Shown: piece after piece, positions 1 to 64,000 of the stretch
Position numbering within the stretch: position 1 is the first letter of the stretch
Layout: each line of letters opens with the position of its first letter
Source: Ligustrum vulgare
Lineage: Eukaryota > Streptophyta > Magnoliopsida > Lamiales > Oleaceae
NCBI GenBank assembly: GCA_963555705.1
Contig: OY743190.1
Coordinates: forward strand, 13,057,501 to 13,121,500
Length of the DNA stretch: 64,000 bases
Direction: 5' to 3'
Translations under genes and position numbers: made by a program
The notes under the pieces: model-generated
Databases searched by the model: none
What the model was told of the DNA's origin: nothing
Seen by the model: only the letters and a program-made list of their open reading frames with translations

Positions 1-3000
1 TCCCGCAAATATAAGTTATCATAGTCAACGAATTTTGCCCAATAGTTACGAAACTTCGGTATGCCTATCTCAAGCCATGGCTTCAAGTTGCCGTTATAAT
101 GTAAGACTGCTGCTCGCTCGATCTCCTTCTGGGGTACACTGGGATTATAACCAAGGCCCAAGACATGCCAAGATTTTTCCAGCCCATAAGTTTGATTCCA
201 AAAGGTTATCAGACCAGGCGGCAGAGTCCCGAGTTTCCATAACAGTCTGTCAACATTCTGAGCACAATACAGACAATTTTGCTTCAGGTTAGAGACAAAA
301 TTCTGAAAAGCAAAATTTCAGAAATCAAAATGTTCACATGCAGTAAATGTTAAAGAACGTACTATATACTACTATTTGAACACTCATGGCCAATACACAT
401 TGGATTTAATTGAATAATTTGAAGCACATTAACTTGTAGGTTAGTACATGTGGTCAATGATAAAACACGTCTATATACTCGTCTTACCAGATTCTGCCAT
501 CTGTGGTACACCTCCGTGATATTTTGCTTCCTCCATTCCTTAAGATCAAATATGTTCATTCCAAATGCCCAACCACAAGCACGGGGATTGAAGTTTTTTG
601 AAATAAGAGGATTCGAAAAGTTGAGGTAACGATCAAAGCGGTGAAAGTTTTCTCCACATGTCTCAACCACACCAATCACCTTTCCCTTTAGATCAAGATA
701 CCAAAGAGCAGTAAGATCCTTTTGGACCACTATATCATCATCTAAGAATAAAACCTTGTCCAGTTTTGGAAAAATTTCGGGAAGGTAAAACCGAAGATGG
801 TTCATGATAGAGAGGTACTTGGGATTTCTAAATTTCAAGTTTGAATCAGATTCAATACGACGACTCTTGAAGTAATAATCAATCATGGATGGAGAACCCA
901 ACTGCTTAAGAACTGGACTGTAACTTGAATTCAACCACGTGAACTCCTCAACATTCTGAACCTGGATTGTAGCTTTGCCTGGTGGGTTTGCCAAAAACCA
1001 CATCTTCATTGCAGCATAGTTGAGCCTATCAGTGACAATGTGGAACACATGGTCTGATGGACTCTGCTTCGGATGAGACAAGTTAACATTAAAAAGAAAA
1101 CTTCATAATTAGAATACACGCAATATGAAAAAAATATATATATCAAAATTCTTTGCATTATCATAATGTAAAAATTATTCTGTTTCACCTTTGCATGAGA
1201 TATAGTTGAGTTTACAACAACTGCTGTTGCCAGTACGTTATCCGAAAATAGGGCATAGTGGTACAGATTGGGATCTTCTAATTTCTCTTCATTTGGAAAA
1301 TGCTGTTGAGAAGAATTCAAAATGAAATACTCCGTTGAAAGGCGCAAAGGAAGACAATGAAGTCCTTTAGGAAGTGTTTTGGCAGTTAAATGTGTCAAGA
1401 ACAAGGTCTGTTTCTTGTGGACTCGAAGCTGATCTTCAGTTGAATGGAGCATTGCACGAAGCTTCTTTGCCACAGCTGCACAATCATCTTGTATTTGTTT
1501 GCCTTTTGACAAAGTAAGCTCCATAGCCTTCAACTTCTCGTAGGCACTATAATTAGATGACAATTCATATTAATGGACAATAGCAGAAGAACATAAAAAA
1601 TTTAACAAAAATAGACAGACAACACATAGTTGCTGTTGAACCAAAGAAACTACCAAATTGACAATTTCATAAGCTTGTCGACTCCTTATAAACAATTAGA
1701 AAGTTGTAATATTCAACAAAAAGACTTACTTTGTTGGTAACTCAGAATCCTTGGTGGCAATCCCAATTGCTCGTTGAACTTCCTTCATACGCAATCGGAG
1801 CTCCCTGGTAAAATGGGCATTGTTTCGAGTTGCTGATAGGGATAGATAAACCTTTCCTCTAATGAGCTGATCTTTAAGAAGACGGACATGTGCATCTGGC
1901 AAAACGGATTGTTGTTTCTCAGTTGTAGTTTTTGCTTGCTCTAATGCACCGTCTTTCCCAGAGATTTGGGAATGGTGTCGCCCACGTTTTCTTGCCTAAA
2001 GTAGCCCAGAGAGAGAAATTGGAAGTTCAGACGCTAAGTAAAACCCACTACACACCCAATCCAAAGAAAACTAAGGATGAGGGAACTACGAAACCAACCT
2101 ATAGGCCCCACGGTATAACCAATAAGTCTAAGACTACATTCTAGAATTGCATCAATATCAGAACTAAATTTCCATTCCAACCAGTGTTCCAACAGTCACG
2201 TGCATCATGAAATGCAAAGGTACTATCTGAAGAATATGTTTACATTAAGGTAAATGTAGGAACCCCATTTAAAAGAAATAAAATAAAATAAGTCTTGAAA
2301 CTTTCCAATACTACTAAACTAGACTGGAGGATATAACAACATAACTTAATCATGAATTTGACTGAACCCCAACCCCATTCTTCATCCCCTCCTCTCTTCA
2401 TAAAGAAAGATAGATGATACCCTAAACACAGATTTTGTTGCTTGATAATCCAAAATACGTCAGATCACTATGCATCATCCAGAGCGGCAAGCAGGAAGTA
2501 AATTGCACATCTCAAACCTAAACATGAAGATCTAAGCGCGGGACTTATGAATTATGGCATATTAGGAATGAAAATCACAGCAGGAACTGTGAGGTACATG
2601 AATTCAAAGAATTAACCTTGTCTGAGGAAACATTCCCCATCGTGCGTTCAGAATCCTGTGGCTTCTTTTCTTTCTTTGCATCAGTTCGTGCTTCCCAACT
2701 TTTATTTTCATCAATTGATTCAAATTTCTGTGAACTTCTTCTATCCGTCTGAGTTTCAAGGACAATATCAGTCACCTGTTTTATGGGATTCTCATCATCC
2801 ACAGACTGTTTGTTTCTGCTACTGGTGTTTGTGGTTGATGATGTGGTTTGGCCTTCCATAGATTCTGTTGACGCATAAACATTTCAAAATTTTGACAGAA
2901 CCACAACCCAAAATTCAATCTAATTCAAGTCATGGAAAAGTGTAGGCAACAATAAAATAACGATGTGAATAAGTAGTACCTTCATTAAGCTGTCTGGCGA

Positions 3001-3587
3001 CATGGGCATTCTCCCCATCAGAAGCATCAGAATAATTTGAAAGAGAGAGATTCGAATTCTCTGAATAAACAATGCCCAAGGGTTCTTCCAGTATTGCAGA
3101 TGACTCCTGTCAGATAAACCAGAAAAGTAAAGATCTGAAATTCCCTAAAATCGATAAGAAAAGGAAAATCAAAATGTTATATTAATATTTACCTGAGGTA
3201 GTACATTTAAAGGTCTAATGTCGCCACCAAATGTCTGCAAATAGAAAATGCAAGAATTGGAAAGTTATCTTTACCCATTAAACAAGGCATAAATCTATAG
3301 TCATAGGGTCAGAAAGAGTGACTTACAAAGGGTGAAACATCTTCAATAAATTCAGATTTAGCTGTAAAAGCAGAAAGAGAAACACAGATCAAACAATCAA
3401 ACATTAGAATATTCTTACAACTGAAGGGACAAAAGAAGAGGAAATGACGACGAAAAGAACAGGGAAACAGAGCATTACAAGAAGAGGAAGTAAAATAGGT
3501 TGCAAGAGTGTCGGTGTAGATAACAATAGGAGCAAGAACAGTCACCAGAAGCAAAAAAAGCACTGATTTTCTCAGCTTCATCTTCAT
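1..3587 (-). CDS. GAUT4: Galacturonosyltransferase 4-like (GAUT, GT8 family), 3'-truncated by window edge
   Basis: Spliced minus-strand gene. Proposed exons, all GT-AG and phase-consistent: 3479-3587, 3327-3361, 3193-3234, 2980-3106, 2617-2864, 1730-1938, 1189-1546, 488-1063 and 1-257; about 653 codons are visible and only a handful are missing. The protein starts MKMKLRKSV with one hydrophobic segment (about residues 9-24), giving a type II Golgi membrane topology. A variable stem of about 170 residues follows, then a conserved block (VLPDAHVRLLKDQLI), a coiled region, and the GT8 catalytic domain with the metal-binding FLDDDIVVQKD motif near residue 484 and WKLGTLPPGLITF near the end. GAUT enzymes add galacturonic acid from UDP-GalA to homogalacturonan during pectin synthesis. 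The N-terminus and stem fit GAUT4 better than other GAUTs as I know the family; GAUT3 is the main alternative. No frame damage was seen. Confidence 0.9.
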
Positions 3588-4228
3588 CTTCCTATCCTTT
3601 CACCCTCACACTAACAAGCCTCAATGTCTGAAAACCAAATCTTTATGCCATAAAACCACTCATACAAACATCCCAGCAAAGGGAAAGTGAAGAATTTCTT
3701 AAAAATCAAGCTTTTCTCCTGGATTTTGACAGAATTTGTAGATTAAAGAAAGCCCCAAGAAAAGGAGTCTGGATTCGAGGTCTTTAAATGGAGTGTATCT
3801 GTAAGAAGAATCTTTCTTACAATTGTAGCAAAACAAGCAAGAAATGTCGGGTGGTCAATACCCAGAGCAGCAGAAATAACCAGTGAAATTAAGTAAGAAT
3901 CTTTATATAACTTGACTATGAGACAATCTGGTGAAAACAAGGGAGAGCAAGAGTAAGATGAAGATGTTCTACGATGAAGAAAGAGATAAAGGAAAAGCCT
4001 TTTTTTATTATTATTAATCCTCCTGTGATGTGGATGTGAATTCACTGAATTGGAACTTGGGCGGTGTGTGTTTTGCACTCTTATTATTTTTCTTTCCGTT
4101 GTATATAGACGTTAAGAAAATATAGATAGATAATCTTAAAAGTTAAATTGGAAACTACACCATAATCTGTTTTTTAACTTCACGACAATTCAAAAACCAG
4201 TTTTAAAAGTTTTAAAAAAAAAAAAAAA
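3588..4228 (-). promoter_or_regulatory. Upstream region and probable 5' leader of the GAUT gene
   Basis: Non-coding stretch before the GAUT start codon. On the minus strand TTATATAAAG (3910-3901) is the best TATA-like box; a start about 30 bp downstream would give a leader of roughly 280 nt. The leader region is rich in CTTCTT/AAGAAG stretches, common in plant 5' leaders. The region ends at an A-run (4214-4228) next to a gypsy remnant, so the usable upstream sequence may be only about 300 bp beyond the TATA box. A leader intron cannot be excluded. Confidence 0.4.
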
Positions 4229-4229
4229 T

Positions 4230-4607
4230 TGAACCGCAATCTTGACGGCTCCCCTATTCCGCCCTTACAGCCTTGTGAAAAGAAGATTAACCCAAATGCT
4301 TACCGTTTGAAGCTATCAAGCCATGTTCGCACTGCCGATATTTTTTATTTTTATTTTGTTTTTTATACAAAGTTGGGAACTAAGAGGTGGAGAGGGAGAC
4401 TCGAACTCAGGACCAAGTCCTTATAAGAGTGTTTCCTAAACCACTTGGGTCAACCATTGGTCTCACACTGCCGATATTTTTAATGTCAAGCATTGGGTAC
4501 CTTTTGTGGATGCTTCTTCTTCTGATGACACTGAATCCGATTCGAGGGCGAATCGCGTTGACCCCGAGGAGGTGACCGCTTCAAATGGCCATAGAGTTCG
4601 CATATGA
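4230..4607 (+). pseudogene. C-terminal fragment of a Ty3/gypsy integrase, split by a SINE
   Basis: The + strand encodes NPNAYRLKLSSHVRTADIF up to about 4345 and resumes after the SINE at NVKHWVPFVDASSSDD, ending with a stop at 4605-4607. The YRLKLPSH...FNVKHLVPY pattern is the extreme C-terminus of many plant gypsy polyproteins, after the integrase core. Nothing upstream of it is preserved, so this is a 5'-truncated relic. With the SINE and one TSD copy removed, the frame is continuous, so the SINE landed in an already existing copy. Confidence 0.75.
4346..4465 (-). mobile_element. tRNA-derived SINE, complete short insertion with 16-bp TSD
   Basis: Read on the minus strand, an A-box-like GACCCAAGTGGTTTAGG is followed about 30 nt later by a B-box-like GAGTTCGAGTCTCC, the internal RNA polymerase III promoter layout of tRNA-derived SINEs. 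The 3' end is an A-rich tail (AAAAAACAAAATAAAAATA). The insertion is flanked by perfect direct repeats CACTGCCGATATTTTT at 4330-4345 and 4466-4481. The length of about 120 bp is short for plant SINEs. Confidence 0.8.
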
Positions 4608-5059
4608 TGTCAGAATCATTATTATGACCACTTTTCGAAAATGTCTCAACAAGTCGGACGTGAATCACCCTTTTGTCGTGAAGTATAAAGGATTTTGACC
4701 ATTTGAGGACGTTTACCATATAAAAACTACCATTTTATGATTTTTGTTATTAATTTTTGAGCTTTGATTTAGTATTTCAATTTGGCCCAACCCCATAGTG
4801 GGCTTAGGGGCCCAGTAGGGTTTATTATTTAAGCTCTTTGCGTCCAGTTGTAGGTTTTTAGTTGATTTCGAATAAAAAATTGATTTTCTTTTGAATTGTA
4901 ATCCGTGTTCTATACGTTTTTGTGAAAATCGTATGTGTGGCCTACATTAGTTAATATTAGGGAGGTTTCTACTAGTATCGCATGGTTTCGCCTTGCGGTA
5001 CAAGTGGTTTTTCCCTAATATTAGAGGACTCGTAAATTCATTGTTTGTGATCAGTAAGT
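4608..5059. other. Non-coding tail of the old gypsy remnant
   Basis: No gene seen. The sequence after the integrase stop includes GGCCCAACCCCATAGTGGGC and may be the 3' non-coding region or LTR of the same relic. A perfect 12-bp inverted repeat, TAATATTAGGGA (4952-4963) and TCCCTAATATTA (5012-5023), brackets a 48-nt loop. Confidence 0.35.
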
Positions 5060-5660
5060 AATATGTGATCTAAAAAAAATCTAATGTAGATTATAAAAAA
5101 TCAAGATTGCGACTAAATTTATAATTTTGACACAATTTTTTAACTTGTAACCAATTAATTTGTAAAATGTAAATTGTGACGTAAAAATAAACTTCACCCA
5201 AGTTTTTCTTAATTTGTGTTCAAGAATGAAGTTGTGACCAATATTTGTAACTTGTGACTGAGAAATAAGCCGTGACTCATAACATTTGTGGTTTGTGACC
5301 AAGTGATGAATTGTGACTGAAAAATAAATTGTTGTCTATAAATTTGTAATTTGCGATCGAAAAATAAGTCTTAACCAATTATTTTCATAATTTGTGATCA
5401 AGAAATAAGTCATGACCTATAACATTTGTAATTTGTGATCAAATAATAAATTGTGACAAATTAATTATATAAATTGTGAAAAATAAGTTATGATAAACTA
5501 ATTCTATAATACGTGACTGAGAAATAAGTTATGTTTATGATTTTGGACCAAATAATAAATTGTGACCGAAAAATAAGTTGTGACCTATAAATTTGTAATT
5601 TGTAACTGTAAAATAAGAAGTGACCATCTAATTCTATAATATGTAATTGAGAAGTGCTTT
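5060..5660. repeat. Degenerate tandem repeat, unit roughly 50-60 bp
   Basis: About ten diverged copies of a unit built from AATTTGTGACC, A(A/G)AAATAAGTTGTGACC and CTATAAATTTGTAATTTGTGA follow each other. Copies differ by substitutions and small indels, so this is an old array. No coding potential. 5661-5815 is AT-rich single-copy-looking sequence without recognisable content. Confidence 0.7.
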
Positions 5661-5861
5661 TTGGAAATGTCTATAGGGCTAGAGTTGCATTTGGTTGTGC
5701 TTGCACCTTGTCGATTGGTAACAATTATTTTTTGATGAAAAGTGGACTCTAAATTTTGATTTGTGGTTGTGACCATAATTTATATTTACTGTGACATAAT
5801 TCTATAGTATCATGACTTCACGCTTGTGCTGGCCTTGTCAATTCCTTTGAGTTTCGGTCAT

Positions 5862-6078
5862 TGTAACGTCCAAAATTTTCAAGACTTTTTGAAAACCACT
5901 TCATTTAAAATAAAATTCATTTATTTAAAAAGTAATGATATTAATTTTAAAACATTATTATCAAGATTTCGAGTTCAAAAAGTGTGACAGTTCAAACATA
6001 AAAACTCTTATTCGGTGGTAAGTCCACAACTCACAAGTCATCATCTAGGGCAACATTATCTGTCTCGCCGTCTAAAAA
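5862..6078 (-). mobile_element. Solo LTR of family 3, 3'-end segment (1 of 3)
   Basis: Starts TGTAACGTCC (reverse complement of the LTR end) directly after the TSD GTCAT (5857-5861). It is the inverted homologue of 33950-34164 in the plus-oriented LTR; both contain the motif around CTTACCACCGAATAAGA. The segment is cut at 6078 by the Tekay element and resumes at 31628. Confidence 0.8.
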
Positions 6079-8026
6079 TGTAACACCCCAAGTTCAAGAA
6101 TCTTAAACCTAGGTGTTAACTTCTCTTTTTCTTTTAATGCGAAAATAAATCGTTTAAACATTAAAATGCGGAATTTAAAACGGTTGCACAATTAAAATAT
6201 TCATTTATCTATTATAAAATTTTACAGAAATTTCGGCAGAGTCTCCTCTATAAATTGGACATAGCCAACCTGTAGAGGGACATCAAAAACCATTTTAAAA
6301 TTTAAAACATCCATCACATCTCCAAAACCAATTCATACATTTCCCAAACTCCTCAATCATAAGATTTCTCAAAATATCAAACGACATTGACAAAAGAATT
6401 AAGAGGAAATTTAATCTCAATTGCGTCACCAATACGTAATCAAGACTAACTTCAACCAAACATTACCAATAACAATAGATGAAGGAATAAATTTAAACGA
6501 CAACTTGAATCAATTTAGCTTTATTAATTAAGGTGACGGTGGGTACTGTCGAAGTCAGCCGCCAAGTGTTCTCCTCTGATCATCTAACTTTCATCACCTA
6601 AAAAAAAAGTGGGGAGGGATTGGGGTGAGCTAAAGCTCAGTAAGTAAACTGTATGCATGAATGCATGCTTATGACATGAATGCTTTAAAAATTTCATATA
6701 TGTATCCCTTTCTCTTTACTTTCCAGAAAATTCAACTTTTCAAACTTTCGTTTAACATTTCAAAACTTTCACTTCATTTCCATCGTGAGCTCACTTGATG
6801 TAACTTCTAGTCAATCAGATAACAGTGGGCCATTCTTATTTGGAACCAGATTAACATGCGCATGTCCACCGCAAAGCGGTTCATTCATTCATTCCACCGC
6901 AAAGCGGCCCATTACATTCATTCCACCGCAAAGCGGCTCATTACGTTCATTCCACCGCAAAGCGGCTCATTACATTCGGGTACGCCGGTCCCCCGCGCCC
7001 CATTTCCCACTCGGACCTTTCATGACATAGAAGTACACCCATTCTTTCAAAACTTGGGATACATACTTTTGACAAAATTTCACTTTGACACATTACTTTC
7101 ATTAAAACATTTGACTTTACCATTTCGATGCCAATGCATGCTTAATGATGCAATGACATGATAACGTGCATGCTTTAACATTCTTCTCAATAACATATGC
7201 TTTCATAAAGTGAATACAATTCATCAAAGCAAGTAAGTTGCACGACAGTCATTTACACATAACTTTCACATTTACATTCAACTTCTATGAAAATAGGGGG
7301 AAGTTTACTTACCTGTAGTCCTCAGTAGTCTGTTTAATATGCAGGTGGAAGTCTTGGTTGCCCGCGACGTCAATGTACCGTTTCTCCTAATTAATTTCCA
7401 TTCATTAACAAAATATGATTTTTAGTGAAAGACCACATTTTACACTCTTAAATGAGGTCGAGATTATCATGTGACTCATAATATAACAAACGCATTTAAC
7501 ACCACGTATAATATCATATTCGAAGTAATACATTAAGTTCAAGGAAGATTTTGAAATCTTACTTATCCATTTCACAAATCAAAGTTAAGCATTTCTTATT
7601 CAAAAAGAAAAAAATGATCTTAAACTAAAATTTATAACGTTGAACATAAATTCAATTTAAACTAACTTGTTCCTAAAAGGTTAAACTTTACTCTCCTACA
7701 CCATTATCCCAACATTCCAAAAATCACACGTTCGTTTAAATAGTCATATGCATATTCATGATCATATATACATACACTCACACCTCAAATTTAATATTAT
7801 AGCACACAAATTAATTCAAAAATTTCATGAATAACAATTGCACGTAAACTGTTAAAATAACAATTTATAAACTTTTAATTGGTACATTGATCGAAACGGC
7901 ATCCAATCCTTCCACTGCAAAATAATTCAATTAAAACCATAATATTAGTTAAATCATTTATAATGATATTAACATAAACTTTACGCGACAATCAAGAAAG
8001 CATGTAAATCGAAATGCGGTATTACA
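6079..8026 (-). mobile_element. 3' LTR of the Tekay-type element (contains a ~690-bp deletion)
   Basis: Begins TGTAACACCCC and ends GCGGTATTACA; matches 20104-21383 plus 30267-31627 almost base for base. In element sense (minus) it is the 3' LTR because pol ends just beside it. Near 7832 it lacks a segment of about 690 bp that the other LTR carries (about 30746-31437); that segment is also present in the solo LTR at 45205-47745, so absence is the derived state. No clear TSD: the left flank is AAAAA and the right flank AAATA. Confidence 0.9.
6865..6970. repeat. Four hairpin repeats (CCGCAAAGCGG) in the Tekay LTR
   Basis: Four copies of a roughly 30-bp unit centred on CCACCGCAAAGCGG, each able to fold with a 4-5 bp stem and AAA loop, separated by CTCATTACATTCATT spacers and followed by a GC-rich block (GGTACGCCGGTCCCCCGCG). 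The same array occurs at 20890-20995 and, diverged, at 45459-45548. Confidence 0.85.
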
Positions 8027-8030
8027 ATTC

Positions 8031-8045
8031 CTTACCCCCTAAAAG
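8031..8045 (-). promoter_or_regulatory. Polypurine tract of the Tekay element
   Basis: On the minus strand CTTTTAGGGGGTAAG lies just before the 3' LTR, preceded by TTTCGAGGACGAAATT, the conserved sequence found before the polypurine tract of plant chromoviruses. It would prime plus-strand DNA synthesis. Confidence 0.8.
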
Positions 8046-8063
8046 AAAATTTCGTCCTCGAAA

Positions 8064-10790
8064 TTAAAACTTACCAAAAAGGTGTGGATACTTGGCACGC
8101 ATTTCGTCCTCGCGTTCCCAAGTAGCCTCTTCTACTGCATGATTCCTCCAAAGGACTTTAACTAGAGGTATCTTCTTCCTCCTAAGTTCCTTATCTGCCT
8201 TCAGTAGGATCCTCACAGGTGATTCCTCGTAAGTTAGATCCTCACGAAGATCTAACGACTCATAACTGAGGATATGAGAAGGATCCGAAATATATTTTCT
8301 CAACATCGACACATGAAATACGTTATGAACTCCAGATAGTGCCGGTGGCAATGCAACCCGATAAGCTAGGTCACCCACCCTTTCAAGTATTTCAAAGGGG
8401 CCAACATATCGTGGAGTTAACTTTCCCTTCTTCCCGAATCTCATAACTCCTTTCATAGGAGCGACCTTTAGGAAAATCATATCACCTGTAGCGAATTCCA
8501 ATGGTTTCCTTCTTCTATCTGCATAGCTTTTCTGTCTACTCTGTGCAGTTCTCATCCGTTGGCGAATCTTCTCAACAATTTCCGATGTCTGCTGCACCAT
8601 TTCTGGGCCTAGGAATTTCCGTTCCCCAACTTCATCCCAGTGAACCGGTGATCTACACTTCCTCCCGTATAGCGCCTCATATGGAGCCATGTGAATGGAG
8701 GCTTGGTAGCTATTGTTATAGGAGAACTCAACCAATGGGAGAAATTCGTCCCAAGTACCTGGAAAATCAATAATACAAGCTCTCAACATATCTTCCAGGG
8801 TTTGAATTGTTCTCTCTGACTGTCCATCTGTCTGAGGGTGAAAGGCCGTGCTGAATCTCAATTGAGTACCCATGGCCTTATGTAGACTTTTCCAAAATGA
8901 AGAAGTAAATTTTGGGTCGCGATCAGACACAATGGATAGGGGAATCCCATGAAGCCTTACAATTTCTGCCACATATAACTCTGCATACTTCTCCATATTA
9001 TAAGTAGTCTTTACCGGTAGAAAGTGTGCCGACTTGGTAAGACGATCGACTATCACCCATATGGAGTTATAATCCTTCTTCGTCTTAGGTAAGCCCACAA
9101 TGAAGTCCATGCCTATTCGTTCCCACTTCCACTCCGGAATCATAAGAGGTTGTAATAGGCCAGAAGGTCGTTGATGTTCGGCCTTAACTTGCTGACAAGT
9201 GAGACAACGTTGAACATACTCCGCCACATCCCTACTCATGCCAATCCACCAAAAATGCTGACTCAAATCCCGAGCCATCTTAGTACTTCCGGGGTGGATT
9301 GAGTAAGGAGTGTTATGAGCTTCCCTCATAATTTCTCGCTTCAATTCCTTATTATTGGGGACTACCAGCCTATTTCCCTGCCGAAGGGCACCATCTGCGG
9401 AGATAATAAAATCAGTGCGTTTCCCATTAATTACTTCAGTGCGGACTCTTAAAGTATTGGGGTCTTCTAACTGTAGGGCCTTTATTTTCTCCAACAATGT
9501 TGATTCCAATGTTATGTTAGCAAGATAACCTGTCTTGCCCCTTGGAACGATCTCCAACTCTAACCCTTGGATATCCCTCAGTAACTGTTTCTGGACGACT
9601 TGCAAGGCATTCATTGTTCCATGACTTTTTCTGCTAAGTGCATCCGCTACGGCATTAGCCTTGCCAGGATGATAATTAATAACACAATCATAATCCTTGA
9701 CAAGTTCCAACCACCTGCGTTGTCGCATGTTTAGTTCCTTCTGTGTGAAGAAGTATTTGAGACTTTTATGATCGGTGTAGATCTCACATCTGACCCCGTA
9801 GAGATAGTGCCTCCATATTTTCAATGCAAATATGACAGCTGCCAACTCGAGATCGTGAGTTGGGTAATTCTTCTCGTACTCTTTCAGTTGCCTTGAAGCG
9901 TAGGCAATTACCTTGCCGTGTTGCATAAGAACACAACCAAGCCCTTTCAATGAGGCATCACTGTAAATGACTAATCCTTCATTTCCCTGTGGAATAGTTA
10001 AGATTGGCGCAGTTGTCAACCGCGTCTTTAACTCCTCAAAACTCTGTTCGCAATCTGAATTCCACTGAAATTTTGTATCCTTTCTGGTCAACTTAGTCAA
10101 AGGCGAGGCAATCTTTGAAAATCCTTCCACAAATCTCCGATAGTAACCAGCTAATCCAAGAAAGCTGCGGACCTCTTTCACATTAGTTGGTATCGGCCAA
10201 TTACGAACTACCTCAATTTTACTCGGGTCAACCTCAATGCCTTCTTTTGATACAACATGCCCCAAGAACGGCACTCTTTCCAGCCAGAATTCACATTTTT
10301 TGAACTTCGCAAATAATTTCTCTCCTCTAAGTTTCTGAAGCACTATTCTCAAATGCTTTTCGTGTTCCTCTTCAGACCTCGAATAGATCAATATATCGTC
10401 AATGAAGACTATAACAAATTGATCCAAGTATTCTTTGAAGACTCGATGCATCAGATCCATAAATGCCGCAGGAGCATTGGTTAACCCAAACGGCATCACC
10501 AAAAATTCATAATGTCCATATCTGGTACGGAAAGCTGTCTTTGGAATATCCTCTTCTTTAATCCTCAACTGATGATAACCAGATCGCAGATCGATCTTGG
10601 AAAAATACCCTGCACCCTGAAGCTGGTCGAATAGGTCTTCAATTCTCGGCAACGGATATTTATTCTTTATTGTCACTTTATTCAACTCTCTGTAATCTAT
10701 GCAAAGTCTCATAGAACCGTCCTTCTTCTTCACAAATAATACAGGAGCACCCCATGGAGAGAAACTAGGCCGAACAAAGCCCTTATCCAT
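8064..10790 (-). pseudogene. Tekay chromovirus pol, reverse transcriptase to chromodomain (severed from protease)
   Basis: 908 open codons with no stop. Order: reverse transcriptase (residues 1-200; active site FIDD at 129-132), RNase H (about 265-390, with [11 protein letters not shown] and TDHKSLKY), integrase zinc finger (H...H then C-X2-C in RCLTCQQ, about 480-530), integrase core with MDF, SDRDPKF and a later SERTIQ glutamate (D,D,E), and a C-terminal chromodomain-like segment ([14 protein letters not shown]) that in chromoviruses directs insertion to heterochromatin. The frame is the direct continuation of the protease segment at 18035-18697, which ends ELKEQLQDL, but the Athila-like element sits between them. 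The internal methionine at 10790 is not a real start. Intact residues indicate a recently active family; this copy is dead. Confidence 0.95.
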
Positions 10791-10983
10791 GTGATAAGTG
10801 CTTTACTAGCACTTTATTTCTTTACTTGTTGCCTCGAATTACTGTTAGTTTGATCCTAATTAAGTATTGCTTAATACATTTTATGTTTTATATTGTGTAG
10901 GATCGCAAATGACAAGAAAAGAAGGAAAAAGGACCAAAAAGCACGTAAAAAGGAAGTTCGAGGACTTGGCATGTAAATAAGTT

Positions 10984-11206
10984 ACGGCCGCAAGATGAAA
11001 GTCACGGCCGTAAGCAGTTGATTGAACAAAAATACGAAAATCTGCAGAAACCAAGTTACGGCCGTATTGGAAATTTCTCACGGCCGTAACAAGGATGTCA
11101 CGGCCGTATTGAATGCAAAGTCACGGCCGTAAGAAGTGAATCAATTGCGTAGAAAATAAACAGAAAGTGAGTTACGGCCGTAACTCTTTATATTACGGCC
11201 GTAACT
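10984..11206. repeat. Cluster of ACGGCCGT palindromes upstream of the LTR TATA box
   Basis: Seven copies of the 8-bp palindrome ACGGCCGT, usually as TACGGCCGTAA or CACGGCCGTAA, plus one ACGGCCGC variant, in about 225 bp immediately 5' of the TATA box. The same cluster is in the other LTR (16788-17012), and one copy plus a variant lie at 14934-14960. Position suggests enhancer-like binding sites; this is inference. Confidence 0.8.
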
Positions 11207-11302
11207 TAAGCCCGAAAAAAAAAAGGAAATTGTTTCCTAATTCAACTTAAACTCTATCTTTAGTATTTCTTTTTGGCTAAGCTAGGGCACGAATTTGGGC
11301 TC

Positions 11303-11310
11303 TATAAAAG
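11303..11310 (+). promoter_or_regulatory. TATA box of the Athila-like 5' LTR
   Basis: TATAAAAG within GGGCTCTATAAAAGGAGC, about 1.06 kb before the gag start and in the usual position for an LTR promoter. The equivalent site in the 3' LTR (17109-17116) reads CATAAAAG. Confidence 0.75.
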
Positions 11311-12234
11311 GAGCAATTCAGTACCAAAGAGAGGGGGGAGAATTATTTTTGAGAGCCACCAATATCAAAGTTTGAAGAGAAGAAATTCCGGGCAAAATCA
11401 AGGTTAATCAAGACAATATTTTTGGGGAATTCTTCATGGCAATGCGTGGCTAGTCTTCTCAACCTAGTTCAAGGGGGACGTTGTGTTCATATTATTCTAT
11501 TATTTATTCCTCAAACTCGTAACGTAGTTCTTGTTTTTATGTTTTATTTATTGGATTTCTCATAAACATTAATTTCGTCAAGACAATCTATTAATTGATT
11601 AAGGCATTGTCTTTTAATTATTGTGTTGATGTTTGCTAATTTGGGTAATTGGATTCGTATTTGTCTTGTTATCCAAATCATAGTAGCAATTGGTAATTTT
11701 ATATTTCCATATGAAAATCCAATCTAGATTAATCAATTCGAGCATATGTAATTGATAATTTAGTTCACCTAATTCTTCTTGTTTTCATATAGTTAATGAA
11801 TTAAATCTAGGGAGCTTATTCTAGGTTGTTCATTCACTCTAAATTGATTGGAGAACTAATTCTAATTGATTATTATTAAGGAAGAATTGGATTAATCAGA
11901 GCTTTTTGATTATTCCGGGTGATAAATAAAACAAAGGAAATAGTACATGCGTTGCTTGGGGAATGACAATATCATGATAGGGCACAACCGAACCTGAGAA
12001 CTAGGATTTCTTATTAATTGATTTTTATTCCAGCTATTTTACATCTTTATTTGATTATTTAGATTAATTGCAATTTTCAACTCAAAACCCCCCTTTACGA
12101 TTCTAATTGACATGGCATTAAATTAGTTCCCGTTCCTCGTGGGATCGACCCTTGCTTCCACTGCTATATTCTTAGTAATAGTGAACAAGGAATTTAATTA
12201 TTATTTTGGTGCATTACGACCGGCACCAAATTTT

Positions 12235-12252
12235 TGGCGCCGTTGCCGGGGA
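12235..12252 (+). promoter_or_regulatory. Primer-binding site of the Athila-like element (tRNA-Asp type)
   Basis: TGGCGCCGTTGCCGGGGA starts 6 nt after the 5' LTR and is complementary to the 3' end of plant tRNA-Asp (CCCCGGCAACGGCGCCA). This primer is typical of the Athila lineage. Confidence 0.85.
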
Positions 12253-12364
12253 ACGGTTAACCAATTTTCTGTTTAATCAATTAGAATTTTATTTTCTGCA
12301 TTTTTATTTATTTATTTTTATTTTCGGTTCAATTCAAAAAAAAAAAATTTATTTATTTATTTAT

Positions 12365-14737
12365 ATGCATAAAACTCGATCCGCTAATCCTGAATATTTT
12401 TTATTTGATCCAGAAATCGAGCGAACTTTTCGACAGCGAAGAAGGGAAGCACTAGAACAAATGGCAGCTCATAACCTCAACAACAGGACACTTAAACAAT
12501 TGGCCACTCCAGATGTCGCTCAACAGCCACTCTGTATCACTTTTCCAACAGTGGAGGAGGGAAAAACTTTTGAACTCAAATCTGGACTCATTCACTTGTT
12601 GCCAACTTTTCGAGGACATGCTGGTGAAGACCCTTACAGGCATCTTAAGGAATTCCACGTGGTTTGTGATAGCATGAGACCCACGGGTATTACCGATGAG
12701 CAAATTAAAATGAGGGCCTTTCCATTCTCGTTAAAGGATGCCGCTACTGATTGGCTATACTGTTTACCATCCGGATCAGTCACCACCTGGAATGACATGA
12801 AGAGGCTATTTTTGGAAAAATATTTTCCTGCATCTCGGGCTGGAACAATCCGGAAGGAAATTTGCGGGGTTCGTCAAAACAATGGTGAATCGCTGTATGA
12901 ATATTGGGAGCGCTTCAAGAAGCTCATCTCGAGCTGCCCCCATCATCAAATCAGCGAACAACTACTGGTGCAATATTTCTACGAAGGACTGCTTCCAATG
13001 GACAGAAGTATGATAGATGCCGCAAGTGGAGGTGCCTTAATGGACAAAACACCGGAACAGGCTCGGGCTTTGATTTCCAACATGGCTGAAAACACTCAGC
13101 AATTTAACCCAACCCGAGACATGCAAGTTCGCCGCGTGAACGAGGTAAGTAGTTCCAATATAGAAAGTCAACTGTTTGAACTAACAAATCTCGTTAAACA
13201 ACTTGCTATAGGAAGTGCACAACAAGTCAAGGCATGCGGGATATGTGCGAACTTCGGACATCAAACTGATGTTTGCCCGGTATTGCAAGAGGAGAATGGC
13301 GAACAGGTAAAGGCTGCAGAAGGGTTTCCATTTCAAAAACAGCAATACAACCCGTACTCCAACACCTACAATCCTGGCTGGAGGGACCACCCGAACTTGA
13401 GCTATGGGAATAACAAACCTCCAGGTTTCATCTCCAACAAGCCTCAAGGGAATTTTCAACAACAAGGAAATTTCCATCCACATGGACAATATCAGCTAAA
13501 ACCACAATCATCAGGTATGTCTCTCGAAGAAATGATGAAAACTTTGGCCACTAACACTCTACAATTTCAACAGGATGCCAAATCCAGCATTCAAAACCTG
13601 GAAAATCAAATGAGTCAAATGGCCACAGCTATCAACAGACTGGAAGCACAAACAGGAGGAAAATTGCCATCTCAACCCGAGGTGAATCCGAAGAATGTAA
13701 GTGCAATTACTCTTCGAAGTGGAAAAGAAATTGAGGCGCCACAATCAAAGCCAACCGCGAGTGAAGAGGAGGAGGTTGAAGAAAAAGAAGTCGAAAAGAA
13801 AAACAGCATTCCACAAAACTCTCAGGTAAAAACCGAACCTATTGTGAATGCGAAACTAACTCCACCGCCTTTTCCGAGCAGGTTAGCGAAGGCGACTAAG
13901 GAAAGCAAGGAGAAGGAAATTCTGGAAATGTTCAGGAAAGTGGAAATCAACATTCCACTGTTGGATGCAATCAAGCAAGTGCCCCGATACGCGAAGTTCT
14001 TAAAGGAGCTGTGCACCAACAAACGGAAGTTGATGGGAAATGAAATGGTAAGAATGGGGGAAAATGTGTCAGCACTCTTCCAAAGGAAACTGCCCCCAAA
14101 ATGCAAGGATCCAGGTATGTTCACTATACCATGCCAAATAGGTAACACTAAGTTGGATCGTGCATTAATAGATTTGGGTGCATCTATAAATGTAATGCCT
14201 AGGTCTACATACAATGCATTAAAACTTGCTAATATGATTGAAACTAATGTTATAATTCAACTAGCCGATCGTTCTAATGCTTATCCTGACGGGGTAGTTG
14301 AAGACATTCTAGTGCAAGTAGGCGGGTTAGTATTTCCTGCAGATTTTTATGTTTTGGACATGAATGATGACCACTCCCCCAACTCCACTCCTATTTTGTT
14401 AGGGAGACCATTCCTAAAGACATCTAAGACTAAGATAGATGTTAGTAGTGGCACACTCTCCATGGAATTTGATAATGAAATTGTTCAATTCAATATTTAT
14501 GATTCCGTGAAAAATTTTGGTGATGATCCTGTTTATTCTGTTAATGTTAATGACTCTTTAGTACAGGAAGTTCTCGATATTGGTGGAAAGGACTGTCCAA
14601 AGTCTCCGAAATCAGGTAAAATCTCATCCATCTCATTACCAATTTCTGATGAAAAATCTCTACCCCCTATTTTGCAGATCTTAATGAAGAGCATGAAGAA
14701 AAAATTGAGTTTTGGGAATCCACCTAATCCCGGTTGA
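12365..14737 (+). CDS. Gag-protease of a non-autonomous Athila-like element
   Basis: 790 codons from ATG at 12365; the frame is open upstream to 12206, but that stretch runs through the LTR end and primer-binding site, so 12365 is the better start. Gag features: LKQLATPDV near the start, the retrotransposon gag core around WLYCLPSGSVTTWNDMKRLF and EKYFPASRAGTIRKE, LLVQYFYEGLLPMDR, and one CCHC knuckle CGICANFGHQTDVCP. A retropepsin-like domain follows with active site LIDLGASINVMP (the DLGAS variant seen in Athila-like elements) and ILLGRPFLKTSKTKID. The frame then ends normally; there is no reverse transcriptase, RNase H or integrase. The element would assemble particles and process Gag but depends on another element for replication. 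Confidence 0.9.
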   Translation: MHKTRSANPEYFLFDPEIERTFRQRRREALEQMAAHNLNNRTLKQLATPDVAQQPLCITFPTVEEGKTFELKSGLIHLLPTFRGHAGEDPYRHLKEFHVVCDSMRPTGITDEQIKMRAFPFSLKDAATDWLYCLPSGSVTTWNDMKRLFLEKYFPASRAGTIRKEICGVRQNNGESLYEYWERFKKLISSCPHHQISEQLLVQYFYEGLLPMDRSMIDAASGGALMDKTPEQARALISNMAENTQQFNPTRDMQVRRVNEVSSSNIESQLFELTNLVKQLAIGSAQQVKACGICANFGHQTDVCPVLQEENGEQVKAAEGFPFQKQQYNPYSNTYNPGWRDHPNLSYGNNKPPGFISNKPQGNFQQQGNFHPHGQYQLKPQSSGMSLEEMMKTLATNTLQFQQDAKSSIQNLENQMSQMATAINRLEAQTGGKLPSQPEVNPKNVSAITLRSGKEIEAPQSKPTASEEEEVEEKEVEKKNSIPQNSQVKTEPIVNAKLTPPPFPSRLAKATKESKEKEILEMFRKVEINIPLLDAIKQVPRYAKFLKELCTNKRKLMGNEMVRMGENVSALFQRKLPPKCKDPGMFTIPCQIGNTKLDRALIDLGASINVMPRSTYNALKLANMIETNVIIQLADRSNAYPDGVVEDILVQVGGLVFPADFYVLDMNDDHSPNSTPILLGRPFLKTSKTKIDVSSGTLSMEFDNEIVQFNIYDSVKNFGDDPVYSVNVNDSLVQEVLDIGGKDCPKSPKSGKISSISLPISDEKSLPPILQILMKSMKKKLSFGNPPNPG

Positions 14738-16597
14738 AGGAGGAAACAACAAGTCGAGCCAACGACAGTAAACAAAGGCGTTGCTCGGGAGGCAACCCGA
14801 GAGGGGAGTTTCTTTATCTCCTCAACTTTTTATTTGCGTATTTTACTTTTTGGTTAATTTTAGTTTATTTAGTCATTTCATTTGAAAAATAAAAAGAAAA
14901 TAAAAAAATAAAAAATTCAGTAGCCTTGTTACGACCGTAAGTCATACCTTCACGGCCGTAAGTCTACCCTTTTTCAAAATTTTAAAACGGTCCCCTCGCG
15001 CATAACTTCCCTTTTATTATTTAGCTTTATTTTTCAATGAGGACATTGTTTTGTTTAAGTGTGGGGGGGAATTGAATTGATTGTGAGCTTAATGTCTTTA
15101 TCTACTTTCTGTAGTCGAAACGTTAAAATTCAGTTTGAGTCAGCATCCATTTTAATCTCTGATAGGAAGCGACCCCACTTTTGGTTCATTTTTTTTTAAA
15201 TATAATTGCATAATTAGACATGAATTGAGCACGTAGAGATGAATTTTCCAATACTTTCCGAATAGGTTTGAAAATGGGGACAAAATGCCATATCTCTGCA
15301 ACCTAGTAGATTCAAACCCAAATTTGATTGACTAATAATTACCCCGAGTAAAGAGATTCACCCCTTTGGCCACTAGATTTTTTGCATTTTTCAATTCGAC
15401 CCTAAGACCGAGCAATGACCAAAACTCATAATTGGATGGGAGGCACACATATGAACCATAATTTGTGAGCTTTTGAGCCTATGAGCTACTTTTACTCTTA
15501 TTATAAAGCTCTTATTTTTTTAATGTGTGTCCTGCATGGTTGATTTGTTCTTGGATGTGCTTTTGTGTACATGCCGTAGTAGCTTCTTGGCTCGAGTGCA
15601 AAATATAGTAAAGGCAATAGGATGAACCAAATTTGGCCTTCTAAATAAGCCTACCATTGTACATTTACCAATAGAAGACCCTTTGAGCCTTAGCCTTTCT
15701 TTGAAATATTAATACCACACTACAAGTCACGGACACCCATTCTTTCATGTTATCCTTTTTCTTGAACCTATAGAGAACGGATTCACAAGCTTGTGTTGGT
15801 TGAGAAGTTTGAGGTGGATTAAGTTTCAAAGTGGAAATTAGATCTTGTGTCATTGGGGGTTGTGGGGTGATCTGACCAAAAGAGAAAAATTGCAGTATAA
15901 AAAAAAAAAAAAAAAAAAAAAAAGTTCAGGCCAGTTCTCAAATTACGAGGTCATGAATATTTGCTAGTATTGAAAATAAACACTCAAGCTGCACAAATAG
16001 AAGTCTAGTGTTAAATCAGTTGGATAGCAGGAAGATTATTTTCATGTTGAAGAAGAAAGAAGGAATGTTATAATTGAACCGATTCGGCTTGTGAAACTCC
16101 TTCTCGATTCAGCCTAAATGTTTCCCTTTTATCCCACCTGACCCGAAGCCCCGCTACAACCCAACAAAGACCTTTGCTTTGCACTTGTGTTATTGTTGGC
16201 TCCGGTTTTGACACTTGAGCAATCTGTGGTAACAAGTTTTTCATGCAGTGAGTTGAGCGTAAATTCTCACCTTTATATACACTTTGTGCGAAGAGAGATA
16301 TCTGGTGAGAGTGTTGGCTCCCATTACATGTACTTATGAGTGGTTTGAATTGCTTGGTCTATATTTTGTGCCCTTTTGATCTGAAACTGTGTATTGACTA
16401 AAATTTTTACCATGAGATAAACCGCACTAATCTGTTGGCATTTACTTGAATTAGTCAAAACTTACATTTTATGGGGAATTGATAAATTCAGAGAGACTTT
16501 CCAGATTTAAAAGTCTAACATGTTCATTTGATTTCCGTGCTTTAGTTCTTTTCTATCATTATTCGAGGACGAACAATGGTTCAAGTGTGGGGGGATT
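14738..16597 (+). other. 3' non-coding region and polypurine tract of the Athila-like element
   Basis: No gene seen in 1.86 kb. Just after the gag-protease stop is GTTGCTCGGGAGGCAACCCGAG, which can fold as a hairpin and is a feature I associate with Athila-like elements. Two G-rich tracts resemble polypurine tracts: AAGTGTGGGGGGGAA (about 15057-15071) and AAGTGTGGGGGGATT directly before the 3' LTR (16583-16597); only the second is placed to prime. A 25-nt A-run is at 15899-15923. This region occupies the place where pol would be. Confidence 0.7.
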
Positions 16598-18034
16598 TGA
16601 TAAGTGCTTTACTAGCACTTTATTTCTTTACTTGTTGCCTCGAATTACTGTTAGTTTGATCCTAATTAAGTATTGCTTAATACATTTTATGTTTTATATT
16701 GTGTAGGATCGCAAATGACAAGAAAAGAAGGAAAAAGGACCAAAAAGCACGTAAAAAGGAAGTTCGAGGACTTGGCATGTAAATAAGTTACGGCCGCAAG
16801 ATGAAAGTCACGGCCGTAAGCAGTTGATTGAACAAAAATACGAAAATCTGCAGAAACCAAGTTACGGCCGTATTGGAAATTTCTCACGGCCGTAACAAGG
16901 ATGTCACGGCCGTATTGAATGCAAAGTCACGGCCGTAAGAAGTGAATCAATTGCGTAGAAAATAAACAGAAAGTGAGTTACGGCCGTAACTCTTTATATT
17001 ACGGCCGTAACTTAAGCCCGAAAAAAAAAAGGAAATTGTTTCCTAATTCAACTTAAACTCTATCTTTGGTATTTCTTTTTGGCTAAGCTAGGGCACGAAT
17101 TTGGGCTCCATAAAAGGAGCAATTCAGTACCAAAGAGAGGGGGGAGAATTATTTTTGAGAGCCACCAATATCAAAGTTTGAAGAGAAGAAATTCCGGGCA
17201 AAATCAAGGTTAATCAAGACAATATTTTTGGGGAATTCTTCATGGCAATGCGTGGCTAGTCTTCTCAACCTAGTTCAAGGGGGACGTTGTGTTCATATTA
17301 TTCTATTATTTATTCCTCAAACTCGTAACGTAGTTCTTGTTTTTATGTTTTATTTATTGGATTTCTCATAAACATTAATTTCGTCAAGACAATCTATTAA
17401 TTGATTAAGGCCTTGTCTTTTAATTATTGTGTTGATGTTTGCTAATTTGGGTAATTGGATTCGTATTTGTCTTGTTATCCAAATCATAGTAGCAATTGGT
17501 AATTTTATATTTCCATATGAAAATCCAATCTAGATTAATCAATTCGAGCATATGTAATTGATAATTTAGTTCACCTAATTCTTCTTGTTTTCATATAGTT
17601 AATGAATTAAATCTAGGGAGCTTATTCTAGGTTGTTCATTCACTCTAAATTGATTGGAGAACTAATTCTAATTGATTATTATTAAGGAAGAATTGGATTA
17701 ATCAGAGCTTTTTGATTATTCCGGGTGATAAATAAAACAAAGGAAATAGTACATGCGTTGCTTGGGGAATGACAATATCATGATAGGGCACAACCGAACC
17801 TGAGAACTAGGATTTCTTATTAATTGATTTTTATTCCAGCTATTTTACATCTTTATTTGATTATTTAGATTAATTGCAATTTTTAACTCAAAACCCCCCT
17901 TTACGATTCTAATTGACATGGCATTAAATTAGTTCCCGTTCCTCGTGGGATCGACCCTTGCTTCCACTGCTATATTCTTAGTAATAGTGAACAAGGAATT
18001 TAATTATTATTTTGGTGCATTACGACCGGCACCA
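16598..18034 (+). mobile_element. 3' LTR of the Athila-like element
   Basis: 1437 bp, same ends and length as 10792-12228. Its TATA position has a T-to-C change (CATAAAAG, 17109-17116). Right TSD copy CCATG at 18035-18039. Confidence 0.95.
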
Positions 18035-18697
18035 CCATGAGATCCTGCAGTTGCTCCTTGAGCTCTTTAAGTTCCGCAGGAGCCATCCGATACGGTGCTT
18101 TCGATATCGGGGCTGTTCCAGGTACCAAATCGATAACGAAGTCAATCTCTCTTTCAGGTGGCAAGTCGAAAAGATCTTCTGGAAAAACATCCGGATATTC
18201 TTGAACGATTGCAATTTGTTCAAGAGAGGGGTCTGTTTTTGGTACCTCGACTATTGCAGCCAAGTACGCCTTACAGCCCTTATTCATCAATTGACGGGCT
18301 TTCATCGCTGATACTATTGGAATGGAAGGTTTCACCTCAACCCCAACAAAGCAAAAAGGAGTTTTATTTGGAGGCTCGAATATTACCTTCTTCTCATGAC
18401 AGTCTATTGAAGCATAATACCGTGATAGCCAATACATGCCCAGTATGACGTCAAAATCGTGAATATCCAGCACTATAAGATCTGTCACCCAATCACGCCC
18501 ATTCACTACTATTGGACAGTCTCCCAATACATAACTTGAACTTAACAATGCTCCGGATGGTGTTGACACGACAAACGGAGTACACAGTTGTGGGGATGAA
18601 TGATTTAATTTCTCAGCAAAAACGGGACTGACAAAAGAATGAGTAGCCCCGGAATCGAAAAGAATAGTTGCAAGTTTTCCACACACGTACATAGTAC
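18035..18697 (-). pseudogene. Tekay protease and start of reverse transcriptase
   Basis: Begins at the proposed splice acceptor (GTACTATG...), encoding TMYVCGKLATILFDSGATHSF: a retropepsin active site (DSGA) with flap and hydrophobic segments down to DVILGMYWLSRYYASIDC. It then enters the RT N-terminus (EYPDVFPEDLFDLPPERE, YRMAPAELKELKEQLQDL) and is interrupted by the Athila-like element. The next codon in the ancestral frame is methionine 1 of the segment ending at 10790. Stretch open, no stop. Confidence 0.9.
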
Positions 18698-18806
18698 CTA
18701 CCACAATAGATTATACTTCTATAGATATATGCATGTTCATAATTTGTCTAGAATGATACGAGATGTAAAGACGGAAGGGAAATGTAATAAATAGAATTTA
18801 AGATAC
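18698..18806 (-). other. Probable 109-nt intron between Tekay gag and protease
   Basis: Read on the minus strand, GTATCAG|gtatct at the 5' end and gtggtag|GTACTATG at the 3' end give a GT-AG intron; joining the exons yields VVSGTMYVCGK, the expected smooth gag-protease junction. Inside are stops in the gag frame, and its length is not a multiple of three, so unspliced RNA stops at 18748 (Gag only) while spliced RNA could encode Gag-Pol. The sequence is AT-rich like plant introns. A frame-destroying insertion is the alternative. Confidence 0.6.
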
Positions 18807-19872
18807 CTGATACCACGGTGGATGAATCATTAGCTTCCTTCTTAGACATTGTATAAACCCTTGCTTGGGTAGTCCTCTTCTCTCTACAATCCTTGGCTAG
18901 ATGTCCCGGTTTCCCGCAGTTATAGCAGAGGCCCTTACAATCGCTTGCAAAATGTCCAGGCATCCCACATTTAAAGCATACTCTTTTACCCAACAAACAC
19001 TCACCCAAGTGTTCCTTTCCACACTTCGGACAGGTCATTCTCTGCTGCTTATTAGATTGGTGATTTTTATTACTCCCCTGATCATTCCTCCTTTTTTGTC
19101 CCCTGTTATTCCACCCCTTTGAATTACCACTCTTAAATTTCTGGTTAAAGGATGGAGTTCTATTTTCTTCTCTGTCTATGGCTAAAGCTCTCTCCACCAA
19201 CAGAGATTTGTTGATCACCTCTCTATAAGTAGTGAGTTCAAAAGGGATCACGGCCTGTTTGATTTGTGGTTTAAGTCCTTCTTCAAAGCGCCTAGACCTT
19301 CTCTCTTCAGTATCCACTAAGTTTGGAGCGAACTTAGCCAGTCTCGCAAACTCCGCCTCATATTCCGTAACTGATCTGTTCCCTTGCACTAGTTTCAGAA
19401 ATTCTCCCTCCTTTTGCTGGCGGATACTCTTGGGAAAGTACTTTTCATTGAAGGCCGTGGTAAACATTTCCCAAGTAAAAGGTTCAGCTTCATTTTCATG
19501 TTGCCGCTGCACCATCAGCCACCAATCATAGGCACCGCCCTGAAGCATGTATGCGGCAAAGTTAACCTTCTCCTCATCGGTGCATCCCATAACCTTAAAG
19601 GCTTTCTGCATTTCAGTTAACCACTTTTCGGCCTCGAGGGGGTCAGTGGTTCCAACAAAGGGTGGTGGAGACAGCCTCTTAAATTCTGATATCCTCCCAT
19701 GTCCACGGGTCTCGTTAGTCCTAGGCTGACTTGCCTGCCCCAACGTAGTTAACGCTTGGACTAAGGCCTCCACGACCGTCGGAGTGCCGGAAGGGGCAGT
19801 GTGATTGCCTGTCCCTTCATTCTAAGTTTGAGGAGTTCTTCCTTGAGTGTTGCTACGTCTAGTGGGAGCCAT
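18807..19872 (-). pseudogene. Tekay gag with an early nonsense codon
   Basis: True start ATG at 19872 (MAPTRRSNTQGRTPQT), followed by TAG at codon 17 (19824-19822, probably from CAG), after which the frame stays open to the intron. Features: retrotransposon gag core (FKRLSPPPFVGTTDPLEAEK, MLQGGAYDWWL, FNEKYFPKSIRQQKEGEFLK) and a basic linker. The tail has three Cys motifs: CPKCGKEHLGEC, CFKCGMPGHFASDC and CYNCGKPGHLAKDC; the last two are standard CCHC knuckles. Capsid protein of the element; this copy cannot make it from its own start. Confidence 0.9.
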
Positions 19873-20086
19873 TTCTAAATAGGAGAGGATAAAACATTTA
19901 GTTCCATATATAGTACTACATATCAATGTGTACGAATTTCAATCTAGTAGCATTACATGACATTCAATAATTTAAGCAAAATTAACTTACCAGATGATCG
20001 AGGGAGAAGCACTTGAGGCGTGACTTAGTACCCGAACCAATTTCAAATAAAATTTAAAAGTCTACAGAATCGCTTTTAAAACTCTT

Positions 20087-20098
20087 AGCTCTGATACC
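20087..20098 (-). promoter_or_regulatory. Primer-binding site of the Tekay element (initiator tRNA-Met)
   Basis: Minus-strand TGGTATCAGAGC, 5 nt inside the 5' LTR, the standard plant primer-binding site for initiator tRNA-Met. The leader after it reads AAGAGTTTTAAAAGCGATTC, shared with the LOG elements. Confidence 0.9.
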
Positions 20099-20103
20099 AA
20101 AAA

Positions 20104-21383
20104 TGTAACACCCCAAGTTCAAGAATCTCAAACCTAGGTGTTAACTTCTCTTTTTCTTTTAATGCGGAAATAAATCGTTTAAACATTAAAATGCGGAATT
20201 TAAAACGGTTGCACAATTAAAATATTCATTTATCTATTATAAAATTTTACAGAAATTTCGGCAGAGTCTCCTCTATAAATTGGACATAGCCAACCTGTAG
20301 AGGGACATCAAAAACCATTTTAAAATTTAAAACATCCATCACATCTCCAAAACCAATTCATACATTTCCCAAACTCCTCAATCATAAGATTTCTCAAAAT
20401 ATCAAACGACATTGACAAAAGAATTAAGAGGAAATTTAATCTCAATTGCGTCACCAATACGTAATCAAGACTAACTTCAACCAAACATTACCAATAACAA
20501 TAGATGAAGGAATAAATTTAAACGACAACTTGAATCAATTTAGCTTTATTAATTAAGGTGACGGTGGGTACTGTCGAAGTCAGCCGCCAAGTGTTCTCCT
20601 CTGATCATCTAACTTTCATCACCTAAAAAAAAAGTGGGGAGGGATTGGGGTGAGCTAAAGCTCAGTAAGTAAACTGTATGCATGAATGCATGCTTATGAC
20701 ATGAATGCTTTAAAAATTTCATATATGTATCCCTTTCTCTTTACTTTCCAGAAAATTCAACTTTTCAAACTTTCGTTTAACATTTCAAAACTTTCACTTC
20801 ATTTCCATCGTGAGCTCACTTGATGTAACTTCTAGTCAATCAGATAACAGTGTGCCATTCTTATTTGGAACCAGATTAACATGCGCATGTCCACCGCAAA
20901 GCGGTTCATTCATTCATTCCACCGCAAAGCGGCCCATTACATTCATTCCACCGCAAAGCGGCTCATTACGTTCATTCCACCGCAAAGCGGCTCATTACAT
21001 TCGGGTACGCCGGTCCCCCGCGCCCCATTTCCCACTCGGACCTTTCATGACATAGAAGTACACCCATTCTTTCAAAACTTGGGATACATACTTTTGACAA
21101 AATTTCACTTTGACACATTACTTTCATTAAAACATTTGACTTTACCATTTCGATGCCAATGCATGCTTAATGATGCAATGACATGATAACGTGCATGCTT
21201 TAACATTCTTCTCAATAACATATGCTTTCATAAAGTGAATACAATTCATCAAAGCAAGTAAGTTGCACGACAGTCATTTACACATAACTTTCACATTTAC
21301 ATTCAACTTCTATGAAAATAGGGGGAAGTTTACTTACCTGTAGTCCTCAGTAGTCTGTTTAATATGCAGGTGGAAGTCTTGGT
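20104..21383 (-). mobile_element. 5' LTR of the Tekay element, segment 1 (U5 side)
   Basis: Starts TGTAACACCCC like 6079 and matches that LTR closely (for example G-to-T near 20852). Carries the four-hairpin array at 20890-20995. Ends at the LOG element A insertion, whose TSD TTGGT occupies 21379-21383. Confidence 0.95.
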
Positions 21384-23397
21384 TGTGACGACCCGAATTC
21401 TCGACCATTCGAGTGCCACTAAAAGTGACTCATATCATATTATCGAGACTTAAATAGTAATGTAAAATTATTCAAAAGAATAATTAGAATCCCATAATTT
21501 TTATTGTGAATAAAAATAGAACATAATTTTCTTACATAAAGTTCAACATAATTATCTCATCAATCTTAACCACTTTTGCCACTTCCATGTTGACCGCCTC
21601 GAACCTTCAATTATCTGAAAATGGTAAATATCGTGGAGTGAGATTTATAAAATCCCAGTAAGTATACCAAGCATAAATTTTCTTTTGAAAGCATATGGAT
21701 CATTTTCATCATAACATAGGATATGATCGAAATACTCATAAACATAGGGAGACACAAGAATTTTACCGAACTTAAATGGCAAGAATTCTTATGTGTAGCG
21801 CTACTAAACTCCGGTCCCCTTAGCATAATCATAAACATATCATATGGAACCCATAACAATCTTGTGAGATTGATTTCATAGCAATGATCCAAACATTTTC
21901 ATAAAAACATAAGATATACTTACTTGTCATAAAAACATACTTACTTTTCATAAAAACATAAGGTGTATTTACCTTTCATAAAAACATACTTACTTTTCAT
22001 AAAAACATAAGATATACTTACTTGTCATAAAAACATACTTACTTTTCATAAAAACATAAGGTGTATTTACCTTTCATAAAAACATACTTACTTTTCATAA
22101 AAACATAAGGTGTATTTACCTTTCATAAAAACATACTTACTTTTCATAAAAACATAAGATATACTTACTTGTCATAAAAACATACTTACTTTTCATAAAA
22201 ACATAAGGTATACTTACTTGTCATAAAAACATACTTACTTTTCATAAAAACATAAGGTGTATTTACCTTTCATAAAAACATACTTACTTTTCATAAAAAC
22301 ATTAGATATACTTACCTTTTAAAAGATTAAAATGAAGTGCAGTAGTAAATGGACCAAAACTTTCTTGACCACCTTGAATTTCTCTTACTTGTGGATTTTG
22401 TCAAGAGATTGGAAATAAGTGTATATGTGTAGAGTTGTGTGTAAAAGAGATGGGTTTAAATAGATGTATAAAGTTGGCATATTGTAAACATAATCATTCA
22501 ATTCTATTAATTTTAACACATCATTTTCTTAAAGTAAAGCACCATTCATATACTTTTCCATATTTATACAAATAATATGCTCTTCATGATTATATATAAT
22601 GGAGTCTTATCAATCATTCATATACTTTTCCATATTTATACAAATATTATGCTCTTCATGATTATATATAATGGAGTCTTATCAATCATTCATATACTTT
22701 TCCATATTTATACAAATATTATGCTCTTCATGATTACATATAATGGAGTCTTATCAACCATTCATATACTTTTCCATATTTATACAAATATTATGCTCTT
22801 CATGATTACATATAATGGAGTATATAATTCATTCATATACTTTTCCATATTTATACAAATATTATACTCTTCATGATTACATATAATGGAGTATATAATT
22901 CATTCATATACTTTTCCATATTTATACAAATATTATGCTCTTCATGATTACATATAATGGAGTATATCAACCATTCATATACTTTTCCATATTTATACAA
23001 ATATTATGCTCTTCATGATTATATATAATGGAGTATATAATTCATTCATATACTTTTCCATATTTATTAAATTAAGATTCTCATAATTATTATATATAAT
23101 GGAACCTCTCATGCTTGCATATATTTTCTTAATTTCAATAATAAAAATAATTTTTGTATAAATAAATATTGGGATAACATTGAATTAAGTACTTGGACTT
23201 AATATACTTTAAATCAAGAGAATGGAGATATTTTTAGAATTTCGGAATTTAATTTAAAATCGAACGATCTCGATTATTTCTTGACTTGGCTATACGAATA
23301 CGTCGCGGCGTTAACTTAATAAAAATAGGTGAAATAGTAGCGACACGATTTTCTATTAAAATAATTATTAATCGCGTAAAAATTCTTGGTCGCTACA
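21384..23397 (-). repeat. LOG element A 3' LTR with two internal arrays
   Basis: 2014 bp. Contains a 20-30 bp minisatellite (about 21898-22315, units such as TTTCATAAAAACATACTTAC) and an array of eight 72-bp units (about 22545-23070, each with ACTTTTCCATATTTATACAA). Differs from its partner mainly by two fewer 72-bp units. Ends GGTCGCTACA at 23397. Confidence 0.9.
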
Positions 23398-23401
23398 AAC
23401 T

Positions 23402-23413
23402 TACCCCCTTAAA
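23402..23413 (-). promoter_or_regulatory. Polypurine tract of LOG element A
   Basis: Minus-strand TTAAGGGGGTAA next to the 3' LTR, preceded by TTTCGAGGACGAAATTATTT. The same 35 bases are nearly identical in the Tekay element at about 8031-8065. The remaining DNA up to 24270 has no gene. Confidence 0.8.
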
Positions 23414-24272
23414 ATAATTTCGTCCTCGAAATTAAACTTACTTGATCTTATGATTTCTGAACACTTAATCAGAATCTCTTCTCTTCTTCTCTTAGGTAGT
23501 ATCATTGCTACTATATTTAACCCACTGGACTTTGACTAAATGCATATCTTTGTTTTTCTTAAAAACATGGACTTTTCTATCAATAATAGACATATGTGTC
23601 TACTCATAAATTCTGACTCAAAAGGAAAATTCTCAATCGTATGTGATATTTCATCATGTCTTGTAGTACTCATGTAACCTGTCACTTATCATCGTATCAT
23701 GTGACCTCAAATATTCGTATTAATATCTCTAAAATTTCAATAAATCTTTACTAACATATCATACCATAATAATTAGTCATTTCTTCTTATCACCAAATAT
23801 CCCAAAGTAAATAAAATGGTTACCTGAATATTCCCTATGTAATATATCCAAACATATTATTCATCAATCAACATAATATCATCAGTTTATCTTTTCCCAT
23901 ATTTGTAACCAAAACGTTCTGCAAAATTCAAATAAATAATTAGCTCCCAAACTAAGATTCTTTACTTAAATATCACCACATTTCCTGCAAAGTATTTCTT
24001 TCACTTGTATATACGTATGAATTCTGATTCAATACGGTCCTTATTTCTCTTTCACGTATTCCCGTATTATTTCTATACCTTGATTATTATATCAGAATAT
24101 CAGTACCCAAAATTCAAGAAAAATATTTTATATCTCAAATCTTATCATCAAATCTTCCTTTATCGATAAAATTTAACAGTGCATTACTTCTTGTCTCCTC
24201 TTTTCATTAAAATAATCCTGCGCTTTCTTGCTGGACACAACATCACGCGGATTCACTCAGATCCTTTACGCT

Positions 24273-24281
24273 TTTAAATAG
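24273..24281 (+). promoter_or_regulatory. TATA-like box TTTAAATAG before the Cys4 gene
   Basis: TTTAAATAG lies 34 bp before the ATG at 24315, so the leader would be very short. The same nonamer lies 75 bp before the LOG ATG (25127-25135) and is kept at both genes in copies B and C. Confidence 0.5.
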
Positions 24282-24314
24282 TTCATGCTGGGAAGAGGTT
24301 AGAATCATCAAACA

Positions 24315-24860
24315 ATGGATATCATCCTTTCTAACATTCGCAAGTATTATTCCAATCTTCCTATGAATGATCTGAGAAAGATCTATAGAATAAGGCTCGA
24401 AAGATTGAGGTTGCTGATGGCTCATGATATTCCAGAAGATGTTCGCTGGTTGATCGAAGCAAAAGTTCGACTATCTGGTGAATTACCTATGACCTTTCCA
24501 AAACATATGCCTGGTTTAGGCAAAAGCACGTTTGCAAAGAAACGAAGAGCAAAAAGACTGGGTGGTTGCTACAAATGTGCTCGTTGGAACTGTAATACTC
24601 GTTGCAAATCATTAGGATATTCTTCTACTAATCGAGATGATAAAATCGAATTCATAAAGGGTGGACTGAGTAAGGAGTCTTTGGATGATATTCGATTGAC
24701 TCTCGAGACGCACCCAAGTGGGTATGTGCAACGTGAACTCCTTTCCTTATATGCTCAATTTAACGAGGACAAAAATCGTTATAGTCTCAAAAATATAATC
24801 GCAAAAGATCCTGTTTGCCAGTCTGTTTTACAAAATGAGGTTGTGGCAATTCAGCATTGA
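24315..24860 (+). CDS. Basic Cys4 protein resembling plant-virus nucleic-acid-binding proteins (element A)
   Basis: 181 residues, intronless, antisense to the element. Residues 1-60 are predicted helical and basic (DLRKIYRIRLERLRLLMAH). Residues 70-82 form a strongly basic stretch (KSTFAKKRRAKRL), followed at once by Cys85-X2-Cys88-X4-Cys93-X3-Cys97, then FIKGGLSKESLDDI and a C-terminal helix-rich part. A basic KKRRA patch, then LG, then a Cys cluster, is the layout of the cysteine-rich nucleic-acid-binding proteins of carlaviruses and vitiviruses; I infer a distant relationship and could not test it. The N- and C-terminal parts match nothing I know. The last nine residues differ from copies B and C because the 3' end was altered. 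Separated by about 350 bp from the LOG gene on the same strand. Confidence 0.7.
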   Translation: MDIILSNIRKYYSNLPMNDLRKIYRIRLERLRLLMAHDIPEDVRWLIEAKVRLSGELPMTFPKHMPGLGKSTFAKKRRAKRLGGCYKCARWNCNTRCKSLGYSSTNRDDKIEFIKGGLSKESLDDIRLTLETHPSGYVQRELLSLYAQFNEDKNRYSLKNIIAKDPVCQSVLQNEVVAIQH

Positions 24861-24904
24861 TATAAGGTAAATCTTTGATACGCATTTAAAAATATTCTTC
24901 TGTT

Positions 24905-25020
24905 TCCTTTCACAAGTTTTGATAAAGCTGGTGAAAATATATTTTCCTTTCTCGAGTTTTTATAAATATTGAAAAAATATATTTTCCTTTCTCGAGGTTT
25001 GATAAAGCTGGAAAATAAAT
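24905..25020 (+). repeat. Short direct repeats between the two genes of element A
   Basis: Two to three partial copies of a unit with ATATTTTCCTTTCTCGAG followed by GTTTTGATAAAGCTGG. Equivalent repeats are at about 40400-40510 and 58318-58420. They lie 100-220 bp before the LOG TATA-like box, so they could be upstream promoter elements; function unknown. Confidence 0.6.
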
Positions 25021-25126
25021 CACCGAAAGGTAATATCTTTGATAAAATAGTCAAAAGTTGGCCGATTTTGTCAAAAGTAAATCTTTACTTTTTCAGAATC
25101 AATCAAAAACAGTAAATTTTTCCGGC

Positions 25127-25135
25127 TTTAAATAG
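25127..25135 (+). promoter_or_regulatory. TATA-like box TTTAAATAG before the LOG gene
   Basis: TTTAAATAG within GGCTTTAAATAGCCAAAC, 75 bp before the start codon, which would leave a leader of about 45 nt. Conserved in copies B (about 40618) and C (about 58213, minus strand). Confidence 0.5.
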
Positions 25136-25209
25136 CCAAACATATTTCATAGTTCAGGTATCCCAAAATCACATCTTCTTCGTAAGTTTTCCCTTCTATA
25201 CTATCAAAG

Positions 25210-25863
25210 ATGGAAGCACCAAAACTTCGACAGATCAAAACTATTTGTGTATTTTGTGGATCAAAAGTGGGGAAAGGCTTCGGTTATCTAGAAGCGGCCG
25301 TAGATCTTGGAAAGAAACTGGGGGAAAAAGGTATCACTCTTGTATATGGGGGTGGTAGCAGTGGTCTAATGGGTTGTGTTTCCCAATCTGCTCTTGCAGA
25401 GAAATCAAAAGTAATCGGTGTCATACCTGTCCCTTTGGTAGATGTTGCAGGAAAAACACGAGGGCATGAAGTTCAAACCTTATCCATCCATGAACGTATA
25501 ACTTGTATGCTATATGGTTCTGATGCCTTTATAGCCCTGCCCGGAGGTTTTGGTACCTTAGAAGAAATCTTTAACATTACCTCGTGGGCTCAACTAGATC
25601 TCCATACTAAGCCTATTGGGCTTCTGAATGTTAACAATTTCTTTGATGGCTTGTTAACCTTTCTTGATTATGCTGTGGAACAGGGATTCATCTCTCCATT
25701 TTCCAGAAGGCTCCTTATTTCTGCTCCTACTATTGATGAACTACTGGATAAGCTGCAGTCATATATCTCAATACAAGATCCAGCAGGGGTTAAGATAGAT
25801 TGGTCGCAAGGAAGGGGAATCAAGCGAAAATGGAGTCCGGTTAATGTAAACTTAACTTTATGA
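25210..25863 (+). CDS. LOG: LOG-type cytokinin riboside 5'-monophosphate phosphoribohydrolase (element A)
   Basis: 217 residues, the usual length of plant LOG proteins, in one exon. LOG enzymes release active cytokinin bases (isopentenyladenine, zeatin) from their riboside monophosphates in one step, in cytosol and nucleus. Seen here: Rossmann-like start ICVFCGSKVGKG (12-23), YGGGSSGLMG (46-55), HERITCM (94-100), the signature PGGFGTLEE (111-119), and SWAQLDLHTKPIGLLN (125-140). The signature and the conserved Arg96 and Glu residues are kept, but the lysine after that arginine in typical LOGs (HxRKxxM) is isoleucine here. Plant LOG genes normally have several introns; their absence points to capture through mRNA. 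The gene is antisense to the retrotransposon. Only Gly25Ser and Ile69Met separate it from copy C. Confidence 0.93.
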   Translation: MEAPKLRQIKTICVFCGSKVGKGFGYLEAAVDLGKKLGEKGITLVYGGGSSGLMGCVSQSALAEKSKVIGVIPVPLVDVAGKTRGHEVQTLSIHERITCMLYGSDAFIALPGGFGTLEEIFNITSWAQLDLHTKPIGLLNVNNFFDGLLTFLDYAVEQGFISPFSRRLLISAPTIDELLDKLQSYISIQDPAGVKIDWSQGRGIKRKWSPVNVNLTL

Positions 25864-25868
25864 ATCTT

Positions 25869-26112
25869 AGAATAGGTGGGGGTAGAGTACGGAGTATTCT
25901 TACTCTCGAGACACCCCTCTAATTTCCTAGGATTTCCTTAATGTTTAAATCTTGTGTGTACCTCAAAGGTTCCAGGTGGTAGATTACGGAGTATTCTTAC
26001 TCTCGAAACACACCTCTTTGAAGGTTTCTTTATTTCCTCAAAAGGTCAGAGGTGGTAGGATACGGCTACTCCGGAAACACATCTCTCAATTTGAGGAATT
26101 TCCCATGTTGCT
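25869..26112 (+). repeat. Three repeated stem-loop segments after the LOG gene (element A)
   Basis: Three successive segments share GGTGG...GTAGA(G/T)TACGGAGTATTC and end in CACCCCTC, CACACCTC or CACATCTC, so their ends can pair (for example AGGTG with CACCT). The first starts 6 nt after the LOG stop. All three are kept in copies B (about 41360-41605) and C (about 57225-57470, minus). They could be 3'-UTR structures or remnants of a tandem array. Confidence 0.6.
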
Positions 26113-27022
26113 TTCTTTTGCTTTTGCGTGTTTCATGTATTTCTTTCCAGTGTGACTCTTGTGTGTTCTCCTTACGAGAAAATAATAATATCTCTGTTAT
26201 CATCTACTAAATCTCGTTTGTGATGTAAATGAATTTGCATGTCTAACCTCAATTCTCTTAGTGATTGCATACCATACTATGCTCTTAATTCCAAACGATA
26301 AAATTCTAGGCAGAGTTTCCTTTGAAATTTGGACTTATTCAAACCGTAAGCATACTTCATAACTCACAATAATAAATAATTCCACATTTGATCACAACGA
26401 TCTAAAAATTGACCACAATTTCATCAAACTTCAATATCATAAAAAAATATTCCAGAAAATCAATTCATAATTCCTCAACATAGAAATTTCAAATCATAGT
26501 CGTCAATATCACAATATCACTTCCTTCAATACCTTAATTGGCTCAAAAGATTACTCATACTTATATTTATAAGTCATAAATCATATTCCCAAAATTTAAT
26601 CACAAGGCCAAAGTTCATAATAAATTTCTCTTCAATATAGAGGCATAATTCACTTACTCAACATAATAGCCATTACTTAATTCCCAATAACCAAATCTTT
26701 AAATCTCTAACTTCATAATGCTTCTCATAAAAGTCTCATTAAAATCATATCACTTATAATCTTAACATCTCATAAAACTTCATAAAATTGGCTCGCTATT
26801 TCTCATTAAATCTAAATGATAGATAATCTCAACATATTTCTAATCATTTCTGTTGACTTCTTATACTTAGTGCCATGTCTAAAATCAATTATGCAAAGTC
26901 CATTTAAGGTTCATCATTTCTAAACTCGAGGACAACAATTATTTTGAAAATCATTCTTAAGTCATATTATTCCCATTATGCTCAACACCCGTTCTCTTTC
27001 TTTCTTTCCGAATTTTTTTCAG
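26113..27022. other. Non-coding internal region of element A
   Basis: AT-rich; no gene or motif seen. Includes a stretch (about 26520-26660) lacking in copies B and C. AATAATAAT near 26183 could belong to a LOG polyadenylation region. Confidence 0.5.
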
Positions 27023-27215
27023 AATTGAAACTTGAAGAGTGGTACCAATAATCATCCACAGTTTTTCCTTGCTTTTAAGCAAAGGTAGTGATAAAGGGAT
27101 AAATTATTGAACCGAAAATTGAAACTTGAAGAGGAAGTACTAATAACCATCCACAGTTTTTCCCTTGTTTTTACACAAAGGTAGTGATAAAGGGATAAAT
27201 TATTGTACAAATTCA
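27023..27215. repeat. 94-bp tandem repeat, two copies in element A
   Basis: Unit starts AATTGAAACTTGAAGAG and ends GGGATAAATTATTGAACCGA, with a small palindrome GCTTTTAAGC in the middle. Two copies here, three in B (42315-42593), four in C (56137-56515). Confidence 0.85.
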
Positions 27216-28097
27216 TTATTAATTTTGTTTGTTTAATATATTATTCCATATATTTTTTGGCAAAAGTTACGAACCAACTTATTTTTCTAATTTAGTCAGT
27301 CTTACTAAGCTTAATATGAACCAAAATTCATATCAATATCCTCTATGTCTCATGATTCTACATAAAAAGGAATAAATTAAAATTCAGGCTTCTATCAATT
27401 CATATCATACTCAACATGTATATTTCACTTAAAGATTCATAACATATGAAGATTTCATACTTAACATGTCTTAATAAAATCGTAAATGACTTGCAAAGCA
27501 TATAACATACCTGGTTCGAGGAGTCAATACGTGGAGAGTGACATAGTAGAGTGATGAGTTAAAATATTTCATATAATCTTATTTTCCTTTAATCAACAAT
27601 AATTTAATGTGGTTGTATCCAAATCAACATTTTCTTGAATCATAATTCCTAATTAATCACAGTCTTCAAAACAAATCCAATATCGATATAGTAATTATCT
27701 CCCCATCAATAATTAATAACTTAACCCAAATAAAATTTATCGTCAAATCTTATTTTTCCTTTAGTCCCCGAACTTCTAGAAATTTATCAAAGACATCAAT
27801 ATAAACATCATATCACTAACTAATTATATTCCATAAAATTTTCAGGACATTACAAACTCCCTTGCTTAAAATGAATTTTGTCCTTGAAATTCGCACATCA
27901 AATTTCATCATGCTTTTCAAAATCATAACCATACTTGACATGTGAAAATTCAACTTTTTTTTTATAATGAATAGTGATTTCGTTCACTGTTCATCATGAA
28001 TAGCACGTCGTTTTACTGATCACGTGAATAGTGATTTTTTTTTTTTTTAAACAAATAAAATTTCAAAAATCTACAGAATCGTTTTTAAAACTCTTTT

Positions 28098-28108
28098 CTC
28101 TGATACCA
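28098..28108 (-). promoter_or_regulatory. Primer-binding site of LOG element A
   Basis: Minus-strand TGGTATCAGAG two bases inside the 5' LTR, an initiator tRNA-Met site. It defines element sense as minus and therefore the two genes as antisense. The following leader AGAGTTTTAAAAACGATTCT matches that of the Tekay element. Confidence 0.85.
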
Positions 28109-28110
28109 AC

Positions 28111-30266
28111 TGTGACGACCCGAATTCTCGACCATTCGAGTGCCACTAAAAGTGACTCATATCATATTATCGAGACTTAAATAGTAATGTAAAATTATTC
28201 AAAAGAATAATTAGAATCCCATAATTTTTATTGTGAATAAAAATAGAACATAATTTTCTTACATAAAGTTCAACATAATTATCTCATCAATCTTAACCAC
28301 TTTTGCCACTTCCATGTTGACCGCCTCGAACCTTCAATTATCTGAAAATGGTAAATATCGTGGAGTGAGATTTATAAAATCCCAGTAAGTATACCAAGCA
28401 TAAATTTTCTTTTGAAAGCATATGGATCATTTTCATCATAACATAGGATATGATCGAAATACTCATAAACATAGGGAGACACAAGAATTTTACCGAACTT
28501 AAATGGCAAGAATTCTTATGTGTAGCGCTACTAAACTCCGGTCCCCTTAGCATAATCATAAACATATCATATGGAACCCATAACAATCTTGTGAGATTGA
28601 TTTCATAGCAATGATCCAAACATTTTCATAAAAACATAAGATATACTTACTTGTCATAAAAACATACTTACTTTTCATAAAAACATAAGGTGTATTTACC
28701 TTTCATAAAAACATACTTACTTTTCATAAAAACATAAGATATACTTAATTGTCATAAAAACATACTTACTTTTCATAAAAACATAAGGTGTATTTACCTT
28801 TCATAAAAACATACTTACTTTTCATAAAAACATAAGGTGTATTTACCTTTCATAAAAACATACTTACTTTTCATAAAAACATAAGATATACTTACTTGTC
28901 ATAAAAACATACTTACTTTTCATAAAAACATAAGGTATACTTACTTGTCATAAAAACATACTTACTTTTCATAAAAACATAAGGTGTATTTACCTTTCAT
29001 AAAAACATACTTACTTTTCATAAAAACATTAGATATATTTACCTTTTAAAAGATTAAAATGAAGTGTAGTAGTAAATGGACCAAAACTTTCTTGACCACC
29101 TTGAATTTCTCTTACTTGTGGATTTTGTCAAGAGATTGGAAATAAGTGTATATGTGTAGAGTTGTGTGTAAAAGAGATGGGTTTAAATAGATGTATAAAG
29201 TTGGCATATTGTAAACATAATCATTCAATTCTATTAATTTTAACACATCCTTTTCTTAAAGTAAAGCACCATTCATATACTTTTCCATATTTATACAAAT
29301 AATATGCTCTTCATGATTATATATAATGGAGTCTTATCAATCATTCATATACTTTTCCATATTTATACAAATATTATGCTCTTCATGATTATATATAATG
29401 GAGTCTTATCAATCATTCATATACTTTTCCATATTTATACAAATATTATGCTCTTCATGATTACATATAATGGAGTCTTATCAACCATTCATATACTTTT
29501 CCATATTTATACAAATATTATGCTCTTCATGATTACATATAATGGAGTATATAATTCATTCATATACTTTTCCATATTTATACAAATATTATACTCTTCA
29601 TGATTACATATAATGGAGTATATAATTCATTCATATACTTTTCCATATTTATACAAATATTATGCTCTTCATGATTACATATAATGGAGTATATCAACCA
29701 TTCATATACTTTTCCATATTTATACAAATATTATACTCTTCATGATTACATATAATGGAGTATATAATTCATTCATATACTTTTCCATATTTATACAAAT
29801 ATTATGCTCTTCATGATTACATATAATGGAGTATATCAACCATTCATATACTTTTCCATATTTATACAAATATTATGCTCTTCATGATTATATATAATGG
29901 AGTATATAATTCATTCATATACTTTTCCATATTTATTAAATTAAGATTCTCATAATTATTATATATAATGGAACCTCTCATGCTTGCATATATTTTCTTA
30001 ATTTCAATAATAAAAATAATTTTTGTATAAATAAATATTGGGATAACATTGAATTAAGTACTTGGACTTAATATACTTTAAATCAAGAGAATGGAGATAT
30101 TTTTAGAATTTCGGAATTTAATTTAAAATCGAACGATCTCGATTATTTCTTGACTTGGCTATACGAATACGTCGCGGCGTTAACTTAATAAAAATAGGTG
30201 AAATAGTAGCGACACGATTTTCTATTAAAATAATTATTAATCGCTTAAAAACTCTTGGTCGCTACA
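28111..30266 (-). repeat. LOG element A 5' LTR
   Basis: 2156 bp; same structure as its partner but with ten 72-bp units (about 29270-29940) instead of eight. Outside the arrays the two LTRs are nearly identical by eye. Confidence 0.93.
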
Positions 30267-31627
30267 TTGGTTGCCCGCGACGTCAATGTACCGTTTCTCC
30301 TAATTAATTTTCATTCATTAACAAAATATGATTTTTAGTGAAAGACCACATTTTACACTCTTAAATGAGGTCGAGATTATCATGTGACTCATAATATAAC
30401 AAACGCATTTAACACCACGTATAATATCATATTCGAAGTAATACATTAAGTTCAAGGAAGATTTTGAAATCTTACTTATCCATTTCACAAATCAAAGTTA
30501 AGCATTTCTTATTCAAAAAGAAAAAATGATCTTAAACTAAAATTTATAACGTTGAACATAAATTCAATTTAAACTAACTTGTTCCTAAAAGGTTAAACTT
30601 TACTCTCCTACACCATTATCCCAACATTCCAAAAATCACATGTTCGTTTAAATAGTCATATGCATATTCATGATCATATATACATACACTCACACCTCAA
30701 ATTTAATATTATAGCACACAAATTAATTCAAAAATTTCATGAATATATATCTATGCCCACAAAATCCAAACTTATACATATATATACACGCATCTATACA
30801 TACATAATAATATATACATTCATATACATCACTACTCATTCACATAACATCATAGATCCCCAATTTCATGGTTAAACTCGAATTTTACACAAAATTAAAA
30901 TCTGCAGTTAACTGTAAAAACTGAATTTATGCATATAAAGTGTATACATACATTCTTTACATAGAATTTATACATATATACATGTGTGTATCGAATTATG
31001 GGCGTGTGTGCGGGCGAAATCGCGTGGAACCGTGTGCGTGTGTGTGTGGTCTCGGGTGTGTGTGCGTGTGTCGTGAAGAGAAAAGGGGAAAAGGGGCTTA
31101 CCGCCGGTGGTTGGGTCGTGGTCGGCGACGGGTTAGAGAGAGAGTGACCGAGAGCGAGAGGTGAGTCGAGGGAGAGGGAGGCGGAAACGAGGGAGAGAGA
31201 GAGCGCGATGGAGAAGAGAGAGACCGAGAGTGAGCGTAAGTGAGGAGTAGGTTAGGGTTAAGTTTTTAACTTTTGGTAAATTGCAATTCAGTCCCTCTAC
31301 TCTCATAAATTAGTAATTTAGGCTCAAAACTTTCAAATGAAATTCCAAAGTGTCACCAAATTTTTCCCAACTTCAATATAACACAATAAAAATAGAAATT
31401 AGCATGCCTAGGCAATAAATTTAATTAATCACATAAAATTGCACGTAAACTGTTAAAATAACAATTTATAAACTTTTAATTGGTACATTGATCGAAACGG
31501 CATCCAATCCTTCCACTGCAAAATAATTCAATTAAAACCATAATATTAGTTAAATCATTTATAATGATATTAACATAAACTTTACGCGACAATCAAGAAA
31601 GCATGTAAATCGAAATGCGGTATTACA
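30267..31627 (-). mobile_element. 5' LTR of the Tekay element, segment 2 (U3/R side)
   Basis: Resumes at TTGGTTGCCCGCGACG after element A and ends GCGGTATTACA. Contains the segment missing from the other LTR (about 30746-31437), including a GT-rich tract near 31030-31070 and a GA-rich tract (31120-31250). In minus sense this holds CT- and CA-rich pyrimidine stretches, possibly a promoter/leader. Confidence 0.9.
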
Positions 31628-31813
31628 AAATACCTGTGTCAACCATCTTTAATTCATTTATATTATTACCTGAAAGGTTAGACGTCGTGGGATGAGCATA
31701 CACTTTCCCAATGAGTAGAATATGGTGCACATGGGTCATTGCACATTGGGATATATAAGTCAACTTCACATACTCAAGACAAGTTCAAATTTATGATGAG
31801 TAGTTGATGCAAA
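31628..31813 (-). mobile_element. Solo LTR of family 3, middle segment (2 of 3)
   Basis: Inverted homologue of about 33740-33900 (shared blocks around CCTGAAAGGTTAGACGTCG / CATCTAACATTTCAGG). Continues the LTR cut at 6078 and is itself cut by the plus-oriented LTR that starts at 31814. Confidence 0.7.
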
Positions 31814-34164
31814 TGTAACGATTTGAAAAATTATGACGTCCTTACTTGTCCATTGTGACATAATAAAAGTGTTTCAAAATTTATTTAATTATTTTGGAAG
31901 TTAAAGAAATAAAAATGGAGTTTTTAAATGAAAAGTGACGAAAACCTATTTAAACGCCTTTCTTCAAAAAATTCGTATTGACCACTTTCGACCTCCAATA
32001 AATGCAAAATTTATATGTACGGATAAGTACTCGAAGTGAATTCGAGAATCTGAAATCCATCCATCATTTTGATTAATGTATAGCTCGTGGAAAATTTTCA
32101 AAGTTGGCTTCTCGACCGTTCAACCTGGAAAGACAGTTTCAAAGGGTCAATTTTGAGATGTCATAACTCTTACCTCGGTTAACCAAATCTTGTGAAATAA
32201 ATTCCATATGAAAGTACTATATGAGTACTTTGAAATGAGACCAAGAACACCCAATTTGGAATTCGTTTGCTACCTCAAATATGAGCCCAAAGACAGTCAC
32301 TTGAAACTGTGAAATTTGGGGGAAAAAATAAGCATGAGGTGGCTCCTCCAACCTTATATTCGTCCATAGCTTCCATGAGCCACTCCTCTCCTCCATAGCC
32401 AGCTCCAGCTTGCATGGGAGCAGCATGACACCTCAAGCTTCACCATTAAAATAATCTTTCTTAGCCTTGAAGGAAAAGCTCAAATCCTATACAACCAAGC
32501 CCAACCTCCATTTCGTACACTCTTCTTCTTCTTCAATAAATTGGGAGGATTTTGAATGAGAAAACACATCCAAAAATTAGATCATAAAAGCTACTAAATC
32601 ATTCTTCTCTCTTTCAAACCCTAAGTATTGATTTTATGCCAAAATCATGTTTCAGTCCGTTATAATCCATCCTTTTTATTGGAAAATATATTTTCTAAAA
32701 GCCCTTTATCAAAACAAGTGATTTTGAATCAAAACAATCAAGTAAAATAGATTTCAAATTCTGAAAATACGCTTTGTTGACACCTACTGGTTTTGTGTCG
32801 ACACTATGTTCATTTGGGCTTAAAACGATGATTATGACACTTTGGTATTGGTGTCAACACCAAATAGACAGCCTGGTAGCTTGACTTCATTCAGCCATAA
32901 CTTTTGATTTACAACTTCGATTTACCATCTATAAAGTGTGTTGAACTCCTGATTCGATTATCTTTCCATTGATACATTGTACAACTCATAGAGATTTATG
33001 TACTTATTTTTTCACATACTCTGTTCAAAGCTAGTTGAAGGATCCTCATTCCAAAAGGAAGTCATTATAGGAGTTGTTCATTGATAGATTCATCCAATAA
33101 ACTATGAGTGAGATATGTTTAATTGGTTATTACATGTGATTAGATATGTTATGTTATCTGAAGTATTTGATTAAGGAAGTAAGTTGAATATGTTTATATG
33201 AAATATACGATTCATTAAATGTGATTTGAATATGTTTACTTCAATCGTTGGATTAATGAACTGAATATTTGATATGCCTTATTACGTGGTAAAATGTGAT
33301 AACATGATATGATGAAATTACATTCAGTTCATGTTTTGGAAATGCAATGACATTTGATGATGTTTTGGAAATGCTATGGTATTTGATATATGATGAATTA
33401 TGAATGAAGTTTTTGCATAAAGAAAAGTTTTTGTGCATATGGATTATAGATATGAACTCTAGCCCCATCGGTAATCAAGGTATATTGTTGTGATATCGAT
33501 ATGTGCCGTTAGGACCTTGCGACTCCAAGGCTCCGATGAACGACATGATGATCTAGTAACCTTCTTGGAGTCAACTAGGGTGAAAGATGACAGGGATGTG
33601 GAAGTCCTAAAGTATATGGAATCCTTAGTAACATGTTTATGTTTATGATCATTCATCGATATCCATATTGTGAAATGTTAAGCGCTTAGGGTAGAGGAGA
33701 TTATTTATGATCGGGGCCCATAAATCATATTTTTGAAAAGAACATGCATGTGCATCAACTATTCGTCATACATTCGAACTTGTCCTGAATACATAAAGTT
33801 GACTTGTATATCCTAAAGTGCAATAACACATGTGCACCATGTTATACTCAGTGGGTAAGTGTATACTCACCCCCATGTCATCTAACATTTCAGGTAACTA
33901 TTGTTATAAAATGGATTGATACTAATCTTCAGATAGCTTGACAGAGAGTGCCGATCTAGGTGACTACTTGTGAGTTATGGACTTACCACCGAATAAGAAC
34001 CGCCACCCTTTTATTGAACTCATTATTTTAAAGTTGAGATCGTGATAATAATATTTTAAAATTAATATTGTTCCTTTTTAAATAAATGAATATTAATATC
34101 GTTACTTTTTAAATAAATAAATTTTATTTTAAATGAAAAAGTCTTGAAAAACTCGGACGTGACA
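31814..34164 (+). mobile_element. Plus-oriented LTR of family 3, with adjoining primer-binding site
   Basis: 2351 bp from TGTAACGATTTG to GGACGTGACA, followed by TGATATCAGAGC (34167-34178), a one-base variant of the initiator-Met site, and about 70 bp of leader. It is a 5' LTR whose internal region is gone. Carries GTGTCGACAC/GGTGTCAACACC palindromes around 32780-32870. No coding sequence; Ty3/gypsy lineage not determined. Confidence 0.75.
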
Positions 34165-34252
34165 AATGATATCAGAGCATTATTCTTGAAAAAGTTTGAA
34201 ATTTTTGGGGCGTGTTCTTTTCTAAAATCATGTTAGATGAGTAATAGATGCA

Positions 34253-36437
34253 TATGCATGTTCTTTTTAAAAATCATGTTCCAGGGTCCGGTTATAGATT
34301 ATCTCATCTACCCCATAGCGCTTATAATTTCAATAATCCGAATATCGATAAAATAGTCATAACACATCAGATTACATAGGACTATTTTATCATCTAGGGC
34401 TTCTACACCCCTGTCATCTTTCACCATGTTCAACTCCAATAGGGATATTAGATCACCATGTCGTTCCTTACAACCATCGGAGTCACAAGGTGCTCTCGAC
34501 ATCATTAACATCATCCATGACACATCAGATTATATAAGACTATTTCATCCTCTAGGGCTTCTACATCTCTATCATCTTCACCCTGTTTAACTCCAATAGG
34601 GATATTAGATCAACATATAGTTCCTCACAACCCTCAAAGATGCAAGGTGCTCCCGACAACATCAACATCGATATCCAAACAACACATTGATTACCAAAGG
34701 GGCTTGAGTTTAAATCTATAATCCTCACCCACAAAACATTTCTTTATGCATTACTTCCTTTATGATTCATTATCTATCAAATGTCATTGCATTTCAAAAC
34801 ATGAACTGAATGTCATTTTATCCAAACATGTTTCACATTATGAAAGGGTGTGTCGAATATTCACTTTATTGGACAATTAACTCAAATAATCATATTCAAC
34901 TCATGTTCCGTATAAAGATATCCAACTCACGTATAATAAATTATATAATTCATAAAAACATATTCAACTTACTTCATTAATCAAATACTTCAAATAAAAC
35001 ATATTCAACTAATTCAAATAAACACATCCCACTCACTTATTATTCAACTAACCCAAATAAAAACATTCATAATGAATCAACTAATTTAAATAGCATATCC
35101 AACTCACATCATAAATTAAATATTTCAAAAAAAAATATCCGACTCACTGTTTAATGGATGAATATATCCATAACGCCTTTTAGAATTGTTTTTTTTTTGG
35201 AATGGAAGTTTTTCGGCTAGCTTCGGATGAAGTGTGTGGAGAAATAAGGGTATAATTCCTAGTATATAAATCTACATAAGTTGAACAATACATTAACAAA
35301 AAGATAATTGAATCAAGAATTCAACGAACTTTACGGATTGTAAATCGGAGTTGTAAATCAAAAGTTATGGCTGAATAAAGTTTGGTTGACACGCCATTCA
35401 TTTGGTGTCGACAGTCGATCCCAAAGTGTCAGAAAGCAATTTTTCATCGTTTTAAGCCCAGATGAATATAGTGTCAGCACCAAATATCTAGGTGTCGATA
35501 CCAAGCATATTTTCATAATATGAAACATCAAAATCTTGATCGCTTTGATCCAAAATCATTAGTTTTGATAAGAGGTTTTGATAAAAACATGTTTGCCAAT
35601 GAAAAGAATGAATTATAACGGATTGAAACATGATTTTGGCATGAGATCCTTACCTAGGATTTTGAAGATGAAGAATGATTCTGGCAACGTTTCTTTCCTT
35701 GATTTTCAGTTGTGTGATTTATATTTTATATCTTTAGGTATTTATAGGATCAAACAGATGCAGACAAATAATAAACCATGTTGTAGAGGATTTTTCACAT
35801 TGTACTTAAGGGCTAAGTTAAGACTTGGTTGATATCTTCAAGTTGGAGGTGTGAAGGAGTTAACATGAAAGGAGGAGCTATCACACAAAGCTTGGAAGTG
35901 CTGCAGTGGAATCCTAGGCCAACAACTCATGCTTGCTTATCTAAGAATCACAGTTTTGGAAGGCCATGTTGGACCTTGAATTCGAGATAGTAAATGATGT
36001 CAAAACCTTGAGTTCCTAATACCATTTCAAATAACTTACAATGCACTTTCACGTGCAATTTACAATATAAGAAATAGTTAAACAAGGAGGAAGTTATGAC
36101 TTGTCGAGTAAATCACTCGAAACTAGTTTTCTTAACTGTTTGGTAAAGTGCTAACTTTAAAAATTCACCGCATGGTGTCCATTGGTCGAACTAAGAAACG
36201 GATTTCAGATTCTCGAAGCTCGTTTCGATAACTTGTTCGCACATATATCATATGTATTAAAATGAGGTCGGAAGGAATCGAAAAAATCTCGGGAAGAGAT
36301 GCACTTAAACAAGTTTTTCGTAACTTTTCATTTAATTAATTTTTTTTTAAATTCCACAATAATAAAATAAATTCTACAAATAACTTCTTGCGTCATAATG
36401 GACAATTAAGAACGTCATATTTTTTCCAGTCATTACA
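34253..36437 (-). mobile_element. Solo LTR of family 3, 5'-end segment (3 of 3)
   Basis: Inverted, diverged homologue of 31814-33740; ends CATTACA at 36437, followed by TSD copy GTCAT (36438-36442) that pairs with 5857-5861. Also carries GGTGTCGA-type palindromes (35385-35505). The left boundary is blurred by similar ATGCAT-rich sequence on both sides. Confidence 0.75.
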
Positions 36438-36442
36438 GTCAT

Positions 36443-36638
36443 TCTCACTTTTGATATCTCGATTGATAGAACGTTCTACTACTGACACTTGAAAAAGTAG
36501 CTTTTTAAGGTCTCTCATATTGTATTGTACTGTATTAGACCAGACAAATCTATTGAGTGAGGTGCGAACGCAGTTGAATAAATGCTGTAAAAAGCGATAC
36601 CTTGCGGCATGGAATGTTATTTCTTCTTCCTCTAGAAT
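36443..36638 (-). pseudogene. Middle part of an unidentified reading frame split by two solo LTRs
   Basis: Between the two solo LTRs lies 196 bp of non-LTR sequence. With each LTR and one TSD copy removed, the minus strand reads from ATG at 47879, through this segment, to a TGA at 5820-5818: 123 codons without a stop, in frame across both junctions. Visible pieces include MSWRSEIKTNTQWTVKKAF, RYRFLQHLFNCVRTSLNRF and LLFQVSVVERSINRDIKSE. I do not recognise the protein. It may be an exon or a coding remnant in a small DNA transposon. Confidence 0.45.
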
Positions 36639-37170
36639 TGTAACACCCCAAGTTTAAGAGTCTAAAACCTAGGCGTGTTAACTTCCATTCACATTAAATG
36701 CGGAATTAAATCGTTTACACAATTAAAATTTTCATTTATCTATTGTAAAATTTTAATGAAACTTCGGTAGAGTCTCCTCTATAAATTGGACATAACCAAC
36801 CTGTAGAGGGACATCAAAACCATTTTAAAAATTTAAAACATCAATCACATCTCAATCACATTCGTAATGGCCAAAACCAATTCATTCATTCCCCAACTCC
36901 TCAAGCATAAGATTTTCCAAAAATATCAACAGACATTGACAAATGAAATAAGAAGTAATTTAATCTCTAATACGTCATCCATACTTAATTAAAACCAACT
37001 TCAACCAAACAATTATCAATAATAATGAATTAAGGAATAAATTTAAATAATAACTTGAATAAATTTAACTTTATTAAATAATGGCGACAGCGGGTACTGT
37101 CTGAGTCAGTCGCCGAGTGCTCCCCTCTGATCATCTAATTTTCATCACCTGAAATGTTGGGGAGGGATTG
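36639..37170 (-). mobile_element. Solo Tekay-type LTR, segment 1
   Basis: Starts TGTAACACCCC after TSD AGAAT (36634-36638). Diverged relative of 20104-20640. Interrupted at GGAGGGATTG by LOG element B, exactly where the intact relatives read GGAGGGATTGGGGTGAGC. Confidence 0.9.
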
Positions 37171-38881
37171 TATGACGACCCGAATTCTCGACCATTCGAG
37201 TGCCACTAAAAGTGACTCATATCATATTATCGAGACTTAAATAGAAATGTAAAATTATTCAAAAGAATAATTAGAATCCCATAATTTTATTTGTGAATAA
37301 AAATAGAACATAATTTTCTTACATAAAGTTCAACATAATTATCTCATCAATCTTAACCACTTTTGCCACTTCCATGTTGACCGCCTCGAACCTTCAATTA
37401 TCTGAAAATGGTAAATATCGTGGAGTGAGATTTATAAAATCCCAGTAAGTATACCAAGCATAAATTTTCTTTTGAAAGCATATGGATCATTTTCATCATA
37501 ACATAGGATAGGATCGAAATACTCATAAACATAGGGAGACACAAGAATTTTACCGAACTTAAATGGCAAGAATTCTTATGTGTAGCGCTACTAAACTCCG
37601 GTCCCCTTAGCATAATCATAAACATATCATATGGAACCCATAACAATCTTGTGAGATTGATTTCATAGCAATGATCCAAACATTTTCATAAAAACATAAG
37701 ATATACTTACTTTTCATAAAAACATAAGGTGTATTTACCTTTCATAAAAACATACTTACTTTTCATAAAAACATAAGATATACTTACTTGTCATAAAAAC
37801 ATACTTACTTTTCATAAAAACATAAGGTGTATTTACCTTTCATAAAAACATACTTACTTTTCATAAAAACATAAGATATACTTACTTGTCATAAAAACAT
37901 ACTTACTTTTCATAAAAACATAAGGTGTATTTACCTTTCATAAAAACATACTTACTTTTCATAAAAACATAAGATATACTTACTTGTCATAAAAACATAC
38001 TTACTTTTCATAAAAACATAAGGTGTATTTACCTTTCATAAAAACATACTTACTTTTCATAAAAACATAAGATATACTTACCTTTTAAAAGATTAAAATG
38101 AAGTGTAGTAGTAAATGGACCAAAACTTTCTTGACCACCTTGAATTTCTCTTACTTGTGGATTTTGTCAAGAGATTGGAAATAAGTGTATATGTGTAGAG
38201 TTGTGTGTAAAAGAGATGGGTTTAAATAGATGTATAAAGTTGGCATATTGTAAACATAATCATTCAATTCTATTAATTTTAACACATCCTTTTCTTAAAG
38301 TAAAGCACCATTCATATACTTTTCCATATTTATACAAATATTATGCTCTTCATGATTACATATAATGGAGTCTTATCAACCATTCATATACTTTTCCATA
38401 TTTATACAAATATTATGCTCTTCATGATTACATATAATGGAATCTTATCAACCATTCATATACTTTTCCATATTTATACAAATATTATGCTCTTCATGAT
38501 TACATATAATGGAGTCTATAATTCATTCATATACTTTTCCATATTTATACAAATATTAAGATTCTCATAATTATTATATATAATGGAACCTCTCATGCTT
38601 GCATATATTTTCTTAATTTCAATAATAAAAATAATTTTTGTATAAATAAATATTGGGATAACATTGAATTAAGTACTTGGACTTAATATACTTTAAATCA
38701 AGAGAATGGAGATATTTTTAGAAATTCGGAATTTAATTTAAAATCGAACGATCTCGATTATTTCTTGACTTGGATATACGAATACGTCGTGGCGTTAACT
38801 TAATAAAAATGGGTGAAATAGTAGCGACACGATTTTCTATTAAAATAATTATTAATCGCGTAAAAATTCTTGGTCGCTACA
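37171..38881 (-). repeat. LOG element B 3' LTR
   Basis: 1711 bp, the shortest of the six, with four 72-bp units (38310-38560) and the minisatellite at about 37680-38085. Polypurine tract TTAAGGGGGTAA (minus) follows at 38885-38896. Confidence 0.9.
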
Positions 38882-39811
38882 AACTTACCCCCTTAAAATA
38901 ATTTCGTCCTCGAAATTAAACTTACTTGATCTTATGATTTCTGAACACTTAATCAGAATCTCTTCTTCTTCTTCTTATGTAGCATCATCGCTACCATATT
39001 TAACCCAACCATATTTAACCCACTGGACTTTGACTAAATGCATCAATTTGTTTTCTTAAGACATGAACTTTTCTATCAATAATAGACATATGTCTACTCA
39101 TAAATTCTTCTGAATCAAAATGAAAATCCCCAATCGTATGTGATATTTCATCATATCTTGTAGTACTCATGTAACCTGTCACTTATCATCGTATCATGTA
39201 ACCTCAAATATTCGTATTAATATCTCTAAAATTTCAATAAATCTTTACTAACATATCATACCATAATAATTTGTCATTTCTTCTTATCACCAAATATCCC
39301 AAAATAATTAAAACGATTACCTGAATATTCTCTATGTAATATACCCAAACATGTTATTCACATATCAACATAATCATCAGTTTATCTTTCCAATATTTGT
39401 AACCCAAAATTTCTGCAAAATTCAATAAACAAATATCTCCCAAATAATTAAAATTCTTAACTCAAATATCATAACATTTCCCGTAAGGTATTCCTTTCAC
39501 TTGCACAAACTTATTAATCCTGATTCAATACAGTCCTTATTTCACTTTCACGTATCCCCGTATTATTTCTATACCTTGATTATTATATCAAAATATCAGT
39601 ACCCAAAATCCAAGAAAATATTCCATATCTCAAATCCCGTCATCATCAAATCTTCCTTTTATCAAGAAAGTAAACGGCGCATAACTCTTGTTCCCTCTTT
39701 TCCATTATTCTATTCCGCGCTTTCTTGCTGGAATCAATATCACGCGGATTTCCTCCGATCCTTAATGCTTTTAAATAGTTCATGCTGGGAAGAGGTTAGA
39801 TCCATCAAAAC

Positions 39812-40363
39812 ATGGATATCATTCTTACAAACATTCGCAAGTATTATTCCAGTCTTCCAATGAATGATCTGAGGAAAATTTATCGAATAAGACTCGAAAG
39901 ATTGAGGTTGCTGATGGCTCATGGTGTTTCAGAAGATGTTCGCTGGTTGATCGAAGCAAAGGTTCGACTATCTGGTGAATTACTTATGACATTTCCAAAG
40001 CACATGCCTGGTTTAGGCAAAAGCACCTTCGCAAAGAAACGAAGAGCAAAAAGGCTGAATGGTTGCTACAAATGTGCTCGTTGGAACTGTGATACTCGTT
40101 GCAAAACAGTAGGATATTCTTCTACTAATCGGGATGATAAAATCAAATTCATAAAGGGTGGACTGAGTAAGGAGTCTTTGGATGATATTCGACTGACTCT
40201 TGAGACGCACCCAAGTGGTTATGTGCAACGTGAACTTTTCTCCTTATACGCTCAGTTTAACGGGGACAAAAATCGTTATAGTCTCCAAAATATAATAGCA
40301 AAAGATCCTGTTTGCCAGTCTGTTTTACAAAATGAGGCTTCTGGCAGTTCATCAATGATATAA
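39812..40363 (+). CDS. Basic Cys4 protein (element B)
   Basis: 183 residues, open throughout. Same layout as the copy at 24315: basic KKRRAKRL patch then CYKCARWNCDTRC. C-terminus ends ASGSSSMI, shared with copy C and different from A. It differs from C at one position I can see (SGELL versus SGELP near residue 58). Function unknown; nucleic-acid binding is inferred. Confidence 0.7.
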   Translation: MDIILTNIRKYYSSLPMNDLRKIYRIRLERLRLLMAHGVSEDVRWLIEAKVRLSGELLMTFPKHMPGLGKSTFAKKRRAKRLNGCYKCARWNCDTRCKTVGYSSTNRDDKIKFIKGGLSKESLDDIRLTLETHPSGYVQRELFSLYAQFNGDKNRYSLQNIIAKDPVCQSVLQNEASGSSSMI

Positions 40364-40700
40364 GGTAAATCTCTTGATACACATTTAAAATATTTTGCTG
40401 TTTTCTTTCACGCGTTTTGGAAATAAAATATATTTTCCTTTCTCGAGTTTTGATAAAGCTGGAAATAAATATATTTTCCTTTCTCGAGGTTTGATAAAGC
40501 TGGAAATAAATCACCGAAAGGTGATATCTTTGGTAAAACAGTCAAAAGTTGGCCGATTTTGTCAAAAGTAAATCTTTACTTTTTCAGAATCAATGAAAAA
40601 CAGTAAGTTTTTCCGACTTTAAATAGCCAAACATATTTCATAGTTCAGGCATCCCAAAATCACATCTTCTTCGTAAGTTTTCTCTTCTATACTATCAAAG

Positions 40701-41354
40701 ATGGAAGCACCAAAACTTCGACAGATCAAAACTATTTGTGTATTTTGTGGATCAAAAGTGGGGAAAGGCTTCAGTTAACTAGAAGCGGCCGTAGATCTTG
40801 GAAAGAAACTGGGGGAAAAAGGTATCACTCTTGTGTATGGGGGTGGTAGCAGTGGTCTAATGGGTTGTGTTTCCCAATCTGCTCTTGCAGAGAAATCAAA
40901 AGTAATCGGTGTCATACCTGTCCCTTTGGTAGATGTTGCAGGAAAAACACGAGGGCATGAAGTTCAAACCTTATCCATCCATGAACGCATAACTTGTATG
41001 CTATATGGTTCTGATGCCTTTATAGCCCTGCCCGGAGGTTTTGGTACCTTAGAAGAAATCTTTAACATTACCTCGTGGGCTCAACTAGATCTCCATACTA
41101 AGCCTATTGGGCTTCTGAATGTTAACAATTTCTTTGATGGCTTGTTAACCTTTCTTGATTATGCTGTGGAACAGGGATTCATCTCTCCATTTTCCAGAAG
41201 ACTCCTTATTTCTGCTCCTACTATTGATGAACTACTGGATAAGCTGCAGTCATATATCTCAATACAAGATCCAGCAGGGGTTAAGATAGATTGGTCGCAA
41301 GGAAGGGGAATCAAGCGAAAATGGAGTCCGGTTAATGTAAACTTAACTTTATGA
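40701..41354 (+). pseudogene. LOG: LOG gene with a nonsense codon (element B)
   Basis: Full-length 218-codon frame, identical in plan to copies A and C, but TAT at codon 26 has become TAA (40776-40778). The rest is undamaged, including PGGFGTLEE and HERITCM. Re-initiation at the next in-frame methionine (LMG, about residue 54) would lose the Rossmann start and part of YGGGSSGLMG, so no active enzyme is expected. Confidence 0.93.
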
Positions 41355-42314
41355 ATCTTAGAATAGGTGGGGGTAGAGTACGGAGTATTCTTACTCTCGA
41401 GACACCCCTCTAATTTCCTAGGATTTTCCTTAATGTTTAAATCTTGTGTGTACCTCAAAGGTTCCAGGTGGTAGATTACGGAGTATTCTTACTCTTGAAA
41501 CACACCTTTTTGAAGGTTTCTTTATTTCCTCAAAAGGTCAGAGGTGGTAGGATACGGCTACTCCGGAAACACATCTCTCAATTTGAGGAATTTCCCATGT
41601 TACTTTCTTTTGCTTTTGCGTGTTTTCATGTATTTCCTTTCTAAGGTGACTCTTGTGTGTTCTCCTTATGAGAAAATAATAATATCTCTGTTATCATCTA
41701 CTAAATCTCGTTTGTGATGTAAATGAACTTGTATGTCTAACTTCAATTCTCTTAGTGATTGCATACCATACTATGCTCTTAACTCCAAACGATAAAATTC
41801 TAGGCAGAGTTTTCCTTTGAAATTTGGACTTATCCAAATCGTAAGCATACTTCATAACTCACAATAATAACTAATTGTACATTTGATCACAATTTCATCA
41901 AACTTCAATATCATCATAAATATTCCAGAAAATCAATTCATAATTCCTCAACATAGAAATTTCAAATCATAATTTCTAATATCACCATATCAAGTCCTTA
42001 TTTCTCAATAATTAAGAGCCTAAACTTTAAATCTCCAACTTCATAATTCTTCTCATAAAAATCTCAATAAAATCATATCACTTATAATCTCAACATCTCA
42101 TCATAACTTCATAAAACTGACTTTCTATTTCTCGTTTAATCTAAACGATGAATAATTCGAAAATATTATCTAGTCCTTTCTGTTGACTTCTCATACTTAG
42201 TGCCATGTCTAAAATCAATTATGCAAAGTCCATTTAGGGCTCATCATTTCTAAACTTTACGACAAAGATTATTTTGAAAATCATTCGTAAATCATATTTT
42301 TTTTTTTTTTTCAA

Positions 42315-42593
42315 AATTGAAACTTGAAGAGTGGTACCAATAATCATCCACAGTTTTTCCTTGCTTTTAAGCAAAGGTAGTGATAAAGGGATAAATTATT
42401 GAACCGAAAATTGAAACTTGAAGAGTGGTACCAATAATCATCCACAGTTTTTCCTTGCTTTTAAGCAAAGGTAGTGATAAAGGGATAAATTATTGAACCG
42501 AAAATTGAAACTTGAAGAGGAAGTACTAATAACCATCCACAGTTTTTCCCTTGTTTTTACACAAAGGTAGTGATAAAGGGATAAATTATTGTA
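42315..42593. repeat. 94-bp tandem repeat, three copies in element B
   Basis: Same unit as 27023-27215; the first two copies are identical or nearly so and the third matches the variant last copy in A (GAAGTACTAATAACC). A 15-nt T-run precedes the array. Confidence 0.85.
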
Positions 42594-43323
42594 CAATTCA
42601 TTATCAATTTTGTTTGTTTAATATATTATTCCATATATTTTGGGCTAAAGTTACAACCCAACTTAATTTCTAATTGAGTCAATCTTACTAAGCTTAATAT
42701 GAACCAAAATTCATATCAATATCCTCTATGTCTCATGATTCTACATTAAAATGAATAAATTAAAATTTAGGCTTCTATCAATTCATATCATACTCAACAT
42801 GTATATTTCACTTAAAGATTCATAACATATGAATATTTCATACTTAACATGTCTTAATAAAATCGTAAATGACTTGCAAAGCATATAACATACCTGGTTC
42901 GAGGAGTCAATACGTGGAGAGTGACATAGTAGAGTGATGAGTTAAAATATTTTTAAAAAAAAATTATTATTAATCATTTCGCATCTTTACATAAGATTGG
43001 GCCTAATTAACCCAAATAAAATTTTATCGTCAAATCTTATTTTCCTTTAGTCCCCGAACTTCTAGAAATTTATCAAAGACATCAATATAAACATCATATC
43101 ACTAACTAATTATATTCCATAAAATCTTCAGAACATTACAAACTCCCTTGCTTAAAATGAATTTTGTCCTTGAAATTCGCACATCAAATTTCATCATACT
43201 TTTCAAAATCATAACCATACTTGACATGTGAAAATTCAATTTTTTTTTTTTTTTTTTTTTTTAAGAAATAAAATTTCAAAAATCTACAGAATCGTTTTTA
43301 AAACTCTTGTCTCTGATACCAAC

Positions 43324-45204
43324 TATGACGACCCGAATTCTCGACCATTCGAGTGCCACTAAAAGTGACTCATATCATATTATCGAGACTTAAATAGAAA
43401 TGTAAAATTATTCAAAAGAATAATTAGAATCCCATAATTTTATTTGTGAATAAAAATAGAACATAATTTTCTTACATAAAGTTCAACATAATTATCTCAT
43501 CAATCTTAACCACTTTTGCCACTTCCATGTTGACCGCCTCGAACCTTCAATTATCTGAAAATGGTAAATATCGTGGAGTGAGATTTATAAAATCCCAGTA
43601 AGTATACCAAGCATAAATTTTCTTTTGAAAGCATATGGATCATTTTCATCATAACATAGGATAGGATCGAAATACTCATAAACATAGGGAGACACAAGAA
43701 TTTTACCGAACTTAAATGGCAAGAATTCTTATGTGTAGCGCTACTAAACTCCGGTCCCCTTAGCATAATCATAAACATATCATATGGAACCCATAACAAT
43801 CTTGTGAGATTGATTTCATAGCAATGATCCAAACATTTTCATAAAAACATAAGATATACTTACTTTTCATAAAAACATAAGGTGTATTTACCTTTCATAA
43901 AAACATACTTACTTTTCATAAAAACATAAGATATACTTACTTGTCATAAAAACATACTTACTTTTCATAAAAACATAAGGTGTATTTACCTTTCATAAAA
44001 ACATACTTACTTTTCATAAAAACATAAGATATACTTACTTGTCATAAAAACATACTTACTTTTCATAAAAACATAAGGTGTATTTACCTTTCATAAAAAC
44101 ATACTTACTTTTCATAAAAACATAAGGTGTATTTACCTTTCATAAAAACATACTTACTTTTCATAAAAACATAAGATATACTTACTTGTCATAAAAACAT
44201 ACTTACTTTTCATAAAAACATAAGGTATACTTACTTGTCATAAAAACATACTTACTTTTCATAAAAACATAAGGTGTATTTACCTTTCATAAAAACATAC
44301 TTACTTTTCATAAAAACATAAGATATACTTACCTTTTAAAAGATTAAAATGAAGTGTAGTAGTAAATGGACCAAAACTTTCTTGACCACCTTGAATTTCT
44401 CTTACTTGTGGATTTTGTCAAGAGATTGGAAATAAGTGTATATGTGTAGAGTTGTGTGTAAAAGAGATGGGTTTAAATAGATGTATAAAGTTGGCATATT
44501 GTAAACATAATCATTCAATTCTATTAATTTTAACACATCCTTTTCTTAAAGTAAAGCACCATTCATATACTTTTCCATATTTATACAAATATTATGCTCT
44601 TCATGATTACATATAATGGAGTCTTATCAACCATTCATATACTTTTCCATATTTATACAAATATTATGCTCTTCATGATTACATATAATGGAGTCTTATC
44701 AACCATTCATATACTTTTCCATATTTATACAAATATTATGCTCTTCATGATTACATATAATGGAATCTTATCAACCATTCATATACTTTTCCATATTTAT
44801 ACAAATATTATGCTCTTCATGATTACATATAATGGAGTCTATAATTCATTCATATACTTTTCCATATTTATACAAATATTAAGATTCTCATAATTATTAT
44901 ATATAATGGAACCTCTCATGCTTGCATATATTTTCTTAATTTCAATAATAAAAATAATTTTTGTATAAATAAATATTGGGATAACATTGAATTAAGTACT
45001 TGGACTTAATATACTTTAAATCAAGAGAATGGAGATATTTTTAGAAATTCGGAATTTAATTTAAAATCGAACGATCTCGATTATTTCTTGACTTGGCTAT
45101 ACGAATACGTCGTGGCGTTAACTTAATAAAAATGGGTGAAATAGTAGCGACACGATTTTCTATTAAAATAATTATTAATCGCGTAAAAATTCTTGGTCGC
45201 TACA
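43324..45204 (-). repeat. LOG element B 5' LTR
   Basis: 1881 bp, five 72-bp units (44565-44880). Starts TATGACGACC on the plus strand where A and C have TGTGACGACC. Confidence 0.9.
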
Positions 45205-47745
45205 GATTGGGGTGAGCTAAAGCTCAGTAAGTAAACTGTATGCATGAATGCATGCTTATGACATGAATGCTTTTTTAAAAATTCCATATATGTATCCCCT
45301 ATTTCTTTACTTTTCAGAACATTCAAACATTTCAAACTTTCACTTAGCATTTCAAAACTTTCACTTCATTTCCATCGTGAGCTCACTTGATGTAACTTCT
45401 AGTCAATCAGAATACAGTGGGAAATTTCTTATTTGGAACCAGATTACATTCACTTTCCCACCGCAAAGCGGTTTAACGTTCACTTTCCCACCGCAAAGCG
45501 GTTTAACAGTCCACCGTAAACGGTTGAACATTCCGTCGCAAAGCGACTTAATTCGGGTACGCCGGTCCCCCGCGCCCCATTTCCCACTCGCAACTTTCAT
45601 GAACTAGAAGTACACCCATTCTTTCTTTAAAAACTTGGGATACATAACTTTTGAACAAACTTCCACCTTGACACATTTCTTTCATTTAAAAACATTTCAC
45701 TTCCCAATTTCGATGCCAATGCATGCTTGATGATGCAATGACATGATAATGTGCATGCTTGAACATTCTTCATAATAACATATACTTTCACAAAGTAAAT
45801 GAAATTCATCAAAGCAAGTAAGTTGCAAGACAGTCATTTACACATAACTTTCACATTTACATTCAACTTTGATGAAAATAGGGGGAAGTTTACTTACTTG
45901 ACGTCCTTAGCATTTACCGTTATCTGGATTTGCAAGTGGAGGAACATCGGCTGCCCGTGACGTCAATGTACCAACAATCCTAGTTATATTCATTCATTAA
46001 ATAAAATATACTTTTAGTTTAAAAATCACAATCCCTATTCTTTTAATGTTAACAAAACTTCCGATCGAGATCAAGAGCTCAAATTAACCTAGGTGTGACC
46101 TTGAACTACGAACAACACATATAATATCATATTCCGAAAAAAAGGAATTAACTACACACTTTAGAAAGCTTTCTTAACTTTTAAATTTCAAACTAAAATA
46201 AATATATCAAACTTAAACCAAGGTTCACAAAGTTCTTACTAACAAATCTGACCATTCATGAAATTTTTCCCAAATCAGAAAGTTACAAATTTCAACTCAT
46301 AATTAGATATTAACAGTCTTAAATTCATAAGTCATCCAATCTAAAATTTGACATATACATATATACTTTTATTAGCACTAACCCCCGAAATTGAAATTGA
46401 CCAATTAAAATTCGAAATCATAACTGAGTGAAAATTAATAAAAACATTCATACATCCCCTTAATATTTCAAAAATTACCATTATGCTTCAAATTAAACTA
46501 GCAGTACAATTTAGAAGACATAACTTACGGATTTAGAAACTTGAAACTTCACATACGCACATTATCCAAAATTTGAAATCCACAACTGAGGTTAAAAATT
46601 CTATGTGTCTCACAATTTGATTCAAACATGTCTAAATACACTTACTCAAATCACAAACCAAATTCTAACTTGGAATTTACTTATTTATAAATCAACATAT
46701 AAACTAAACAATTAACTAACACAATTGAATTTATATTTATACCCTTTCTGCCTCAAAAATGAAACTAAACATTTTTCAGAAATTCATTTACGTTTATTCC
46801 ACTTTCCCAAATCCTAAAATTCTCAAATAAACAAATTTAAAATTCAACAATCTAATTAAGTCCAAATCTGAAATTCCTTCGTATAATGTGCCGGACCCAT
46901 ACTCGTATATTTGAAATCTGAAAATCTGTTGTGGGAATTACATATCTATATATACATATATACATACACTAATTTATGTATCGCCCAAAATATGAGCTTA
47001 ACAGATTAAAATTCTGAAATTCTACCAAAACCCAATCTGGAAAAAGTCTGAAAGCTTCATCTCAATACATACATCTAACATATATACACATATATATACA
47101 AACCCATGTGTGTGCGTGTAAAAGGTTGGGTAAAATCGTGAGTGATCGTGCGAGTGTGTGCGTGAGCGCGATGTGAGGGAGGAGCTGTTACCACAATAGT
47201 GGCTGAGGCGATGGTCACGGCAGTGGGTGGTGACCTCCGGAGGGGTGTCGGTGGCGGCGTGCCGAGAGACAGAGAGAGCGCAGAGACGGAGAGAGAGAGC
47301 GACGTCCAGAGAGGGAGAGAACGAGAGGCCGAGTGGAGAGGAGCGTGAGTGAGGGTGATTAGGTTAAGTTACGTTTTTTAATCTTTTGGAATTTGCAAAT
47401 CAGTCCCTCAACTCTCCTCTTTTGTTTAAGTAAGTCTATAAGTTCTATTTACCCTCGACTGACACCAAACTTTTCCCCCAAATTTCAAATTGGCATAATA
47501 AAATAGAAAATAACATGCTTAGGCAATAAAACAATTAATCACATAGAATTGCACGTAAATAATTAAAATAACCAATTTATAAACTTTCGAATTTGTACAT
47601 TGATCGAGACGGCGTCCAAGTACTTCCACTACAAAATAATTCCAATCATAGACGTTAAAGATCATAAAATTATAATTTATAATAACATTCACCACAATAT
47701 TACGTGAAATGTAAAATTGCAAGAAAAATGAAAAGCGGTCTTACA
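45205..47745 (-). mobile_element. Solo Tekay-type LTR, segment 2
   Basis: Resumes GATTGGGGTGAGC after element B and ends AAGCGGTCTTACA, followed by TSD copy AGAAT (47746-47750). No gag or pol on either side, hence a solo LTR. Contains a diverged four-hairpin array (45459-45548) and the GT/GA-rich tract (47100-47350) that the LTR at 6079 has lost. Confidence 0.9.
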
Positions 47746-47750
47746 AGAAT

Positions 47751-47911
47751 GGAAGAATTGGTTCCTCCTTCCTCAGCATTCGTCAATTGGTGACGTGGGA
47801 AATGGACATTCAGTTCATGCACGAAAGCTTTTTTTACCGTCCATTGGGTATTTGTCTTTATCTCACTCCTCCAACTCATCACTGTAATTCTTTCGTCACA
47901 CAAGCGTGAAG
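47751..47911 (-). pseudogene. First part of the split unidentified reading frame, with a 13-bp terminal inverted repeat
   Basis: Holds the proposed ATG (47879-47877) of the 123-codon frame described at 36443. CACAAGCGTGAAG (47899-47911) is the perfect inverted partner of CTTCACGCTTGTG at 5816-5828, so the pre-insertion unit of about 400 bp is bounded by 13-bp inverted repeats. Confidence 0.4.
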
Positions 47912-49163
47912 CGATACGTTATAATAATACAACATCCATGCATAAAGAATTAGGTTTTAGGGTCCTCGAGCCCACCCGCCAAAGGGTTAAGTTATTTAAT
48001 TAATAAAATATTTTTTTCTTTATTTTAAAATAAAAATCTAATTAAAACCTGGATTTAGAAATTTTAAACATTTTTTTCTTAAATTTGAGTCTTCAACTGT
48101 GTATTGTTCCCAAAGTTAAACTTAAACCCATAAATTATTAGTACCATAATAATTCTTGATAAACTAGAGCCGTGTTTGGAGTTTATGGATTTTTTTTTTC
48201 CCTTTTTCCCATGACCCACACTTTCTTTACGAAGTGAATTATGGAATTTTTTTTTATGGGCCCACACTTCGTGGAATTCAAGAAAGCATCATAATTCATA
48301 GGCTCCATACAAATACTATTTTTTTTTTTTTGATCGGACCATACAAATACTATTTAATCCTAGTTTAAGATTGTTTTTAAGTTAAATTGAAAATTAGTAA
48401 GGATAAATTCGATAATTATAATTTCACTTTCTTTTGTTCAGGTAATTATACTTTAATTTTGTTTTACATCGACATTTTGATATAACTTAAATCGAGTAAT
48501 CACACTTAATTTGATTTCAATTAAGCAATTTTATAATAAATTGCAATAATTATAATTGATGATGTGATGGTCAATAAATGTTACACACTGTTCTTTTACA
48601 CAATCATTGTAATTTATAAATAAATTTATAAATAATACAATTTTTCAAATCACTTTAACCACATACATTTTTTCTCTTTAATTTTAAACAACATATCTTA
48701 CCTAAAAAAAAAAATTCTAACAATCCGCCGCCGAACGGTTTTAACACTTGTAATAGTTTGTTGTGGCATGAAATAAGTACATCTTCATTAAAATAAATGG
48801 TGGACGTCATGTCGTCAATTTTAGCCTGTTCAAGTGAAGAAATTATACAAAATTATCTTATTGAAATCAAATTAATGTGTAGTTATCTGATTGGATAAAA
48901 TTGAAGTACGGTTATCTCATTATATATTTTGAAAGTATAATTATTGTAAATGAATATTTATTGGATCAAATAATAGAGAACGAAATCCTTTCGCTGGGTA
49001 ATCAAATACTACAAATTGAACCTGAAGATCCCACTTATCATAGGTTAGGGTCTTAGGGTGCAAAACTTTCAACGGACGAGCTTGATATAGATTTTAAGAT
49101 AATAAATTTGGCTAAAAATGAATTTTTAAAGAATGGTTAAAAAGTTGGAAAAAAAATTTTCAG

Positions 49164-49204
<41 letters not shown>

Positions 49205-50282
49205 ATGATTCCACGTGCAAATTATTATAACGAGAGGAAATGACTTTGAAGAAAAATAAATATTATATAACCTCTACCAATCAGCCATCAGGTATATAAT
49301 ATTTTTATTTTATTTTTTTGGCTTAAGGTTCCCATGTACATGCCCCTATATGCTACCATATTTTCTACAATCTACCTGTCTATATAAAAATGAGTAGGGG
49401 CCTCACAGTTGATTTGTGGTTGTCCCCTATTTTGTCATTTACAGCCCGTTCTAAGTGGAATAAATTATTTATAAATTTTTTTTACACAATTTCTCAAATC
49501 ATATTTTAAACACACAAATTTTTTCTCTTCAAATTTCAACTATATATTTTAACTAGAAAATATAAAAAAAATCGTGAAAGAGCCGCCGAGCAGTTCGTTA
49601 GAGTATTTGAATGGTTAGATTTTTCATTAAAAATGTCAAATTAATGAAAATATTTTTCATGTTTTGTGCTTGATTGACAATTCTTGATGTCAAATAATTT
49701 CTAGAATTATTCTATAGTGTGTGGACTCCACACACAAATGTGACAGCTTTTGTCAAGGGGATTGTGAGAATAGACTAAGATAGTATTTGATAGGTCCTTT
49801 TGCCATGGAACTTGGAAAATGTTTTCCTATTTTTCACCTTTATTTGTGTTTGGTATATTAACTTTGCCTTGAAAAGTCATTTCCTACTTTATTATACTTT
49901 ACCTTGTTTTGGTGGAAAATCAATTCTTAACACTTTAGTAAAAAATGGTTTCCAACTTTATATGATAAACATTAAACGCCTCGTTTGATAATTTTTGTTG
50001 TTAATTGACTTATTTTTTTCTAGAAGTTAATATTATTATTATCAAGTACAAATGTATTAAAAGTTAAAAAAATTTATTAAAATAGCTAGATTTTGTTTTA
50101 TTTATCATGAAAAATAATGTCAATCAAATAACAAAATTTGAAAAATTCTTGACTTTTTCCCACAAACAAAATTAAACCAATCAAATACATTAAATTTTCA
50201 ATTATCAGGAAATCAATTCATATGAATTCAATTCCTTAGAATTCGTTTTTTTTTTCACCCTCACTATCAAACGGACCTTATT

Positions 50283-50334
<52 letters not shown>

Positions 50335-50414
50335 GGTGGAAAAATAAAATATTTTCTTTTTCTATATTTTATCAAACACCCTCTCTCTCTCTCTCAATTT
50401 TATGGGTTCAAATT
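47912..50414. other. AT-rich intergenic DNA with simple repeats
   Basis: No gene seen. Contains a 39-nt A-run (49164-49202), a (TC)n microsatellite (50287-50331) with a second CT stretch near 50379-50396. Two diverged copies of a roughly 150-bp repeat (about 48590-48760 and 49460-49610) share TTTTTCTCT...AAATTT and CCGCCGA(A/G)C. Short reading frames here have no supporting features. Confidence 0.5.
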
Positions 50415-51125
50415 TAGAAGTGTCAATCCGGGTGGTCCGGGTCGGGTTGACCCGTCAATAAAAAGCCCAGTAACGGCCTGCTAGTAAAAAAAAAGCCCGC
50501 CCGCTGCGGGTTACGGGTTAACCCGCAAATTTTGAACTACAACCTACGCCCACCCGCTGGTCCATGCGGGTCGCGGTTTGTTCTAATTTAGCCCGTATGA
50601 ATAAAAACATAGATTTTTCATATTTATAGCAAATTTTTTGTCAAGTTTCTAAATACAAAATGATTAAAATGGTAAATTCATATTTATACCATAAAATATT
50701 TACATAGAATTTAAAATTATAGTTTATGTTATATGAATTACTTCTAAATTTGCAAATTTAAATAAAATATAAACAAATAACAATTAAATGATAAATGTAT
50801 TTCTAATTACTATTGTCAAAAGACATTACTTTTTTAGCTATTAGTGAGAAAAAAATAAGATTTTACTTTAAAAGTTGTATTAGAGTTTCTAGAAGAAGAG
50901 AAATTTTCAATGTTACAATATTTAATAAAAACAGTTTTTTTTTTTTTTAATTTTTACGGGCCAGCGGGTTAACCGCGGCTCGCGAAGGTTTGACCCGCAA
51001 AACTCGCGGTTCACAACTTCTTGACCCGTGAACCGCCCGCACGGGTCATGGGTCGGCCCGCGGTCCCGAGTCAATTCGAGCTGATTTTCACGGGTCTGGT
51101 CGGCCCGTCACTCTTGACACCTCCG
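50415..51125. mobile_element. hAT-like MITE with GC-rich subterminal repeats
   Basis: 711 bp. Ends TAGAAGTGTCAA and, inverted, CGGAGGTGTCAA (9 of 12 match). Flanked by 8-bp near-identical repeats TTCAAATT (50407-50414) and TTCAAATG (51126-51133). Both ends are packed with GGGTT(G/A)ACCCG, CCCGC and GCGGGT motifs, as is usual for hAT subterminal regions, while the middle is AT-rich and non-coding. Confidence 0.75.
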
Positions 51126-51133
51126 TTCAAATG

Positions 51134-51717
51134 AGGTCATAGCAAGATTTTGATATTGATGTTAGTTTTCACATAATACGTTCCACATTACTTTTGAATT
51201 ACAAAATTGTCAATCGTATAACCGTTTAAAATAGTATCTTAATAATATATTTTTCATGAATCTACTTTCGTTTCATTTTCGACATATATACTCTAAACAA
51301 AACTAAGTTTTTAATGTTCCATTTTCAAAATCTCATAAAAAACTACTAACTTATCTTTTCAGAATATACTTTTTATTTGTGGACGCCCATTAGTCTGTCT
51401 TTTTTTTTCCACCTCTTTGCTTTTCTTCTTTTAATCAACTTTATGGAATCAAAAGAAGTCATAATAGCAAGATCTTGATATTAATGTTAAGTTCTCACAT
51501 AGTTGTTTACCACATTATTTTCGATTTATAAAATTGTCGAACATAGCAAAAGTTATAATCATTTAAAATGTCCCTTGACAATGTATTTTTCATTTTTTCA
51601 TGAATTAATTTTCACCTCATTTTCAACATATGTATTCTAGACAAAACCAGATTTTTAATGTTACACTTCAAAAAGCTCATAAAAAACTACAAATTTGTGT
51701 TTTCAAAATATGCTTTT
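51134..51717. repeat. Diverged direct duplication (~320-bp period)
   Basis: 51134-51390 and about 51450-51710 align with many substitutions; shared blocks include AGCAAGAT(T/C)TTGATATT, TTTTTCATGAAT, TTTTTAATGTT and CTCATAAAAAACTAC. No coding potential. The second copy ends at the start of the Tat-like LTR. Confidence 0.65.
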
Positions 51718-52667
51718 TGTTAAGTGCATTTTTATACACTTTTTATACCTTAACCTAGCATATTTTGGAATATTTTGAGCAAATATCTACTAATTTATGC
51801 ATATTTTGTGTTTAAATATGTTAATGTCCAAGTTTGAGGCCAAGAATTACAAAAGGAGTGAAGATTTAGCTGAAATTCCAAATTTGGGGACCATGGTGTC
51901 ACTTCCGGGAAGTCTTGGATGAGTTGCGCAATTAAACGAGGGACCAAATTGCAAGATTTTAAAAGTTAAAGGGAAAAATTGCAATTTTAGAAGGACATGT
52001 TGCATCCGGGCCCAAAGAAAGGTACCGTGATCTACCAGCGAAGGCCCAATAGTGGCCCAACGGACCTTAACCCACAGCTAAGGCCTAAAATATCACTTTG
52101 GGATGAATGCCGAGGTGGTACGCCAAGCAAACCTCTTTAGCCGACCTGGTTAACGCCTAGCCGATGTGCTTTATGCTCAGCCAGGGCGCTTTATGACGGT
52201 GACCAGAAGAGAGATGGAGTCAGTGATGGGACACCGCCTTTACCAAGACGTGACAGGCGCCCATCCCCTTCGAAATGTAGCAATGATTACGGTTGAAAAT
52301 CAAGGTTGTCACATCCATGAACTAGGGTGATGACAAGTGTAAAGTACGCCACGTGTCGTGATCCGAGACAAGAAGTTCCTCTATAAATGAAGCGCAATTA
52401 TCTCCAAGTTAAGGGTTAGCATTTTTACTCTCTTAACTGAATATTTACTCTCACTCCCTTTTCTCTCTTTTACGCACTTATATTTCCCGCACTCAAATTA
52501 TATTTGCTTGACATGGGCACTGACTTAGGCATCGGAGTGCAAACGGGAGCCACCTCGGCCCCCTTTGCAAACTGATTGTTTGTCACAGTGCGCAGGAGAT
52601 CCACGTGTTCAAGAGGGAGGAGCTGAGACGTGTTGGTCCAAGGTCCAGCCGGATTTTGTGGTCAACA
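51718..52667 (+). mobile_element. 5' LTR of a Tat-like element
   Basis: 950 bp from TGTTAAGTGC to GGTCAACA, with a TATA box TATAAAT at 52382-52388. Followed by primer-binding site TGGCGCCGTCTGTGGGAA at 52671-52688, characteristic of Tat-lineage elements (matching tRNA not assigned). The 3' LTR lies outside the window. Confidence 0.8.
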
Positions 52668-52739
52668 TTTTGGCGCCGTCTGTGGGAAACCATACTGCTA
52701 ACCACGAAAACACATGGTAAAAAGCCATACATAGAAAGG

Positions 52740-53060
52740 TAGTCCTGAAAAAGGACGAAGAACCATTTACGAAGGAGCGGATAACTGCAAAGAGCTTTGA
52801 AAGATAAGCTGGTTGTCCTTGAAAAAGGTAAGAGCTTTGAAAGATAAGCTGGTCGGCCTTGAAAAAGGTAAGAGCTTTGAAAGACAAGTCCGTTACCCTT
52901 AAAAAAGAAAAAGAAAAAAACTTTGAAACATAAGTTTATTCACCTTGAAAAGACGTATAACTTTGAGATATAAGTTTAGTAACCTTGAAAAAGGCGGGGA
53001 TTTTTGAAATGAAAGTCCACTCATCTTTGAAAGACAAGATAAGATTAAGGAATTTCCCTA
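52740..53060 (+). repeat. Degenerate 45-55 bp repeats in the Tat-like leader
   Basis: About six copies of CCTTGAAAAAGGTAAGAGC followed by TTTGAAAGATAAG(C/T)TGGT, increasingly diverged towards gag. Each intact unit contains AAGGTAAGAG, which resembles a 5' splice site. Confidence 0.7.
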
Positions 53061-53064
53061 AAAC

Positions 53065-53450
53065 ATGAATGAAAGTGATGGTGATGTTAACCCCCGTAGG
53101 GGCAGAAGTGGCCAACATAGAGAGGGCGAGGTTCCTCAAGGACTTCATGAAAACGCCAATGAGGAAGTGACACAACCTAACCCACCTCGCCGGCACCGTA
53201 ATCGCCGCATGATGCGAGATATGACATGCATGGCGGCCCAAATGTTAGAAATGCAGAAGCAGCAGATAGAACAGACTGCTGCAATGAATGCCTTTATGGC
53301 CAGAGGGTATGTTATGAATGAACCCATGATGTCTCAGCAATACCCACTGTCACATTATTCACCATCCGAGGCGGCCACTGCCTCGTATTATTACCAAGAT
53401 CCACAGGCATATGCCGAGGTGGAATCTGAGCCCATCTACGAGGAAGACCC
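53065..53450 (+). pseudogene. Tat-like gag, N-terminal part
   Basis: ATG at 53065, MNESDGDVNPRRGRSG, a low-complexity basic and glutamine-rich region (MLEMQKQQIEQTAAM) and an acidic end (EPIYEEDP). Interrupted by LOG element C after GAGGAAGACCC; the TSD GACCC is at 53446-53450 and 62099-62103, and the frame continues from there. Confidence 0.8.
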
Positions 53451-55401
53451 TGTAGCGACCAAGAATTTTTACGCGATTAATAATTATTTTAATAGAAAAT
53501 CGTGTCGCTACTATTTCACCCATTTTTATTAAGTTAACGCCACGACGTATTCGTATAGCCAAGTCAAGAAATAATCGAGATCGTTCGATTTTAAATTAAA
53601 TTCCGAATTTCTAAAAATATCTCCATTCTCTTGATTTAAAGTATATTAAGTCCAAGTACTTAATTCAATGTTATCCCAATATTTATTTATACAAAAATTA
53701 TTTTTATTATTGAAATTAAGAAAATATATGCAAGCATGAGAGGTTCCATTATATATAATAATTATGAGAATCTTAATTTAATAAATATGGAAAAGTATAT
53801 GAATGGTTGATAAGACTCCATTATATGTAATCATGAAGAGCATAATATTTGTATAAATATGGAAAAGTATATGAATGGTTGATAAGACTCCATTATATGT
53901 AATCATGAAGAGCATAATATTTGTATAAATATGGAAAAGTATATGAATGGTTGATAAGATTCCATTATATGTAATCATGAAGAGCATAATATTTGTATAA
54001 ATATGGAAAAGTATATGAATGGTTGATAAGACTCCATTATATGTAATCATGAAGAGCATAATATTTGTATAAATATGGAAAAGTATATGAATGGTTGATA
54101 AGACTCCATTATATGTAATCATGAAGAGCATAATATTTGTATAAATATGGAAAAGTATATGAATGGTGCTTTACTTTAAGAAAAGGATGTGTTAAAATTA
54201 ATAGAATTGAATGATTATGTTTACAATATGCCAACTTTATACATCTATTTAAACCCATCTCTTTTACACACAACTCTACACATATACACTTATTTCCAAT
54301 CTCTTGACAAAATCCACAAGTAAGAGAAATTCAAGGTGGTCAAGAAAGTTTTGGTCCATTTACTACTACACTTCATTTTAATCTTTTAAAAGGTAAGTAT
54401 ATCTTATGTTTTTATGAAAAGTAAATATGTTTTTATGAAAGGTAAATACACCTTATGTTTTTATGAAAAGTAAGTATGTTTTTATGACAAGTAAGTATAT
54501 CTTATGTTTTTATGAAAAGTAAGTATGTTTTTATGAAAGGTAAATACACCTTATGTTTTTATGAAAAGTAAGTATGTTTTTATGACAAGTAAGTATATCT
54601 TATGTTTTTATGAAAAGTAAGTATGTTTTTATGAAAGGTAAATACACCTTATGTTTTTATGAAAAGTAAGTATGTTTTTATGACAAGTAAGTATATCTTA
54701 TGTTTTTATGAAAAGTAAGTATGTTTTTATGAAAGGTAAATACACCTTATGTTTTTATGAAAAGTAAGTATGTTTTTATGACAAGTAAGTATATCTTATG
54801 TTTTTATGAAAAGTAAGTATGTTTTTATGAAAGGTAAATACACCTTATGTTTTTATGAAAAGTAAGTATATCTTATGTTTTTATGAAAATGTTTGGATCA
54901 TTGCTATGAAATCAATCTCACAAGATTGTTATGGGTTCCATATGATATGTTTATGATTATGCTAAGGGGACCGGAGTTTATTAGCGCTACACATAAGAAT
55001 TCTTGCCATTTAAGTTCGGTAAAATTCTTGTGTCTCCCTATGTTTATGAGTATTTCGATCCTATCCTATGTTATGATGAAAATGATCCATATGCTTTCAA
55101 AAGAAAATTTATGCTTGGTATACTTACTGGGATTTTATAAATCTCACTCCACGATATTTACCATTTTCAGATAATTGAAGGTTCGAGGCGGTCAACATGG
55201 AAGTGGCAAAAGTGGTTAAGATTGATGAGATAATTATGTTGAACTTTATGTAAGAAAATTATGTTCTATTTTTATTCACAAATAAAATTATGGGATTCTA
55301 ATTATTCTTTTGAATAATTTTACATTTCTATTTAAGTCTCGATAATATGATATGAGTCACTTTTAGTGGCACTCGAATGGTCGAGAATTCGGGTCGTCAC
55401 A
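53451..55401 (+). repeat. LOG element C 5' LTR
   Basis: 1951 bp with six 72-bp units (53785-54165) then the minisatellite (about 54390-54885). In element sense the minisatellite units read GAAAAGTAAGTATG and GACAAGTAAGTATATC. A TATA-like TATTTAAACC at 54245 precedes the array. Confidence 0.92.
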
Positions 55402-55458
55402 GTTGGTATCAAAGACAAGAGTTTTAAAAACGATTCTGTAGATTTTTGAAATTTTATT

Positions 55459-55495
<37 letters not shown>

Positions 55496-56136
55496 ATTTT
55501 CACATGTCAAGTATGGTTATGATTTTGAAAAGTATGATGAAATTTGATGTGCGAATTTCAAGGACAAAATTCATTTTAAGCAAGGGAGTTTGTAATGTTC
55601 TGAAGATTTTATGGAATATAATTAGTTAGTGATATGATGTTTATATTGATGTCTTTGATAAATTTCTAGAAGTTCGGGGACTAAAGGAAAATAAGATTTG
55701 ACGATAAAATTTTATTTGGGTTAATTAGGCCCAATCTTATGTAAAGATGCGAAATGATTAATAATAATTTTTTTTTAAAAAATATTTTAACTCATCACTC
55801 TACTATGTCACTCTCCACGTATTGACTCCTCGAACCAGGTATGTTATATGCTTTGCAAGTCATTTACGATTTTATTAAGACATGTTAAGTATGAAATATT
55901 CATATGTTATGAATCTTTAAGTGAAATATACATGTTGAGTATGATATGAATTGATAGAAGCCTAAATTTTAATTTATTCATTTTAATGTAGAATCATGAG
56001 ACATAGAGGATATTGATATGAATTTTGGTTCATATTAAGCTTAGTAAGATTGACTCAATTAGAAATTAAGTTGGGTTGTAACTTTGGCCCAAAATATATG
56101 GAATAATATATTAAACAAACAAAATTGATAATGAAT

Positions 56137-56515
56137 TGTACAATAATTTATCCCTTTATCACTACCTTTGTGTAAAAACAAGGGAAAAACTGTGGATGGT
56201 TATTAGTACTTCCTCTTCAAGTTTCAATTTTCGGTTCAATAATTTATCCCTTTATCACTACCTTTGCTTAAAAGTAAGGAAAAACTGTGGATGATTATTG
56301 GTACCACTCTTCAAGTTTCAATTTTCGGTTCAATAATTTATCCCTTTATCACTACCTTTGCTTAAAAGCAAGGAAAAACTGTGGATGATTATTGGTACCA
56401 CTCTTCAAGTTTCAATTTTCGGTTCAATAATTTATCCCTTTATCACTACCTTTGCTTAAAAGCAAGGAAAAACTGTGGATGATTATTGGTACCACTCTTC
56501 AAGTTTCAATTTTGA
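56137..56515. repeat. 94-bp tandem repeat, four copies in element C
   Basis: Reverse complement of the arrays in A and B; three typical copies plus the variant copy (56137-56236). Followed by a 20-nt A-run. The flanking internal DNA (55402-57224) has no gene. Confidence 0.85.
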
Positions 56516-57478
56516 AAAAAAAAAAAAAAAAAAAAATATGATTTACGAATGATTTTCAAAATAATCTTTGTCGTAAAGTTTAGAAATGATGAGCCCTAAA
56601 TGGACTTTGCATAATTGATTTTAGACATGGCACTAAGTATGAGAAGTCAACAGAAAGGACTAGATAATATTTTCGAATTATTCATCGTTTAGATTAAACG
56701 AGAAATAGAAAGTCAGTTTTATGAAGTTATGATGAGATGTTGAGATTATAAGTGATATGATTTTATTGAGATTTTTATGAGAAGAATTATGAAGTTGGAG
56801 ATTTAAAGTTTAGGCTCTTAATTATTGAGAAATAAGGACTTGATATGGTGATATTAGAAATTATGATTTGAAATTTCTATGTTGAGGAATTATGAATTGA
56901 TTTTCTGGAATATTTATGATGATATTGAAGTTTGATGAAATTGTGATCAAATGTACAATTAGTTATTATTGTGAGTTATGAAGTATGCTTACGATTTGGA
57001 TAAGTCCAAATTTCAAAGGAAAACTCTGCCTAGAATTTTATCGTTTGGAGTTAAGAGCATAGTATGGTATGCAATCACTAAGAGAATTGAAGTTAGACAT
57101 ACAAGTTCATTTACATCACAAACGAGATTTAGTAGATGATAACAGAGATATTATTATTTTCTCATAAGGAGAACACACAAGAGTCACCTTAGAAAGGAAA
57201 TACATGAAAACACGCAAAAGCAAAAGAAAGCAACATGGGAAATTCCTCAAATTGAGAGATGTGTTTCCGGAGTAGCCGTATCCTACCACCTCTGACCTTT
57301 TGAGGAAATAAAGAAACCTTCAAAAAGGTGTGTTTCGAGAGTAAGAATACTCCGTAATCTACCACCTGGAACCTTTGAGGTACACACAAGATTTAAACAT
57401 TAAGGAAAATCCTAGGAAATTAGAGGGGTGTCTCGAGAGTAAGAATACTCCGTACTCTACCCCCACCTATTCTAAGAT

Positions 57479-58132
57479 TCATAAAGTTAAGTTTACATTA
57501 ACCGGACTCCATTTTCGCTTGATTCCCCTTCCTTGCGACCAATCTATCTTAACCCCTGCTGGATCTTGTATTGAGATATATGACTGCAGTTTATCCAGTA
57601 GTTCATCAATAGTAGGAGCAGAAATAAGGAGTCTTCTGGAAAATGGAGAGATGAATCCCTGTTCCACAGCATAATCAAGAAAGGTTAACAAGCCATCAAA
57701 GAAATTGTTAACATTCAGAAGCCCAATAGGCTTAGTATGGAGATCTAGTTGAGCCCACGAGGTAATGTTAAAGATTTCTTCTAAGGTACCAAAACCTCCG
57801 GGCAGGGCTATAAAGGCATCAGAACCATATAGCATACAAGTTATGCGTTCATGGATGGATAAGGTTTGAACTTCATGCCCTCGTGTTTTTCCTGCAACAT
57901 CTACCAAAGGGACAGGTATGACCCCCATTACTTTTGATTTCTCTGCAAGAGCAGATTGGGAAACACAACCCATTAGACCACTGCTACCACCCCCATACAC
58001 AAGAGTGATACCTTTTTCCCCCAGTTTCTTTCCAAGATCTACGGCCGCTTCTAGATAACTGAAGCCTTTCCCCACTTTTGATCCACAAAATACACAAATA
58101 GTTTTGATCTGTCGAAGTTTTGGTGCTTCCAT
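57479..58132 (-). CDS. LOG: LOG-type cytokinin riboside 5'-monophosphate phosphoribohydrolase (element C)
   Basis: Intact 217-residue frame, ATG at 58132. Same motifs as the copy at 25210 (YGGGSSGLMG, HERITCM, PGGFGTLEE) and the same Lys-to-Ile change at 97. Residues 25 (Ser) and 69 (Met) differ from A. The TTTAAATAG box and the stem-loop segments after the stop are kept. C and B share Ser25, so the stop in B arose on a C-like sequence. Confidence 0.93.
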   Translation of the reverse strand: MEAPKLRQIKTICVFCGSKVGKGFSYLEAAVDLGKKLGEKGITLVYGGGSSGLMGCVSQSALAEKSKVMGVIPVPLVDVAGKTRGHEVQTLSIHERITCMLYGSDAFIALPGGFGTLEEIFNITSWAQLDLHTKPIGLLNVNNFFDGLLTFLDYAVEQGFISPFSRRLLISAPTIDELLDKLQSYISIQDPAGVKIDWSQGRGIKRKWSPVNVNLTL

Positions 58133-58469
58133 CTTTGATAGTATAGAAGAGAAAACTTACGAAGAAGATGTGATTTTGGGATGCCTGAACTATGAAATAT
58201 GTTTGGCTATTTAAAGCCGGAAAAACTTACTGTTTTTCATTGATTCTGAAAAAGTAAAGATTTACTTTTGATAAAATCGGCCAACTTTTGACTGTTTTAC
58301 CAAAGATATCACCTTTCGGTGATTTATTTCCAGCTTTATCAAACCTCGAGAAAGGAAAATATATTTATTTCCAGCTTTATCAAAACTCGAGAAAGGAAAA
58401 TATATTTTATTTCCAAAACGCGTGAAAGAAAACAGCAAAATATTTTAAATGTGTATCAAGAGATTTACC

Positions 58470-59021
58470 TTATATCATTGATGAACTGCCAGAAGCCTCA
58501 TTTTGTAAAACAGACTGGCAAACAGGATCTTTTGCTATTATATTTTGGAGACTATAACGATTTTTGTCCCCGTTAAACTGAGCGTATAAGGAGAAAAGTT
58601 CACGTTGCACATAACCACTTGGGTGCGTCTCAAGAGTCAGTCGAATATCATCCAAAGACTCCTTACTCAGTCCACCCTTTATGAATTTGATTTTATCATC
58701 CCGATTAGTAGAAGAATATCCTACTGTTTTGCAACGAGTATCACAGTTCCAACGAGCACATTTGTAGCAACCATTCAGCCTTTTTGCTCTTCGTTTCTTT
58801 GCGAAGGTGCTTTTGCCTAAACCAGGCATGTGCTTTGGAAATGTCATAGGTAATTCACCAGATAGTCGAACCTTTGCTTCGATCAACCAGCGAACATCTT
58901 CTGAAACACCATGAGCCATCAGCAACCTCAATCTTTCGAGTCTTATTCGATAAATTTTCCTCAGATCATTCATTGGAAGACTGGAATAATACTTGCGAAT
59001 GTTTGTAAGAATGATATCCAT
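58470..59021 (-). CDS. Basic Cys4 protein (element C)
   Basis: Intact 183-residue frame, ATG at 59021, upstream of and co-oriented with the LOG gene (about 340 bp apart). Cys85, Cys88, Cys93 and Cys97 and the KKRRAKRL patch are conserved; between A and B/C roughly ten residues differ over the alignable part, none in the Cys cluster. Confidence 0.7.
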   Translation of the reverse strand: MDIILTNIRKYYSSLPMNDLRKIYRIRLERLRLLMAHGVSEDVRWLIEAKVRLSGELPMTFPKHMPGLGKSTFAKKRRAKRLNGCYKCARWNCDTRCKTVGYSSTNRDDKIKFIKGGLSKESLDDIRLTLETHPSGYVQRELFSLYAQFNGDKNRYSLQNIIAKDPVCQSVLQNEASGSSSMI

Positions 59022-59951
59022 GTTTTGATGGATCTAACCTCTTCCCAGCATGAACTATTTAAAAGCATTAAGGATCGGAGGAAATCCGCGTGATATTGAT
59101 TCCAGCAAGAAAGCGCGGAATAGAATAATGGAAAAGAGGGAACAAGAGTTATGCGCCGTTTACTTTCTTGATAAAAGGAAGATTTGATGATGACGGGATT
59201 TGAGATATGGAATATTTTCTTGGATTTTGGGTACTGATATTTTGATATAATAATCAAGGTATAGAAATAATACGGGGATACGTGAAAGTGAAATAAGGAC
59301 TGTATTGAATCAGGATTAATAAGTTTGTGCAAGTGAAAGGAATACCTTACGGGAAATGTTATGATATTTGAGTTAAGAATTTTAATTATTTGGGAGATAT
59401 TTGTTTATTGAATTTTGCAGAAATTTTGGGTTACAAATATTGGAAAGATAAACTGATGATTATGTTGATATGTGAATAACATGTTTGGGTATATTACATA
59501 GAGAATATTCAGGTAATCGTTTTAATTATTTTGGGATATTTGGTGATAAGAAGAAATGACAAATTATTATGGTATGATATGTTAGTAAAGATTTATTGAA
59601 ATTTTAGAGATATTAATACGAATATTTGAGGTTACATGATACGATGATAAGTGACAGGTTACATGAGTACTACAAGATATGATGAAATATCACATACGAT
59701 TGGGAATTTTCATTTTGATTCAGAAGAATTTATGAGTAGACATATGTCTATTATTGATAGAAAAGTTCATGTCTTAAGAAAACAAATTGATGCATTTAGT
59801 CAAAGTCCAGTGGGTTAAATATGGTTGGGTTAAATATGGTAGCGATGATGCTACATAAGAAGAAGAAGAAGAGATTCTGATTAAGTGTTCAGAAATCATA
59901 AGATCAAGTAAGTTTAATTTCGAGGACGAAATTATTTTAAGGGGGTAAGTT

Positions 59952-62098
59952 TGTAGCGACCAAGAATTTTTACGCGATTAATAATTATTTTAATAGAAAA
60001 TCGTGTCGCTACTATTTCACCCATTTTTATTAAGTTAACGCCACGACGTATTCGTATAGCCAAGTCAAGAAATAATCGAGATCGTTCGATTTTAAATTAA
60101 ATTCCGAATTTCTAAAAATATCTCCATTCTCTTGATTTAAAGTATATTAAGTCCAAGTACTTAATTCAATGTTATCCCAATATTTATTTATACAAAAATT
60201 ATTTTTATTATTGAAATTAAGAAAATATATGCAAGCATGAGAGGTTCCATTATATATAATAATTATGAGAATCTTAATTTAATAAATATGGAAAAGTATA
60301 TGAATGGTTGATAAGACTCCATTATATGTAATCATGAAGAGCATAATATTTGTATAAATATGGAAAAGTATATGAATGGTTGATAAGACTCCATTATATG
60401 TAATCATGAAGAGCATAATATTTGTATAAATATGGAAAAGTATATGAATGGTTGATAAGATTCCATTATATGTAATCATGAAGAGCATAATATTTGTATA
60501 AATATGGAAAAGTATATGAATGGTTGATAAGACTCCATTATATGTAATCATGAAGAGCATAATATTTGTATAAATATGGAAAAGTATATGAATGGTTGAT
60601 AAGACTCCATTATATGTAATCATGAAGAGCATAATATTTGTATAAATATGGAAAAGTATATGAATGGTGCTTTACTTTAAGAAAAGGATGTGTTAAAATT
60701 AATAGAATTGAATGATTATGTTTACAATATGCCAACTTTATACATCTATTTAAACCCATCTCTTTTACACACAACTCTACACATATACACTTATTTCCAA
60801 TCTCTTGACAAAATCCACAAGTAAGAGAAATTCAAGGTGGTCAAGAAAGTTTTGGTCCATTTACTACTACACTTCATTTTAATCTTTTAAAAGGTAAGTA
60901 TATCTTATGTTTTTATGAAAAGTAAATATGTTTTTATGAAAGGTAAATACACCTTATGTTTTTATGAAAAGTAAGTATGTTTTTATGACAAGTAAGTATA
61001 TCTTATGTTTTTATGAAAAGTAAGTATGTTTTTATGAAAGGTAAATACACCTTATGTTTTTATGAAAAGTAAGTATGTTTTTATGACAAGTAAGTATATC
61101 TTATGTTTTTATGAAAAGTAAGTATGTTTTTATGAAAGGTAAATATACCTTATGTTTTTATGAAAAGTAAGTATGTTTTTATGACAAGTAAGTATATCTT
61201 ATGTTTTTATGAAAAGTAAGTATGTTTTTATGAAAGGTAAATACACCTTATGTTTTTATGAAAAGTAAGTATGTTTTTATGACAAGTAAGTATATCTTAT
61301 GTTTTTATGAAAAGTAAGTATGTTTTTATGAAAGGTAAATACACCTTATGTTTTTATGAAAAGTAAGTATGTTTTTATGACAAGTAAGTATATCTTATGT
61401 TTTTATGAAAAGTAAGTATGTTTTTATGAAAGGTAAATACACCTTATGTTTTTATGAAAAGTAAGTATGTTTTTATGACAAGTAAGTATATCTTATGTTT
61501 TTATGAAAAGTAAGTATGTTTTTATGAAAGGTAAATACACCTTATGTTTTTATGAAAAGTAAGTATATCTTATGTTTTTATGAAAATGTTTGGATCATTG
61601 CTATGAAATCAATCTCAAAAGATTGTTATGGGTTCCATATGATATGTTTATGATTATGCTAAGGGGACCGGAGTTTAGTAGCGCTACACATAAGAATTCT
61701 TGCCATTTAAGTTCGGTAAAATTCTTGTGTCTCCCTATGTTTATGAGTATTTCGATCCTATCCTATGTTATGATGAAAATGATCCATATGCTTTCAAAAG
61801 AAAATTTATGCTTGGTATACTTACTGGGATTTTATAAATCTCACTCCACGATATTTACCATTTTCAGATAATTGAAGGTTCGAGGCGGTCAACATGGAAG
61901 TGGCAAAAGTGGTTAAGATTGATGAGATAATTATGTTGAACTTTATGTAAGAAAATTATGTTCTATTTTTATTCACAAATAAAATTATGGGATTCTAATT
62001 ATTCTTTTGAATAATTTTACATTTCTATTTAAGTCTCGATAATATGATATGAGTCACTTTTAGTGGCACTCGAATGGTCGAGAATTCGGGTCGTCACA
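59952..62098 (+). repeat. LOG element C 3' LTR
   Basis: 2147 bp; six 72-bp units (60285-60665), and a minisatellite longer than in the 5' LTR (about 60895-61585), which accounts for the 196-bp size difference. Confidence 0.92.
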
Positions 62099-64000
62099 GA
62101 CCCGGAGCATGAAGCACATGAAGAACAAAACCCACTCCCACCTAGACACAGGGAGGCTTCTCCCGCAAGATCCGGAAATGTCTTCAGCCGAATAGGAGGG
62201 TTATTCAGGGGCCAACGACGGGGGCAAACGGACCCAGGTTGGCACAATGTCGCAGAGCCAAGAAATAGGCGGGAGCGATGCGCTGAAGAAGCCTTGTCGC
62301 ATGGTCAAATGTATAGGGACCAACATGGTATGGGAGCAGAAAGGCTGGCATCAGCACATGAGCCTAGGAATAGGCAGGAAAGAAGAGCCGAAGCAGTTCG
62401 GACAAGATCTCGCAACGAGTTACCAACCCACGGAAGGCTAAACCACGGCCATGTTTTGCCACCACAAAGGCAAGAGTATGTTCCACCGCTCCACGACCAA
62501 TACCATGGTCCAATGTATTCCGGTCACGATGAAAACAGTGAACTGCCCTCTTACGAGTTGGATGACGAAGAGGAAGTAAGTCCCTTCACAGAGGGCCTCC
62601 GTAGGTGCCCCATACCTCATGACTTTGAGATGCCAGAAATATCAAAATACTCTGGCTGAGGTGATCCTGATGATCACCTGTTAAATTACCGAGCCAGCAT
62701 GGAAATAGCCGGAGCCACTCCGGCATTGAAATGTAAAGCCTTTGCATTAACCCTTGAGGGAAGTGCCATACGATGGTATAAAAAACTCCCTCTTGGAAGC
62801 ATTCACAGTTGGAGAGATATGAAGACGGCTTTTAAAAATGGCTTTGTTTCCTCCAGGCCTGGCCAACTCCCGCTCCAACGCCTTCAGGATCTGAGGCAAG
62901 GAAGGGACGAGTCTCTGAAAAGTTACCTAGCTAGGTTTACTGAAGAGATGCATATCTGCGAAAATATCACAGAAGCGGAGATGTTTTCCGCTTTAAAAGG
63001 AGGGCTAGATATGACCAGCATGTTCTGGAGGGATGTCCGGAGAAGGAAACCAAGGGATTACAACACCTTCGTAGACCTGATGAAGGAAGAGATTGTATCG
63101 GAGGAAATGGCTAGGGCCAGAGATAATCATCCCCAAGGGAGATATAACATTGGATATTTCAATGAAGCGGACCTCAAGAAAGGAGGAAACAAGGATAGAG
63201 TCGACGGTAACCGAGGTGGCGCGCCTCGCCCATTTCCGGGGACAGGATCTAGCTTTGCCGCAGAAATCACGGAAGCTATCCCTCACTTGCACTCTAACAC
63301 CCCTTCTCAAAATCCTCCCACGGTTTAAGGGAGAGTGGAAAGTGGCCGAAGTGGAAAGCAGCCCATGATTGGGGCTTACTGCGCCTATCACAGATATTAC
63401 GGTCACGCAACGGAGGATTGCAGGGAAATCCACATGTTAGCTGACCAAAAGGCGCAGGGGAGAAGGGGAGGTGACTATCCCCCCGTCATAGGGAGAAATC
63501 AAAAAACTGGTGGTCAAAAGTTCAACCGAGCTGATAGGAGAGCTCCGTGGAAGAACTCAACTAAGGAAAGAATTGACAATCGTCAAAGAGACAAGAATAA
63601 GGGCCAGGATACCGCCTTGGCACATGCTAAAGATACACGGGAACCACCTGTGCATGTGGCCGACCTCCCCATTCGTGAAATCGACACAATACTGGGAGGC
63701 CCCCACCCAGGTGGGAGCACAAACAACTCCCAAAAGAGGTACATCAGAGAGGCCAAACAACTCGCCAACGTGAATTACCATATCCATTCACATCCTTTAG
63801 GGATGCCTCGGACAGAGCCAATCACATTCACCCAAGACGATGCCATTGGAGTACATTTCCCCCACAACGACGCATTGGTTATCAGGGTAGTGGTGGCTCG
63901 GAATGGGTTATCACGGATGATGGTTGATGATGGTGCCTCGGTAAATGTGATTTACGGGGTAACGTTCGATAAAATGGGGATCAGCACTCCCCTTATTCCG
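62099..64000 (+). pseudogene. Tat-like gag (continued) and start of protease, with two stops
   Basis: One frame from the LOG element C junction to the window edge, broken only by TGA at 62657-62659 and TAA at 63326-63328. Features in order: Arg/Glu-rich region, CPIPHDFEMPEISKYSG just before the first stop, gag core (GDPDDHLLNYRASMEIAG, WYKKLPLGSIHSWRDMKTAF, LQDLRQGRDESLKSYLARFT), a CCHC-like CAYHRYYGHATEDC (about 63380-63421), and protease active site MVDDGASVNVIY (about 63920). Typical of Tat-lineage polyproteins. Reverse transcriptase would lie to the right of the window. Confidence 0.85.

Follow-up and report, generated by a model that had tools for sequence, protein, structure and literature searches.

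Three recently inserted LTR retrotransposons that carry two accessory genes, and no detectable gag-pol, were found in the window, the whole 64-kb stretch of DNA that was analysed. One gene encodes a Cys4 protein (CRP) apparently related to proteins of plant RNA viruses, and the other is assigned to the cytokinin-activating LONELY GUY (LOG) family. The copies probably represent a young non-autonomous family that depends on a resident helper and carries an antisense CRP and LOG module acting on the host cell.

All three copies possess the paired LTRs, 5-bp TSD, primer-binding site (PBS) and polypurine tract (PPT) of an LTR retrotransposon, and are arranged as follows.

21384..30266, minus strand (retroelement sense): element 1, with 3' LTR at 21384-23397 and 5' LTR at 28111-30266
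21379-21383 and 30267-30271: TSD of element 1, TTGGT
37171..45204, minus strand (retroelement sense): element 2, with 3' LTR at 37171-38881 and 5' LTR at 43324-45204
37166-37170 and 45205-45209: TSD of element 2, GATTG
53451..62098, plus strand (retroelement sense): element 3, with 5' LTR at 53451-55401 and 3' LTR at 59952-62098
53446-53450 and 62099-62103: TSD of element 3, GACCC

With gaps left out, the two LTRs are 99.70% identical over 2014 aligned bases in element 1, 99.88% over 1710 in element 2 and 99.90% over 1951 in element 3. The PBS is TGGTATCAGAGA in elements 1 and 2 and TGGTATCAAAGA in element 3, and the PPT of the three elements is TTTTAAGGGGG. Both accessory genes run antisense to the element in every copy; a sense orientation was rejected because the PBS and PPT, as well as homology to an outer gag-pol element described below, agree in placing the element on the opposite strand.

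The copies are independent insertions at unrelated sites and moved as units, since their TSDs, flanks and empty sites differ, which rules out a segmental duplication. The joined flanks of element 1 match an insertion-free sequence within the window (about 99.7%), and those of element 2 match an empty allele at 6322-6907 (86%, 592/600 bases). No empty allele of element 3 was found within the 64-kb window.

7059..7659, no strand assigned: allele without the element 1 insertion (empty site), lying in the outer element's other LTR (99.67% match)

The gag-pol that characterizes an autonomous Ty3/gypsy element was found in none of the three copies. Searches by tblastn with five gag/pro/pol proteins from elsewhere in the window returned no match at E<=1, and the internal regions of elements 1 and 3 contain no ORF longer than 109 aa beyond CRP, LOG and one 144-aa ORF, which is present in element 3 only (elements 1 and 3 being compared) and has no Pfam match. 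Hidden gag or pol was therefore rejected by both the ORF and the tblastn searches. A Ty3/gypsy element with gag-pol resides in the same window; it is split by a nested element at 10789-18034, and element 1 interrupts its right LTR.

6074..30745, minus strand: outer Ty3/gypsy element, limits approximate, from LTR match
18748-19821: gag ORF of the outer element
18000-18710: protease ORF of the outer element
8064-10802: RT-RNaseH-integrase ORF of the outer element
28052..28109, minus strand: PBS and leader block of element 1, matching the outer gag-pol element at 20044-20100 (91% over 58 columns, E 1e-15)
23400..23441, minus strand: PPT-side block of element 1, matching the outer gag-pol element at 8031-8074 (91%, E 1e-8)
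55403..55459, plus strand: PBS and leader block of element 3, matching the outer gag-pol element (89%, E 4e-14)
59908..59949, plus strand: PPT-side block of element 3, matching the outer gag-pol element (91%, E 1e-8)

The PBS-side (57-58 bp, 89-91%) and PPT-side (44 columns, 91%) blocks are thus common to the elements and the outer element, as expected for non-autonomous elements derived from a resident Ty3/gypsy family, which makes that family the likely helper of the three elements. The initial annotation had described three complete LTR elements without gag or pol that moved as units to unrelated sites and form a non-autonomous family carrying a LOG-type gene, and all of this is borne out by the anatomy, the differing TSDs, the empty alleles of elements 1 and 2 and the empty tblastn searches. 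Its statement that each element holds a LOG gene and a Cys4 gene holds for all three copies, with the qualification that the LOG gene of element 2 is broken by a nonsense codon.

The Cys4 gene is uninterrupted in every copy.

24315..24860, plus strand: CRP (Cys4) ORF of element 1, antisense to the element, 181 aa, Viral_NABP 30 bits and Carla_C4 27.2 bits
39812..40363, plus strand: CRP ORF of element 2, 183 aa
58470..59021, minus strand: CRP ORF of element 3, antisense to the element, 183 aa

All three proteins match the Pfam families Viral_NABP and Carla_C4 above the curated cut-offs. Among 79 aligned CRPs, two from the window and 77 from the set of 120 listed relatives, Viral_NABP was matched by 69 and Carla_C4 by 66 at E<=1e-3, and no other Pfam family was matched at this threshold. 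Relatives number 343 at the lax limit of E<=10, of which the best 120 were listed, all at E<=7e-50; their named host plants fall, as we take it, in both rosids and asterids. The core of the protein consists of a four-cysteine motif and a neighbouring basic stretch, and the zinc-finger spacing C-x2-C-x4-C-x3-C is found in 106 of the 120 listed relatives, a count that covers these relatives only. A fold search with a low-confidence model of CRP (pLDDT 70, pTM 0.35) gave 34 matches, none at E<=0.001; 10 of the first 13 are presumably betaflexivirid proteins, and eight of these ten entries are labelled nucleic-acid-binding, RNA-binding or silencing-suppressor. The best PDB match reached an E value of only 0.36, and an NCBIfam search with CRP gave no match. 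Judged by its sequence, CRP is a homologue of the cysteine-rich nucleic-acid-binding/silencing-suppressor proteins of carlavirus-type RNA viruses. It has been reported that carlavirus CRPs suppress silencing and that p12 of Chrysanthemum virus B acts as a transcription factor, causing hyperplasia (PMC12172455). By analogy, the CRP of the elements may serve as a silencing suppressor or a nuclear transcription factor.

The second gene is intact in two of the three copies, since the frame of element 2 is broken at codon 26.

25210..25863, plus strand: LOG ORF of element 1, intact, 217 aa, with PGGFGTLEE motif and tail VNVNLTL
40701..41354, plus strand: LOG gene of element 2, interrupted at codon 26 by a nonsense codon
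57479..58132, minus strand: LOG ORF of element 3, intact, 217 aa

Either this copy could do without a LOG of its own in cis, or the frame was broken at a later time. The window LOG matches Pfam Lysine_decarbox (E about 1e-33), aligns with Arabidopsis At2g37210 at E 1.6e-57, is 48.5% identical to an Arabidopsis LOG3-type protein and scores 163 bits against a cut-off of 96 for TIGR00730. Neither the window LOG (109) nor the control, Arabidopsis LOG P0241 (132), reaches the cut-off of 300 set for the equivalog model NF058542. Both features of a LOG phosphoribohydrolase, the family profile and the PGGxGTxxE motif, are present, and the protein would be expected to release active cytokinin from the riboside monophosphate. 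In a phylogenetic tree, 42 window-type LOGs formed one clade against 25 canonical ones of the LOG1, LOG3 and LOG8 types only, separated by a single branch with support of 99/98. The window-type lineage thus appears distinct from the sampled canonical LOGs of plants, and recent copying from a canonical gene of the LOG1/3/8 type was rejected on this ground. An LxLxL motif within the last seven residues is found in 92 of 120 listed LOG relatives versus none of 120 canonical LOGs. A strict EAR motif (LxLxL) was rejected for the window LOG itself, the tail of which (VNVNLTL) only approximates LxLxL.

Comparison of copies 1 and 3 shows purifying selection on the CRP gene. Within codons 1-175, changes are seen at 24 of 113 synonymous sites and at 14 of 412 nonsynonymous sites (dS 0.250, dN 0.035, dN/dS about 0.14, Fisher 8e-9). 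For LOG, the same comparison gave 5 of 156 synonymous and 2 of 495 nonsynonymous sites (Fisher 0.01). Similarity between the copies is much higher in the LOG block (about 25200-26100) than elsewhere, synonymous sites included, which points to recombination and makes the LOG dN/dS weak.

Outside the window, CRP and LOG domains are fused in one gene model in both Orobanche minor and O. gracilis. Moreover, a stray contig (L001) carries a 496-aa ORF with integrase domains of Ty3/gypsy type and, some 200 bp downstream on the same strand, a CRP gene, so that CRP is there in sense to the integrase ORF; this CRP scores 19.8 for Carla_C4, just under the cut-off of 20.9, and lies above the cut-off for Viral_NABP. 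No LOG match was found within 3.3 kb of it, and the CRP-LOG pair is therefore not obligatory. Antisense ORFs accompany a missing gag-pol in all three window copies, and a CRP behind a Ty3/gypsy integrase ORF is seen only in L001. According to the initial annotation, gag-pol in full-length relatives would speak against its interpretation; with this integrase ORF, part of that is seen for the wider family of Cys4 genes, whereas the element family itself, as represented by the three window copies, shows no gag-pol. The RNA-virus type of Cys4, the antisense genes and the relative beside an integrase ORF are additional to that annotation. When contigs of about 1.5-12 kb were compared by length (57 with CRP, 25 with LOG; shorter ones and those above 20 kb being left out), four lengths coincided against 0.46 expected (P 0.002). 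This is no more than suggestive of pairing, because the contigs are not shown to be identical and the entries had been hand-picked. In addition, many distinct Reevesia and Populus entries hint at multicopy elements.

The preferred explanation may be set out in steps. The elements would be young copies of a Ty3/gypsy-type family that retained only LTRs, PBS and PPT for its own cycle, while the gag-pol family resident in the window would most likely supply proteins in trans. Gag-pol would have been replaced by an opposite-strand two-gene accessory module, namely a CRP of 181-183 aa and an uninterrupted ORF of the cytokinin-activating LOG family, from a lineage apart from the canonical plant LOGs that were sampled. 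If expressed, CRP could weaken RNA silencing of the element and/or reprogram host transcription, and LOG could raise active cytokinin in cells that transcribe the element, which might favour a dividing state and germ-line transmission. A broader proposal, tentative and rather doubtful, is that LTR elements across rosids and asterids carry a kit of an RNA-virus-derived silencing suppressor/transcription factor and a dedicated cytokinin-activating LOG lineage that would use its tail to recruit the co-repressor TOPLESS. Such a kit would be mobile between Ty3/gypsy lineages and orientations and would act like virulence factors, reducing silencing and keeping cells dividing so that copies reach the germ line.

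Both genes might instead be passive cargo, a host LOG and a virus-like gene transduced once and amplified by movement of the element without benefit to it. Capture of host genes by LTR elements is documented (PMC7264820), and the nonsense codon in the LOG of element 2 would fit. However, between copies 1 and 3 CRP has changed significantly more at synonymous than at nonsynonymous sites, it occurs beside an integrase ORF and, in Orobanche models, fused to LOG, and its relatives in rosid and asterid hosts are many, all of which makes this unlikely. It is a good deal less likely that antisense RNA is the active product, with CRP and LOG transcription forming dsRNA with the genomic RNA and thereby regulating the element. 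Antisense transcripts and a role of dsRNA have been discussed for plant LTR elements (PMC7264820), and both genes are antisense in all copies, whereas the frames are open, the amino acids are conserved and the CRP of L001 lies in sense to its integrase ORF.

Also very unlikely is repeated capture, in which a nuclear CRP-LOG pair serves the plant and is taken up occasionally by elements. CRP- and LOG-type gene models do occur on plant chromosomes, where annotation mixes host and element genes; the window-type LOGs nevertheless group in a single clade distinct from the sampled canonical LOGs, and the many entries from Reevesia and Populus point to multicopy elements. Finally, an RNA virus that had acquired a plant LOG might have donated both genes as one piece. 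The RNA-virus type of CRP and the uninterrupted LOG ORF would be consistent with such an origin, while no relative of CRP or LOG was found in IMG/VR (a collection that may hold few such viruses), and L001 has no LOG near its CRP. We know of no RNA virus carrying CRP and a plant LOG, and this origin is regarded as highly improbable.

What accessory ORFs do in plant LTR retrotransposons is an open question, and according to a 2020 review the antisense ones resemble neither other proteins nor viruses (PMC7264820). Both antisense ORFs of the present family belong to recognizable families with known biochemistry, and their function is therefore directly testable. The findings raise the questions of whether a transposon uses an RNA-virus-type silencing suppressor and whether cytokinin is altered where the element is active. 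They suggest that some jumping genes may carry tools to manipulate host cells, which would offer a route for RNA-virus genes and hormone genes to spread through plant genomes.

Several known systems resemble parts of this arrangement. The abstract of Steinbauerova 2011 reportedly mentions two Athila-like elements with similarity to LOGL4. For Ty3/gypsy elements of Citrus and Populus, a LOG-type (YgdH) domain is on record (PMC9289625, which cites Steinbauerova et al. 2011, Genetica 139:1543). The remark of the initial annotation that it knew of no described family of this kind is therefore not supported as worded, and its interpretation as a whole is partly supported. The Citrus and Populus elements likewise contain a LOG-family domain within LTR retrotransposons, and Populus also yielded CRP relatives in the present search, whereas the window elements lack gag-pol and carry their genes in antisense. 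In PMC9289625 the domain reported is YgdH/LOG alone, within consensuses that were recovered by way of reverse transcriptase, and carlavirus is absent from its main text. Among the listed titles and abstract openings of open-licence PMC papers, none was found for a CRP/NABP gene in LTR elements; the LOG-type domain is thus already in print, and no listed paper was found for the virus-like CRP. The aORF-3R of Grande, RIRE2, Retand and PvRetro13 are also antisense accessory ORFs on the 3' LTR side, but are described as lying in elements with gag-pol and as having no clear similarity to database proteins or viruses (PMC7264820), unlike both window ORFs, which have clear homologues. The CRPs of betaflexiviruses and carlaviruses (Viral_NABP, PF05515; Carla_C4, PF01623) share with the window CRP a homologous core, the four-cysteine motif and the basic stretch; they are shorter (77-144 aa in ten betaflexivirid entries, one a fragment, versus 181-183 aa), and the window CRP is encoded by a retrotransposon. 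Plant LONELY GUY (At2g37210/LOG3 type) has the family and the PGGxGTxxE motif in common with the window LOG, which differs by its separate clade from those sampled, its uninterrupted ORF in a transposon and the C-terminal LxLxL of its relatives. Accessory domains proposed to counter host control are also known from orchid Ty3/gypsy elements with an AlkB m6A demethylase (PMC9289625) and insect LINEs with a virus-derived helicase (PMC5563155, PMC6338049); the orchid and insect domains are different ones, the helicase is described as part of the element's own polyprotein, and neither is a hormone enzyme.

Self-comparison of the window, together with a read-out of the boundaries, delimited three LTR retrotransposons (copies 1-3), each with its own target-site duplication (TSD):

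21384-30266, minus strand, element 1, TSD TTGGT
37171-45204, minus strand, element 2, TSD GATTG
53451-62098, plus strand, element 3, TSD GACCC

The boundaries and the three different duplications agree with the initial annotation, which had proposed three complete elements, and their anatomy can be regarded as secure with very little doubt. Comparison of the joined flanks without insert with the window revealed, for copy 1, an empty allele at 7059-7659 (99.67%) and, for copy 2, a related unoccupied site at 6322-6907 (85.8%), bearing out the proposal that the copies moved as units; no empty site for copy 3 was found within the window. The three copies are independent insertions. The paired LTRs differ at only 6 of 2014 (copy 1), 2 of 1710 (copy 2), and 2 of 1951 (copy 3) aligned bases, implying that all three are young. 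Elements 1 and 2 both lie, at 21384 and 37171, within LTR sequence of one wider gag-pol family, which is about 86% alike and has the same replication signals as those elements. In element 2, each LTR terminates in ..GTCATA and not ..GTCACA (sense), so that the usual TG...CA ends are missing; its TSD is nonetheless clean.

The LTRs contain tandem arrays with units of 49/98 bp and 71/72 bp, whose copy number is unequal between both LTRs of one element in four pairs, and a further repeat (unit of 94-96 bp) occurs in the untranslated leader of all three elements:

22543-23103 versus 29270-29972, LTR array pair, element 1
37703-38085 versus 43856-44336, LTR array pair, element 2
38307-38558 versus 44558-44881, second LTR array pair, element 2
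54389-54869 versus 60890-61566, LTR array pair, element 3
27023-27205, leader repeat, element 1, 1.9 copies
42313-42591, leader repeat, element 2, 2.9 copies
56141-56513, leader repeat, element 3, 3.9 copies

Outside the unequal arrays, the LTR pairs are 99.7-99.9% identical, and the repeat number may shift during reverse transcription.

The primer site of the elements is TGGTATCAGAGA, which we take to be the complement of the initiator-Met tRNA end, and the polypurine tract is AAGGGGG. These signals place the sense strand on the minus strand in copies 1 and 2 and on the plus strand in copy 3, and the genes for a cysteine-rich protein (CRP) and a LOG-type cytokinin-activating enzyme are antisense to the element in all three. 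A primer-side block (57-58 columns, 89-91%) and a polypurine-side block (44 columns, 91%) have same-sense counterparts in the outer Ty3/gypsy element at 6074-30745, whose gag, protease, and RT-RNaseH-integrase ORFs are all on the minus strand, which independently supports the antisense position of CRP and LOG. Beyond these blocks, matches outside the three elements in the same comparison were short and around A-runs only. A non-autonomous element that has nothing but its replication signals in common with a resident gag-pol family fits the textbook case of trans-mobilisation, a step that we infer.

The absence of gag and pol from the elements, as initially annotated, was upheld: searching them with five gag/pro/pol proteins from the window yielded no hit at E<=1. 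As a control, the three gag-containing queries each picked up one or more further gags of the window, and the pol and protease queries matched themselves only. A stop-to-stop scan (>=50 aa) between the LTRs of copies 3 and 1 revealed, besides CRP, LOG, and one 144-aa ORF in copy 3, no ORF longer than 109 aa; the 144-aa ORF, without Pfam match, also occurs in copy 2, which was scanned at >=120 aa only. Other features of the window are as follows:

10789-18034, second LTR element nested in the outer element, with PBS-like TGGCGCCGTTGCCGGGG and a gag-protease ORF at 12185-14737
62660-63328, gag-like ORF (Retrotrans_gag, 60 bits) directly right of element 3, which was therefore probably inserted into another retroelement
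362-1102, probable host-gene fragment, an ORF encoding a Glyco_transf_8 domain (184 bits)

The CRPs of all three copies exceed the curated Pfam cut-offs for Viral_NABP and Carla_C4, two families of RNA-virus cysteine-rich proteins. A search of 5.8 billion proteins yielded 343 relatives at a lax E<=10; the best 120 all have E<=7e-50, include Orobanche, Populus, Xanthoceras, and Acer among their named hosts, and carry a C-x2-C-x4-C-x3-C motif in 106 cases. Among 79 aligned proteins (two window copies and 77 hand-chosen from the best 120), Viral_NABP was detected in 69 and Carla_C4 in 66 (E<=1e-3); these were the only Pfam families to appear. A low-confidence CRP model (pLDDT 70, pTM 0.35) gave no match to viral folds at E<=0.001. 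Ten of its first 13 weak matches were betaflexivirid proteins, and eight of these ten are annotated as nucleic-acid-binding, RNA-binding, or silencing-suppressor proteins, with low TM-scores and a ranking that may reflect sequence as much as shape. These results place the CRP in the family of cysteine-rich proteins known from RNA viruses.

The LOG gene matches Pfam Lysine_decarbox (E ~1e-33) and Arabidopsis At2g37210 (E 1.6e-57) and retains the PGGFGTLEE motif in a frame of 217 codons without interruption; canonical LOG genes contain introns. The claim of a LOG gene in each element stood as to presence, the gene being intact in copies 1 and 3, but copy 2 is broken by a nonsense codon at position 26. 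Among the relatives listed, the most identical (P0121) reaches 93% and the next (P0124) 63%; identity to an Arabidopsis LOG3-type protein is 48.5%. In a tree of 68 hand-picked rows (40 of 120 window-type and 24 of 120 canonical relatives listed, the window LOG, a piece from Orobanche minor, a single LOG8 chain, and an outgroup from bacteria), a sample confined to the LOG subgroups of these rows, 42 window-type LOGs split from 25 canonical ones with support of 99/98; a larger tree had been built without four rows whose structure or length was unusual. Transposon membership was directly seen for the window copies, and the clade, multicopy rows, and Orobanche fusions suggest it for other window-type LOGs.

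LxLxL, the EAR type of co-repressor-binding motif, occurs in the last seven residues of 92 of the best 120 window-type relatives versus none of the best 120 canonical LOGs, and, once sequences are grouped at 80% identity, in 32 of 44 clusters versus 0 of 5, the canonical control being one LOG3-like group far narrower than the window-type set. Shuffled tails contain it in 13%. The window LOG itself, with the tail VNVNLTL, lacks a strict LxLxL because of the V at the first motif position.

Coding changes were counted between copies 1 and 3; copies 2 and 3 are too similar to be informative. In the first 175 codons of CRP, 24 changes at 113 synonymous sites and 14 at 412 nonsynonymous sites were counted (dN/dS ~0.14, Fisher 8e-9), a sign of purifying selection, and in LOG the changes were 5/156 and 2/495, respectively (Fisher 0.01). 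The LOG block (~25200-26100) is 98-100% identical between copies versus 82-98% in the remaining 200-column windows (57% in one short, badly aligned window), and thus copy 1 looks mosaic, which points to recombination.

CRP and LOG domains also occur together in single gene models of Orobanche minor and O. gracilis. In a prokaryote genome collection, one of 179 pattern-matching stretches encodes a CRP relative (DAIEQH010000041.1, here L001, features at 104-2347), filed under Candidatus Nomurabacteria as a bacterial MAG. It contains a 496-aa ORF with Integrase_H2C2 and rve domains of a Ty3/gypsy integrase. The CRP (Viral_NABP above cut-off, Carla_C4 just below) lies about 200 bp further downstream in the same orientation, with a GGGGGG purine tract after it, and no LOG match was found at E<=0.01 over the contig's 3.3 kb. 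Judged by gene content, L001 appears to be plant DNA that was binned with a bacterium. Along with the Orobanche fusions, this indicates that the CRP can ride in pol-bearing elements, in sense, with or without LOG.

Helper proteins of the outer family would most likely copy the element, and the antisense genes would be driven by a promoter of their own, as PMC7264820 reports for Grande. The CRP would counter silencing or reprogram transcription; PMC12172455 reports silencing suppression by RNA-virus cysteine-rich proteins and, for Chrysanthemum virus B p12, transcription-factor activity causing hyperplasia. LOG would raise local cytokinin. An accessory function of these genes for the element is possible, at slightly less than an even chance, and the exact roles of CRP and LOG are more tentative still.

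The initial view that no family of this kind had been described is not supported as stated, since LTR elements from Citrus and Populus with a LOG (YgdH) domain have been published (PMC9289625). Among the open-licence literature matches listed, an RNA-virus-type CRP in such elements, the CRP-LOG pairing, and the LxLxL tail were not found in print. Antisense accessory ORFs are likewise known: those of Grande, RIRE2, Retand, and PvRetro13 are stated in PMC7264820 to lack similarity to viruses.
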